Shown piece by piece: positions 1-64,000 of a stretch of 64,000 bases of DNA; position 1 is the first letter of the stretch, and each line of letters starts with the position of its first letter. The DNA is taken from positions 868,001 to 932,000 of the forward strand of contig JAVTLE010000018.1 in NCBI GenBank assembly GCA_033439295.1. The letters run 5' to 3'. The notes beneath the pieces were generated by a model. The model searched no databases and was not told the origin of the DNA. It saw only the letters and a program-made list of their open reading frames with translations. Both the position numbers and the translations under genes were made by a program. The stretch comes from Deuterostichococcus epilithicus (Eukaryota > Chlorophyta > Trebouxiophyceae > Prasiolales > Stichococcaceae).

Positions 1-2
1 TG

Positions 3-773
3 CGGCTGCCGAGCGGCGAGCAGCGTGCGATCCTCGCGGCGTGCACCGCCACCATTGGCGCGGTGTCAAACCCGCAGCACGCCAACCGCAAGATCGGCTC
101 TGCCGGCTTCGCCCGGCACATGGGCTGGCGGCCTGTCGTGCGCGGCGTGGCGATGAACTCGGTGGACCACCCGCACGGCGGCGGGAGGTGCTTCCTGCTT
201 CTTTTTTTCGAAAATTCTGCTCCTGCAGCTGCTTCCCTGTTGTGCGCGGCATGGCGTTGAACTCGGTGGACCACGCGCACGGCGCCGGGAGGTGCCTCAT
301 GCTTCCTCTGCTGCCCGGCGCATGCGACTCTCTGGCACCTCGAGCCAACAGGCTCAGTCGTGCCCTGTGCTTTGCCCGAGTGTGCGACGTGGGTCGCAGG
401 GTTGTGCGTCGCAGCATCGCAAGCAGCTGGAAACTGTTGGCTCATACCCGCCTCAGGACAGGATGAGGATTGCATATCAAGTTTGCGAGTGCTGCTCAAA
501 TGTTGTCTGCCAGCCGCTGCGATGCCATTTGCCTGCTTGCAGCGGACGTGCTGGGCTGGGGCGCTACTTAGGCACTCAGCAGCGATAGACCTGCTGAGCG
601 CCTCTGAGCGGTAGGCCCATGCCGATGCCTCGTGTCCATCGTCGCGCAGGGGCAAGAGCAAGGGGCGCATCTCGCAGACGCCGTGGGGCATCCCAACGAA
701 GGGCTACCGGACGCGCCGCAACACGCGCACGGATAAGTTCATCCGGCTGTCGCGGCACAAGGCCCGGAAGTAG
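3..773 (+). CDS. Organellar (mitochondrial-type) ribosomal protein L2, C-terminal part
   Basis: This is the C-terminal half of bacterial-type uL2, a core protein of the large ribosomal subunit near the peptidyl-transferase centre. The gene enters from the left edge. Two exons are visible, 3-187 and 650-773 (TAG stop). They join as GGGAG + G to give an Arg codon. Exon 1 carries the uL2 signature [16 protein letters not shown]. Exon 2 carries [14 protein letters not shown] and ends [13 protein letters not shown]. This matches bacterial and organellar L2 ([23 protein letters not shown]), not cytosolic RPL8, whose equivalent is NPVEHPFGGGNHQH. A nuclear gene with introns for a mitochondrial L2 is the simplest reading; plastid targeting cannot be excluded without the N-terminus. 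The intron holds a decayed copy of the exon 1 end. Confidence 0.85.
233..309 (+). repeat. Exon-edge echo in the L2 intron
   Basis: About 70 nt repeat the last part of exon 1, its 5' splice site and the first intron bases (source 131-200), offset 104 nt. By eye about seven differences. The copy would read [18 protein letters not shown], so it derives from coding sequence but has lost conserved residues. Confidence 0.85.
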
Positions 774-1068
774 GAGTGACGTGCAAGCTATGGCGGCAGC
801 TGCGCCCTGCTGGCTTGTCCCGGCGGGCGGGCGGCTCTCCTTACGGCAACGGGCAAAGGCACCACGCCGTTGCAGCGCAATTCGAGCAAGCAAAGTTGCT
901 GTCCTGCTGGCATTGGTCCCCCCATGCTGGCAGACGTTCCTTATCTACAGAGCGATGGCCCGGAGTGTAGCAGAGTCTGGCGACACTGTCTCAGAACACA
1001 TGCAGCACCGGCTCTGGGCAAGGTTCATTGAAGCCAAAGCACTGTCGTGCAATCGCTTCTGGCGAGAA

Positions 1069-1073
1069 TGTAA
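1069..1073 (+). terminator. Candidate polyadenylation signal TGTAA
   Basis: TGTAA is the usual chlorophyte poly(A) signal. This one lies about 300 nt after the L2 stop codon. Position and orientation fit, but a pentamer can occur by chance. Confidence 0.35.
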
Positions 1074-1418
1074 CATGGGAGCTTCAGATGCAATTTTACA
1101 TGTCTCGGCATGGCTTCGCAAGTTGGCATGGCTTCACAGGATGGCGGCGGCGTGGCTCCATACTAGCCATGGCATGGCTCGGCAGCGGCGTGGCTCATAC
1201 TCTCGGCAGCGACACAGCAGATTTGGATACGCAGAAAGAATGCTTCGATCACAACTGATTAATTAGCTTCCATCCCATGTGTACCCTGCTGAGTGAAGGC
1301 TGGCGCATGCATAGAGGTGACTCGCTTCTCTGGGAAACTTGCGCAGATGGTGCGAGATGCTACAGACAGGTCAGGCCATTCGAAGGTAGGAAAGCTGGAG
1401 GCATGACAAAGTTCAGCA

Positions 1419-1423
1419 TTACA
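1419..1423 (-). terminator. Candidate polyadenylation signal TGTAA
   Basis: TGTAA on the minus strand about 175 nt beyond the LDAH stop codon, a normal distance for green algae. Confidence 0.4.
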
Positions 1424-1598
1424 GAACAGATGCTGAACATCAGGCATCAAGGTCCAGTGTCGAAACACCTATCCGCAATCTCAAAAAGCGCGCCTGGTTC
1501 CCTGAAGCAATGAGCAATTGCGCATACATCAGTGCTGAAATTGGATTCGTCCAAGCCCTCGCCAGCTGGGAGAAACCCCTTCACACAGCAGGTTCCGC

Positions 1599-4103
1599 TC
1601 AGTCGCCTTGCGCGCCATTGAGGCGTGGCGAGCGCCGCCTCGCAAAACTCATCGCTGCCGCCTTTCCGTTCACCGTGATGCTGACGCCGCCGTCCTCGCC
1701 AGGCTGCCGCTCCCCGTTGGCGGCCCCGTCCACGGCCTCGCCCTCGATCAGCCGCATCGTCGTTGCTGCCAGCTGGCGTGACAGCGCCACAGAGACACAG
1801 AAGCCGTGCCGCTGCTGCGGCTCCATGACAGCCTGCCACGCCACAAGTGCTGCAGGTCAGAACCCCTGCAACACCCGTCGGGGATATACTTGCAAGTGCC
1901 AGGTGCACAGGGACACCGTGATGTTCCCTGGCGAGGGCGGATCGTGATGAGGACGGGTCATCATCAGTTGTGTCCCTGAGCGAACAGGCAACGGACGGCC
2001 TGTCATGTATTGGGACGTGAGTCCCAACTGCTGCTGCAGCAGAGGAGCACAAGGACCCCATGCTGCGACCCGCTGGCCTGAGCTCAGGTTTGAATCCAGG
2101 CCCTCCCCAGACGCCAACCGAGCCGGTCTGCAGCGCACGCACGATGGAGAAGTTCTGGAGAGGTGTCTTGGGCCCTCCTACCTGCACGCAGGGGAGGCGC
2201 CGCCGCAGCTGGAGCCACTGCGCCTGCGGGAACCACTTGTCGCGCGGCGCGCACACGATAGCTACCCGCCCGCCTGCAAAAGGCACACGTGCGCGGCCTC
2301 TTTTGCGCATTTGGGCGATGGCGAGCTGGAAGCAGGTATGTTTCTGACGCCCAGGCCATTGCGCGATCTGCCGGGCCCCGCCCCACCTCACTTGCGCCGA
2401 GTCAGCGGAGGGGCGGCCGCGCACTTGGCAGTAACGCTCTGCGCCACAGCTTCACCCCGCGCGCAGATCGTCCAGCCATGCAGGCCAGGGCGGACAGGAC
2501 AGGCGGAGGAGTCTGGCGGAGGCAGGGCGGAGGAGTCTCACCGAGGGACTCTATGAACGGGAAGTCCGCCGGCGCCCGCAGGTCCGCGAACTCGTGGCCG
2601 GCCAGGTGCAGCGCGTTGGCCACGTGCGAGTAGGACAGCATGCTCACCGTCGTCGACAGCGCATGCTCATCCAGGCCGCCGCCTGGGCTTGGCAGGCGTG
2701 GAGTCAATAGAGGCCGGGGCGGTGGGCGGCCAAGCAGCCGTTCCGGCGGTGCGTTTCATGGCTTTGACAGCGATGCTTGCGGCGCGTGCTGGACATGGCT
2801 GGAAGTATCGAGTCAAACGATCCGGCGGCCATGCTGAGCGGCATGTTGTCGTTCAAAACCCTGCTCAACAGAGGGAGGCTTCGCACACACCGGCGCAGCA
2901 CCTCACAAAGGCGCGCCGCAGGGGCGTCGGCAGCAGCGCCAGGCCGGCGGCGGCGCCGCCGACGAGCCGCGGCCACGCCGCCAGGTGCGACAGTGCCCAC
3001 TGCCTCCAGGAGGACGTGTCAAACTCCAGGAAGGGGAACAGCGACACCACCTGCAGCAGATTAGTCAGGGTGGGATCATCAGATCCCCGCACTTGCAGTG
3101 GCGCCTGTTCGGTGGGTGCTGCTTGAGCACCGAGGTACAGGTGTGCTTGTGCGCATGCTGAGAAACTCGTCCGGCATGTTACTTAGAGAAGGCTGAGGAA
3201 GCACTCGAGGCTGCAGCCCACCTTGCGGATCTGCCGGAGGTCGCCGTCCTCCCGGTGCAGCTGCTGCAGGTTTTGCAGCGCAATGTACGCGCCTGCAGAG
3301 GCCAGAAGGGGCTCGTGACTGCGAAGTTTATCAGCGCATCAATCGTCGCCATTCCTGTGAACACGATGACTCCATGTGCACGGCCGCTGCAGATGGCTGC
3401 ACATCCGCCGGTTGTCAGATGGCAGGGCATGCAGCTTGCACTGCATGTGCAGTGCATATGCACTGCAGATCTCACCGATCGAGTGCCCAATGAGAACGAC
3501 GGGCGGCCCGGCGGCCCCTAACACATGGTCCTGCAGCAGCTCACACAGCGCCGGCGGCAGATGGTCAGCCGACATGAGGGCGCACCAACAGACAGCAAAT
3601 TGCGCACACGCTGCAGCTGGCATGATGCCTTCAGAATTTTCATTCGGACGTCATGGCGTTCAAGGTCAGCCTTGCCTGCAGGTACAGCAGTTTGTGATCC
3701 GCTTGCTGCCGCAGGCTGAACACCTGCGGGGCAGTTGATGAAGTATGAGCACCGAGAACACCACCTCGGAAGCACCGTGGTTTGGAAGAAATGCTACATT
3801 GCAGGATGATGGACAGGTGTGTAATGTCCGGCTTTGCTTCAGCAGATCATTGCAGTCCTGCACCTCGCCGGTGAGGCCATCGCGGCACTGACCGAGGTTG
3901 CTGACCCCAACGACCTCCGCCCTGCCGCCCATCGCCTGGTGCAGCGCCTCCATATAGGGCAGGTAGTAGGCTGCATTGCCAGGGTTGCCAGGGTAGACGA
4001 TGATGCGCAGCGCCGGCGAGGTCAGTGCACCGAAGCCATACACTTCGGTCGGAAGGCCTGCTATCTGCACGTACTTGTGCCAGAATTTTTTCGCAGTCTG
4101 CAT
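1599..4103 (-). CDS. LDAH: Lipid droplet-associated hydrolase (LDAH / DUF2305 family)
   Basis: Alpha/beta-hydrolase of the LDAH family, thought to act on sterol or neutral lipid at lipid droplets. Exons read on the minus strand: 4103-3864, 3530-3476, 3292-3222, 3050-2891, 2682-2542, 2273-2182, 1832-1599. Phases close at all six junctions and give 330 residues, the normal size for the family. Visible features are the N-terminal IIVYPGNPGNAAYYLPYMEAL (oxyanion region), the nucleophile elbow GHSIGAYIALQ near residue 95 (split by an intron after the Gly), VSLFPFLEFD, then AIVCAPRDKWFPQAQW (acid region) and QQRHGFCVS (catalytic His region) near the C-terminus. The start ATG matches the beginning of plant homologues. 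The exon 1/exon 2 junction is the least certain; the exon could extend about 14 codons further. Confidence 0.85.
3437..3467. repeat. Short inverted repeat in an LDAH intron
   Basis: TGCACTGCA and TGCAGTGCA units alternate over about 30 nt and form a near-perfect hairpin just downstream of the LDAH exon coding GHSIG. Function unknown. Confidence 0.5.
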
Positions 4104-4475
4104 CACTTCGACGCTGCGGACCTCAGGTGGGCGACGTCACCTGCGCTTGCGATTCAGGATACGTTCCAATTTTGGTCCGAGCGATTTCGCGCAATATAGA
4201 TGCGTCGGCAATTCAAGCCTGTCACAGCCCAATGCTAGCAATGTTAGATGCGAGAAGTTGAAATGCCAACATTCTGGATCTCTGGTGTCTGTTCATGGTC
4301 GAGCGGAAGTACCAAGAATGCTGGAAGCGGCGCTCTGCCATCCAGTTGGTGGTACCAACAAAAATGAAAGAGAAGTCTCACCAAAAAAAATCCAGAGACT
4401 AATAATCTGTACACCCGCTACTCTAACGTCACCTCCCCAGTCTGTTAATGCCGCGGCCTTGAGGCGTGCGCCAGA
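4104..4475. other. Intergenic, upstream of LDAH
   Basis: 372 nt between the LDAH start and the stop of the next minus-strand gene, so it should hold the LDAH promoter and the neighbour's 3' end. It is more AT-rich than its surroundings. No clear motif seen. Confidence 0.4.
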
Positions 4476-6438
4476 TCATGCCATGATGGCAGCAACCGCA
4501 GCAGCGACTGCTGCCAAGACCAGCGACACGAGCACCGGTCCCTGTAGCGCGAGAAAACAAACAGGCGAACTCACCGCGCCGCTGACAGTCACCACGCCAA
4601 TACCGCAGCAGGAAACAAAGCGTGCAGCAGCATCAGGAAGCCTCAGCAGGCACATGCATGCTGAGCAGAGGAGGGGAGGCACACCTGCTGCACGGCAGAT
4701 TGCGGCGCAGGGGCTGGCGCCGACGTCGGCCCGCCAGAAGTCACCATTGTGGGAGACGAGGCCGTCGCCGATGCAGGAGCTGCCACTGGGGTAGGGGTCG
4801 GCGTTGTGGCCGTGACTGTCGTCATGCCCGGTGCCGGGGCCGGCGCTCCTCCTAGCGCTGCTGTCGGTGCAGCCGTTGGTGCGCTTGTCGGAGTCCCTGC
4901 CGCGACCGGCGCCGCCACCGGCGGCGGCGGAGACGCAGCAAAAGGGTTTGTGACGAGGAAGGGAGGCGACCCCCGCCTGCACATGAAGACTCCAGGTGAG
5001 TGCAGCCACGACACCGTGTGATGCTGCCAGACAGATCTCTTAGACAGGCAGTCATTCCAGGTCAGATTGCGAAGCAGCATCTCTTGGAGCAAATTGCTCA
5101 CTCTGAGGCTGTGAACGAGACGCCGCAGATATCAAACAACGCCGAACTGCGTCACAGAAAATTGTTTGGGACCCAGCATGTGAACGCTGCCGTCCTGCCA
5201 AATGGCAGGGCGGACGCAACACTCATGCGTGCAATCCACTGTGCAGGTACAACCGCCTGTGTTTGCACTGTGCGCACACACTACCCCAAGAATGATTGTC
5301 GCACTCACAATGCGGCGCCGAAGGTGGTGGAGTTGGCAAGTTTGTTGCGACACGATCGAGACACCTGCGAGTGATGAGGTCACTCGGACTCAAACATCTG
5401 ACCAGTGACACAAGCATGATCAAGCATACTTGGCGGTGGTGGGCGCCAGGGTTGCAGCGACATCGGATCTCCTGCCGACGGCTCTCAGGCGTTCCAGCTG
5501 ACCGGTGCGCTGTCGCCAAAACCAGCACATGGCGGTGCTCAGGTAGGATGAGCATGTTGCGATTGAGGCAGCAAGATAACCCTCAGTCATTGCCGCACCG
5601 TGTTCAGGACATCCACACAGCCGGCGGTGCAGTCGCGGGTGGCGACGGCGGTCGCACAGGCCTGCGTCCTCGTTTGGGCGTCAGTTCCGTTGCCGAAACG
5701 ATCATAAAGGCACTGCACATCCTGTTGCGCCGCCGCTGCACGACACAGGGGGAGTCAAATTCTCTTTAGAGAACGGCTCTACGAGTAGTTTGGCTTTCAG
5801 AGAACTGTATTTCTGCTCTGCAATATATTAATCCTGTTGATCAGCTGCAATGAGCATGACATCGATGCGATGGCAACACTGAGTCAGCTGACCAGCAGTA
5901 TACAATTGTCATGGATGCCCTGATGGCAGGGTGCAATGCTTCGGTCAGAGGGCTGCTTGAGGTATCACTTCCCGTCAATGAGAAGGCCGCAAAATTTCCG
6001 CTACACAGGCACAGCGCCACCGAGGGAGTGCAGGTGCTGCTGCTTGTTGTAGTGCCTCACAACATAACTCCGCCTCACCCCTCGAATGTTGAGGTTCGGC
6101 GAGCCTAAGAGATTGCACGGACTCCAAAACATGCGAAATGCGTTCTGAACTCCCCAGAGCGTGCAGCCCTTGGCGTTTGCACTGGTTGCACCTCGCGTGA
6201 GCAGCCAGTCATCAGAAGGAATCGGGAGCAGGACCGGACCCTTTGTCCACCCTTGCGGAGACTCACCTGCCGCAGCTTGCGCCTGCTGCACGAAAGAGTT
6301 TGTGGCATTCGACCCCTGGCCCGCGAATGCCTGTGCCGCAGCTGCTGCCTGTGCAGCGAGTTCAGCCAGACTCTGACATGACGCCTGGGTCGCGACGCTC
6401 AGCACCAACACAAGCAAGACGCACATCCGCGACGCCAT
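4476..6438 (-). CDS. Secreted Cys/Ala/Pro-rich protein with GPI-like tail (paralogue A)
   Basis: No family recognised. The first exon (6438-6267) starts with a clear signal peptide, MASRMCVLLVLVLSVATQASCQ, followed by an Ala/Gln-rich stretch. A Cys-containing exon near 5720-5590 reads CLYDRFGNGTDAQTRTQAC and later TRDCTAGCVDVL. Exon 4976-4685 is a Pro/Thr/Ala hinge (PTSAPTAAPTAA) ending APAPAPQSAVQQ. The last exon (4541-4476) adds only GPVLVSLVLAAVAAAVAAIM plus a terminal Ala, a hydrophobic C-terminal tail like a GPI-attachment signal. Middle exons between 5300 and 6000 are not resolved. The same plan recurs in the next gene, including near-identical sequence at the hinge donor site, so the two are tandem paralogues. 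Likely a cell-surface or wall protein (inference). Confidence 0.6.
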
Positions 6439-6834
6439 TACGATATTACACCGCTAAAAGACGGTCAGATATTTGGTGTTTGGAGGTGTGTTGTGCGCTT
6501 CTCCGCTTGCTGTACGCAAAAAATCTGCCGAATGTTACAAGAGATCCAGCCCACACTAGGGTAGGGTATTTAACACCTGTACATTCAAAAGGCAACCAAT
6601 ACCTTCTCCAAAGCACAGCGGAGACCCTATGCGGCACATACAGGGTCACGGCGGTCATCTGCTATGCTATCGGAACACACCAGTCGTATCGATTCAGCGG
6701 CAAATAAGGTAACTGCGGGGTTCAAGAATCACGCCGCAACAGCGCCAGGACCTGCCAGCAGCCCGCGGACGTACATATTGCTTCTGCTATACCAAAATCG
6801 TTGTCGCACCGAATCAGCAGAAGCGGTCCTGCAA
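6439..6834. other. Intergenic between the two secreted-protein paralogues
   Basis: Promoter side of paralogue A and 3' side of paralogue B. Contains AT-richer stretches; no coding signal seen. Confidence 0.4.
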
Positions 6835-9800
6835 TCACCTAGCCAGCACAGCCACGAAGACTGCGGACGCAGCCAGAAGAGCGGCTGCCGGCACACCACC
6901 TCGCGCCTGCACAGCATTGCAACCCCAGAGACACTTCGAAACAACAGCAGTGATCAATGACCATTCAGGAAGCTGGCACAGCAGCAGCACCGTGCAACAG
7001 ACAGAGATGCATGCAGGAGGACGCAGCTGCTAAAGTGACAGCAGGATCCTCTGCAGCGCCCAGCCTTCACACAATTGAACATCACACACCTGCAACACGG
7101 CGGATTGCGGCGCAGGAGCTGGCGCCTCGACGTTCACACTACCGGCGTCCGTCGTACTGGAGGTGCCGGAGCCTGACGGCGCCGCTGCTGGTGAGGAGCT
7201 GCGGGGTTGGAGATAGGCCATAAGGTGGGTGACTGTTGCCTTGCCAGCCTCCAGAGCATCCCGACACATGGACTGCACTCGAGTGTGGAGGCCACTGTAA
7301 GGGTAGCATCAGGTGGCACCACCTCTGCGGACACCACTTTTGGAATGCAGCCTAGAATAGGGCGCACAACAAGTTTATTGCCACAAGAGGATGAAGCGCA
7401 CCCCACCTGGGGGTCTCAGTGTACGAGACGTCACACGAGTCGAACACGCTGCGACTGCGGCAAGCACAGGCGCACAAGTGTCAGGGCACCATGGTCAACC
7501 GACGCACCAGATCGCAGATCCGCAGTCATCCTAACCACGATGCAGCTGGCAGGGCCACACTGCAAAGATGTGCATGGCTGAGATCGGAGTGCGCACTATG
7601 TGGGTCCAAAGAGCTGGCTGCTCGCCACAGTGTCACGGCACGACCTAGAGATCTGCACCGCAATATGAGCATTAAAATGTTCGGAGCGTGCGAGGACATG
7701 GTGGGCGGCAGAGCAGCGATGTACATTTCTGCACAGGCAGCAGCGGCCAGGCGAAGCTGTTGACCGCAGGTGCCGCCTGCGTGCCTCTTAACGCATGCAG
7801 CACCAGTGCTGGACTTACCCCCTCCAGGAAGCTTCTGCAGGCGTCCGGGCAGCTGCTGTCGGTGCCGCTGATGTCGTCGGCGCATGCTGCGCTGCCTTCC
7901 GCTGCCTGGATGGCGCTGCCAGAGTAGTCGGTAGTGAGGCACGAGATATCCGCCTCCGATGACGCTACGAGCAGAGTAGAGCCATAGATCTATGCCACTG
8001 TTCTGGGGCTGTGCTGGGGCTCTGCCAGCAGGCGCTCAGCCAGCGGCCCCGTTTGGGTCCCAAGAAACCAGGGCTGCGCCAGCATCACGCGGCTCCCCAA
8101 CGACCGCCGCAAGATGGTGTCTCGAAACAGCTGAGCACTTCCAACTGCTGTTAAAGATCTAACAGGTGCAAAATCCGACCAGCCTACCACTCCATTAGTC
8201 CTGACCTGCAGGCTGCCGGGGCGTGGACATATGAAAAGCAACCGTCTTGCAAAGCAGGAGCAGGTGGGTGAAGGCCCGCATGAAAGCGTGTAAAATGCGT
8301 CATTGCACCTGGAGGGGTTGCATTTGCCCTGTCCATGACTGCCTGGACGCACCTATAGCAGACGTGTTGCCTTGCGCAGCCGCTGAGCTCATACGTGCAA
8401 GTAAGACTGCCATTATGGGCAGCGCCACCCGGCTGAGGCGGTGCTGCATGGCGAGCCAACAGTTTGTTTGTTTGTTTCCCTGGCAAGTTTTCACGACAGC
8501 GAGCCTACAAGCCGCTGTGAGCCGCAGCAAGCGAAGCAAATGCCGTAAAAGATTGAAGCCAACGATGCTGAAGGATGGCGACCTGGCTGTGTAAGAAAAG
8601 CAAGACGAACTGTCCCTGACGAGACGGCTGTCAGACAGCTGACTGGCTCGCGTCAGCAACTCCCAGCTGGTCAGCAGCGACAACTTCCCCTAGAAACTCC
8701 CACATACGTACTCTGCCTTAACCGTGCAGATCGCGGACTGGATCCCAGATGTGATCTCTCGAAGAGGGGATGGGTTGCCAGGTCATGACGAGCCGACAGG
8801 GTCAGGAGTCGAGCTCAGATCGAGCTTGCCGCCCGCTAGCACCCAGCAGCTGCTGCGGCGCAAGTCGAGTACAGTAGTATCTAAACGGGCTACACCTGGG
8901 AGGATACGTCGATGCCGATTACAGATTACAGGTCTTGAAAACTTCATGCTTGCGCATCTGCTCGCCACCCCAGACTCAAGCCTCGGCCACATTGAACCAC
9001 AACGAACATCACGGCGGCACCAGCGGCGAACAGCAGACCTCCCGAATGGTCAATTCGACCTGTGCAGCAGGACACGTAGGCAATGAGAGTTGCTGTCCAG
9101 ACTTATTTGCCACGAGACAGCAGGCTCCAAGGATGAATGCAGTCGCGCGGCGCACCCTACGGCTGACGCTGCCGTCATTGTCTGACGCGGCGTGCGCCAC
9201 CGTGCCAAAGTCGGACGACCGACGCCAGTACTCAGAGCCTGCGCCGACGTCCACTGCCAGCGTCCGCCGGCAGCTCTCTGGTATTTGCGCGATTGTCAAT
9301 GCCACTGATGAGACACCATCACATGACGGTGATGCATCTGTCCGGTCGCACCGGTTGCAGATGCGCTGCAGCTGACTTGGTAATACTAAACTCGTCATGA
9401 CAGCAGACTCGGAGCAAGATAGCAGCCCAGCGCACCAAGTTGAAGAATGTCTGGCAGTTGCTGGGGTAGGTGTCAGGGTCTGCCCCGGCAAGCAGCATAT
9501 CTCGTGCACGTGAGCACTCGTGAGCACTTGAACTCCGCTGCCAGCAGCTTGGTGGACGCCTGGGCTTGAACGAAGCAGACGTCGTCGTTGCTGGGCAGGA
9601 CTGCGAAGGCAGCACAGCGCAGGCACATCATCGACAGAGGGCAAAACATCCATATGCGAGACTTTCGCTGCGAGGCTTCTCGCAGCGCTGCGCATACGCA
9701 GCGTTCAATAGGGCCGAAGAATGCTGGTGACGGGGCCAGGTCGATGCGGCAGGGCGTGAGAGAAGTGTTTTACAAGATTGCCATTTTATGGTCGCATTGA

Positions 9801-10206
9801 CTTTGATGTGCGCTGCATTCGCTGGAACGCACATTCGCTGGGCGGTGGCGGTGGCGGCGGCCTTGCTGCTGAAGGAGGTGCCGCTCTGGGCTAGGCTGCG
9901 TAAAGGAAGGTATTTCTGTGTCATCAATCAAGTCAGAGCTGCCACTCTGGAAAGCTTGGGGCCGCACGATGATACGTAGTGCAGTCGGGCCAGCAGCGTT
10001 GATGTCGCAGCGACACCGCAGTCATCGACAAACGGCAAGAAACGCTCACTTGTGACTGGGGGCGGATGATATGTAAAATGAGAAGGTTGAGGCTGATGTG
10101 TGGTGCTCGCAACAGGTGTAGCCGTGATCAGGACAGCAGTGAGCAGTAGTACCACGACTGAGATGCCGCTCGCCCGCCAGACACGGCCTCGATCCGCACG
10201 TACCAT
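6835..10206 (-). CDS. Secreted Cys/Ala/Pro-rich protein with GPI-like tail (paralogue B)
   Basis: Tandem relative of the 4476-6438 gene, family unknown. Exon 1 (10206-10050) encodes a signal peptide with core SVVVLLLTAVLITATPVAS. Cys-bearing segments follow near 9490-9430 (DTYPSNCQTFFNLVRW), 9330-9100, 8400-8330 (GCARQHVCYRCVQAV) and about 7960-7819, where SCLTTDYSGSA..AACADD..SSCPDACRSFLEG aligns with the CLYDRFG..CTAGC exon of paralogue A and ends in a strong donor, GGG|GTAAGT. Exon 7272-7090 is the Ser/Ala/Pro hinge ending APAPAPQSAVLQ. The last exon (6906-6835) encodes ARGGVPAAALLAASAVFVAV plus three residues, again a GPI-like tail. Upstream and internal exon edges are only partly resolved. 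Confidence 0.55.
8462..8477. repeat. (GTTT)n microsatellite
   Basis: About four tetranucleotide units inside paralogue B, probably intronic. Confidence 0.7.
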
Positions 10207-10648
10207 CGTGACATGTCTGAAGATACATTCTCACGAATTTCAATCGAGCATCGACATTTTGCACGCTATGGATCTGGTGTGCACCTCCCAAGCTGACCGC
10301 GCGAGCCAGGGGTGTGGCTGGCCTCCCTCGCTTGTGAAATTTCGCTCACTTTGATCGCGATGCCCTATTCATGCGCCACCGTCCACTTGTTGCTGGTCAC
10401 CCGCAAAGTAAGCCCAGCTGTGCGCCTGTGGCCGACAGCCTGGTGGTCCTCCACTTGCACAGACCTGCTGAGACCTGCACGCAGGTCGGACAGGTTGCGA
10501 AGTGCTGCTCCTCTCATCGATTCATACATACAAAAGGTTTCAGGACACACTAGCACCGTGTCACGCGCAGCTGTCGTCTCATCGCAACTCGCGCAGCATC
10601 TCGAGAAACCGCGCCGCAGCTGGCTTGCGCGCCTAGCCACTGTGCAGC
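10207..10648. other. Divergent promoter region
   Basis: 442 nt between the ATG of paralogue B (-) and the ATG of the 10649 gene (+). Any promoters for both must lie here. No TATA-like box or palindrome stands out. Confidence 0.4.
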
Positions 10649-12536
10649 ATGGCACGTACTCCAGAACCCCCCGAGCAGCCCACGGCAACCGGAAAGCGTG
10701 ACCGAGACGTCCTGGGCATCGCTAGCACGGAGGCGTTGGATCACGAGCCAGGCCAGCAGCGGCGGCGGGTCGCCGAGGAATTTGGTGCGCATCCTGTGCG
10801 GATTTGGTGCGCATCCTGTGCAGGCGCCTGCGACCTGCATCGCAGCCTGAGACACCAACGGCTTTCCGCCATGCCTTGCGTGCAGAAAGGCCCTTTTGTA
10901 CCATCCGCTGCGGCAGGGGCGGCTTGTTCGCGGTCTTCCACACCGCAGCACGGCGCCGCGCTCGCATGCGGCATGCCGTCACATGCATCCTGACAAGTGC
11001 GTTCCTGTGCGCGTGCAGGCGAGGAGTACCTGACCAATGCCGCGGGCGAGCGTCTGCCGGACGCGGGCGACCTCGGCGACGCGCCGCCGCCGGAGAGCAT
11101 GTCTGAGGAGTTTCCGTCGGAGCGGCGCGAGGACGCGGATGACGCCGGACTCGAAGGCAGGTTCGAGTCCGAGGTGTTGCTGCAGATTATGCTCGTCCAC
11201 CCAATGCCTCATGTCTCATGTCGGAACGGTTGCGGCGCGCACCCTGCTTTGGGCCAGGCGGTCTACGTGGCGCTGCTGCTTTTGCAGAGGGTGTTGCTAT
11301 GTCGGACGGCTGATCCTGAGGAGCAGCGGGTCGCTGAGGCTGTTCGCGCATGGAGCCTGGGACCGTGCTTGCAAGATGTCAGCTTAGTACAATTGTGCTC
11401 GGCCTACGAAAGGGTGTCGTGCCATGGAAGGGGCGACCCACCGCACGCTTCTGTGTCCCTCGGCTGCGAGAGCAAGGCTATCATCCCGACCCGTGGACGT
11501 GACTGTGTCCGCAACAGAGGAGCGGCCGGGAGAGGAGACGGCGGGCGAGGTAGCGGCAGCGGAGGCGGCCGACGCGGCGCACCGAGCCGGCGGCAACGGC
11601 CAGGACGCCATGATCAATGCGCTCGCGGCTGCCGAGGACAGGTTCAACGAGCAGCAGCAGCCTGGCGGGTCGGCAACGGCAGGTGGGCAGCGTCAGGAAA
11701 CTGTGCAGAGCGATTTGCTGTGTGGCGCTGCCGGCAGTACCAGCCAAATGCGTTTGCGTTTGTGACACCGTCAGCGCCACCAGCCAAGGGCTGGTGTCAG
11801 GCTGAAAGTTTCAGGCGGCACAGTGGCCCCCACGCGCCAGGTGAGCCAGCAGGGCGACCGCCGCCCTACGCTGCTGGCAGCAGACTGCACTGAGGAGGCT
11901 GGGATGCGAGCGCAGGGGCCGGCGGCGCCGCAGCGCGCCCGTGGCTGCGGGGCAATGTGGCCGCCGGCGACGGCGCTGTGCCGCGCATGTATGCACCTGA
12001 GGTCGTCAGCGACGCCGGCCGCGCGGTGGCGCGGCAGCGCCTGGCCGCCGCGCTGGCAGGGAACGCTGCGGTGAAGGCAGCTGGCAGCGACGCCGCAGAG
12101 GTGGCTGCGGCGGCAGAGGCAGGCATCCACAACGCGGTGGCGTCCAGGTGAGTAGGTGGGCACATGGCAAACTGCCTTCGTTGATTGCAAGTCAGTGTGT
12201 GTGGCATGGCGTGTGGTGCTGTCTCTGTGGAAGCGCCAGTCTGTGGCCGGACTATCAACTCCCTATCCAGGGGGGGCGATGCCACACCCCCTTTGCTTCA
12301 CATATGCGGTGGAGTGCCATTAAAACAATGATGCAAAATCATTGTCCCTCAGGGCGGTATACCGAGCGGCACTCGCAAATGCGGTGCGGCTGGCAGCCGA
12401 AATCCAAGACACATCGGACCTTGCAAGAATAGCAGTAGGACGGCCGAAGGAGCCGCTGCAGGCGGGCGAGGCGCCACCACTGCCAGTGGATAGCAGTGGG
12501 CTGCAGGGCTCGGTGATTAAGCCGCGATATCCGTGA
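10649..12536 (+). CDS. Ala/Glu-rich protein of unknown function, possibly nuclear
   Basis: Exons supported by phase: 10649-10784, 11019 to about 11158, about 11508-11690, an exon ending at 12147, and 12353-12536 (TGA). The start MARTPEPPEQPTATGKRDRD is basic and Pro-rich. Exon 2 is acidic (EEYLTNAAGERLPDAGD..SEEFPSERREDADD). Exon 3 is an Ala/Glu helix-former (TAGEVAAAEAADAAHRAGG). The C-terminus (DAGRAVARQRLAAALAGNAA..GIHNAVAS..AVYRAALANAVRLAAEI) faintly recalls the helical central domain of TFIIS-like factors, but I cannot see that family's diagnostic residues. Exon 2 may use a GC donor (GAAG|GCAGGT). Function is not assigned. Confidence 0.45.
10780..10821 (+). repeat. Recent tandem duplication of a 5' splice site
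   Basis: A 20-nt block spanning the exon 1 donor (ATTTG|GTGCGCATCCTGTGC) occurs twice at a 22-nt period with no difference, at 10780-10799 and 10802-10821. It is the youngest example of the exon-edge echoes seen elsewhere in the window. Confidence 0.9.
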
Positions 12537-12935
12537 TGGAGATCGGTTGCGATTTGACTGACGAAGCAGTTGTCCTCAAGCGCACCGTTTCATCCCATAT
12601 TCGCCCTCGCAGCAGCTAGATATCAGGCAGTGCATTTTGCTCTGAGGAATGCCAGCCTCGTTGGGATTTGCAAGCCTCAGGCGTCATGCCGCTGCCGCCG
12701 CTGCAATGGATGGCGAAAAGCCTATAGGTCCGCTGCCGCCCTCCAACGGCAGTGGCTTCATCCTGATCGCAGCAATTTTTCCGACAGAACATTGTACAGG
12801 TAGAACAAATAGGAAACAAAGACACACCGATGTGTCACCCAAGTTGACATTCGAACACCAACAGGCCTATCCTACTGGCAGTGCAAGCAAGCGAAGAAGC
12901 AAATCCAGCATGCACGAGTCCGACCGTATTGCTAG
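12537..12935. other. Intergenic, convergent 3' ends
   Basis: Between the stop of the 10649 gene and the presumed 3' end of the BTB-BACK-MATH gene. Nothing recognisable. Confidence 0.35.
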
Positions 12936-15900
12936 TCACTGCTGCCGTGCTCCTCGTGTGCTGCCGCTGCCACCCCGCGACTGCCTCACCGTGCCCCTTC
13001 CCGCCCTCTGCACATCAGCTCTGCCTGCAAGCCTGCCCGGTGCATCCCCGCTGGCTGCGACTGCCAGAGGCCTCGCTGCGCCGCGAGGCACTGACATCAC
13101 AAAAAGCCTCTGCGCAATTGCAGCCCTCTGCGGCGCCGCAGCACTGCTGGCCCCCACACTGCCCTGCATCGAAGCACTGCCGCGCCTTCCGGCGGTGGCC
13201 TGTACCACCAGCTGTCCCCTCTTCTTCTTGAGGTGTTTCTGTATCGCTGCAGCCGCCAGCGCTTCGACGGACTCAGCGACTGGTGGCCGCCTAGGCGGCG
13301 TCCTGAAAGGCCTGCTGCTCGCCTTTGCCGAGGCTGACTGCATGGAAACATGACACTCGTCATCCGCATGCCACGCATCATCACGAAACTGCCGTGTCAC
13401 AGATGCAGGCATGAGACGAGACCCACATAGAGGATTCTGCAGCCAGAGTCCCTCACCGCCGGGGCTGCCACCGGAGGTAGGCTGACGTGACAGTGCCTGC
13501 TTGTCGGCTGGCAGCGAGCGCGCCTGCACCTGTGCATGTCAAACAGAAGCCAGAGTTTTCGAGAATGAACCAGAGAAGACCTGTCTCTGAACTGGTGCAG
13601 ATGCCTTGGCGTGAAGCGCACTACCTGAAGCACAATAGTGCCGTCGACGCCGCAGTAGCCAGCGCGGGGGTCAGTCACGTCGCTCATGCGCGAATAGCTC
13701 TTGAATCCCCTGTTGAAACGAACAGCAGCTTGTGTTGTTCACAACCATTCGACTGTTGGGCGGCAGATAGTTACACATGCAATTCAAGAGACAGACGCAT
13801 TGCCGTACCAGATCTTGCGACTGCAGTCCAACACCTCGCCGTCCAGGCCTGTGATTCAGGAGTACTGTCCGTTACGATGAATTGCCTGCACAGGATATAC
13901 AGCGCGAAAGATAGAGAATGTTGTAAACGCACCGCGCTGGATGGAGCGAGTCGGCGCCGTCTGGTTGATCATCCGGATGGAGAACTCCACCCGCTCACGC
14001 CACGTCTCCGCAGGTTCGCCAGCGACCGACAGGAACACCGCCAGCTGCCCGTCCTTGCCGGCACTGCTGTCACCGGTAGCCACCAGGCACCTGCAGCGCA
14101 GGCCAAGTAGAGACATAGCACACGGTGAGAAGGCGCAGTAGACCCCACGCTTCAGACAGCTTCAGAGCTGCCTCGGGTTTCAAAGTCACAGTTTGCAAGG
14201 TAACAAGGTTGGGTGCATCACATTTCGGTGTTTGCTTTGGGAGGAGGTGAAGGCGTAGAGGAAACACTTCGGCAGGAGGTGAAGGATCTCCGGTGCGGAG
14301 GTCAAGAGATCGAAGGATGGCGGAGAACTGTCCGGAATTTGATGGCCTGACAGCGTTCCCGGCCAAATGTGGGACCTAGATAGACGATCCAAGATTCTGA
14401 GGAAACGCACCAGTTCTCGTCTGAGCCAGGGATGGAGAAGGCGCCGCTTCTTGCCTTGCCGCCAGCCAGCTTGGAATCCAGCCGCCAGGTGTACCAGCTC
14501 GACTCACGTGTTGCCCTGCCCATGTCATCGGAGGCGACATGAGGAATTCGCTTTCGCCAGCGTAAGACAGCGATCAGCACTTCAGCATGAATTTGGGGAA
14601 GCCACACCGCGGCGGGAAGTCCAGCTCGATGTGGCTAGCGTGGTGGAGCGCAACATTGGCGAATCGTGCGACGACACGGGGGCAGCCCTGCACCGCCGGC
14701 GAGCACAGCGCCTCGTTCAGGTTCTGAGGATCCAGGTGCTCCACCTGCACGGTAACAAAAAGGCTTCAGGTGTGAAAGTGATTAGGCGCAATCTGCAGGT
14801 TGGGTAGGGTTTAGGATCGAGGTGTGTGCTGAGCCTGGGCTGCCGCCAGGCTCATAAACAGCACACCCGCATGGCGAGCAGCAGGCTGGTGTGGTCATGC
14901 TGCTCCGCAAACCGCTCTTCGCGCTCTGCCACCATCATGCCCTCGACCGCCTGCGCAAAGTTCAGCGCAACTCGGCGGAAGACAGAGACCACCAGGTGCG
15001 GGACGTAGATCAGCAGTGGCGGCGAAGCCGAGGACCTGGCAAGGCCTGCTTTGGGACCAGCTCAACCCGAAGACCTTGACAATCAGCATTTCGCTGTGAA
15101 GCGACAGTCCGTCGTCGTTGAAAATGCCGGCCAGCTCCTTGTGCTGGATGGCCTTGAGCAGCCGCGCGCCGCCTGCCATTTCAGATAGGGTCTGGTCTGA
15201 GAAATGAGTGCATGGATTTGCAAAAAGCCCTCTCCAGAGATGGCTGAGGTATGGAAGCAGCTGGACAGGCACTTCAGCACTGGGAGCTCGGCTGCCAGCT
15301 GACACCACTTGGCCGTCAGACAACCTTGCACGTCGGTTGAACAGGCAGGTGCATTATGTGCATGCACATGTACACAGCCGAACGTCAATACGACAGGCAG
15401 AGTCGGCTTGGATCGGTGACTGGCAGGGGCAAGAGGCGCACCGCGGCTGGTGACGATGGAGTCAAAGTTCTTGACGACGTGGCGGCGCACCGCTGCGCGT
15501 ACCTTGTCGCACTTGTACTTGGTGCTCCTGTGTGTGATTGCACAGAGCAACTCCTCTGCACCCGTGCTTTTCTCAAGTCGAGTCAAGCCAAGTCAAAGTC
15601 AAGTCAAGTGTGGCAGTGCCGCACAATGTCCAGGCCATGCGCGGCTCGGCGGCGAGGAACTCCATGAGGAAGAAGGCGCAGGCGTCGCGCAGCGCGCCTG
15701 CACAGCGAGCCCACAGCGTCAAACATCATCGCTCAGATTGCTTGCAACTGCTCGAGGCCTTTGTGACCATTTCTGCAGCATGCGACCCCACAGTGGCACG
15801 CGACACCTGGTGCCAACTGCCAAGTCCAGACACAGCCAGTCAGCACAGTGACTTGCCGATCTTGATTTTGTCGGCGAGGTCCAGCACCTCCTCGACATTG

Positions 15901-17105
15901 CGCCAGTTGATGGCGACCTGATGAAGCGGCAAATGACACATCTTTGCCGAGCGCTGCAGTTGCGCACGGAGTTCATATCGTGTACAGAGAGTACCAAGGC
16001 ACATGCACAGAAAACGGATTGCCAGCGCCATAAACCAGGCAGCAGGTCCAAGCACCTCGCGGGCATACACCGCCTGGACTGCAAAGCGCAGGGTGCTACC
16101 GCGGATGCCGTCGACCTTGATGACGCGTAGCCCATCCATGCCCTCCTACAGCGCGGATTGGGGCAGATGAGAGGTTTGGCGACAGCTGCATGATCAAAGC
16201 CGCACAATATGTCTACACTCAGAATTCACACTGCGCAGCCCAGAGGCAGCTGTGCGGCGGCCTGCTTGATGCTTTGGCATCATGATCTTGAACACTGAGA
16301 CCCTCACCATCGAGGTCATGCGCTCGACCTTGCCGCTGCTCAGCAGCTTGTAGAAGAAGGGCGACACTGCCGCCAGGTCCAGCGTGTTGCAGTGGATCTG
16401 CATTTGACGATTGACACGACAAATATCAGTGAGACTCAGCAGCGCCATGCGTACGTTGCTTGTTCTGGTGGCGAGATGCCCGGCATTCTGCGGGCTGCTA
16501 CAGCTGTGTAGTTCCGGCAATGCCTGGCATTTCAACAGTGCGCTTTCCGTCAACCAGTCACCATCTCTCCGTCAATGGTGGCGCGCAGCTGCAGGTCCCA
16601 AAGCTGGGTGTTGCTGGAAGCGCGCGTCCACAGGTCCAGCTTGCGCTCGTCCAGCGGGTTGGGGCCGCCGAACAGCGGCAGAGCTGGCGCATCGCCCGGC
16701 GCCAGCTGCACCCGCAGCAGATGCAGACAAGCATGACGGGGCCAAGCATGATGGTCGGCTTCGTACAGCACAGGCTTCGTATTAAGTTACGCAGAGGTTG
16801 AGCATGCTGCAACTTGCATGTGGCGCCCGACCCGTGCGGCATAGTCTGGACGCATTGCTCACCTGAGCGGGCGGCTGAGGGGGAGGGGGCGGCGGGCCCG
16901 ATGTGGCTGCGATGGGAACGCCTGCCGGGCTTGCAGGGGCCTTGTACTCCGGCTTGATCGGCTGGATGCTGCTGAACTTGGCATATCCGTCCGGCGGCGG
17001 GCGCGGCAGCCCGCCGCCGCCACCGCCAGCATGCGGCTTGCGCGGCTTGGTGGGCTGGGCATCGTCTAGCACGGCGCCTGCGCGAGACGACACGCACCGC
17101 AGCAT
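12936..17105 (-). CDS. BTB-BACK-MATH domain protein
   Basis: Probably a substrate adaptor for a Cullin-3 ubiquitin ligase. Minus-strand exons: 17105-16863 (Pro/Gly-rich start MLRCVSSRAGAVLDDAQP), 16705-16562, 16397-16308, 16145-16071, 15917-15853, 15697-15625, 15527-15442, 15196-15075, 14950-14867, 14744-14581, 14515-14411, 14090-13933 and about 13709-13630. The BTB core reads IHCNTLDLAAVSPFFYKLLS then LRFAVQA..INWRNVEEVLDLADKIKIG. The BACK-like part reads ALRDACAFFLMEFL, CDKVRAAVRRHVVKNFDSI and GLSLHSEMLIVK. The MATH part reads SSWYTWRLDSKL, DGQLAVFLSVAGEPAETW and RMSDVTDPRAGYC. Most phases close, but the joins 15853/15697 and 13933/13709 do not, so a small exon may be missed. The last exon (to 12936, with AAIQKHLKKKRGQ) is tentative. 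Confidence 0.65.
15572..15610. repeat. AAGTC-type short tandem repeat
   Basis: Repeated AGTCAAG units in an intron of the BTB-BACK-MATH gene. Confidence 0.7.
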
Positions 17106-17965
17106 CGTTCCCTGCTGCCTCTGCAAGGGGATCCTGCTTCCGAGGCCAGCGGCTGCTGTTTCGCGGCTAATGCTGCCAACCAACCGAGGTCGCACTTCCG
17201 GCAGGAGCGGGCTGCAGCGGCAACTCGGCACAGATATGCTGAAACAATAGCCTGGCGGTCATCGGGAGTGGTTGCGCACCCTTCGACGGGCCGAGGCGGA
17301 GGTTTTTGTCAGTTCCAAGACGCGCCCTGTACGCGAGACGCTGCCCCAGCGCAATGATTAGGACGGATGAATGTGAAGATGATCACAAGACTGTATTCAG
17401 GCTGTGACGTGCGAGGCATATGTGTGTTCTCAGCGCGTTCCGGGGTCGGGGTTGTTGCTTTTGTGTCGTTCAGGCACGGTCAGCAAGCAACTTGTTCCAG
17501 CGGGCAAGCTTATGGTGCGAGGCATGTTGTATCTCTGCATGCATGATGCAACATGTCGATCAGCCGATCACGGCCGCCTGCTCTGCCGGTGCCTGCACTG
17601 CAACGTGACACGCACGATGACTAATCTTCAAAACGTGCGTGTTGCGACGCTGCCGCTCACGCTGCAATAGCGCGCCTTGCGCAATCTCCCCTGCATGCTT
17701 GCGTTGTACACCGGAAGCATCGCAGCCAGTATGGGCTCGTTCATCACCACAGCACTCGGGGAAGTGCGCACGAAGACACAGCCAGCTGGACAATAGGTTT
17801 TGGCTGTCGCTTAAAATCGTGAATCGCAAGTAGTGCACACGACTTTCGTGCGAAGCGGCACTTCTAGACGACGCGCCAGAGTTGGCGAGGCGCTCAGAGG
17901 CGATGCAATCCATTTGAGCAGAGTGCAGCGGCTGCCACGCCGTGCACATATTTCAAGGCCCCATC
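17106..17965. other. Divergent promoter region
   Basis: 860 nt between the BTB-BACK-MATH start (-) and the ABC transporter start (+). Open frames in it have no family features. It should contain both promoters and 5' UTRs. Confidence 0.45.
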
Positions 17966-20900
17966 ATGGTAGCAGACCAGCACACCGTGACACAGGAGAA
18001 CCACAGCAGCAAGGACCTCGAGAAGGGCAGCTCAGCTCCCAGCCCAGCACAGGATGGCGCTTCCCATGGCGCAGACAATGGCAGTTGCTGCAGCTGCAGC
18101 TCGTGCAGTGGCACTGGCCGAAGAGGATGCTGCGGGAACGACAGCAGCCATCAGTGCAACGGTCCCCGCGCAAGAGGCGGACCCCGCAACGCAGCCTACT
18201 TTAAAGTCCGCCTGCTTACCTCTCAGCGCGCAACTCCGGACACATGATGCACAGCTTCATCATGCAGCAAGTTCGGGCACATGTCGACCTTGTGGGACCA
18301 ACTCGTCGATTCTCATCTGCAAGCTTACCAGCAACGATGCTGGAGTGGCTGACCCGATCAAAATGCCCTGCACCTGCAGCCGGCGCCTGCGCCAGCTGCA
18401 ACTGACCCAGAACTCTGTGGAGCAACGCAGGCACACGGCTACAGCAGGCCCGTGGGCGTGGAACACGCCGGCCTGTGGGGCATCGTCACCTTCAACTGGA
18501 TCGCGCCGCTGCTGTCGCTCGGCGCGCGGCGCGGCATTGCCGAAAACAGCGCCTCGCCATTTGTGCCAGAGCGCTGCGATGCCGCCGTGCTGGCGCGCCA
18601 GTTCGAGGCGCAGTACCGGAAGACGCGGGTGAGCATGGTTTGTGCAAACGCTGTGCGGTTCCTCCATGTCCTGTGCTGGCGCTACGGTGCGCCGGTTTGA
18701 GGTGCATCACAACAAGACGTTGATGCGCATGACCTGCAGTTGTGCACCGCCCGTCCCCGCCATGGCCTGTGGTCCGTGCGCCTGAGGTCGCAATGTGCTT
18801 TGTGTTGCCGAGGATGGTCCAGCTCCTGCTTGGCGGCTGCTGCTGCATGCTCAGCATGGCCGGAAGTACTGTGGCGTCGGGACATTCCCATGGCCTCGCT
18901 GCGATCGAACTGCGGACTTGCGGGCGCAGGAGTTGCACCAGCGTGCCGATGGGCGGCGGCCGCCTAACCTGCTGACCCGCACGCTGCTGGCGCTGCACTG
19001 GCGCGACATGGGCTGGCACTTCTTCTGGACGGCAGCGGAGGTCGCCATCAGGTGGGGCCCGGCAAGTGCTGTCTCGGCTTGCTGTGTCCTACCCTGCAGG
19101 CTCGTCGCTCAGCAGCAGCCGTGCATCCTGCACGCCCCAATTGCTTCTCTAGGCTTCGGCAGGCGGCGCCGCCCGCTGCTACTTGCATGTGCCAGTGCGC
19201 ACGAAGGCGTGTCCTGGCCAATTCCTGGCGGCCAAGATGCTGACGTGGCAGTAAACGCTCTAATGCAGGCTCGTGGCCCCGGTGCTGTTGCGCGGCCTGC
19301 TGCGTTGGCTGCGGTCGCCGGACAAGGCTGCCGTCGGCGGCGTCGGCCGCGGCTGGATGTGGGCGGTGCTGTTCGGCCTCACCGGCTACTTCCTCACCAT
19401 CGTGCACCACCAGCTGTTTTGGTGCGTGGCAGATTACATGGTCGTCGGCCATGTAGGCTTCATGCTGTGACATGAGCTGCACAATTGCGAGGAAGCCACG
19501 AGCGACGCCCAGCCTTGTCGAACCGCTGGGCGGCATCATGGTCAGGTCGTCGTTGCTGTCATAGCATGCCGGCGCGGCGAGGTTTGCCCCCGGCTTAGAC
19601 ACTTGAGGCGCCTACTGCATGCAGGTATGGCATGCGGATGGGCTTTGCCTGCCGCCAGCAGGCCATGGCGGCCGTGCAGGCCAAGGTGCTGCGGCTCAAC
19701 TCCGCCGCTATCGCGGACGTCACCACCGGCAAGGTGCGGCTCCATGTGGCTCTGGACGGCCCTGCCCCTGGCGGCTGCTGCGGCTGCCGGCCGGGCTGTG
19801 CATGCGTCCCTGCCGGATGTGCATTGCTGGGTTTCCACATAGTCTCACTCAGAAGTGCGCTCAGAAGTGCTCAGAAGCCATCGGGTCCACAGCTCGCACT
19901 CTTCTGTGTTCGCAGGTCGTGAACCTGGTCTCAAATGACGTACGGCGCTTTGACGACGCCGGGCCCTTCTGGGTGCACCATTCCCGCCTGCTCCTTTGCA
20001 CGATGCTACCCAGCTCCTGTCCGAATATCTCACACGAGCCTGCGTTGCGCAGCAGCATCCACAACTCTTCGCCCTCAGTCAAGGGCCCACTGCCTACCCC
20101 CGTCTTGCCACCATCAAGAAACGCCAGACCTTTTGCAAGGCACAACGGCTTGTTTCACGACAGCTACTTCCCAGCTCAACCTACTTCCAAGCACTCGTGT
20201 CCCGACAACCACCCAGGACCCTGCTGCCTGCGCAGGTGTTTCTGATCCTGGCGCCGCTGGAGCTGTGCGCGGTTCTGGTCATGGTGAGCCTGGAGCTGGG
20301 CGCCGCGCCCGCTTTTGCCGGAATCGCCGCGCTGCTGGCCCTCATCCCGCTGCAGGTGCTTTGAAGTCTCCTTTCCATAAGGCGGACATGCCGTTGGTGG
20401 CTCCGGTTCCGCCGCTCATCACAGGCCTGGCACTGGGCTGACGGTGCTGGTCTTCCTCCTGCCGAAGGCCATGACGATGCTCTGCTTCCCACAGAGGCGC
20501 TTCATCAGCCCGTCTAGCACGTGTTGTGTCAAGCTCGCCGCCTCAGCGCCGCTGGCGTGATGCAGACATTGTTGTGTCTGCTCACATCATTTAGAGACGT
20601 CATGAGCACCCATCGATTGCTGCTGCTGCTGCGGCGCGCGCGACGCTGCCGCGGCGCGTCAGGCGGTTTGCGGGGGAACAGTTGGCAGCGTCTGCACAGG
20701 TCACCTCACACCCTGCCAGGGTCGTCGCTCAGCTCCTGTGCCCTTTGCGCAGGCGACGCTGTCGCGGCTCATCGGGCGGCTGCGCGACCAGACTGCGGCG
20801 TTCACCGACGAGCGAGTGCGGCTGGAGGGCGAGGCTGTTGGCGGCGCGCTTGCCATGAAGATGCTGAGCTGGGAGGTGCCCCTGCTGGAGTCCATCGGTG

Positions 20901-23900
20901 CGGCCTTCCCTGCCTACGCCGTGAGCCTTCCCGCGTGGTCGTGATAGCGTTCCGCCTGCAGCAAGGCCATCAGTTGCGCCCGGAGGACGGCACCCTTGGT
21001 GGACTGCGCCGGATAGCATGCATCCAGGCAGAAGCGTGCACGGGCGCTTCCGGCATGGCCATTGTCAAGGGCTGTGTTCGCGCCAAGGCAACACAATGTC
21101 GGCATTGCAGGGCGGGTGCGGGCCCGCGAGGCGGCCTGCTGCGCGCGCATGAACCGCATCCGGGCGACCAATATGGCGCTGCAGTTCGCCATCCTGCCGC
21201 TCGCCTCCTTCATCACCTTCACAGTGGTGAATTTCTAATTTAATTTAATTTTAATTAAATTCAACACACTCCTGAACCCACCGCCTGTTCGGCGGCCTGC
21301 TCCTCATACCACCCTGGCTGCACGATGGGTGAGCAGCCCTGCAGCCTGTAGGGCTGGCGGCTGCAGCATGTCGATGATGACGGTACCAGTACATAGGTGT
21401 GTAGCCTCCCAGATCCCTGCGGCTTGTTGCTGGCTGTGCATGCAGGCCGCAGTATGACGGGCTCAGTATGTGGGTGCAGGTGTGGGCGCAAGGGCGAGTG
21501 CTGCAGGTGTCCAGCGTATTCTACGCCCTGGCACTGCTGCAGGTGTGTGCCGCCTGCGATCCGGAGCGTGCGTCCGCATCGGCTGGCGCTCACTTCTGCC
21601 ACCCACCCTGGCGCTGCTGTTACTGCTGTGCTTGCAACCGGGCACGGCCAGCCTGTGACGCTGCATGGAGCAGGCAGCAGTCGACTCAATTTAAATAAAG
21701 CTGTCAAGACAATGTCTCGAGGGCTGCCGATTGCTCCATGCTGTGTCCCAAGGGGCAGTGGCATCTTGGACACCGCCGCCCGCAGCTGCCGCACGTGTCC
21801 ATGGCAATGATTCCATCAGACGTCAATACACTGCACGCTCAGACCAGCTGCTGCAGCTGCACATGACGACCTTCTGCCAGCCGCCGGCGCGGCAGTCGAA
21901 CTTTACTCTTCTTACCTCCCCCTGCCCGCAGCTGCCGCAGCTCTACATGGCGACCTTCTTCACGCGTGCGGTGGAGACCGCCAGCGAGCTGCGCATCTCG
22001 CTGCGGCGGCTGGACGCCTTTCTGGCGCTGCCGGAGCCGCCGCCTCCGTCGCACCTGTCCGCTGGGCGCGGAGGGCTGTCCGCATCCGTGAGTCCTGTTG
22101 AGCCTATTGCCCTTCGACTGTCCATGCCTCAGACCTGCGGGTCTCCCCTTGAAGCACCACCGCCACTCACGACGCTGTGCGTCCGTGCTTCTGCCAAACC
22201 GCCGAGGCTGGCTGCCACACGTGCCAGATCGGACGACTTGGCATACTCGTACTGGTGTCCCTGGGTTTCAACCAGGCTCGAGAGAGACTTCCTCACCAGC
22301 ATATTTTGCAACTTCGTGAACGGCTGCAGCCGGGTACGGTGGAGATGCGGGGGGCGGACTTTGACTGGCGGGACCGCGGCTGGGCCGAAAGCGGCGATGC
22401 ACGCGCCGCCGCGGCCGCCGCTGTGCTGGTGTCGCCCGAGAAGCAGGCGCAGAATGGCCTCGCGAAGTCCGCCAGCGCCGCACACCTGGACGGGCGGCAG
22501 CATGGGCGGCAGCAGGGGCAGCAGGCAGTCGGTGGCCAGGCGCACGGAGGCAAGGAAGCAGATGGGAGCTCGGATGCGAAGGAGGGACTGACGGCGGCCT
22601 CGGCGGCGGCGGCAGGCGGCGCGACGCCTGACACCTTCCCGCAGCTGGCGGGCGTGCGCTTCGCGCTCCGGCGGGGGGAGCTGCTCGGCATCTGCGGCGA
22701 GGCGCGTCCATCGCTTCAAGCATGCACGACTGCACGGATCAACGTGCATGTGCAGACGGCGCCCCTCAGTCTTTCCCGCCGTGACGGCAAGGCCGGCGGA
22801 TCTCCCGCTGGCATGGCGGGACCGCCTTGCAGCGGGCTTGAAGCCGATGATGCACTTTGCAGCTGCACAGGCAGCGCCACTGCCTGCACAGTCAAACTGC
22901 AAGATGTTGCCAGCTGCAGACTCCTCGCTCACATCTGCCGCACAGGTGGGCTCTGGCAAGTCGTCCATCCTGGCGGCGCTGCTGGGGGAGCTGCAGCCCA
23001 TCGGTGGCGCCGCAGCAGCAGCAAAGAAGGGCGACAGCGGCACCAGCGGCGGCACTGGGCCGCTGGTCGCCGGCGGCGTGGCGTACTGCTGCCAGGTCCC
23101 CTGGGTGGTTGCCGGCACCGTGCAGGCAAGTGAAGGAGACTGGGGGTTCTCACTCGCCTCGGGCGAGTGTGCTGCACTTTGATCACATTGGGCGGCCGCC
23201 TGGGCGCTGCTGTTGGGGCATCCAGCAAGAGCCCTGCGTCAAGCTTCCGATGCCAGGTTCGACTCCGACAAGCAATCGTTCTCAAATTCGTCACCCCCCC
23301 TGCGCGCAGGACAACATCACTTTCGGCCTGCCGCTGGAGCCGCAGCGCTATGCGGCGGTCGTGGCGGCGTGCGCGCTTGCGGATGACATTGCTTCGCTGC
23401 CGGCGGGCGATGCCACGGAGCTGGGCGAGCGCGGCATCAACCTGTCGGGTGTGCCACCCTGCCTCGCTTCATAGACGCAAGCAGTCTGGAGTTTCGATGT
23501 GCTACAAGGGCTTGTATTGCCCATAGCAGAGTATGTGGCGCTTGAGGATTTCTCGGCAGGGCACACGCGGCCTTATGCTGAAGCCTGGTCGCACAAACAG
23601 CCCTGCTGCTGGACTCTCGTCCCCAGCTGCCGCTGCAGACGGCTGCCCCAGGGGCGTGCTGCTGTCACCGGGCCTAACCCTCAAATTGCAAGCATTGACA
23701 AAGCTTACTCGTCAATGGCAGGCGGGCAGAAAGCACGCCTGGCGCTGGCGAGAGCGGCGTATGCGGTGCCGGATGTGGCGCTGCTGGACGACCCGTTGTC
23801 CGCCGTTGACCCACGCGTTGGCCGCGTGCTGTTCGACAAGTGCATCGGGCCGGCGGGGCTCATGGCAGGTAAGAAATTGAGCCAGTAGAAACCTTCCAAT

Positions 23901-26900
23901 GATGACCCCCTGTATACGAGCAGACCATGCGCCAGCCATGTGCTGTTCGACAGTTGCATCGGGCCTGCGGGCCTCATGACAGGTGCAGTTCGGGATGTTT
24001 TGTTAGAGGCAGGCCGCATGTCAGCCGCATGCTGTCTCACGAGAGCATCGGCCCTGCCGGCCTGCTGGCAGGTGCGGTCGAGGGTTTCTTCTCAGGGCTG
24101 GCGAGCTGGTTTGCCGTGGGTCCTGTTACAATCGCAGCCGATTGTGCCCGGCGACCCTGCACCGAGGCTTGATGCAAGAGCACGAAGTGAAGATGGGGAT
24201 GAATCATGTTTTGTGGTCCCCCAGGCGCCACGCGAGTGCTAGTGACACACCAGCGACAGTACCTGCCCGCATGCGACCGGCTGCTGGTGCTGCGTGCCGG
24301 CCACGTTGCCGCCGCCGGCACCTTCGCCGAGCTCGAGGGCCTGGGCCTCTCCGAACTGCACACCCCCGCAGGCGCGCCCGGTTCTTGCTCCTGTTGCGCC
24401 GGCCCCGTCTGCGCCGAGCCGCGCCTCCGGCACACGGAGCGTGCGCAGGCCTGGTGTCTGTTGACCCATGGCCGGCGGCAGGCTTGCATCTGTCGTAGCA
24501 TGGTGACCACATGCATTGGGTGCCCCCCAGTTTGCAGGGCCAGCCTTCGAATCGGCTCGAGTGCCGTGTGTTGTGCATTGGGTGTCCCCAGTTTGCAGGG
24601 TCAGCCTGCGAGTTGGCTTGGTTGCCGTGTGCTGCAGAGGCGGAGCTGGATGACGACGCATACGACGCCAACATGACGCGCCAGGTCAGCATCGAGGAAT
24701 GCATGGCGAGCGCTGAGCAGCTGGGTCAGCCCGCCGTGCCTCTGGGCTCGGTGCAGCCGCCGCTGAACGATGCGAGTGGCGGCCAGAGCGGCCAGGCGCC
24801 AGCGGCCGCACCTGTGGGAGATGATGCTGACAGGTGTGGCTGGTGTTGCAAATCTTGGTGGATTAGCTAATTAGCTGATCGAACTTGCTACCGCACCTCT
24901 GCCTGTTTCGGCTTGCCTGCAATACTGCGGCAAGGATTGGATGACTATTGTCCTAAAATTCAGGACTGAGCCACGTCTCATACCTGTTCCTGTGTGCCTA
25001 CAGAGTAAGTTACTGCCGGCGCCAAGCATGTGGCTGCCGAAGTGTCGTTGGGCTGTTGCTGTACCATGACATTACCACCAAGCTCCTGTTTGCAGCGGCA
25101 GGTCCGCCGCGGAGGAGGAGGCTCCCGGCCGCGTCCTGGCCCGCAACTACAGCGTGGGCGCCGACCTCGGCGGCAGGGATCCCGCCGGCAGCACCTCCTT
25201 CCGCGGCCTGCGGCGGCTGGGCTCCCGCTTGCGGCCCAGTGGCGGCGCCAGCGGTACCACTGGCGGCAGCGGCGGCGGTGGTGGTGGCGGCGGCGCCGCC
25301 TTCAGCCTGGCACACCTGGGCAGGTCCTTCATCCGGCCGTCGTTCGTGCGGCGGCGGGCGGCGGCGCGCACCGCCTTTGGCGCCGGGCGCGGCGATGTCG
25401 CTGAGCCGCCGCCGGGCGACGAGGGCGAGGACGGGCCCGGCAACAGGGAGGGGAGCGAATCAGATTCCACTGAAGAGGGGGATGACGAGACAGCGGAGGA
25501 GCAGCGCAAGACGGCTGGTGGCCAGCTGGTCGCAGTGGAGCACAGCGCCACTGGTGAGGAGTCTTTTGGCCACTGGAAGGCCGCCTGCTGTTTGATCTCA
25601 TCACATTGGCCTGGCCTTCACTGCGCCGGTCGGGGTCGGGGCATCCCTGTGCTTCCTGGTGGAGCCCAGGCAGCCTCAATGGACGAAAACAGAACTTCTC
25701 ACAGCTCCTGTTCATCATCTCTGCAACTGCAGCGCCGCAGGCATTCCGGCATTCCCCGCGCAGCGAGCGCCGCCTGCGCAGACAGGCGCCGTACCTCTGG
25801 ACACTCCCTGCCAGCGCCACACTGACCTGCCAACGCATCGTGACGCTGACGCACCAATACAACCGCGGACGCCCCTGCAGGCGGCCTGGGCGCGCGGGTG
25901 TATGGCGAGTTCGCGCGCTACATGGGACCGCTCAAGGTCGGCGTGCTGGCGGCGTGCATGGTGGTGGGGCAGGCGGTGTTCCTGGCGTCGCAGTACTGGC
26001 TCGCCATTTGGGCGTCGCGGCCGCGCGCCGAGCAGCGCGAGGCCAAGTGCGGTCGTCTCCCCCCCTCGACGATGTCGCACAACTGACTGCCCATTTCCGT
26101 TTGGCTTGTTTACGCACAGAACCCGAGCGCACACGACTGGTTGTGTACGCACAAGACTTGAGCGCACAGGACAGCCGGGCGCCCTCGGGGCATGCCCCGA
26201 ATGTGGAGGCAGGAGATCGGCGTCAGCAGGCTTCCACGACCACGCCCCAGCTTCGACAGCTGGGATGGAGGACGAAGGGATTCTGGAATGTCGCAATCTC
26301 TGGTGTTGAAGGTTCACATTTCAGACTCCTCCACCAGCTCCCTCCACCAGCTTTGGAACCGATTTCTGGAGACGTGTGCTTGCCGACTGGTCCGGCACCA
26401 CCTTTTGTGTGTTACTGTGCCGCTGCAGGTGGGAATACACCTACGCCATCTTCAGCGGCAGCGTGATGGTCATCAGCCTCTTCCGCAGCTTCCTGTTCTT
26501 CCACGCCGCCCTGACGGCGGGGACGCTCATGCACAACGCCATGGCGAGGCGGTGCGTCTCTTTAGGGCTTTGCGTTTAACTGCCTTGCAGTGACTGCAGA
26601 GACCGTGGCTTGGACAGTCAGCGTGCACGTGTGGCTGGCCCTTGCCAAAAGGGCGTGGGTCTCGCATCGCCTGCGATGCCGCGGTCGCGCCTCCCAACAT
26701 AGGCACTGGTAGCTCCAGCAACGCTCAGGCGCTGGTGTCTGGCTGCCGAAGCTCCTGCTGCAGTTGTGAGCAACGTCTCCCAGCACTCGCAGCATAGTGC
26801 AGGCACAGCCGACAGCCGCCGCGCTCGTCTGTCAAGAGCTTGCAGAGGCGTCCAACGCAGGTCCCATCTGCTGCGGAACATTGCGCGCAACGCCTGCTGT

Positions 26901-29900
26901 GCACCATTGCTCCGAAGGGTATTGTACGCGCCGCTCCGCTTCTTCCACACAAACCCCACTGGCCGCATCGTCAACCGGTTCTCCAAGGACCAGGGGATCG
27001 TGGACGAATGGCTGCCCCAAGTTTTGTTCGACGCGCTTCAGAGCTCCTTCATGGTGCTAGGTGCGCCGGCTGCGACTGCCAACTTGCCGAACGCTGGCAG
27101 CGCTGCTGATGTCCAATCCGAGACATCTCTCAACTGTGTCAAAAGCAGGTTTGCTGGCAAGCGGTGCACTACGTCAAGACGATACCGAGGTCAACCAGGC
27201 ACTCAGTGCAGACATATTGCATCATGCACCAGTGCCGCTGCCGCTGCCGCCTTCACTGCCGTGCCCTTTGAGCCTGGCCACGATGGCAAGCTCCCTTGTC
27301 ACCTTTCGAAACCAAAGCCTCCCGCCGCGCCAAAGCCTCCCGCCGCTGCGATGCTGCCCGCAGGCGCGCTGGTGCTGGTCGCGATCGCGGTGCCCTTCGT
27401 CATCCCGCTGTTCCTGCCCATCCTGGCCGTCTTCTGGTGGGTGCGCCGCCGCTACGTGACCACCAGCCGGGAGGTCAAGCGGTTCGAGGGCACCACGCGG
27501 TCGCCCGTGTACGCCTCCTTCTCCGCAGCGCTCAAGGTGGCGCAACCATAAAAAAAGCCATCTCAAATGGAACCCTGGTTATGCCGATCGCACCTCGTAC
27601 AGATGAGGCGAAATGAGGCGGCTCAGGAGGCGGCTGGGGCGCACCCGACGGCTGACACTCCACCCCTACGAAAGCTTTACAGATCTGGTGCAGTCGTTAT
27701 GAAACCCTGACGCTGCACTCGTGAGGCTTGCAGGGCCTGCCGACGATCCGGGCGTATGCCGCGGGTGACCGGTTCCGGGGCGCCTTCCTGGCGGAACTCG
27801 ACGCCAACGGCGCCTGGTGGTTCGCCTACATCTCTACGGCGCGCTGGTGGGTTGCGCCCCACACGCGCCTGCAGCTGCTGCCAGTGCAAAACCCATGCAG
27901 ATGGTGCTTTTATGACACAGCCAACGGCGCTTGTTGGTTTTCCCACATCTCCGCCGCTCACTGGTGGGCTGCTCCCTTGAATGCCTGCAGCTGCTGTAAT
28001 CTGGATGGCCAACTTGCAGGTTGTACCTCTGCTGCAATGGATTACGACGAGCGAGTCACAGTCCGCAAGGGGCTGACGGCTGGCCGTGTCCATGCAGGGT
28101 GGGCTTCCGTCTGGATGTGGTTGCGGCCGTGGTGCTCATGGCGGCCGCGTACATGGCGATGGCCCTGCGAGACAAGGTGCAGTATGCGCCCTTGCATCGC
28201 CTATGGCCAGCCGCCAGAGCTTCATGCGTAGCTGTGTTGCAGCTGGCTGCAAGAATGTCGTGTCACATCACCCCCATGTCGTCATTGGTCTGGTTGCTCG
28301 AGCCGCATCGAGTGCCAGCGTTGCTTGGGTCTTTCGCACAGCTGTGGCAGGCACGAGTCCATTCGCTGCTGGTGCTTCAGCTTGCGCGCCCCACTGACAC
28401 TCAAGGAAGACCTGCTGTGCGATCCGCCACCACGACCATGCTCTCGGAAAGACAGAACGCACTCAACAGCTACGCGCTGCAGCTGAGCGCTCTGCTGCAG
28501 CGGGCGTGAGCATGTATGTTTTGCGATGACCATTGATCATCTTCCTGCCAGGTGTCGACGCGGCTGGTGGGTCTCGCCCTAAGCTACACGCTGCAGCTAA
28601 GTGGGCTGCTGCAGTGGGCGACGCGGCAGACGGCGGAGGCGGAAAACGACATGACCTCCGTCGAGCGGGTGCTGCAGTACACGCACCTGCCGCAGGAGCC
28701 GCCCGGCGTGTCTGACGGCGCGCCGCAGCCCCCCAAGTGCGGGCTGTTACGTAAAGACATGCATTCGACAATGGACATCGCCTTTGCAGACTGATGGCTG
28801 TTGATCGTGGGGATGCGTCTTCGGTGTCCTTCCCTGGCCACCTGTAGCGGGTTTTGCAGAAGGAGGCGCCGCATTTTCGAGCACACCACCACACTGCCTT
28901 CGTGCAGGGGCTGGCCCGGCAGCGGAGCCATCGATTTCCAGGGGGTCACGGCACGCTACCGCCCGGGGCTGCCGCCGGTGCTGTCGGGCCTCACCTTCAC
29001 CGTCGAGGTGCGTGCATCGTGCCTTGCCCGCCGCATCATCTATCTCGGAGGTGGCATGTCTGTTAAATGAGGCAGGAATGTGCAAGCACAGCAACGGGCA
29101 CAGCAGGCGACAGTTGCGATCAGCCTCCAGTCTTCTGTCATTGCAATTTGTTAAGGCACATCGCTCGACCCCATCCCACGGTAGGTCCAGGACTGAACAG
29201 AGGCGCTTCGGAATGCAGGGCGGCTCGTCGTGCGGCGTCGTGGGCCGCACCGGCAGCGGCAAGAGCAGCCTCATGCTGGCGCTGTTCCGGCTGATCGACG
29301 TCACAAGCGGCCGCATCCTGATTGGCGGCGTCGATGCTTCAGCCATCGGCCTGGACGCGCTGCGGTCGCAACTGGCCATCATCCCGCAGGTGCAGTCTGT
29401 TGCATGCTGTCGTGGAGTTCTGGACGCTCGCATGGAACCCATTGCAGGCGGGCAAACTGGAGGTGGTGTCAACGCGGTCACCAGCGCGTTCCTTTTTGCC
29501 CGTTCGCCAAGCCTCAATCAAGCACCAGCTCGCCTCGTCTACGATGAGCTTGACTTCTCCCCCTGCACGCCACCTCCCCCTGCAGTCGGGCAGCGCTGCG
29601 CGCAATGGAGCCCCACTGCCGAACCCTTCCTGAAGCCAGGCCCCTGAGGACTCCGGTGCTCCCCCTGCCGCCAGGACCCGGTGCTGTTCAGCGGCACCCT
29701 GCGAAGCAACCTGGACCCCACGGGCCTGCACTCCGAGGCGCGCGTCGGCGCCGCGCTGGCGGCGGCGCAGCTGTCCGGCGCCGTCGCGGCGGCCGGCGGC
29801 CTGGACGCGAGCATGGCGGAGGCGGGCGACAACCTGTCCGTCGGCCAGCGCCAGCTGTTCTGCCTCGCCAGGTGGGCGCACGCCCCCCGGCGCCTGGCCG

Positions 29901-30620
29901 CCGCGGCAACAGGGGTCAGGTTCCCACGTCAGGACGGCTGCCGTGCACTCTGGGAATGTCACCGCAGCCCACACGGTCGCCTTGCCCGTGCCCTGGACGG
30001 TCCCAGATGACAGGGCGCCACCACACGAGACCCTGTGCAGCACGTGCACCCTCGTGCTTCCTGCCGCCCGCCTGGGGCCAGGCCGCCCCGACTTACGCCG
30101 CCGCCACCTGCTGCGCTGCAGGGCGCTGCTGCAGGACGCCCGCATCCTGGCGCTCGACGAGGCGACCGCCAACGTCGACCGCACGACCGACGCCCTCATA
30201 CAGACAGCGCTGCGCGCGGCGGTCCGCGGCGACGGCCCCGACGGCATCAAGTGCGCCACTGCAGGCGCATGAATGCTTGCCATTGTTTTTGTGGTTATTG
30301 TATGTTCTCGTTGCATCAATGCGCCATTGCTCATCGTATCTCGGCAGTGCTCATTGCTGCATGCGTCTTGAAGGTGCAACAGAATGGTGCAACAAAACAA
30401 CAGGATCAGATTGAGAGTGTTCTGGGTCTTGTCGCTGCTTTTGTGCAGGCGGACACTGCTAGTCATTGCACATCGGATAGACACGATCATGGACTGCGAC
30501 AACCTACTAGTACTAGATCGCGGGCGCCTCGTGGAGGCAGGCCGTCCCGGGGAGCTGTCCGCTCGCCCGGGCGGCACTTTCGCGCGCCTCGTGGTGGCCG
30601 CTGAGGCGGCGCGACGGTGA
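17966..30620 (+). CDS. ABCC/MRP-type ABC transporter, 30 exons
   Basis: Full-length ABC exporter of the multidrug-resistance-associated subfamily, expected in the vacuolar or plasma membrane. Exons: 17966-18205, 18431-18628, 18930-19051, 19269-19421, 19625-19733, 19916-19972, 20236-20355, 20753-20897, 21111-21226, 21480-21542, 21932-22087, 22330-22701, 22946-23125, 23310-23448, 23722-23868, 24225-24380, 24638-24833, 25102-25553, 25881-26046, 26429-26551, 26918-27060, 27364-27536, 27734-27846, 28098-28176, 28552-28736, 28908-29007, 29219-29389, 29675-29871, 30122-30250, 30449-30620. All phases close, giving 1,623 residues: TMD1 (from about 90), NBD1 (about 495-780; Walker [26 protein letters not shown]), a Gly/Arg-rich linker (about 890-1040), TMD2, and NBD2 (about 1370-1620; [31 protein letters not shown]). 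There is no TMD0. Introns after exons 12 and 13 use GC donors. The exon 1/2 join is the weakest. Confidence 0.92.
21229..21262. repeat. AT-rich block in ABCC intron 9
   Basis: A run of TTAATTTAATTTTAATTAAA type right after the exon 9 donor, with strong base-composition contrast to the GC-rich surroundings and partial self-complementarity. Confidence 0.7.
21845..21890 (+). repeat. Exon-edge echo before ABCC exon 11
   Basis: Direct copy of the exon 11 start (source 21926-21970), 84 nt upstream. It reads [10 protein letters not shown] against the true [10 protein letters not shown] and lies wholly inside intron 10. Confidence 0.75.
23934..23986 (+). repeat. First exon-edge echo after ABCC exon 15
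   Basis: Copy of the exon 15 end and donor (source 23822-23872), offset 114 nt. It reads [15 protein letters not shown] against [15 protein letters not shown] and keeps the GT. Confidence 0.9.
24023..24076 (+). repeat. Second exon-edge echo after ABCC exon 15
   Basis: A third, more decayed copy of the same exon end, offset 89 nt from the first echo, again ending in a GCAG|GTGCGG donor-like site. Reading frame lost; SALPAGLLAG is still legible in another frame. Confidence 0.85.
24511..24573 (+). repeat. Duplicated acceptor-side segment of ABCC intron 16
   Basis: About 60 nt before the exon 17 acceptor (24574-24637) are repeated directly upstream. The nearer copy ends in GTGCTGCAG (used); the older copy ends GTGTTGTG and has no AG. 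Confidence 0.85.
27920..27996 (+). repeat. Exon-edge echo after ABCC exon 23
   Basis: Copy of the exon 23 end, donor and about 35 nt of intron (source 27803-27881), offset 117 nt. It reads [17 protein letters not shown] against [17 protein letters not shown]. Confidence 0.9.
28461..28510 (+). repeat. Exon-edge echo before ABCC exon 25
   Basis: Copy of exon 25 sequence (source 28576-28624), 114 nt upstream. It reads [13 protein letters not shown] against [13 protein letters not shown], followed by a stop. Confidence 0.75.
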
Positions 30621-32019
30621 CGCTTGCGTTCGCAGACTAGCCGCCAGCGTCGATGAGCCACGACCGTTGCTGAAACGGAAAGTCGTCGCAGTTGATTGAA
30701 CCTGGCTCAGTACCGTACTTAAAGTCATGTCGGTGCATGCCGATTGTATTGATTGACTTTTGACAGTGCGTACCTGGCAGTAACAAGGGCAGCGAGATCC
30801 ACGCACTTTACTAGGGTTTAAGACGGTGTTCGTACAAGCCTTCGCCGGACGGTTGAAGCCCGGCCACACGTCCGTCAGTGTTTCAGCGGTGTGACACCCC
30901 GATATTTGGACTGGAGCTCAACCTCGGCGAGGCTACGGTCGGCACGCTGGTCGAAGGTGAGCGCGTGGCCGGGTGGGTGTGGGAAGGGCACCCACTACTC
31001 ATACCACTCAACCACCCACGTTTCGCCAACGACGATAGTCGTGAGATAGAGAGTTGAAGAGGGCATCACTGAATCGCCCTTCTCCCCTGCCCTTCTCCTA
31101 GACGGACAACAGCACCTGTCTTCGTGAGCCACCGTCGATGGTATGGTCGCCGACGTCACGCATGTAGTGGTGTTGAACTCTTGTCCAGCCGCAAACCCAT
31201 CGTGTGCGCCTTGCGCCGTCCTTCTGCACATCACAGCTGATCAGCCGTGGCACCTGCACCTGCGCCCACCTGTGGGTGTGTGCATGGGCGCGGAACCTCT
31301 CAAGGCTCCGGCTCCCACGGCACCACGCGCCGGCTCTCAGCCCGCAAGGGCACATGCGAATGAGACCCAAGTAGCTTTCGGGATCCAGAGGGTAATGTTT
31401 CCATTCGTGTGCACCTGCTGCCCGGCAGTTGCGCTACGCGTGGGGCGCACCTATCGTGCACTTGCCCAAGCGTCACGCGCTGAAGTAGTCGCCGCACTTG
31501 AGCGTCACGACCTATCATACCAGACTCGGATGCCGCGGCGCCTGCAACCTGCTGTTTCAATAGCCTCTATCTGATCGTATCTGCCTGCAACAGGCTGGTG
31601 CGGCGCCATTGGTCTTACTGACCCGGCCCACCGTATTCGGCCGTGACGTGTGCTTCAAGCGTGTGCAGCGACTTGTGATACCATGTAAAGTGCTGCAGCC
31701 TTGCGCAATCACTCTGAGAGAAGACACTGAACCTCTGTTTTGCAGCCGGCGCTGGCAGGTGGCCGGAGCGAGGAGCGCCATATGACCTGGCTGACAGGTG
31801 CAGAACTTTGACACATCCTTGTTATGTCGTTGCAGGGGTTCATCCGGCACCAGCTCAGCTCCAGATTCCCAGACGACTGCGCCGTACAGCAGCCCCACGC
31901 CAATACCTGCCGGTCACGCTCGCTGGCCCCTCCAGACAGACACCTTCAGCAACGGCAGACAGTGCGCCAGTGGGACGATGAGGGAGCACTCCACCCGTCA
32001 GAGCAGCAGCGCTCTCAGC
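30621..32019. other. Intergenic, 3' of ABCC and 5' of the M43 gene
   Basis: 1.4 kb between two plus-strand genes. No coding feature is supported; open frames present are short and lack motifs. The upstream part should be the ABCC 3' UTR and the downstream part the protease promoter. Confidence 0.45.
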
Positions 32020-35000
32020 ATGGGAGTCGACAGGTCAGCTCCACCGCTTGCGGGGCCACAGCAACGGAAGCGGCGGCGGCAGCAGAGTTTATCAGCGACA
32101 GCGCTCAGCCTGATGCTGGTGGCTTTCTTGGCGTTCGTCGGTCATGCCGCCGGCTGCATGCACCACCATCACGCAGAAGGCGAGCACGCTCCCGGGTATT
32201 CCCAGGCATCGGCGGCTGGCATGGCCGTTGGCGGCGGGAGCCGCACCCTCCTCAACAACCATGCCGACAGCGGCGGCGCTATCAGCAGCCCAGCATCGAT
32301 CACTGAATCGGTGACTCAGCAGCGGCAGCGACGGCGCCAGCTGGCGGCAGCAAAAGTGGCGCCGCGGCCGACGCGCCGACATGCCAGCCGCATGCCCGCG
32401 AGCAAGCCGGTGTCCGCTGCGGGCGCAGCTGCGGCGCGCTGGTTTGCGCGTTGGCAGGCGAGGCAGACGGCAGCCGCAGCGCAACCGGCGCGCGTATCAA
32501 CGCACGCCAGCCGCCGTCCCACCAGGAGGCCCACGCGCAGGCGTCCAACAAAGCGGCCGCGGCCCACAAAGCGGAGGCCCACAAAGAGGCGGCCCACAAA
32601 GAGGCGGCCCACAAAGAGGCGGCCGACAAGGCGGCGCCCAACAAAGAAGCGGCCGACAAAGAAGCGGCCTACCAAGGCGCGGACGCACCGCCCGACGGCG
32701 CCGCGCAAGCAGCCCACGAAGCGCCGGGCGCCGCCGCCGCAGGTGCCTAATTTGCTCTCACCTCTTTTACACGGTGGTGTGCACCGCCGCCGCCGCAGGG
32801 AAGCCGCAGGGAGCCGCAGGCGGGCGCGGCCTGCTTTCGAAATTCATTCGGACGCTTCGGCTTTGGATCACTAGCGTATTGAAGTGTGCTGCTGAACACG
32901 CAGGCCACCGTCCTGACGCCGTCCGGCGGATCAGTGGCATTCAACACGTCCACGCTGCCACCGCCCAACACACGGCGCTGCGCCTACCCAGAGGACGATC
33001 CTGACACCGCGCAGGTGGGCTTTGAATTGTGGCACCAGGAGGCTCCTCCCCCGGGCACCCTCATCAGCGGAGGCTGGGCCTGTGTGCACTGCAGCAGTGC
33101 CAGTGCATGCATGTTGCGGTGGTGCCTGCATATTCCGTGGTGCCTGAGCAGCTCTGCTTGCCTGTGTGACTGGATGCAAGTCTTGCTGACTTCACGGCCA
33201 TCCAGATTCCATGGTCTTGAAGGTGCCCGTAACTCGCCTGCGCAGGGCGTAGACTCAGACCTGCAGCCGCGCATCAACTTTCTCAACTCGCCGGCGGCGC
33301 CGCGCGGGGTCGTATACAACATCAACTTGTACATCCACATCCTTACCGCCAGTGCGCCCCTCGAAAGAGACGAAAGCGATACATGCGAACTTGATGGTGT
33401 AATATAGATGCAGGTCAGCATGCAAAATTGTGGCACAACCATGCACTGGCATCGGATTTCGGAAGGGAGGTTTTCGAAGTGCACTGGCAAATACATACAC
33501 CGAATGGTCAGACAAGAGTATTGACGGCAGAGTTTGTTCGATTCCATCCGAGCTGCACAAGTGTGGGTCTGGCTGGGCTAATCAATTCATGTGTATGGAC
33601 CCTCCTGTGCTCGAGCCGCTACAAGCCGCTTGCTCAGCGCGCCTCACACCCACTGGCTGCAACATGCAGGCGACGGCGTGAACGGCGACGTGTCAAACGA
33701 CATGATCAACAGCCAGGTTGCGTGGTTGAACGCGGCGTATGACCCCGCCAGTTTCCGCTTCACGCTCATCGCTGTCGACCGTGCCGCCAACGACAGCTGG
33801 TGCGGGTTCCGCCATGCCATGCCATGCCATGCAATGTCATGCCATGCAGTGCATACTGCCCACCTTGCCGCCGGGCTGCTCTTGTGCTGCCATGGCCTTT
33901 GCATCACGTTCAAAGTTGAGGACACAGCAAGTGCCTCGTCGGGGAACCATCATTAGTAGGGCTGGCTGTTGACCAGAATGGACTATCTTATTGGCCAGGC
34001 AAGCGATGATGAGCCGACAGGGTCTTACCGCTGCCGCCCTGCCACCATCTGCAGGTACCCCATGGACATCTTCAGCCAGGCGATGAACGACATGAAATAT
34101 GTGATGCACAAGGGCGGGGCCGCGGACCTCAACCTGTATGTCAGCAACCTCAACAACGGCGGCATCATTGGGTGCGCGCTCGGGACACGGCATGCGGCAG
34201 CAGGCGGCAGTGAGCCGTGCGTTACTCCAGCCGCGTGCACTGCCAGCTGGGTCGCTCGAGCAGCGCAAAAATGCCTTCTCAAGAGGCAGCCGTGGCGATG
34301 CCAAACCAATGATCCCTAACCCTTAAAACCACACTCCATTGCAGGGTGTCCACCAATCCGTGGGGCGGCGGCGTTGGCAATGTCATGTTGGATGGCGTCA
34401 TGGTCTCGGTGGGCACGTTGCCCGGCTCCTGGTATGGCGGCTATAACCTCGGCAACAACGCCGTCCATGAAATTGGTAAGTCCGAGTGCAAGGCTGTGTC
34501 GCTTCTATCTCACATTCTCGTGCAAGACCGCGAATCTCGCGAATAATGGCCCGCATTCGGGTGCAATGGCTCACAAGGAGCCCCTACCGTGCTTTGCAGG
34601 CCACTGGCTGGGCCTCAGCCACCCTTTCGTTGGCGGCTGCTCACAGCCCAACGACGGCGTGTCCGACACGGCGCAGCAGTCCGGGGCAAACTACAACTGC
34701 TACCCAAAGGGCTCAACGTTGCCCAACACGTGTCCAAGCAGGCCCGCGACGCAGCCCCAGACCGACCCTGTGAACAAGTGAGCCTCTGATGCGGTCCTGC
34801 CAATTCAGCGAAGTCTCTCTGCGACGCTTGCGCATCCCGCCAGCTGTGCTGCATGCCTGCCTGCAACGTGCCTTGAAAAAAAGCCGGCCGCGCACTGACG
34901 GCATGCTTGTCTCTTCCTCTGCAGCTACATGGGCTACAGTGAGTGACTGATGGCCCCTCACCTTGACATATGCACACTGGTTGTACTAATGCCGCGCTGG

Positions 35001-38000
35001 TGCTACTAACCTGCTCATTGCCTGGTTATGTGATATGCACAGTTCTGTCACCCTGATCATCGTGTTTGTGACTGTTTTGTGCCATCATCACTGCAGCGTA
35101 CGATCCGTGCATGTGGGAGTTCTCGGCTGGCCAGATGACCCGCATGGCGGCAGCGTGGCAGGTTTACCGGTGAGCAGACTGAGCCCTGGTTGTCGCCATT
35201 TGCAACTGTTCGCAGCTTGTTGTGAGGAGCTGACGGCTTTTCTTGTGGACAGCATCTGACTTTCTGTGCATGCTGCTTTGCATCAGGATGGCGGCACAGT
35301 CGCCCAGCCCGCCGCCGCCGCCGCCGGCAGCGCCTCCGCAGGATGCAGTGAATGCGCTGGTAGCGAGTGCATCGCCCAGCCCTCCTTCCCCCGGGCCGCC
35401 GCCAAGCCCGCCCCCGCCCCGCCTAGCCCTCCTCCGCCTAGCCCGCCTCCCCCATCGCCGCCTCCCCCGCCAAGCCCCCGCCCCCTCGCCGCCACCACCG
35501 CCGCCAAGTCCACCACCGCCGCCACCGCCATCGCCTCCTCCCTCACCGCCACCGCCGTCACCGCCGCCGCCGTCGCCTCCGCCCAGCCCGCCTCCGCCCT
35601 CACCGCCGCCCCCTAGCCCACCCCCAGCCCACCCCCGCCCTCACCGCCGCCCCCAGCCCACCCCCAAGCCCACCCCCGCCCTCACCGCCGCCTCCTAGCC
35701 CACCCCCGCCCTCGCCACCGCCTCCTAGCCCACCCCCGCCCTCACCGCCGCCCCCAGCCCACCACCAAGCCCGCCACCGCCCTCCCCGCCGCCGCCTTTC
35801 TTGCCGCCCAGCCCCCTCCCCAGCCCCCTCCGGCCCCACCACCCAGACCACCGCCGTCACCACCTCCGAGGCCACCACCTAGCCCCCTCCTAGGCCACCG
35901 CCGTCACCGCCTCCCAGGCCACCGCCTAGCCCCCTCCCAGGCCACCGCCGTCACCGCCTCCCAGGCCACCGCCGTCACCGCCGCCCAGGCCACCGCCCAG
36001 GCCACCGCCGTCACCGCCGCCCAGGCCACCGCCCAGGCCACCGCCCAGGCCGCCGCCGCACTCGCCATCTCCGCCGTCGCCTCCCCCCACCCCGCCGCCC
36101 AGGCCTCCGCCGCCGACACTTCCGCCGCCACTTCCTCCCCCAAGCCCCCCAGCAGCGCCGCCCCCGCAGCCCCCCAGTCCACCGCCACCTGCACCGCCCA
36201 CCTTCCCGTATGACAACTCCTGCGACATCCTGAACGTTGACACGTGCAACCTGTGGCGGTTCTCACCCATCAACTACACTGCGGTGCGCGAAAGTAATAT
36301 TGACAGCTTGCCACCTGCAGGACATGTCGCATTCTGGTCTCGCCTTCTCAGTCGATCTCCTTGGCAGCTACTAGGACATCCAGCATCACATGAGAGTCGC
36401 GCTTCAACACGTGCGACCGTCGTTTGCAGGTGTCCGGGCAGGAGGTGTATGTACCTCGCCTGGACTTTACCTTTGTGCTGGCGCCCGACGGCAGCGCCAG
36501 CTTCAGCGCCGCAGAGGCCGACAGTTGGAGCGTCTCCCAGCGCGCCCGCTTCTTGCTCAAGTAAGCGATCTCATGGATGATGCTGCTGCGGATGCCGCCC
36601 TGCGAAACTGCCTGCCCCAGGAGATTCAAGCTCCACAGTCACGAAGGGCACAGCATGCACGTACCGACGTCCGCAGACAAAACGCCTTTTTCCATGTGCT
36701 GTTCGCTGCCTTGCAGCTGGGGCCTGTCCTGGTGGGAGCCGGCGCAGATGGATTGGTGGTACCTGGCTGACGACGCTGGCATGGAGGTGGGCGATCCCGC
36801 CCCGCCCCGCCGCATCACCTCGTTTCCTGGCGCACTGTTGACCCGCCCTCGCATGGATGACGTCCTGCCTGATCTGCCTGCACGCCCAAATTGCAACCTG
36901 CTGGCTTGCTCTCCTGCGGTTCAAACAGGACTGTGCCACGCAGGTCACTGGGTTCAGGGACGCCGGCGCCGCCGGCACGGCAGTCGACTTCTCGCTTTTT
37001 TGGGTGCCACACAATGCCACGGACCGCTACGATTCGCCATCCACAGACTACCGCGCCGGGGGAGCGGCGGCCGCTGCTCAGTACTTTTACAACATGCTGG
37101 TAGACCCTGCTGCGCCAAACGACGGGTGGAGCTACTGGCAGGACCGGGGCGGTTATGCCTCAGATCTCGCGACCTTTGGAGCGCAGACCATCGTGCCACC
37201 GTCACCGCCCTACCAGGTGTGTTGTCCTGCCAGCTCAGCTGGAGTCTCGGCACTGTCAGAGCCCGGTGCACCGCTGCACATCCGATGATAGCAGGGCGCA
37301 TGCCTCGCTCTGCGCCTGGGTCACCGCTGCGGTCGTTGCCTGAATGCAAGCGGGCGCATTCAAGTGGGAGACTTGGCATTGCGCAGGTGTGCTTCTACAA
37401 CTGCCCGCTGTTCGGCATGCCGCCGCCGTCGCCACCACCCATCCCGCCGCCCAGACCACCGCCGCCTTTTCCCCCACCGCCGCTGCCTCCTCCAAGGCTC
37501 CCGCCTGCACCGCCCCCGCCGAGTCCGTCGCCGCCGCCTCCAAGCCCGTCGCCGCCGCCACCGCCCGCCCCGCCCACCTACCCTTACGACAACTCCTGCG
37601 ACATNCTGAACGACGACTCATGCAACCTGTGGCGGTTTTCTCCCATCAACTACACCATGGTGCGCCGTGCAAACACCTGAGACGCGCCCATCATTGACTT
37701 GGCTCGACACATCGAATTCTGCCCTGCGGATTCAATGCCGCCTGCTTGAATCAAAAGCCCAAGTGCTCACGTGTGCACAACTGTCGATTGGCAGGCTCCT
37801 GGTCAGGAGGTGTATGTTCCCCGCCTGGACTTCACCTTCGTGCTGGCGCCCGGCGGCAGCGCCAGCTTCACCGCTGCAGAGGCCAACGGCTGGAGCGTCT
37901 CCCAGCGTGCCCGCTTCCTACTAAAGTGAGATCACGCTGTTGGCGCACTTCCGTATTGAGCACTTGCTACCGATGAGCTGCACGTTCCTGTACCCAACAG

Positions 38001-41000
38001 CCCCCACTATGCGCTGCATGTTCACGCGCCCAACAGCCCTCACTATGAGCAACGTCAACGAGCACGGTGTCACACGCTGTGCCCTGCCCTGTCTGCAGCT
38101 GGGGCCTGTCCTGGTGGGAGCCATCGCAGATGGACTGGTGGTACCTTGCAGACGATGCCGGCATGGAGGTGAGGCTGACGGTGCTTGCCATCTTTCTGCA
38201 CACTGCTGACGCAGCGCCCAGTTTGCTGCCCGATTTGGTCCAGACTGCTTCGATCGACTTTTAAGCACCAACCACCTGCCCGCCAGCCAGACTGCCTAGC
38301 CTGCCCTCCTGCGGTGTCCTCTGCGCCAGCAATGTTGAAGACGATGCGCCGTCATGTCGCGCAGGTCACCAGCTTCAGGGACGCCGGCACCGCCGGCACA
38401 GCTGTCGACTTCTCGCTTTTCTGGGTGCCGCACAATGCAACGGACCGCTANGACTCNCCGTCCACAGACAACCGCGCCGGGGGCGCGGCGGCTGCCGCTC
38501 AGTACTTCTACAACATGCTGGCAAACGTTGCTGATCCCGATAACGGCTGGGCGTTCTGGCAGAATCGGGGCGGTCACGCCTCAGATCTCGCGACCTTTGG
38601 AGCGCAGACCATTGTGCCACCGTCGCCACCCTATCAGGTGTGCTGAATTCAAAATCAAAGGAATTCCAGCCCCTCTTCGATCCGGAATCGTGCTGACACT
38701 GAGACCCTGCGTTTTGCCCCAAGCGTTAGAAGCTGTCGCAGTCTCTCAAAAGGCTGCTGACGTTGCGCAGGTCTGCTACTACAATTGCCCGCTGTATGGC
38801 ACACCGCCGCCTGCGTCACCACTCACGCCGCCCCCAGCAGGCTTGCTGCAGCTGCAGACGCCTCCGCAGCCCGATAACACAGGCAACGCCGCAACTGATG
38901 GCCCTGGAGATGCCAACAAAGAGAGCTTGGTGCCGCCCACCTCGCCTCCTGTATCCCCACCCACCGGGACGCCGATCAGACAGCCACCGCCATCCCCGCC
39001 GCCATTGCCGCCACCGGTGCCGCCTCCGCGGCCGCCACCGTCCNCGCCNCCCGNGCCACCACCCAGGCCCCCTCCTCGCCCACCACCATCGCCACCTCCT
39101 GGGCCACCGCCCAGGCCCCCTCCACGCCCGCCACCATCACCACCTCCCAGGCCGCCGCCTGGGCCCCCACCCCGCCCACCGCCATCGCCGCCTCCCAGGC
39201 CGCCGCCTGGGCCCCTCCCCGCCCACCGCCATCGCCGCCTCCCAGGCCGCCGCCTGGGCCCCCTCCCCGCCCACCGCCATCGCCGCCTCCCAGGCCACCA
39301 CCGCGACCACCGCCGTCACCGCCTCCCAGGCCGCCCCCAGCCCCCTCCAAGCCCACCGCCGTCGCCTCCCCCAAGCCGCCTCCCAACCGCCCGCCGCCCA
39401 GCCCGCCGCCGCGCCCGCCTCCATCTCCGCCCCCAAGCCGCCGCCCAGCCCGCCCCGCGGCCGCTCCTGAGCCCGCCGCCGTCCGCGCTCACATCGTCCA
39501 CAAGGTCGGTGACCGTATTCAGCAAGCAGGGCAACGCTCCGCTGCGCCTCACAAGCGCGCCTGCCGCCGGCACCGTTCCCGCGACCNCCACAACCTCGAC
39601 AGTCGATCAGCCGCTGCTTGGCGGTCGTGGCACATCGCCGGCAATTCAGGTGATACACGCCGTCTTTCGCTCTCGTGCTCCTGCACTTCAAACTCGGAGT
39701 TCTAGCGGTCAAAACATCTTGTGTGTCCAGTGCCACCTTCTCCTGAATAACTTTGACACGGCCAGCTGTGCTGACCCCTGGATACCCGCCTCGCAGGTGG
39801 TCCTGGGCATGGACGCAGGCGCCGTTGCCGGCACCACCGTCACGGCGGTGCACTTCGTGGTCAACGCCGACGGTGTGCTGGAGACCAGCGAGAGTGCCTC
39901 CCAAATACTGGTGCACGCCTCACCAGTTGGCAGATGCCCTGACAAGCTCTGCCTAACATTGTCTGCAAGCGATTGGGCGGTGACGACGATGCGCAACCCA
40001 CGATGCCCGCCCCAGACCCCCTGGCTTGTAGACCTCTTAGCTTCGAACTCATCCCTTGCTACAGGTGGACCCGACCCTGGCAAGCACGTCGGCCTCCCAC
40101 GTGGCGGCTCTGGGCGCCTCATTCACAGCATCCGCCACAGCCGGTGCGGCCGCCGGCCGCCGCCGCTTGATGNGCGTGCAGGNCGGCTGCGGCGCCACGC
40201 TGCCGGTGAGCCTCATAGCGTACAGCGACTACACCTGCGCCGAGTACGCCGCGATGATCACCGCCATGAACGGCACTGCAGCCGCGGCCGCAAACTGCAC
40301 TGGCGGCGTGCGCCGCGTGCAGCAGGCGGCGGAGGTGGTGTCCGTGCCGTTTGGCGGCAGCGCGGCACTGGCAGATGCATTAGCCTTCCACGACTTCACG
40401 TCCCTGGTGAGTGCACGCTGCCCTGGTGATGCTGATTTATCGCTCGCTTGCTAACGCTTTGGCTGCTGGCGTTGATGGCCCAGCTTTGAAATTCCTACTG
40501 CCGCCATTATGCAGTGCCACATCCCCTGGCATTGTTGCAGATGCCTCATGAGGGCACGACGCAGCCTGACAGACTGCCGCGTGCTGTCCGGCCTGCAGGA
40601 CATCGCCATGGACAGCAGCTGCGGCACGCTGCAGGTGGCATCGCTGGCGCTGACGCTGGCGCCCGGCGCATCTCAGGTGTCACGCACCACGCTGGCATCC
40701 CAGGGCCTGCTCAGCACAGCCACGGCAGCGCCGACCCTGGCTCCGTCTGCGACTCCGACCGCACGGCCCACCGCCCGGCCAACGATGGCACCGACCAAGG
40801 CCCCGACCGTGGCTCCCACCGCACGNCCCACTGCCAGGCCGACGGTTACGCCCACGCCTCGGCCGACAGTGATGCCGACCCAAGCACCCAGCGCTGCGCC
40901 AACCCGGTCTCCCACAGCAGCGCCTACAAAGGCTCCCACCCCGGTGCCCACTTCCAAGCTCGGAACGGCAGTAACAGCANCACCCACCACAGCCCCANCT

Positions 41001-41642
41001 GCAAGGCCCACCACCAGACCATCGGGAGCCCCAAGCGTATCGCCAACAGCTCGCCCGACGGCAGCGCCAACCAAGGCGCCTGCCGCAGCGCCGACAAAGG
41101 CGCCCACGAAGGCGCCAACAGCAGCGCCGACGAAGGCGCCCACGAAGGCCCCGACAGCGGCGCCCACCCCTAAGCTGGGAACGGCACTAACAGCAGCACC
41201 CACCACAGCCCCAACTGCAAAGCCCACCACCAGACCATCGGCGGCCCCAAGCGCATCGCCGACAGCTCGCCCGACGGCAGCGCCATCCAAGGCGCAAACA
41301 GCAGCGCCAACAAAGGCGCCCACGAAGGCGCCAACAGCAGCGCCGACCAAGGCGCCCATGAAGGCGCCCACAGCAGCGCCGACGAAGGCCCCAACAACGG
41401 CGCCAACAGCGACTCCCACAGCAAGACCGACTGCGAAGCCCACGGCTCGGCCAACAGCAGCACCGACGCCACGCAGGCCGCCGCCGCGCAGGCCGCCGCC
41501 GCAAACACCTCCACCGCGCAGGCCGCCACCGCGGGCCCCCCGCCGCGCAGGCCGCCACCGCGCAGGCCGCCGCCGCGCACCTCCAGCGGCTGAGTTGCTC
41601 ATCTCGGAGATGAGCAACCCACATAGCCCCAATAGTCGATGA
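32020..41642 (+). CDS. M43 pappalysin-like zinc metalloprotease with Pro-rich hinges and repeated extracellular modules
   Basis: Secreted metzincin, probably acting on the algal cell wall or matrix. The N-terminus has a basic region and a hydrophobic signal (ATALSLMLVAFLAFVGHAAG), then a long Arg/Lys/Pro/Thr repeat. Catalytic exons: 32020-32742, 32904-33014, 33246-33351, 33670-33799, 34055-34171, 34345-34475, 34600-34777, 34925-34938, 35097-35169. HEIGHWLGLSH (zinc site, residues about 437-447, split by an intron) and the Met-turn NYMGYT are intact. From 35287 follow a Ser/Pro hinge, two copies of a Trp-rich module, a second hinge and Cys/Ala domains (39797-39910, 40065-40406). The last exon (40599-41642) is an APTKAPT array. 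Phases close in the protease part and the modules, but not through the Pro-rich hinges, where indels or extra introns must exist. Two genes are possible, but the same reading frame recurs on both sides. Confidence 0.75.
32521..32690 (+). repeat. Tandem array coding RRPTK repeats
   Basis: About ten imperfect 12-15-nt units (AGGCGGCCCACAAAG type) encode a strongly basic KRRPTKRRPT tract in the protease pro-region. The array stays open in a second frame (AHKEAAHKEAA) because the unit length is a multiple of three. Confidence 0.85.
33811..33851. repeat. CCATG short tandem repeat
   Basis: Repeats of CCATG and close variants in the intron just after protease exon 4. Confidence 0.8.
35320..36195 (+). 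repeat. Ser/Pro-rich hinge (first)
   Basis: Nearly pure Pro/Ser codons of SPPPP type, as in pherophorin and extensin hinges. The frame giving SPPPP changes several times along the tract, and C-runs of varying length sit at the changes. Confidence 0.8.
36200..37216 (+). repeat. Trp-rich extracellular module, copy 1
   Basis: Starts PYDNSCDILNVDTCNLWRFS. Exons after the first are 36430-36560 (131 nt), 36717-36786 (70 nt) and 36944-37216 (273 nt). Motifs include EVYVPRLDFTFVLAP, WGLSWWEPAQMDWWYLADD and DFSLFWVPHNATDRYDSPS. I do not recognise the family. Confidence 0.8.
37387..38637 (+). repeat. Trp-rich extracellular module, copy 2, with its linker
   Basis: The linking exon 37387-37659 starts VCFYNCPLFG, runs through a short Pro hinge and opens the second module (PYDNSCD). 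It is followed by exons 37795-37925 (131 nt), 38099-38168 (70 nt) and 38365-38637 (273 nt), the same three lengths and splice phases as copy 1. Ns fall in three codons. Confidence 0.85.
38800..39480 (+). repeat. Pro-rich hinge (second)
   Basis: Repeats of a PPPSPPPRPPPGPPPR type, with unit GCCACCGCCCAGGCCCCC-like. One unit near 39210 lacks a base relative to its neighbours and shifts the frame. Ns lie at its start (about 39044-39054). Confidence 0.75.
40740..41480 (+). repeat. APTKAPT repeat array
   Basis: Encodes about 250 residues of APT-x-APT type, including a larger repeat beginning KLGTAVTA / KLGTALTA at about 40956 and 41172. The array is open in more than one frame on both strands, a result of its three-base-multiple periodicity. 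Likely an O-glycosylated stalk (inference). Confidence 0.8.
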
Positions 41643-43699
41643 TGCAGACAGCCCCTCTGGATTCGGTATTAAGTATACCGCCACATTTATGCCGTTGCTG
41701 TGCATCGGTACCTGATGGCCTCAGCGAGTGACTTTATTTCAGTCTCTGTAGCACGCGCACGCAGGTGCTGCTTAGTTTTGCTTGTGGTTTTGGTCGCTTC
41801 ATTTTTCGGCTTTGCGTTAGCATTGTGCAGTTTCAGGTAGAAAACCTGGGTAGCTTAGAGGAACTCGTAGTGATGCTGAGTGATTACAGAGGTTTTGCTT
41901 GGATTGCTTGTAGGTATTCGTGGCGGCTTTGATTGCTGCCGCCATTGATGCAATGATTCTGTGTGATTGTACTGCTGAAGCAGACGATTTGCAGTGCCTA
42001 TTGGACCTTTGCATGGAGTCGTCGTCGTGGTTGCTTCTCATTGTCAAGAGACCCATGCTGATACCGCACGCGCTCATGCACCTGACTCCTGGTTGAGATG
42101 CTCTGCGCTGCCATCATGTGCATGCGTGACTGAGGTGATCACCTCATAGGGGCGAAGCGATGCTGGAACGTTCGAATACGTTCTGGGCCCTCCCTTGGGT
42201 AAGGCTCAGCAGTGACAGCACTATTTTAGAGTTTAAACGTTATGGTTGGTTGATGATGCATGGCCTGCTCGCCATTGTATTTCACCCAGAACCCAAAAAC
42301 CCAGAACAAGGCTGCCGCCGCACCTGCTATACGCTTATGCAAATATTCAGAAATATTTGCTCTGTTCCGCCGTGCGGCATTGCGCAATGCCGCCGCCCAC
42401 ATCCCAGCTTTCCGGCCAACTATATATACACGATAAGCCGCCACTCATGCCTCGGCTGCAGTTGCATTACCCAAGCTACAACATCTGCTTCGGAGATGAG
42501 TGCCAAGATCTTGCGCGAGAGATGTGTAGGGCGGGTGCGCAGGCGAGGCTGCTTGAGCACAGCAGCCGCGTGTCTTGGGGCACATGCAATCAATTCATCT
42601 TGTTTATGGGGTGCAGCAGCCGAAAATAATGAAGAAATGCTTTCTCGAGCGTTTTATATTGCCAAAACATCCTGCAGATGGTACACGGCGTCCTTGCAGC
42701 GCACGCCCTGACACCCCGATGCAGCAAGCACTTCGTGCTAACACAGGCCGCCTAACGGCGTGGTGAAAGATCTAACCCGTCTCATCATCCCGTTCGAAGC
42801 ACGTAAACCCACCAGCGTCTGCTTCTTCTGAAACCGACCGGGCTTCATACAGTGTCAACAGCGTCCGATAAAAGCACCAAAACCCAGCGCTTCAGCGGGC
42901 GGCGCCCCTGCTGCTGCGACGAGGAGCCTGCAGCCGATCCCCAAAGCAAGCCAACCCGAAAGATTACAGTAGCGGCCAGTTCAACGCGTCATCAACCGAA
43001 TTTCCAATCATTCAATCGGTGGGGTCGGGGAGCACCCGGCCCAATTGTCGTCAGATCACGTGGGCAGCAGCCGCTGCCGGCGTGCTCCTGGGCGAATCGC
43101 GGGGTAGTCAGGCAGCGGGGCGGGCCAGCGGCGCCGGCGCGGTGGCCGTCGCCGGCGTAGTTTCTTCGTCGTCCTCCTCGTCGAGCTCGCCAGACTCGTC
43201 CGACTCGTCCGATGGGTCGGCCTGTGACACCAGGGTGGCGCCCTCAGCTTGTCTAGGGTGATTCTGGAGGGTGACGATTTGCGGTGGAGGGAGTCCCTTG
43301 TGTGCGGTGTAGCGAAGCCGCGCCAGATACATGGTGGAAGGGTCCGAGGCTGGCAGCTCCTCGAGAGCGCTGTGGGTGCCACGGGCACGAGGGTGTGCAA
43401 AGCCCTCTGTGCTGGCGGCGGGGAGGCGGAAGCAAGAGGTTTAGGCATGCCGTGCGGCGGGCCGCCGGCCCGCTAGCGGCGGCGGCAACGCACCTGGTGC
43501 CTGCCGAAGGGGATGGCCGTGGCGTTGCGCGTCAGCTTGGGCTGCCCCGCCTGCCCGCCTGCGCTCGCAGCACAAGGTCCCTGGGTCGGCGCTGTGGGCG
43601 TGTGCGCGGGCTGCTCAGGCTGGGGGTGCTGTTCTGCTTGTGGCGGCGCTGACTGCCCCGCGACACAGAATCAAATGCACAAGAACAGCGCGGGGGCTT
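41643..43699. other. Intergenic between the M43 gene and PSD (convergent 3' ends)
   Basis: About 2 kb, with an AT-richer middle (41.7-42.8 kb). No gene supported except a possible short acidic open frame near 43.1-43.4 kb. An open frame at 42160-42711 (+) has no features. Confidence 0.4.
43108..43332 (-). CDS. Possible small acidic-tail protein or exon
   Basis: Open minus-strand frame reading MYLARLRYTAHK then an acidic tail (DESDESGELDEEDDEE) and an Ala/Pro end before a stop. The frame continues upstream of the Met without a stop, so this may be the last exon of an unresolved gene. No family recognised; coding status uncertain. Confidence 0.25.
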   Translation of the reverse strand: MYLARLRYTAHKGLPPPQIVTLQNHPRQAEGATLVSQADPSDESDESGELDEEDDEETTPATATAPAPLARPAA

Positions 43700-46600
43700 T
43701 CAGACGTGCAGTCCGATGGGGTCTGCCTCGTCATCTCTTCCTCTCTGACACGGGCTGCCAGACAGGGCGGCCGGCGCTGCCGTTCTGCGGCGCGCGCCTG
43801 GCGCGCCCTGCGACGAGACGCTGAGGCCGTCCATGGCGGCGTGCAGCGGCGCCAGGTGCTGCGTCTGGGACTCCAGCGCCGCGATCTCCTCCGCATCCTC
43901 ACTCGCGCGGCGCAGGTGCGGCGACGCCGGCGCGCAGCCCAGGCGCACGCCCATCTTCACCAGAGTCTCCAGCGACTTGGCGCTGCAGGTCGGGGGGCCA
44001 GGGGTGAGGGCACAGGGTTTGGGTCCAGCGGACTTGCGCTGCAGGGTGTGGGCGCAGTTCAGGTGCACGCCCGCCGTCACAAGTGCCTCCAGCGATTCAG
44101 GTGCCGCAGGGTGGGAGAATTTTTTTTTGTTGCCTGACCGCTGCAGGGTGGGAGCACAGCATGGGTCGGTACCAGCGGCGCCCGCCAGCACGAATGGGCA
44201 CATGGTGGAGCAGCGAGCCGACAACCGCCCAGCAATTCCGGCGTATCTGCCGATGGGGGGTGAGCGCGCATCAGGGCAGGAGTTTTGCGGCGCCCCCGGG
44301 GGCAACAGCCAGTGTTCGACAGCATGGCATGAGCAACGCCGAAAGCCGCAGGGCGCGGCTGCAGGGGTCCTTGGAATGTGCGCGGTGTGTGGGGGCCAGA
44401 CGGTGGCGAGGCACGTGAGGAGTGCTGCGCTGTCAGCGACTCAGCGGCGAAGGGTGCACAAGTGCACGGGAGCTGTGCCGCCCACTCGCATCCGCCGCGC
44501 GACGCGCGAATGCGGGGTCACGTAGTCGCCGGCAAGGCTCGGATCCTCGCGCAGCGCACCAGGCGACCCGACCCAGAGCTGCCGCGCCAGAAACTGCAAC
44601 TAAAACAGACAGGGTGAGTGCCCGCTGCACCTGTTGTGCAGGAGGTCCTGGTCGACGACGAGCGCGTCCTTGCCGAACAGCGCGATGACGGTGGAGCCGC
44701 CGAAAGCAAAGTAGCCCAGCTCGTCGCCCTTGGCGTACGACTTGCCCTCCTCCGCCGTGAACACGATGGAGCCCACCTGCACAGGGGTGGGGGCGGCACA
44801 CAGTGGGGGCTGACGAGTCGGATGATCAGCGGCCAAGGGGCGTACGCTCCGGCCTCCTCCGCCATGCAAGCGATCAAGGGAGACGAGACATGCGCTGCCA
44901 TGGCTCCGGCTGTGTGCCCCTGCTGAGCTCGAGCGTTCCCCAAGACAAGATTGGGGGTTCTCCAGCTGTATTTCCCCTGGCACCTCACGAGCCCCATGCC
45001 GCTGCTTGGGGTGCCGACACACCCGCGGTGCCTGCTGCCTGCTGCCGCGACGGACGTGCTGCGCCTCACCATTGTGGCGCCGATGGCGACGATGGCGACG
45101 GGTCCGAACTCCGGGCTGTCCAGCATCACCACCGCCCGCTTGTTCTGCGCATGGCAGATGACGACGATAGCTCACATGCTCACATTTGCTCACATATGCT
45201 CATATGCTCACATATCAGGAGACAGGCACCGCAGGGGCCGGCGCGCTTGACTGCCTGCAGTGTCGCCTCCACAGCCTCACGCTCCTCGAACGCTTTGTCG
45301 ACGCAGCGCAACGGCGCCGCATGGCACCGCAGACATGCAGATGGCGGCAAGCGGCCGCACCAAGGTCGGGTTGCGCGCGCTACCCAGTCTGGTCCCACCC
45401 AGCCCAGCGTAGACGTACGAGTAGTGAGCAAGCACACAGCACCACGTGCGGCCGCACCTGGGTGAACACGTTGGCGTAGGTGCTGGCAACGGCGATGGGG
45501 TTCACAGTGTACAGTTTGCCGCGCACGTGGCGGATGGAGCGCAGCGTGCCCGCCACCGGCAGGTGGAAGCGGTGGTAGTCCTGCGCGGAGTCACAAAGTC
45601 GGGGCTTAGTTCACAGAGCCTGGCTCACGGCGTGTCCACTCCTTGAGGTTTGCAGATGGCTACAACTGCACTGCTCAGTGGCACGAAGGCGACAGCGCAG
45701 GTGAGGCGCAGCGCGGCTGCAATGTGGTCAGGCTTGCATCTCCGGCGCTGCTGCGCAGCCGCCGCCGAACGCCTGCACCTTGGGGCCACGCATAATCCCG
45801 CAGCTCGTAACCAAAACAAATGCCAACCTCCTGCACCAGTTGCGGCGCTGGCGAGCTATCCTACTGACTATGTCCCAGAATCGCGCCTGAGGCGCGAGCC
45901 GGAAGATGAACATGCTGCCGCCCTCAAAGGCGGGCGCCAGCGGCTCGCTGCCCTGGGCTGCCTTGCTGCCGTCCGCCAGCAGGCCCGCCACCGAGAAGTT
46001 GCGGCCCTGCGGAGCACCGATAGAGAAGCCACATCAGCGACAGCGGCGATAGCAGCAGCAATGCACTGGCCGCCCGGCCGCCTTGCTGCCGTCCGCCACC
46101 AGCAGTCCTGCGAGCGAGGCCTTGCGGCCCTGCGCGGCTGAGGGTTTGGAAAAAGACTGCACAACCCGGCATCCGACAGTGGCATCCAGGGTATAAATTA
46201 TGGGCCGCCACTGAGGTCGTCTCTCCCCGACCCTTCACAGCTCGCCGCTGCAGCAGCCCAGCGCGGCAAGCCGCCGACTGCCTGCCACATGGCCAGCAGC
46301 ATACACCAGCAAGCTTTTAGGATTTCCATCTGCAACAGAGCGTTCCAGCTGACCTTGATCCAGCAGCGGGTGGCGTCCGAGACGCTGGCGAACGCCGACA
46401 GGCGGCAGTCCGCGGCAGACACCGCGACGTCTGCATGCTCCAGCTGAGCGATGGGCCGCGCACTCGGCTTGAGCTTGCGGTAGAAGAACTGCAGCCGCAG
46501 GACACAGAGTTTCGATCAGCGCACTTGCATACGGCCGCCGTCTTGATGAGCTCAGCCCAGCGGCTTTTGGCGTGTGAGTGTCCGCTGATGGGCCGCCGAT

Positions 46601-49600
46601 TCTGCCTCGTGAACAGGATGCAGCAGAAAAATTATACGCATCCAGGCGGTCACAGTACCTGCATCGTTGGCAGGCCTCCAAGGGCAGGCACTGAAGAGAG
46701 GAGCAGGATCCACACACTCAGCACTCAGCCGCGGGCGCAGACCTCGTTGAAGGTCTTGAAGCTCTCCACCGGCTCCAGAGACTCGCTGATGTCCACCTCA
46801 CCGCTGAAGGACTTGAGGAAGGACGGGATGTTCTGCGGTGCAAGGGGGGGCCGGCAGGGTTTACTGGGCGCTGACAGGTTCAAGGGACACTGACAGGGTC
46901 GGTTGGGTCTCGCCGCAGAGCTCGTCAAGCACCTGCACCAGGCATGTGGCGGCGCGGGTGGGGGGGGTGGGACGCGCAGGCGGTGCACCNGTCTGTGCAG
47001 GCAGTCTGCAGCCTCCAGGCGCAGGTATTGGCGTGCAGTCCCGGAATGCAGCAATCGTCCGTGCGGTGGATGCTGACACTCCGGCTACGCTGTCGGGGTT
47101 GCTGAGATCAGGCACACCTTGACGGAGTCGGGCGAGTCCATGTGACGGCCCTCCTCCTTGGACATCAGCTCCAGGCTGTTGTACGCGCCCGTCTTCATCA
47201 TGACCGCGCCCATCTGGTGTGAAAGAAGGTCAAAGTCAGTCAGGACTCAGGGAATCTCAGAGCTTGAACACTCGCATGGAGCAGAGCGCGCGTGACAGCT
47301 TGCGCCAGGCCGCTGTTTGCTCCCCGTTTTCATTGACCGCGCCCATCTGCACCAGCAAAGGCATTCCAAATGGGTGTCTCGGTCGGCATTCGCGCAAGGG
47401 AGGGCTCTGTCGCCAGGGTGCACGCCCATTTCATCAGGACCGCCCCGGCCTGGATGCGGGAGCGGCGGTTTGTCACCCACAGAGTCTTGCAGGCACACAT
47501 TTGGCGCTCAGAGTCCCCCGTCCCTCTGCAGTGCATATGTCCGGTGCAGGGCACAGCGCAGTGTCATACACGACAGGGGGCGCCTTAGCGCACCGTCGCG
47601 GCCAACATGGTTACCATGTCGCAAGGCGTGCCCCGCAATTTTCGGCGAGTTCGAGAGGTCTGGAGCAGCACCGTGCACCCCGCATCTGGTACATGTCTGG
47701 TACATGATGTGCTTGTGCAAACAAAGCTGCACGTGCGCAGCCGGCTCCAGTACATGTTGCGCGTGGCCAGCAGCAAAGTGCGGGGCTGGTCTGCTCCTCC
47801 ACCAGGCGCCGGTCACCTCGCCAACTTCGCAGAGTACTCCTCGCAGGTTCCTGGCTTCCGGGGCAGGCGCAACCACCCCAAGTCCGGCACAGGCTCCGCC
47901 CTCGCTTCCAGGGCTGGGGATGCATTCGCACCCGGCTCTGGTACATATTGCGCATGGCCAGCACCAGCGTGGGACTGATCTGCTCCTCCACCAGGCGGTG
48001 CGACGCCCGGTCGTAGACGATGATGCGGCTGAAGTTGCCCTCGTCGCCCTTCGGGTCCAGCGCCTCGCCGGCGGACAGTGCCCCACCCAGCGACTGCGGC
48101 GCCCACTCGGACATCTTGAGCATCCAGGTCTCGCCCGCCTTGGTCGGGTCCTCGCTGCCCTGCGGGTTTGGAAACACTCTCGCGTCAGGGGTGTAGGCAA
48201 TGGAGGGGTTGGGGGACGCCTGGGCCGGGGTGGCGGCCGCGCAGGCGCTGCCGCCCCGCTGCTTCTGCAGCAGCGCCGGCCTGCGCATCTGGGTCAGCAA
48301 CATGCGTGCCTTCCCTTGCTGGAAGGTTTCAGGCGTGACTTGGTGCTGTGCTATGGCGAGCACTGCAGCAGGCGCAGGCCTCCGAGTCGAGGCCTGCCTG
48401 GACTCGGCAGGAGGTGCAGCCAGCATCCTGCTGGCAGCAGCACACAGCATGGCGGCCCGTGCACGCAAGACCTTACTCGTGCGATGCACCATTTGTGCAG
48501 CGCGCTGTATGAGGAGGGGGCCTGCACTCGGATTGCCTTTCACATACGCGTACCTGCAGGGTGTCGCCGGAGCCCTGGTCCATGCACAGGGTCATGTAGA
48601 TGAGGTTGCCCCAGTCGTCTCCCGGCACCAGCTCGGCTCCGCTCACCGGGCACCGCTTGATCAGCTGTGCGGCAGTAGTTAAAGCACCGCAGTCAGCGCC
48701 TCGTCAGCCGGGCACCGCTTGATCAGCTGCGCAGCAGCGGGCCGAATCAAGACCTCAATGCGGTCGGCGCCTTGCTGGCCGACGCTAGTATGTGCATTGA
48801 TAGGCGCCAATGGTGTGTAGCCCTCACATACTTTCCTGTGCCGTCGGATTGGTTTCGGACTTGTCAGGGACAACTCGCGTGTATTGCAGCTCTGCAGGCA
48901 GTCTAGAAGACGACGCGAGCCAGGCCGCCACAGCGATGGCCAGCCCACCAGCGCCATGCGCTGCATCTTGTGTCCCTGATATCCTTCGTGTTGACAACCT
49001 CGTGCTGTGGTGTCTGTTGCAGCCCAAGGGGCCCTACCTTGCTGATCTCGCCGTCCGCGTGCGCGCCGGCGAGGCACGCTGCCAGCTCCTCCTCGTTGAC
49101 GTCATCGGAATTGTCCGCATCCGCCTTGTGGTACAGCGCCTCGATTTCCTGCTTGCTCAGCTCCGTGCCAAAGGCCTGAGTAGACATGAGAAACCCACTT
49201 TCACTTTGGCAGGCATACACTCGTCGGCGTCCGCCTTACGGTACAGCGCCTCGCCCTCCTGTTTGCCCAGCTCTGTGCCGAAGGCCTGGGCTGTGCAGGA
49301 AGGACGTTTCTCGGGCTTGGTCAGTGCCCGCCAGGAGCTTGCGCCTCCGCAGGAATGCCCTGTCGGGTCAATGCCCCTGTCAACAGCAAGGGTGCCGAGT
49401 CTTGGGACAGGTTGGAGCCGGCCCGGGCAAAATATGGAGGCGCACCTGCATGAGGAGCTGAAACTCGGACAGCTCCAGGCTGCCGTCCGCGTTGAGGTCT
49501 GCAATCTTGAGCGCTCGCCCCCAGAACTGCTGCTCCAGATGCTGCGGGCCAGGACAAGCGAGACATACGCTCAGGGGCGGTCCGTGTCGCCTGCTGAGGA

Positions 49601-51109
49601 GCACCGGCGCTGCCGGCGTGCACCGGCGGCAGTGGAGTTGCTGGCAGGTACCGCTCGCCGGTGGGCAGCCTCGAGGCAACCATCTGCACTGCGCGCGCCA
49701 GCTGGCTCAAGCATAAGCCTGAGCGGCGAAACGCTAATCCCACTGCATTGACACCTGTTTCCGACCCTCACGCGACACGCCAGCGCACCTGCAGCGTCGC
49801 GCTGGCAGTCCGCACGCAGATGCGGCCGACGGTCTTGCTGAAGTCGGACGGGCTTTTGAGGTCGTGCCACTGGCTGACGGGGACGTCGGTGCCGGAAGCG
49901 CCGTCGCCGCCGCCTCCCTGCCCCGGGTGTTTGGCCTCCGCATTCGCAGAGTGCGAGACCGCCGCCACGCGATGGCCGTCCGGCCGCTCGGAGGTGGACA
50001 CCCGGTCGGAGGCCTCCAGGAAGTAGGAAGCCAGGTCCACGTCGCACCACCTGCCGCAGGGGGCCGAGGCGGTGGCGCCGGCACGCACGCAGAGGGTTCA
50101 CGACAGGACCTTGCTTCAGCCGGTCACGCGGTGCAGTGCACAGCTGTTTGGCTGACGCCGGGCCGCTTCACAAGGCCCGCCGCCACGAGATGACATAACA
50201 CTCACATATTTCAGTTCTTTATTTAGCCATATAGCGCCAGCGAAAAGACAGCAACGAGGCAAAGCTGAGCGCTGCACCCGACAAGCTCCCGTTTGGCTTT
50301 CGTGCGCTTCAGGCCGCTCGACGCCGGCGTGACGCGCGACACAGAGATGCGTGCCATCGTCGCCTCCCCACGCTGCAGTACCAGGTTACGCCCCGCGCCC
50401 CACTGCGGCCGCTCGCTGGCTTCGCTGACAGCTGATGAAAAGGTCTGCGCAGGCGCAGTTAGTGCATCGTTGGCCGCCTGCCTTTGGGGACTGTGCAGGG
50501 CAAAACGTGGAGTTCTCTGGCCACGTAGAAGACGTGGTTTCACTGCAGCACCTGTGGGTGCTTCTGACATCAAGGATATTCGACAGTGCACCTGCTCGCC
50601 GATGGCGACGGACGCGGCATATCGGTCCGCATGCTCCAGCTCCGCCTCCTGCAAGTCCAACTTGATGAGGCCGTATCTGCAGGGCGGTGCAACTCTAATG
50701 AGGGTCGGTCTGGCGCCGCGGATGGAGGGTCTTGGCACACAGCATCTGCTCCCCCCGAGGCGCGCTGCAGGTGAATGCTGCACACATAAGCATGCCGGTT
50801 CCAGCGCAGCTCCGTGTTGCTGTGCCGTGCGAGCCTCTCCGCTGCGTCCATACAAGGCATTCGGAGTGCCCCAACGGCCGAGCGCACACACGTCTTGTCT
50901 GCCGCGATGGCGCGGTCCGGCGTCGCGAAGAACTTCGTGTCCAGGCGCGCTATGCGTCGCAGATGGTCCGGCTGCTCCGGTCCGTCGAGGTTTGCCGAGG
51001 AGTGCGGGATGAGCTTGCCGAGACGCTCCTTGGAGGTGGTGGCCGCAGCCTTCGCCTTGTGGAGGACTGCTGAAGCTTTCTGCCCGATGCTCTTCCGCAC
51101 GCCCGACAT
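43700..51109 (-). CDS. PSD: Phosphatidylserine decarboxylase, plant PSD2/PSD3 type (C2 + EF-hand)
   Basis: Converts phosphatidylserine to phosphatidylethanolamine at endomembranes. Minus-strand exons: 51109-50892, 50676-50592, 50444-50278, 50050-49789, 49541-49446, 49175-49038, 48664-48554, 48159-47932, 47213-47118, 46832-46743, 46488-46354, 46006-45887, 45580-45458, 45144-45070, 44776-44631, 43982-43700. Every phase closes, giving 790 residues. Order: basic N-terminus, C2 domain (about 73-240; KLDLQEAELEHADRY, ERPQWGAGRNLVLQ), EF-hand 1 (DLNADGSLELSEF), EF-hand 2 (DADNSDDVNEEEL), then the decarboxylase (KTFNEFFYRKLKPSARPIA, YHRFHLPVAG, IVAIGATMVGSIVF) with the self-cleavage motif FGGSTVI near residue 674 and a SLETLVKMGVRLG tail. 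The Ser of GGST should become the pyruvoyl group. The intron after 45887 uses a GC donor. Six introns hold exon-edge echoes. Confidence 0.93.
44047..44135 (-). repeat. Exon-edge echo before PSD exon 16
   Basis: Copy of the last exon's start (source 43925-43995), offset about 122 nt. It reads ESLEALVTAGVHLNCAH against KSLETLVKMGVRLGCAP. Confidence 0.85.
45170..45217. repeat. GCTCACAT short tandem repeat
   Basis: Five to six units of GCTCACAT/GCTCATAT in the PSD intron between exons 13 and 14. Confidence 0.85.
46081..46131 (-). repeat. Exon-edge echo before PSD exon 12
   Basis: Copy of the exon 12 start and acceptor (source 45961-46012), offset 123 nt. It reads GRKASLAGLL against GRNFSVAGLL. 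Confidence 0.85.
47326..47358 (-). repeat. Exon-edge echo before PSD exon 9
   Basis: About 30 nt matching the exon 9 start and acceptor (source 47189-47222), offset 133 nt, with one small deletion. Confidence 0.7.
47737..47816 (-). repeat. Exon-edge echo after PSD exon 8
   Basis: About 75 nt copy of the exon 8 end and donor (source 47931-48004), offset 191 nt. Frame is lost after LVEEQTSP, compared with LVEEQISPTLVLAMRN. A further fragment may lie at 47681-47715. Confidence 0.85.
48704..48737 (-). repeat. Exon-edge echo before PSD exon 7
   Basis: About 33 nt copy of the exon 7 start and acceptor (source 48641-48674), offset 62 nt, with few differences. Confidence 0.8.
49225..49295 (-). repeat. 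Exon-edge echo before PSD exon 6 (EF-hand 2)
   Basis: About 65 nt copy of the exon 6 start (source 49117-49180), offset 110 nt. It reads AFGTELGKQEGEALYRKADA against AFGTELSKQEIEALYHKADA, with an AG in front. Homology stops before a usable donor. Confidence 0.9.
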
Positions 51110-51889
51110 GACTGTCTTGCTTTGCTTTTGCTTTGTAACCGGGTCGGAACAGCTTAAAAAGAGCTTCGAGCGTGACTTTCGAGGTCAGCAGCAGTTCGCG
51201 TCTTCAGTCATACGACAGGAACTTCGATGACGACGCCCAAAGAAGAAGCAGCACCAGTTTCAACGTGAAGCAACGTCGCAAATTTTGTAACAGCAGCTGT
51301 ACAATGCCCCCAGATCTGGACAGTGGTTGGTGAGCAGCTGGCAGCACGATCTGGCGTGTCCCGTAGGTCCCAATCACTTGCGCAGGCCCACGATGGCGCA
51401 CACCTGAGGGCTGCAGGCATGCAACCCGTCGATCTTCACAAAACCGCAGTTTGCAAGAGATGTTCTCTTTCTCACGTGATGAGGTAATTCTTCATACCCA
51501 AGGCCACAGTCTGGCCGGATCCGCGTTCATTAAACCCACCTGCGAATCGGCTCGTAGCTCTTTACGCAGTACTATAGGTCATGCTCGGCCAGCGATTCAA
51601 AATCCGGAGCACAAGCAAGTATATGCTTTGGTGGAGTCTGTAGGCGGAACCTGCAGCAATCTGGAAGGGAGCTGCTGGTGCGCGGGACGCCGATGACAGC
51701 AGCAAGAGGAGGCGCTGCGGTCAAGCAACAAGCACCTGAGACACAGCTACTACCTAGCTATAAGACGGCCGATCTGCGCCAACGTCTGCTGCTAGGAACT
51801 TCCCACTGACGACCCCTGTACTCGTCGTCGAGTCTGGTGCACAGCGCTGGTGCTGGAGACTGTCAGCGCGCTCGCTACCTACATCAGGC
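51110..51889. other. Intergenic, PSD promoter side and RNF10 3' side
   Basis: 780 nt between two minus-strand genes. A TTTGCTTTTGCTTTG stretch and AT-richer sequence lie just upstream of the PSD start. Nothing else identified. Confidence 0.4.
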
Positions 51890-54800
51890 CTAGTAACGCC
51901 GCTGGCCGGACGAAAACAGCAGCATCGGCTTGCCCTTCTTCTTGTTGCCGCCGCTCCTGTCGCCGTCCTCCTTGACCAGCGGCCGCAGCACATCCGCCCC
52001 CACAGCCGGAGACTTCGGCGCCGCGCCGCCAGGGGCGCTGCCTCCCGCAGGCGATGTGTTGCCCCACGGCAGCGGCGGCGCGGGGCTGCTGGTCGCCTTG
52101 TCGGCCTTGCCCGCTGCACCAAGGCCGGGACCCCAGGGCTTGAGCCCGCCGCTGGCGCCCCACACGCCGCCCGCCGCCGGAGACGCAGGGTTCGAGCCTG
52201 TGCCACAGCAATTTCTCGCTGCGTGATGCACGGCGCAGCTTCCAGCCACGTGCAGCACGTCAAGCAATGCATCCAGGCGTGCCACGCTGTCACCAAGTGG
52301 TGCGATCTGTCTGCTATCCGGAGATATTCACGTATGCACAACATGTGCAACACCGACCTTGGCAGCGGCACGCAGTGCAGTGCGGGCCGGTGGTGGCAAA
52401 GCCCAGGCATTTCTGTTGGTACAGAGGTGTGCTGGGAGCAGCCCGGCTGCACGAGAGCTCCATGTGCGATGGCGGGGGGCAGCAGCATCACCTTGGAGCG
52501 GCGAGGACCCCAGGGTGGGCCCGGTGGCGGCAAAGCCCAGGCGCGCCATGCTGGCAAAGGACACGCCGGGGGCGGGCGGCGGCGGGCTACCGGCCTCGAT
52601 GCCTTCCCCTGCTTCCTGCTGCCGCCCATCGGCCAGCAGCGCCGACTCTGCGAGCGCCGCCGCGAGGTCGTCGTCCGGGCTGCCGCCGCCGGCGCGGCGC
52701 GCCAGCGCGGGGCGCGGCATGGCCTGCAGGGCACAGGAGGACAGCTTCCCGTCAGAGGCGCCTGAGGGCTGTTGTTCAGGAGAGTCCAGGGGCCAAGACA
52801 GGACTGAGAAACACCGGCTCGACGCGTCCGCCGTTCGGCCTCGAGAAGGCATGCTCATACCCCGGATATGTGTCCCCGCATGAAGACAAGGCCTGCCCTC
52901 CAACATCCAAAGGCGTCGCTGATGGCACCAGCAGCTGCAGGACTCAAACCCGCATGTTGTCGCTGATCCGGGTTCTGGTTGACTGAAAAGCCACACGTCA
53001 GGCGCAGGCCTGTCCGCTTTCACGGCTGCTGTCAGGTGCGGCACCTGCAGCTCGGCGGCGGTCGGGCCCGCCGCCGAGGCCGCCGCGGCGCGCTCTGACG
53101 CGGCCTCGCGCTCCACCGCCGCCGCGTCCGCCGCCGCGCGCGCAGCCCGCCGGGCAGCGCGTCCGGCCAGCTCCTCCGCAAACGCCTCCAGCACGGGGCC
53201 CGGCACCAGGCCCGACAGGCCCACGTCCACCAGCGTGAACGAGCCTGCGCGCAGCGGCGTGCACAAGAGTTTCGAAAGTGGTCAACAATGTGACATGGCA
53301 TGTGCAAGACCAGTACGTGGCCCGGCAGCAGCCCCTGACGGGTCCACGCCCGCCAGCATGAAGGAGCCTGCGTGCAGCGGCATGCAGAAGAGTGTCCGTT
53401 ATTTGTAGTTGTCAGCGAAGCGACAAGGTTTGTGCACATCCTGGCAGCAGCCCCGGCAGGTCCATGTCCATCAGCATGAAGGAGCCTGCGCGGCGGCATG
53501 CAGAGCAGTGGCGTGCGGAAGGTTTGCGACCGCGCCGCGACATGTGCAGCGTGAAGCAACCTGCACTGCAGCTACAGTATGTTGCACCACGAGGCAAGCC
53601 AGGTAGGCAGGACTGGAACTGGCAGTACACACCATGCTTTCGAAAATATGCACATGAAGGACACTACACGCCAGGCGGCGCCAGCGTTAGGTGCGAGTGG
53701 GCAGTGCGGCATGGCTGCCACCAGAGGACATGGACAGCGGCGCTCGAGAAACCTTCTCTGGTCCACGCAGCCACTGCGATCGGCGTTCCGCCACTGGCCC
53801 GCTCACCTCCCAGCGGCACATGCGAGAGCGTCCGGTAGCGCCGCCGCGTCGCTGGCGTCTGCTCGACGCGCTCCACCTCGACCACCCTCGCGGAGAAGCT
53901 CGGCCGCGCATCCGGCAGGGCGCCGCCAGCCGCCGCGGCCAGCATGCGCGCCGGCAGCGAGGCCAGNAAGGCTGCCTGGCCGTCGGCGGCCTNGTAGAAG
54001 TGCTGCTCGGCGGGCAGCGGCGGCGGCGCGGCGCCCGGCCCCGCGGCGAGCCGCCTGCGTGGGGTGACAGACCTGGCGTCAGCAAAGTCCATCGCCTGAA
54101 TCATCTGAAGACTCTGGGTTGTTGTGCGGAGCCTGCTACCTGCTGGCCACGCACCTCCTGTCCAGGGGGCAGGACGGCCCTGCAGGGTGCCCAGCTGCTC
54201 GTCCGTGACACAGCTGCTCGTCCATGTAACACAGCCTGGCGGCTGGCGCCAGCCCCCTGCCCTGTCCTCCACTGCCTGTCCAGTGTTTGCAGCGACCAAG
54301 CCCAGGCCGCTCCCGACAGTTTCTATTAAGAACAGCCAAAACAAACAGCAGGTTCTGACCTGAAGGCGCAAACGCGGCGTTGTCCGAGCCGAAAGACGCT
54401 GCCAGCACCTCCACAGGCGGTGCCGCCGCTGGCTGCTGCTCCTCAGCCCCCGCTGCATCACGAGCCACAGCCGACAATCTGTTGTGGGTTCAGAGGCTGG
54501 CTACTGGCAGCACAACAAGCCGCCTTTGCAAGCCGAGGGCCTGAGGTGCGAAGCGGTGAAAAGCAGACAGTTCCATCACTCGGCTCCACCACAGCAGTTT
54601 TGTGCTTCCCACTGTGACTGCAAGAACAATCGAAAGATCCGAACCTACCTGCTGTGAGGCTGGCCACATCCTCGTCAGAGAAGGCAGCCTCTGCGTGCTC
54701 GCCGTGCCCGCCTGCTCCGGCGGCTGCGTCGGCGGCAGACTGCCGGCCGCCAGGAAGCGTCGGGAAAGCTGCGGCGATGGCAGCGGCCTCTGCGGCACGG

Positions 54801-57800
54801 GCTGACGCCTCGGTCGCAGAAACCGTGGCCGCCTGGGACACCTGCGCCAGGCATTCGCAAACCCATCGATACCATCGAAAGACGGGCGAAACGGTCGTTG
54901 ATCGCAAAAGGTGGGGTGATGCCAACCCTAGGCAGGACATGGCCCCGTTGCCTGGCGCTCCTGCGCTGCGGTCCAGCGCTGCCATTCCTCAGCTCCTGCA
55001 GGACTGCAGTCCCCCTGCAGTCCCCCTGCAGTGGCACTTCCTCAGCTCAGGCTGCAGAGTCAATGTCAATGTGCGCACCTGCTTGACGGCGCGCGCGGCG
55101 ATCGCGCCGGCCTCCTGCGGGCTGGGCATGCCCGCCGCCGCGGCCGGCGGGGTGGTCGCCAGCAGTGCGCGCNGNCGCCGNTNNGCGGCGCCCGCGGCGC
55201 GGTTTGCCAGCAGGTCCTGGGCCACCCAGATGTAGGGCGCCTCCACCGCTGCGTCCGGCCCGCCCTCCGCCGTGACCTGCATATGACAGCCCTTCCACTG
55301 ATGGTCCAGCAGCACTTGCACTGGAAACCTTGCCAGCAGACCCTGGGCTGTTGGCACTTCTTCACGGGGGGAGCGGGACACGAGGGAGCGGGACACAGGC
55401 ATTGACCTGGGTGTCCTGGTGTCATGGAAGCAAACCCAGTCGTAAAGTAGTATGTTTCACCTGGGCGGCGTACTTTGCCAGCTCCTCTGCTGCGCGCCGC
55501 CACAGTGGCGCCGGGTCCGCCACGATGGTGAACTTGGCAAAGCGATCCGCCACGACCTCCGCCTCCAGCCCGCCCGCCTCTGGACCTGCACAAAGGCGAG
55601 CCGTGTGTCATTGGTGTCCTGCCGACTTGGAGTCAGGCCAATGGCTGCTCGGCTCCTGTGTGCCTCCTCTTTGCTTTTGAGATCAAACATCTGGAAGGTT
55701 TCAAGGTCCCTGTAGAGACAAGCGTTGACCAGGCCCTCGCTCAAAGATATAGCCTGCCTACAAAAGCACACCCTGGTCTGCTGTGGCTGAGGGCTGAGGC
55801 TTGACCCACGGCGCCGCCCCCGCCGCCGGCTTGGCGCCCGGGCTGCCACCTGCCGCTGCGACAGGTCCCATGCAGCCCTGCCTGGGTGGGGAGCCGCCCC
55901 TGGGCTGCGTCTCCTTTGTCGGCGACCTGGGCTGCCGCTGCTGCGCTGGCGCGCACACCTGACGTGGCGAAGTGTCCGTTTTATGCATAAACCATTCAAC
56001 GAGAGACATGTCTGCAATGTCACAAGATGAATGTGATGAACGTAAGCAGCGCAGGGCAAGGTCTTCTGGGGCGCGTTGGTCCGGGTTTACACCTGCTCCA
56101 GGATATTTCAGCCCAGCACTGTGCGTGTGACCTGTCAGGCGATCTTCCAGCCACACCTGGTGCGGGATGATGGAGTCGCGCAGGCGTCGCAGGAGCACAA
56201 ACTCCACCGTGTCCCCCACCTGCGCACAGGGAGCCGAGCCATGTAGGCGCCAGCACGGGTTTGCCGGAAGCGCCTGCTTCCGGCAGACGGGTGTCGAACG
56301 AGCCTGCGCAGGTTATGACTGTGCAGTCATGGGTGGCGCGCCGGCGGCACGGTGATGCATCAGGACGAGATACGCCGGGGCTCGCCCCTGCCCCGCCGCG
56401 GAGGCGCACCAGCAGCTGATTTGAACCCTAGAAAACCCTTAAATCTCCGCTGCCCACCTTGACGGGCTCGACCCGGTGGGCAGTCAGCAGCCGCAGCTCG
56501 CGCGCCGCGATCTGCGCGAAGCACAGCGGGCAGGGCGCGGTGCGCCGGAAATTGTCGCCGCCGTGCGTCACCTGCAGCACGAGTTTGTTGCACGGCTTCC
56601 TAGGGTGGTACTGAGCGCAGCATGGTGTTGAGTGCGAGCGGACTAATCTGTGCACTTGGCTGCCAGCAGACCAGGGCCTGCATGCGCATGGTGTGCCAAG
56701 CCGCTTTCTCAGACCAGATGGCGGCAGCAATTTCCCTCAGCGGAAACCGGCCGGCCGCACCAGGTGCTGCACGATGGCGGGGAAGGAGAACACGTGCCCG
56801 CACGGCGTGATCTGCGGCGCGACTGGCGGCCCGAGCGCGATGGGGCATATCAGCGCCTCTCCGCCCGTCTGCATGTCCACCTGCATCAGACAAGTGACGT
56901 CGACCCTGTTCGCATGCCTGACTGCGCGGCCACCTACATCAGTGCGCCGCAGGGTTCCACAGTCCGCGGGGGTTTCACCCGGTCCTGTATCCTGGCTCCC
57001 GCCGTTGGGGCAGTCTGGCCAGCTGTCTTGGCAGCGCAGTCCCAGAGGCCAGCAACACATTGGCCACAGAGCCGGTTGGAGCTGTGGCCGCTGGACTTCC
57101 ACGAGCTGGCGGCAACGAGCCAGCAGCATGTAACAACGAGCCAACAGCAGCAGTGTTTCGGTGAGAAAACCATGTTTTGTTTGTGGGATGCAATGGCAGT
57201 CTCCCTACCTGCAGGATGTCGTCCCAGTCAAGAGGGTGGTCCGGGTCTGCTGAGGCGACCGCCAAGTCGGCGGCATCCGACACCACGAATGAAAAGTTGG
57301 CGGCCAGGAACTTGTTGCGGTCGTACGGCGCGGCGCGCGGGCCGCCCCGCTGTCGCCGCCCGCCACCCGCGCCGCCCCCGCGCCCGCTCTGCGGCAGCAG
57401 GGCACACGCCAGTCCCCGCTTGCCAGTCCGCAAAGGAGCGGGGTGACACAATCTGCTGCTTGACAGTCAGGGGAAGCAGCAGTGGCGCACTGCGGATCAG
57501 CTCACGTCATAGCGCTGGAAGTTGAGCAGGTGGTCGGCACGCGTCGCAGCGTTCCGCTGCGGCACGCCTGCCGCAGCGCCAGTCTGCTGTTGCTGCTGCT
57601 GCTTCTCACCTCTGCAAACACACACGCACGTCCTTGCTGTCACGACCAGGCGTTTGGCGAGTGGTTGTCAAATTCGCGTCTGCAGGACTTTAGAGTCTTT
57701 ATATGTGTGCCGTCCTTCGATAGTGGTACAGTCGGTTGGGCAGCCCACCTCTCCGGTGGCCCTTCTCCGCGGCTGAACGCCTGAGTAAGGCCGCCACCAC

Positions 57801-57885
57801 GACCGCTGCGGCCTCCACGACGCCCGCTCCCGCGCCCGCCGCGACCGCCGCCGCGCTCTTGCGAGCGGCCGCCATCCTGAAGCAT
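51890..57885 (-). CDS. RNF10: RNF10 orthologue with a degenerate RING
   Basis: Orthologue of RING finger protein 10, an E3 ligase acting on stalled 40S ribosomes in animals. Minus-strand exons: 57885-57749, 57611-57506, 57388-57209, 56880-56761, 56571-56458, 56219-56157, 55958-55772, 55585-55461, 55276-55079, 54832-54649, 54452-54360, 54139-53807, 53244-53045, 52723-52492, 52197-51890. Phases close to 859 residues (human RNF10 is about 810). Matches in order: ADHLLNF, PYDRNKFLAANFSFVVSDAA, ADPDHPLDWDDILQ, the RING (142-219), VGDTVEFVLLRR, HFYxAADGQ, RRRYRTLSHVPLG, SFASMARLG and the C-terminal KKKGKPMLLFSS. The RING reads CPIALGPPVAPQITPCGHVF then SFPAI, and APCPLCF, so three of eight zinc ligands are missing. 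An in-frame stop directly precedes the start ATG. Exons at 54452-54139 are the least certain. Ns occur near 53967, 53993 and 55173-55185. Confidence 0.88.
53330..53400 (-). repeat. First exon-edge echo before the RNF10 GSFTLVDVG exon
   Basis: Copy of the exon start and acceptor (source 53205-53275), offset 123 nt. It would read GSFMLAGVD against GSFTLVDVG. Confidence 0.85.
53448..53515 (-). repeat. Second exon-edge echo before the RNF10 GSFTLVDVG exon
   Basis: A third copy, 118 nt beyond the first echo. It reads GSFMLMDMDLPGL and shares GSFML with the first echo, suggesting stepwise copying. Confidence 0.85.
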
Positions 57886-59815
57886 TTAGCGTCAGACTAT
57901 GGCACATTGCCACGGCCTTGGTTAAGAGGTGCAAGATGCCTGGCAGGACGTCTGCATGCCCATGGGGAGCACAAATGCACCGAAGGTTACCTTCCTGCCA
58001 GGTGCCCCAGTCACGACGGTGCCTTGGCCGCGGGCGTCCTGGCTCTTCGCAGCACTGTACGGCTGCTGCTCAAATGCCGCAGGCCCTGCAGTTTAAGGCA
58101 GGCTTTGTAACGATGAGGATCGGCGAGGCTTCATGCTTTCGGAGCCAGTACTGGATAATGTGTTCGACAAATGCTTGATGGCCGTATGCACCACCTGCAC
58201 CTAAAGGCTGGTTCGGTGCCAACATCACATCAAGGTGCTGTGCAATATCGCACGCTCTCGCAACTCACGAGGCAAAGTCTTTCCGACACCTAAATTCACC
58301 TGTGGGCACGAAGCTGGATGCTGAGACGTTGAGCGCCCTGCGCTCAACCGCTGAGGGCACGTCGCCATGCTGGGCCAAGTGCTGATGACCGGAAGCAGGA
58401 TCAGTCGGCTTTGGTTCAGCTGGTGGAGGCTTGCCAGACATACACAATCGACTGGGTGTGAAAGGCTAGAAGCGCGCCGAGACGCATGTATGGCTCCGGA
58501 CAGCTGATGAGAGAAGCGTTCGAGGAATTTTGAGAGTGCACGATGGCCCGGGCCGCATCTGCACATCTGTCTCTTGCATGTCGCTGCTATTCATAGTAGC
58601 TGTGCATGATTAGGACTTCTCCAACTGTCCACACTCCACAGGCCTATGCGTCAGCCTTATTACCAGCTGCAATCGATCGCTGATCAGCACAGCTTGCGGA
58701 AACGAGGCCGCCTGACGCATCCGCGACAGCATCCGCCTTCGTAACCCCACGCTGCAATCGACGAGACAAACAGCTGGGTGTAACGGTCACACACAACGGC
58801 AAGGCCGAGTGCTGCCGATTGCTGACTCCAGCACCCGTGCAGCTCGGACGTCTCCATCTGCTCACGGCTGTACCGCGCTGCAAACAGCCAGCCGGCCCGG
58901 ACTGCACCTCACCCGGAAGCAACATCAGGGACATCGGCTGGCCCAAAACGCAGGTGAGCACGCTCCATGCACATAAGTTGCAGCTCGCGGAAGGTTCTCG
59001 TTGCCATCGTTTGACTGAATGGCGCAGCTTGCTGGCCCAATGCCTGTTTGCATGTGCCCTTGGGCTGCGCTGTCACCTTCCTACTGCAGTTGGTGACTGG
59101 ATTTGCCAGGCACCAGAGGTTCAGGCATCGGAATGTTGCCTTCAAAGCCCAGTTGCGGTGCTATCCACGCGATCTGTGTGGGCCTTCAAGAGGCACATGT
59201 GGTTGGAGCGGTTTACTGGGCTGCGTCCCAGACAAAACGCACACAACCGTTTTGAGATGCTGACAAGGGTCAGGCGTCCTGTCAACAGGTTCACGTCTCC
59301 TTATACAGGTGAAACCGTGCGGAGGTAGCAGCCCATCGAGGCGGGGCCGAGGCAGTCGAGCATCACTGGTCTTGGTGGCGGTGCTGCACGGTCGCGGCTG
59401 GGCGCGGGACATGGCGGGCAGCGCGTGAGCGCAGGGCGGCGCTAGGCCCGACTGGGGCGAGCGGCCCGGATGTCGGACCCGAATCAGCAGCATCAGCAGG
59501 CCGCCGCAGAAGACAGGCGCCAGCCGCAGCGCGGGCAGCAGGGCACAGGTCAGTGTCTGTGGGAATGCGCACTCGTCGCCGTGTTTTGCACTGGATGACA
59601 CAGCGCCGACAGCAGAACGGGCAAGCTGGCAACGCCGCACGCCGCCGCGGCAGAGGAACCGCATCAGCTCTTTGACAAGGCCTGCCGGTGCACAGCCAGC
59701 AGCACCAACAGACTCATGAGCAAGCGCTGCCCCTGCTGCTGCGGCACTGGGCTTGTGCCACCCGTCACACGTGTCGACATCGCCACCTGCCGCCACAGGG
59801 GCCCGGGACACGGAC
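57886..59815. other. Divergent promoter region between RNF10 and CDH1
   Basis: 1.9 kb between two head-to-head starts. It should hold both promoters and 5' UTRs. Open frames inside lack family signatures. A non-coding 5' exon of CDH1 could lie here; I cannot place one. Confidence 0.45.
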
Positions 59816-62800
59816 ATGCCGCAGGCTGGCGCCTTTGCGACGCCAATGGGCTCGCCCACGTCGGCGGCCACGCGTGCGCGCATCGCCAGCGGCGGCGCCG
59901 CCAGCTCGACCCGCTCGCTCTCAGACTTCCCGTCCCCCCGCTCCAGGTACTGCTCCACTGTGTATCGTTTTTAGGACCCCAGGCATCGGCAGCCGCACCT
60001 CCTCAAGCGCTCTTCTCAGCGGCGCCACCCTGGCATGCTGGAGCCTGTTGCACACGCATGCTTCATGACGAGGTCGCAAGCCATTGCTGTTGCTGTGGCT
60101 CATAGTGCCGATGGTAAAACATCACATGACAGGAGCGGCAGGGACCAGGTGGTGTACAGTGACCGCTTCATTCCGTCACGCTCGGCGGCCGCGCGGCGCA
60201 ACTTCTCGGCGCTGGACCGCGAGTCGGCCGCCTCGGAGTCGGCGCGCTACTCCGACCGCGAGGTGGGGCTGAGCGCCAGGGCTTGTTGAACATGCGAGGT
60301 CCAGATGGCCGGGAACCCTTGCAGCGGGCAGCGCCGGGCAGTGGCAGCGCGCCTGCAGCGGCTTGCGGACGCTGGTGCACTTGCTGATGCTTCGAGACAG
60401 TCCGAAAACCCGCCACAGCCACTGACACCCAAGGCTGTGGTCCGAACTCCTCAGGCGTATCCTGCGGTCGATGTCGCCTGCAGCTGCTGTTCCCAGGGCA
60501 CCTGGCCAGGCGGCAGGTGTTGCACAGATGCCCTGTGCCATGGAGCCGTCCATAGGGCAGCGCCTCCCAGGCTGTGCATCCTACGATTCGTCGCTGAATC
60601 CTCGACACTGCTGTGCAGGAGTCCAACCCGGCGTACCAGCAGCTGCTGCAGGCAGAGCTGCTGGGGCGGCCGGCAGCCGGCAGCCCCGAAAAGGCCAGCT
60701 TCCGCGACAATGCCGCGCCTGGCGGCCTCGGCAGCCCCAGCCACAGCCCCGCCAAGAAGATGCTGCGCTTCCAGGCTGGCGACAGGTGCGCCGGCAGGTC
60801 GCGGCGCCTTGATCCCAAGATATGCCCAGAGCACAAAATGGCTAAGCTGGAGTGGCAGGCACTCCAAGACGGCGATCGGCTGCAGCTCCTGACGGGTGTT
60901 GAGGGCGCTGCAGTTGCGGGGCGATCATGCCACAAAGAAGGGGGGCCGACGGTCCGCAGGGAAGGTCAGACCAGAGCCACGCAGCGTCAGCCCCTGACCC
61001 CTCCGCTTGCGACGCACCGCAGGTTCAGCCCCATCGCGGGGCCAGCAGCCACCAGCCCCTTCATACGCAGCCCCGTGGGCAGCGACGCGCCGGGCGCCAC
61101 CGGGCCCGCCTCGCCGCGGCGCGCACCTCGCAAAATCGCAAAGTCGCCCTACAAGGTGGGTGGGGGGGGCGCTTGTGCGTGTCCACGGCTTGTCATCCCA
61201 TGGCTCCAACCATGGCCAGCAGCTGACCGCCGGCCTCCTGCTGCATGAAGCTTCAAGTGTCATACATCAAGCTTCATGAATGTGTGAGGATTGAGGTGCT
61301 GCACGAACGGCAGTCACAATGCGGCTGGGATTTTGTCTGCACATGCCCAAGCGCCGGCGCTGCAGGACCACCTTTGCATTCGGGAAACTGGTGCAGTTCA
61401 CATCCGGTATAATTTCACAATCGTTACAGTCACACAAGTCGTTGTTAAAGCAGGTGCTGGACGCGCCGGCGCTGCAGGACGACTTCTACCTCAACCTGGT
61501 TGACTGGTCCGCGCAGAACGTGCTCGCCGTCGGCCTTGGTGCGCTCTCTAAACTCTGAATTATTCAGCTGACTGTGAAACTCTGCTCCGTCTGCCTGGCT
61601 TGCTGCCGCTCGCCCATGGGGCGCCGCAGCCGCCTCCTTTGCCCGCGCAGCAGCGGCAGCCCCAGCCGCACGAGCGCCCCCGCATCGGCCGAGCCAGCTT
61701 CTGGCAGAACCGCCGGCGTCGCCCCAAAAGCACAACCGAAACCCTGACAATGGGAGTATGGAAGAGCGTCCCAAGTGAGACACGTCCCGGCTCAGGCGGC
61801 CTGCCTCGCGCGCGCAGGCACGTGTGTGTACCTGTGGTCTGCGGCGACGTCGCGGGTGCACAAGCTGTGCGAGCTGGGCACCCCCCACCAGCCAGACAGC
61901 GTGTGTTCCGTTGCCTGGTCGGGCCGCGGCTCCTTCCTGGCTGTCGGCACAGCCCGCAACGAGACCCAGATCTGGGACGTCCAGAAGTCGCAGCTGTGAG
62001 TGCACCTGTGGTCACTGGCTCGACTTCCGATGCGATACATGTGTTGGGGTATGTATGTGATGGCTGATGCGTTTGCTGCCGGCCCCTCATGCCGAAGGCT
62101 GACGAGGTTGCACCCCTTGCCGCAGCCCCCCGCGTCAGTGGCAAGCAGTGCTGGCTCGCCATGCTTCCCCGCTCCGCAGTCCGATCCGCCCGGCCTGCCG
62201 GGTCATGCACCCTGCACCACAAGGCGGCTCGTTCTCCAGACATCGGAGGACTCCTCCTGGCCAAATGTTGGAGGCAGACACTGACAGGGGGCTGTGCCGC
62301 TGAACCCTGAACCCTGCGCCACAGGGTGCGCAGCATGCAGGGCCACCGCGCACGGGTGGGCTGCATGGCATGGAGCAGCCATCTGCTGTCGACAGGCAGC
62401 CGCGACAAGACCATCCTGCAGCGCGACGTGCGCGCGCCCGAGGACTGGACCAGCCGCCTCGCGGCGCACCGCTCGGAGGTGGGGCCAAATAATATTTCAA
62501 TGTTGGCCCACCCTGGAGCGGCAGGGCCAGTCATGTGTTGCAGTCTCTGTCGCTTGCAGGCATGCTTTGTGTATGGGCCACCATGGCAACGCTTCCACCT
62601 GCCTGCTTCTGGGCACCTTGCGGCCAACATCGCACGTTCAAATGGCGCAGACAGCATGCTATTGTCTGTGCCGTGCTCACCCCGCCCAATGTGCGCGCTC
62701 CCTGCGCGCAGGTGTGTGGCCTGAAGTGGGCGCCGGACGACCGGCAGCTGGCGAGCGGCGGCAACGACAACCAGCTCTACTGCTGGTCCTCCACATCCAG

Positions 62801-63905
62801 CCAGCCCGTGCTGCGCTTTGATGACCACCAGGTGCATCGCTTGTCCGCAAGCTTCGCTAAGGAGACAAGCCAGAAGACAAAATCAACTAGTGCGCATCTT
62901 GGTCGCTCCATTGTGTGCCCTCGCGGCGCTATGTGGGTTCGGAACCTCCTCGACAGTCGGTGCTGTGCTTCGATGACCATCAGGTGCGCCTTTGGATCAG
63001 GGTTGCGGAGTTTCTGCGAGCACAGACTTGTGCAATGTGACTACAGAGTCGCATGAATGTAACCATTGATGCTTGTTGGTGCTGCGTTTAGACGGCCGTC
63101 AGATGTCACCTGCCCCACCTGGCGTGCACCCATGCTGCAAATTTCGGCGTCATGTCTTTGCAGCATTGCCCAGCCAGCCTGGCGTGCCGCAATTTGCACG
63201 AAGCACTCGCACACTGATCCAGAGGGCTCGATGTGTTGAGGGCGATAGACTCTGATCAGAGTCTCTCGTTGAACAGCTATACTACCCCTGGGTCAGTCAC
63301 CTCTAGGATGCCTTTCTTGACCAAGGCAAATCACTGCGCATCCCGCAGGGAATGAAAGCAGGGCTCGAGACTGGCATCACAGCGCAAGACCCTGATCTAC
63401 ACACACGTACACATCCGTCCAGCCCCCAATCAGTGCTCAGCCGCCGAGCAGGCTCGTGAAATCCCTGTAAAACGCAAGCACACCACCGCCCTGCACAGGC
63501 GGCGGTCAAGGCGATAGCGTGGAGCCCGCACCAGCACGGGCTGCTGGCCAGCGGCGGCGGCACCGCAGACCGCTGCATTCGCTTCTGGAACACCGCCTCA
63601 GGCGCCGCGCTCACTGCCATCGACACCGGGTCCCAGGTGCGCCGCTGCTGCCGCTGCTGCTGTTGCGGCAGCTGCTGACCTGCTGTGGCGGCAGTTGATT
63701 CTGAGATAGAGTGAATGGTGCTCATGGCAGATGCAGGCCAAGCAGGCGGCACATCTTGCCAAAGTCCTGCGGATGCTGCAGGCATGTTCCGTGAACCCTG
63801 CTCATGCGCACGTGATCACCGCTGCCCATGGCACAGGTGTGCAACCTGTCGTGGAGCCGCAATGTCAACGAGATCGTGTCGACGCACGGCTACAGCCAGA
63901 ATCAG
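59816..63905 (+). CDS. CDH1: APC/C activator CDH1 / FZR (CCS52 type), 3' end outside the window
   Basis: WD40 co-activator that brings D-box and KEN substrates to the anaphase-promoting complex in late mitosis and G1. Exons: 59816-59946, 60142-60262, 60619-60785, 61023-61155, 61454-61538, 61818-61995, 62325-62478, 62712-62831, 63499-63636, 63837-63905. All phases close, giving 432 residues so far. The N-terminus has Ser-Pro sites ([15 protein letters not shown]) fitting CDK control. The C-box reads DRFIPSR near residue 50, and [20 protein letters not shown] leads into the propeller. Repeats show [70 protein letters not shown] and STHGYSQNQ. These separate it from CDC20. About 60 residues including the terminal Ile-Arg must lie beyond the window. 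Confidence 0.93.
61341..61386 (+). repeat. Exon-edge echo before CDH1 exon 5
   Basis: Copy of the exon 5 start (source 61450-61490), 112 nt upstream. It reads [10 protein letters not shown] against [10 protein letters not shown]. Confidence 0.8.
62953..62990 (+). repeat. Exon-edge echo after CDH1 exon 8
   Basis: Copy of the exon 8 end and donor (source 62799-62840), offset 152 nt. The DDHQ|GT region is recognisable and the GT is kept. Confidence 0.8.
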
Positions 63906-64000
63906 GTGCGCTTTGGCGGCCGCCTCCCTGCAGCCTGGGTTGATGCGCGGCTACTGAAGCCAACCTCCCGGCACCCTGCCTCTCGCCATCGATGCCCATG

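Follow-up and report, generated by a model that had tools for sequence, protein, structure and literature searches.

Decayed direct copies of exon borders within introns of the green alga Deuterostichococcus epilithicus

Work by Gao and Lynch in 2009 is said to have dealt with tandem genomic duplication as a form of intron gain. A review names tandem genomic duplication as the sole route of intron gain demonstrated in vivo (PMC3443670). In the potato RdRp gene, a tandem duplication across an intron-exon border accompanied by intron gain has been described as a case of one gene, and the same paper reports an 83-bp duplication inside an intron (PMC4974935). Natural insertions of 10-1000 bp in rice include tandem or partly tandem duplications as well as non-tandem insertions whose sources lie within 200 bp of the break (Vaughn and Bennetzen 2014, cited in PMC7407515). 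Finally, fill-in by CST and Pol alpha-primase at staggered breaks has been found to generate small tandem duplications in mammalian cells in which breaks were induced (PMC8355091).

Here we analyse a window of 64,000 nucleotides from Deuterostichococcus epilithicus (contig JAVTLE010000018.1, positions 868,001 to 932,000), in which segments at exon-intron borders recur, in direct orientation, inside the adjoining intron. These copies, which we call echoes, resemble the potato case in that there, too, the 3' end of an intron and the start of an exon were directly duplicated at an existing border; however, the potato event gave rise to a new intron, inserted exonic sequence and concerned one gene, whereas here the proteins that we checked are unaltered and 35 of 520 predicted introns bear an unambiguous echo, with sizes clustering near 118 nt (PMC4974935). 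The echoes share with the AGGT model of Rogers a tandem genomic duplication that carries splice signals but, unlike the events of that model as the review outlines it, they create no new intron and do not abut the distal splice site (PMC3443670). Like the rice insertions they are tandem or partly tandem duplications, but the rice insertions, as cited, come with neither a link to splice borders nor a mode near 118 nt (PMC7407515). Border-crossing tandem duplication is thus already known from single genes, and what is new is its frequency and preferred size; in the open-licence PMC literature that we searched we found no account of frequent exon-edge echoes of a single size. The cause is likely an event of a kind already known, unusual in how often it occurs and in the size it favours.

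Echoes in the window and in the sampled genome

The genome from which the window derives comprises 46.8 Mb in 21 contigs, and we sampled it through the window and 21 further 10-kb stretches (274 kb in total). Exon positions are predictions, made from the DNA alone, of a gene finder trained on the window and the sampled stretches, which was given an exon-length prior, its first version having predicted far too many tiny exons; seeding by codon periodicity yielded only 15 ORFs. The finder converged on a CAG/GTGCG donor, a GCAG/G acceptor and a median intron of 238 nt, with 520 introns in the 274 kb. Pfam matches identify L2 (Ribosomal_L2_C), an ABC transporter (ABCC), a PS decarboxylase (PSD) and a CDC20/Fizzy protein (CDH1), RNF10 being a putative name. 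Some exons were missed, with about 25 residues that are present in CDH1 homologues absent from the CDH1 model. Conversely, a number of echoes were miscalled as exons (49199-49285 in PSD; 53317-53367 and 53438-53485 in RNF10), and such calls indicate how much the echoes look like exons.

Within the window we counted 31 ungapped direct repeats scoring at least 16 at offsets of 12-419 nt and none at control offsets of 3000-3407, in both cases leaving out 32.54-32.70 kb and 35.0-41.7 kb as low-complexity; 12 of the 31 have offsets of 108-131. The original prediction placed echoes in at least 16 introns of six genes, and we find 17 loci in 16 predicted introns of those same genes: one each in L2 and the gene at 10649, five in ABCC, six (in five introns) in PSD and two each in RNF10 and CDH1. 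Its offsets, measured by eye, were recovered mechanically at 22, 62, 84, 89, 104, 110, 112, 114 (twice), 117, 118, 122, 123 (twice), 133, 152 and 191 nt, with 63 the one value that did not return as a separate pair.

On the forward strand, the end of an L2 exon (to 187) plus 14 nt of intron (132-201) is echoed at 236-305, at an offset of 104 and with 90% identity, and exact 20-nt copies at an offset of 22 lie across a predicted donor (exon end 10784) of the 10649 gene, at 10780-10821. In ABCC, two exon starts, 20747-20779 and 28582-28620, are echoed at 20634-20666 (offset 113) and 28468-28506 (offset 114), and 21924-21959 has two weak echoes within 21778-21875 (offsets 146 and 84). The other two ABCC loci concern exon ends with their donors: 23826-23870 is followed by two successive echoes at 23940-24073 (offsets 114 and 203), and 27803-27859 by one at 27920-27976 (offset 117) in which the intron part is similar too (p = 0.01). 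CDH1 carries an echo of the exon start 61463-61483 at 61351-61371 (offset 112) and one of an exon end with its donor, 62802-62835, at 62954-62987 (offset 152).

PSD and RNF10 lie on the reverse strand. In PSD, echoes of exon starts are found at 44052-44095 (source 43932-43975, offset 120), 46066-46134 (45944-46011, offset 120-123), 47294-47349 (47161-47216, offset 133), 48708-48737 (48646-48675, offset 62) and 49223-49288 (49113-49178, offset 110), the last being the PSD echo miscalled as an exon; for its source, a reading of the encoded EF-hand region suggests that the true exon start is probably about 27 nt upstream of the modelled one. A donor-side echo at 47728-47808 (source 47921-47997, offset 189-191) shares its predicted intron with the one at 47294-47349. 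RNF10 has an echo of the exon end 52518-52542 at 52384-52408 (offset 134) and, beside the exon start and acceptor at 53188-53273 (border 53244), two further copies at 53310-53492 whose units of about 120 nt align whole, making this a decayed tandem triplication.

To compare borders with background, each predicted exon border was aligned, with gaps and a threshold of 18, to its own intron, for the 477 introns of 100-1500 nt that contain no N. Direct matches were obtained for 40 of 913 borders, where foreign introns predict 0.75 and Markov shuffles 0.2 and where the reverse complement gave 2, so that the alignment of exon ends with their own introns bears out, on other contigs as well, the earlier claim of real duplications in many genes. 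Broken down by side, donors contribute 14 of 453 (expected 0.25 and 0.05 from foreign introns and Markov shuffles; inverted 0) and acceptors 26 of 460 (0.50 and 0.15; inverted 2); in these reverse-complement tests of borders inverted echoes are near background. In a matched design, a score of 18 is reached by 36 of 862 borders, by 3 of 465 pieces from deeper in the exon and by 10 of 1565 tiles of intron; from foreign introns about 0.6, 0.2 and 2.1, respectively, would be expected. Borders also match the exon across the same intron at a score of at least 18, donors in 2 of 381 comparisons and acceptors in 5 of 379, slightly more than expected (0.1 and 0.3), and none of 50 CDS ends has an echo scoring at least 16, an underpowered comparison with the 2-3 expected from the border rate. 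Overall, about one predicted intron in fifteen (roughly 7%) holds an unambiguous echo. The pattern is real and is found across many contigs of the sample; because most copies differ by 5-30%, an assembly fault is unlikely.

Size, anatomy and decay of the echoes

For all counts by class we left out low-complexity and highly repeated stretches, offsets below 24 and near-duplicate pairs of one locus. In a histogram of offsets, pairs that involve an exon cluster at 119 ± 16 nt (mean and standard deviation of the 39 pairs at 84-160), and those near 200-245 include copies made in a second step. Counting pairs that are not wholly exonic, density is 0.54 per nt at 84-165 compared to 0.13 at 166-247 and 0.23 at 40-83, in agreement with the preferred spacing claimed at the outset. 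This size band holds 39 of 67 exon-involving and 5 of 17 intron-only pairs (p = 0.055 for the enrichment). Offsets need not be divisible by three (counts of 17, 15 and 7 for the remainders), as opposed to exon-exon pairs, 16 of 18 of which are in frame, and they vary less than the readable length of the copies (coefficients of variation 0.15 and 0.43).

The duplications were originally held to enlarge introns or to move splice sites. Enlargement is what we see: median length is 407 nt in the 35 introns that carry an unambiguous echo versus 231 nt in the other 485 (p = 1e-9). Even with 118 nt subtracted, the median of the echo introns is 289 nt as opposed to 237 nt for other introns of at least 85 nt (p = 0.04); echo introns are thus longer by more than one unit, and the event therefore probably added about a whole unit rather than merely overwriting intron sequence. 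Movement of splice sites finds no such backing, the outer site keeping the protein intact, as judged by CDH1 homology and the L2 domain match, and the echoes decaying without coding constraint. The exon joints beside both CDH1 echoes align without gaps to a solved Fizzy-related protein (8tar), and the joint at 62831 is gapless in algal homologues as well. Among CDH1 relatives, a repeat-inflated moth protein ranks first, followed by an MMETSP transcript and by green algae such as Myrmecia and Trebouxia.

How far do the copies extend? Across 44 pairs with offsets of 60-165, excluding those with both copies in one exon, similarity sets in some 65 nt into the exon, is highest at 5-45 nt from the border and drops within about 20 nt of intron, leaving a weak remainder deeper. 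Copies had been described as usually keeping the GT or AG; this holds in part, with the ungapped match stopping within the exon, before the GT or AG, in 20 of the 44 pairs. Acceptor-side echoes outnumber donor-side ones by 31 to 13 (p = 0.01), or by 24 to 12 without ambiguous pairs. We also scanned the border in 50-mers, comparing them with dinucleotide-preserving shuffles at a score of at least 18. Rates are 4.7% and 4.3% for 50-mers that start at -50 and -30, 0.8% at -10, 0.0-0.7% from +10 to +50 and 0.6% at -90; the 0.8-2.0% found from +70 to +110 fits copies of copies, and at -110 and -130 (1.7% and 2.3%) the comparison is partly one of exon with exon. Mean scores against foreign introns show similar shifts for border and intron pieces, a comparison confounded by local composition.

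Exon and echo mismatch at 73 of 509, 80 of 510 and 106 of 497 first, second and third codon positions (0.143, 0.157 and 0.213), with 92 synonymous and 167 non-synonymous differences. Reading the codons in this way, the slight third-position excess looks to be the amount that synonymous drift of the exon would add. Decay is near-even over codon positions, and the echo is therefore without coding constraint: junk, not a spare exon. An exon copy of this kind offers a nearly unchanged reference, from which the ages, sizes and mutation spectrum of events can be read, and the echoes amount to a countable, datable trace that points to one route of intron growth, in which each event would add about 118 nt.

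Origin of the echoes

On balance we think it rather probable that echoes are decayed remains of the extra copies left by direct duplications, about 118 nt in size, across exon-intron borders, tandem or nearly so, and that they stay readable through selection on the exon copy. Imagine such an event: the reading frame would be restored only by the outer splice site, leaving the copy inside the intron, where it would decay as junk while selection fixed the exon copy. By analogy with rice and mammalian cells, such duplications were probably produced when staggered breaks or paired nicks were repaired through fill-in and end joining. Fill-in by CST and Pol alpha-primase would be a candidate machinery, demonstrated in mammalian cells with induced breaks (PMC8355091).

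Whether whole units were copied should be visible in the spacer between the two readable segments. In RNF10, three units align over their full length (53188-53572), and the intron parts of the arrays in one sampled stretch, L025, align once an indel is allowed. More generally, of 43 pairs, 13 have a spacer similar (p < 0.05) to the intron flank that it should match and 6 have one similar to the other flank, which serves as the control; four of these six lie in arrays, whose copies should match on both sides. Paired tests between spacer sides are not significant (p = 0.15 and 0.10 in the first tests, 0.13 in a tolerant local test, which yielded more single hits). Several of the least-decayed pairs (L2, ABCC 23826, L010 7118, L019 1762) have a spacer without similarity, and in L2 and L010 similarity ends sharply. 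Simulated tandem duplications at a divergence of up to 0.2 have a similar spacer in 0.6-0.9 of cases; old tandem copies, at a single-copy divergence of about 0.3, resemble the data and young ones do not, whereas a spaced model fits the data when all ages are mixed. Given this mixed spacer evidence and the simulations, we call the events tandem or partly tandem.

The spaced model corresponds to a different scenario, which we regard as unlikely: copying specific to the edge at splice borders, whereby 30-65 nt of exon edge enter the intron along with filler of unrelated sequence, about 70 nt long, and what is fixed is the spacing and not the copied length. The spaced simulation with mixed ages gives the best fit to the length of the matches, their closeness to the border and the similarity of the spacers, with z above 2 in 0.20 of cases where we observe 6 of 40. 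The scenario would likewise account for the peak of the 50-mer scan (4.7% and 4.3% at -50 and -30, against 0.8% at -10 and 0.6% at -90), for the scarcity of matches in intron-only tiles relative to borders (10/1565 against 36/862 at a score of at least 18) and for the lack of echoes at CDS ends (0/50). However, similarity extends over whole units in arrays, the 50-mer rate rises again at -110 and -130 (1.7% and 2.3%, though partly exon versus exon), the spacers have no common sequence, with 10 of 895 spacer pairs similar compared to 8 of 895 random ones, and age effects are able to produce similar deficits.

These age effects deserve attention. When a duplication crosses a border one copy would be under selection, so that the pair should diverge at about half the rate of an intron-only pair. 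In simulations, border-crossing tandem copies are detected with frequencies of 0.90, 0.70 and 0.38 at single-copy divergences of 0.2, 0.25 and 0.3, compared to 0.36, 0.08 and 0.05 for intron-only ones. Under a constant rate the size band should hold, by our estimate, about 30 intron-only pairs, and 5 are seen; old events alone would yield about 6, but then the small number of young pairs needs a second explanation. The specificity for exon edges that was originally proposed is, going by these simulations, partly an effect of what stays readable, which may not account for all of it. This anchoring by the exon copy explains much of the border excess and could explain all of it if most events are old, as the most legible ones likely are, and a residual true preference for splice borders may also be compatible with the counts. 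We hold it doubtful that splice borders are a hot spot for copying of a fixed size (about 118 nt), with introns in this lineage growing as they take in ghosts of their own exon edges. If true, such a hot spot would tie a lesion of DNA repair or replication to splicing or to exon-bound chromatin, and if the border preference holds under full annotation and across strains, a mutational process would be linked to splice sites. To our knowledge, such a link is not an accepted idea.

Three further explanations fare worse than border-crossing duplication. Echoes might be products of ordinary slippage, or tandem repeats without a set size, that look tied to exons through the selection of examples, and short-unit repeats are indeed mostly intron-only (6 intron-only, 2 intergenic and 2 exon-involving at offsets of 24-59); we nevertheless consider this improbable as a full account, since pair density at 84-165 is four times that at 166-247 and the border controls are near zero. 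Functional alternative or poison exons are more improbable still: although there are echoes whose ends still resemble splice sites and which the finder takes for exons, mismatch by codon position (0.143, 0.157, 0.213) reveals no coding constraint, and there is no insert at the CDH1 echo position in the solved Fizzy-related protein or in the Myrmecia, Parachlorella and MMETSP homologues. Birth of the introns from duplication of AGGT-bearing exons, or from insertion of an introner with target duplication, is likewise very improbable, for while donor (CAG/GTG) and acceptor (GCAG/G) look alike here, the first would require the echo border to abut the distal splice site, a distance that is zero in 0 of 44 pairs, exceeds 130 nt in 34 and is negative in 8 (a model intron shorter than the offset, mostly from an echo called as an exon), and an introner should recur among the spacers, where we find no common element (those same 10 similar pairs in 895 versus 8 in 895).

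Other repeats in the window and the sample

Dense arrays, with three to four decayed copies of acceptor and exon start at offsets of 111-163 nt, occupy L025:395-5006 (C19:200395-205006). Judging from a motif, the exon beside one of these arrays presumably encodes a DNA cytosine methyltransferase. At L010:7118-7436 there are three copies, two of which share 35 identical bases in a row across the border (about 85 of 95 overall); the identity ends abruptly towards the intron and might reflect a patch of gene conversion.

Intron-only tandem duplications with short units occur at 24512-24631 (61 nt, 84% identical) and 26106-26172 (35 nt, 81%) of the window and at L016:1299-1401 (51 nt, 94%). Elsewhere in the window, a 15-nt repeat at 32559-32669 encodes a (KEAAH)n tract, and 35283-41593 is a proline-rich region that contains a 216-nt repeat as well as a few ambiguous bases and that we take to be pherophorin-like. 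The exons that precede this region read like a secreted metalloprotease, presumably, on the strength of the motif HEIGHWLGLSHP.
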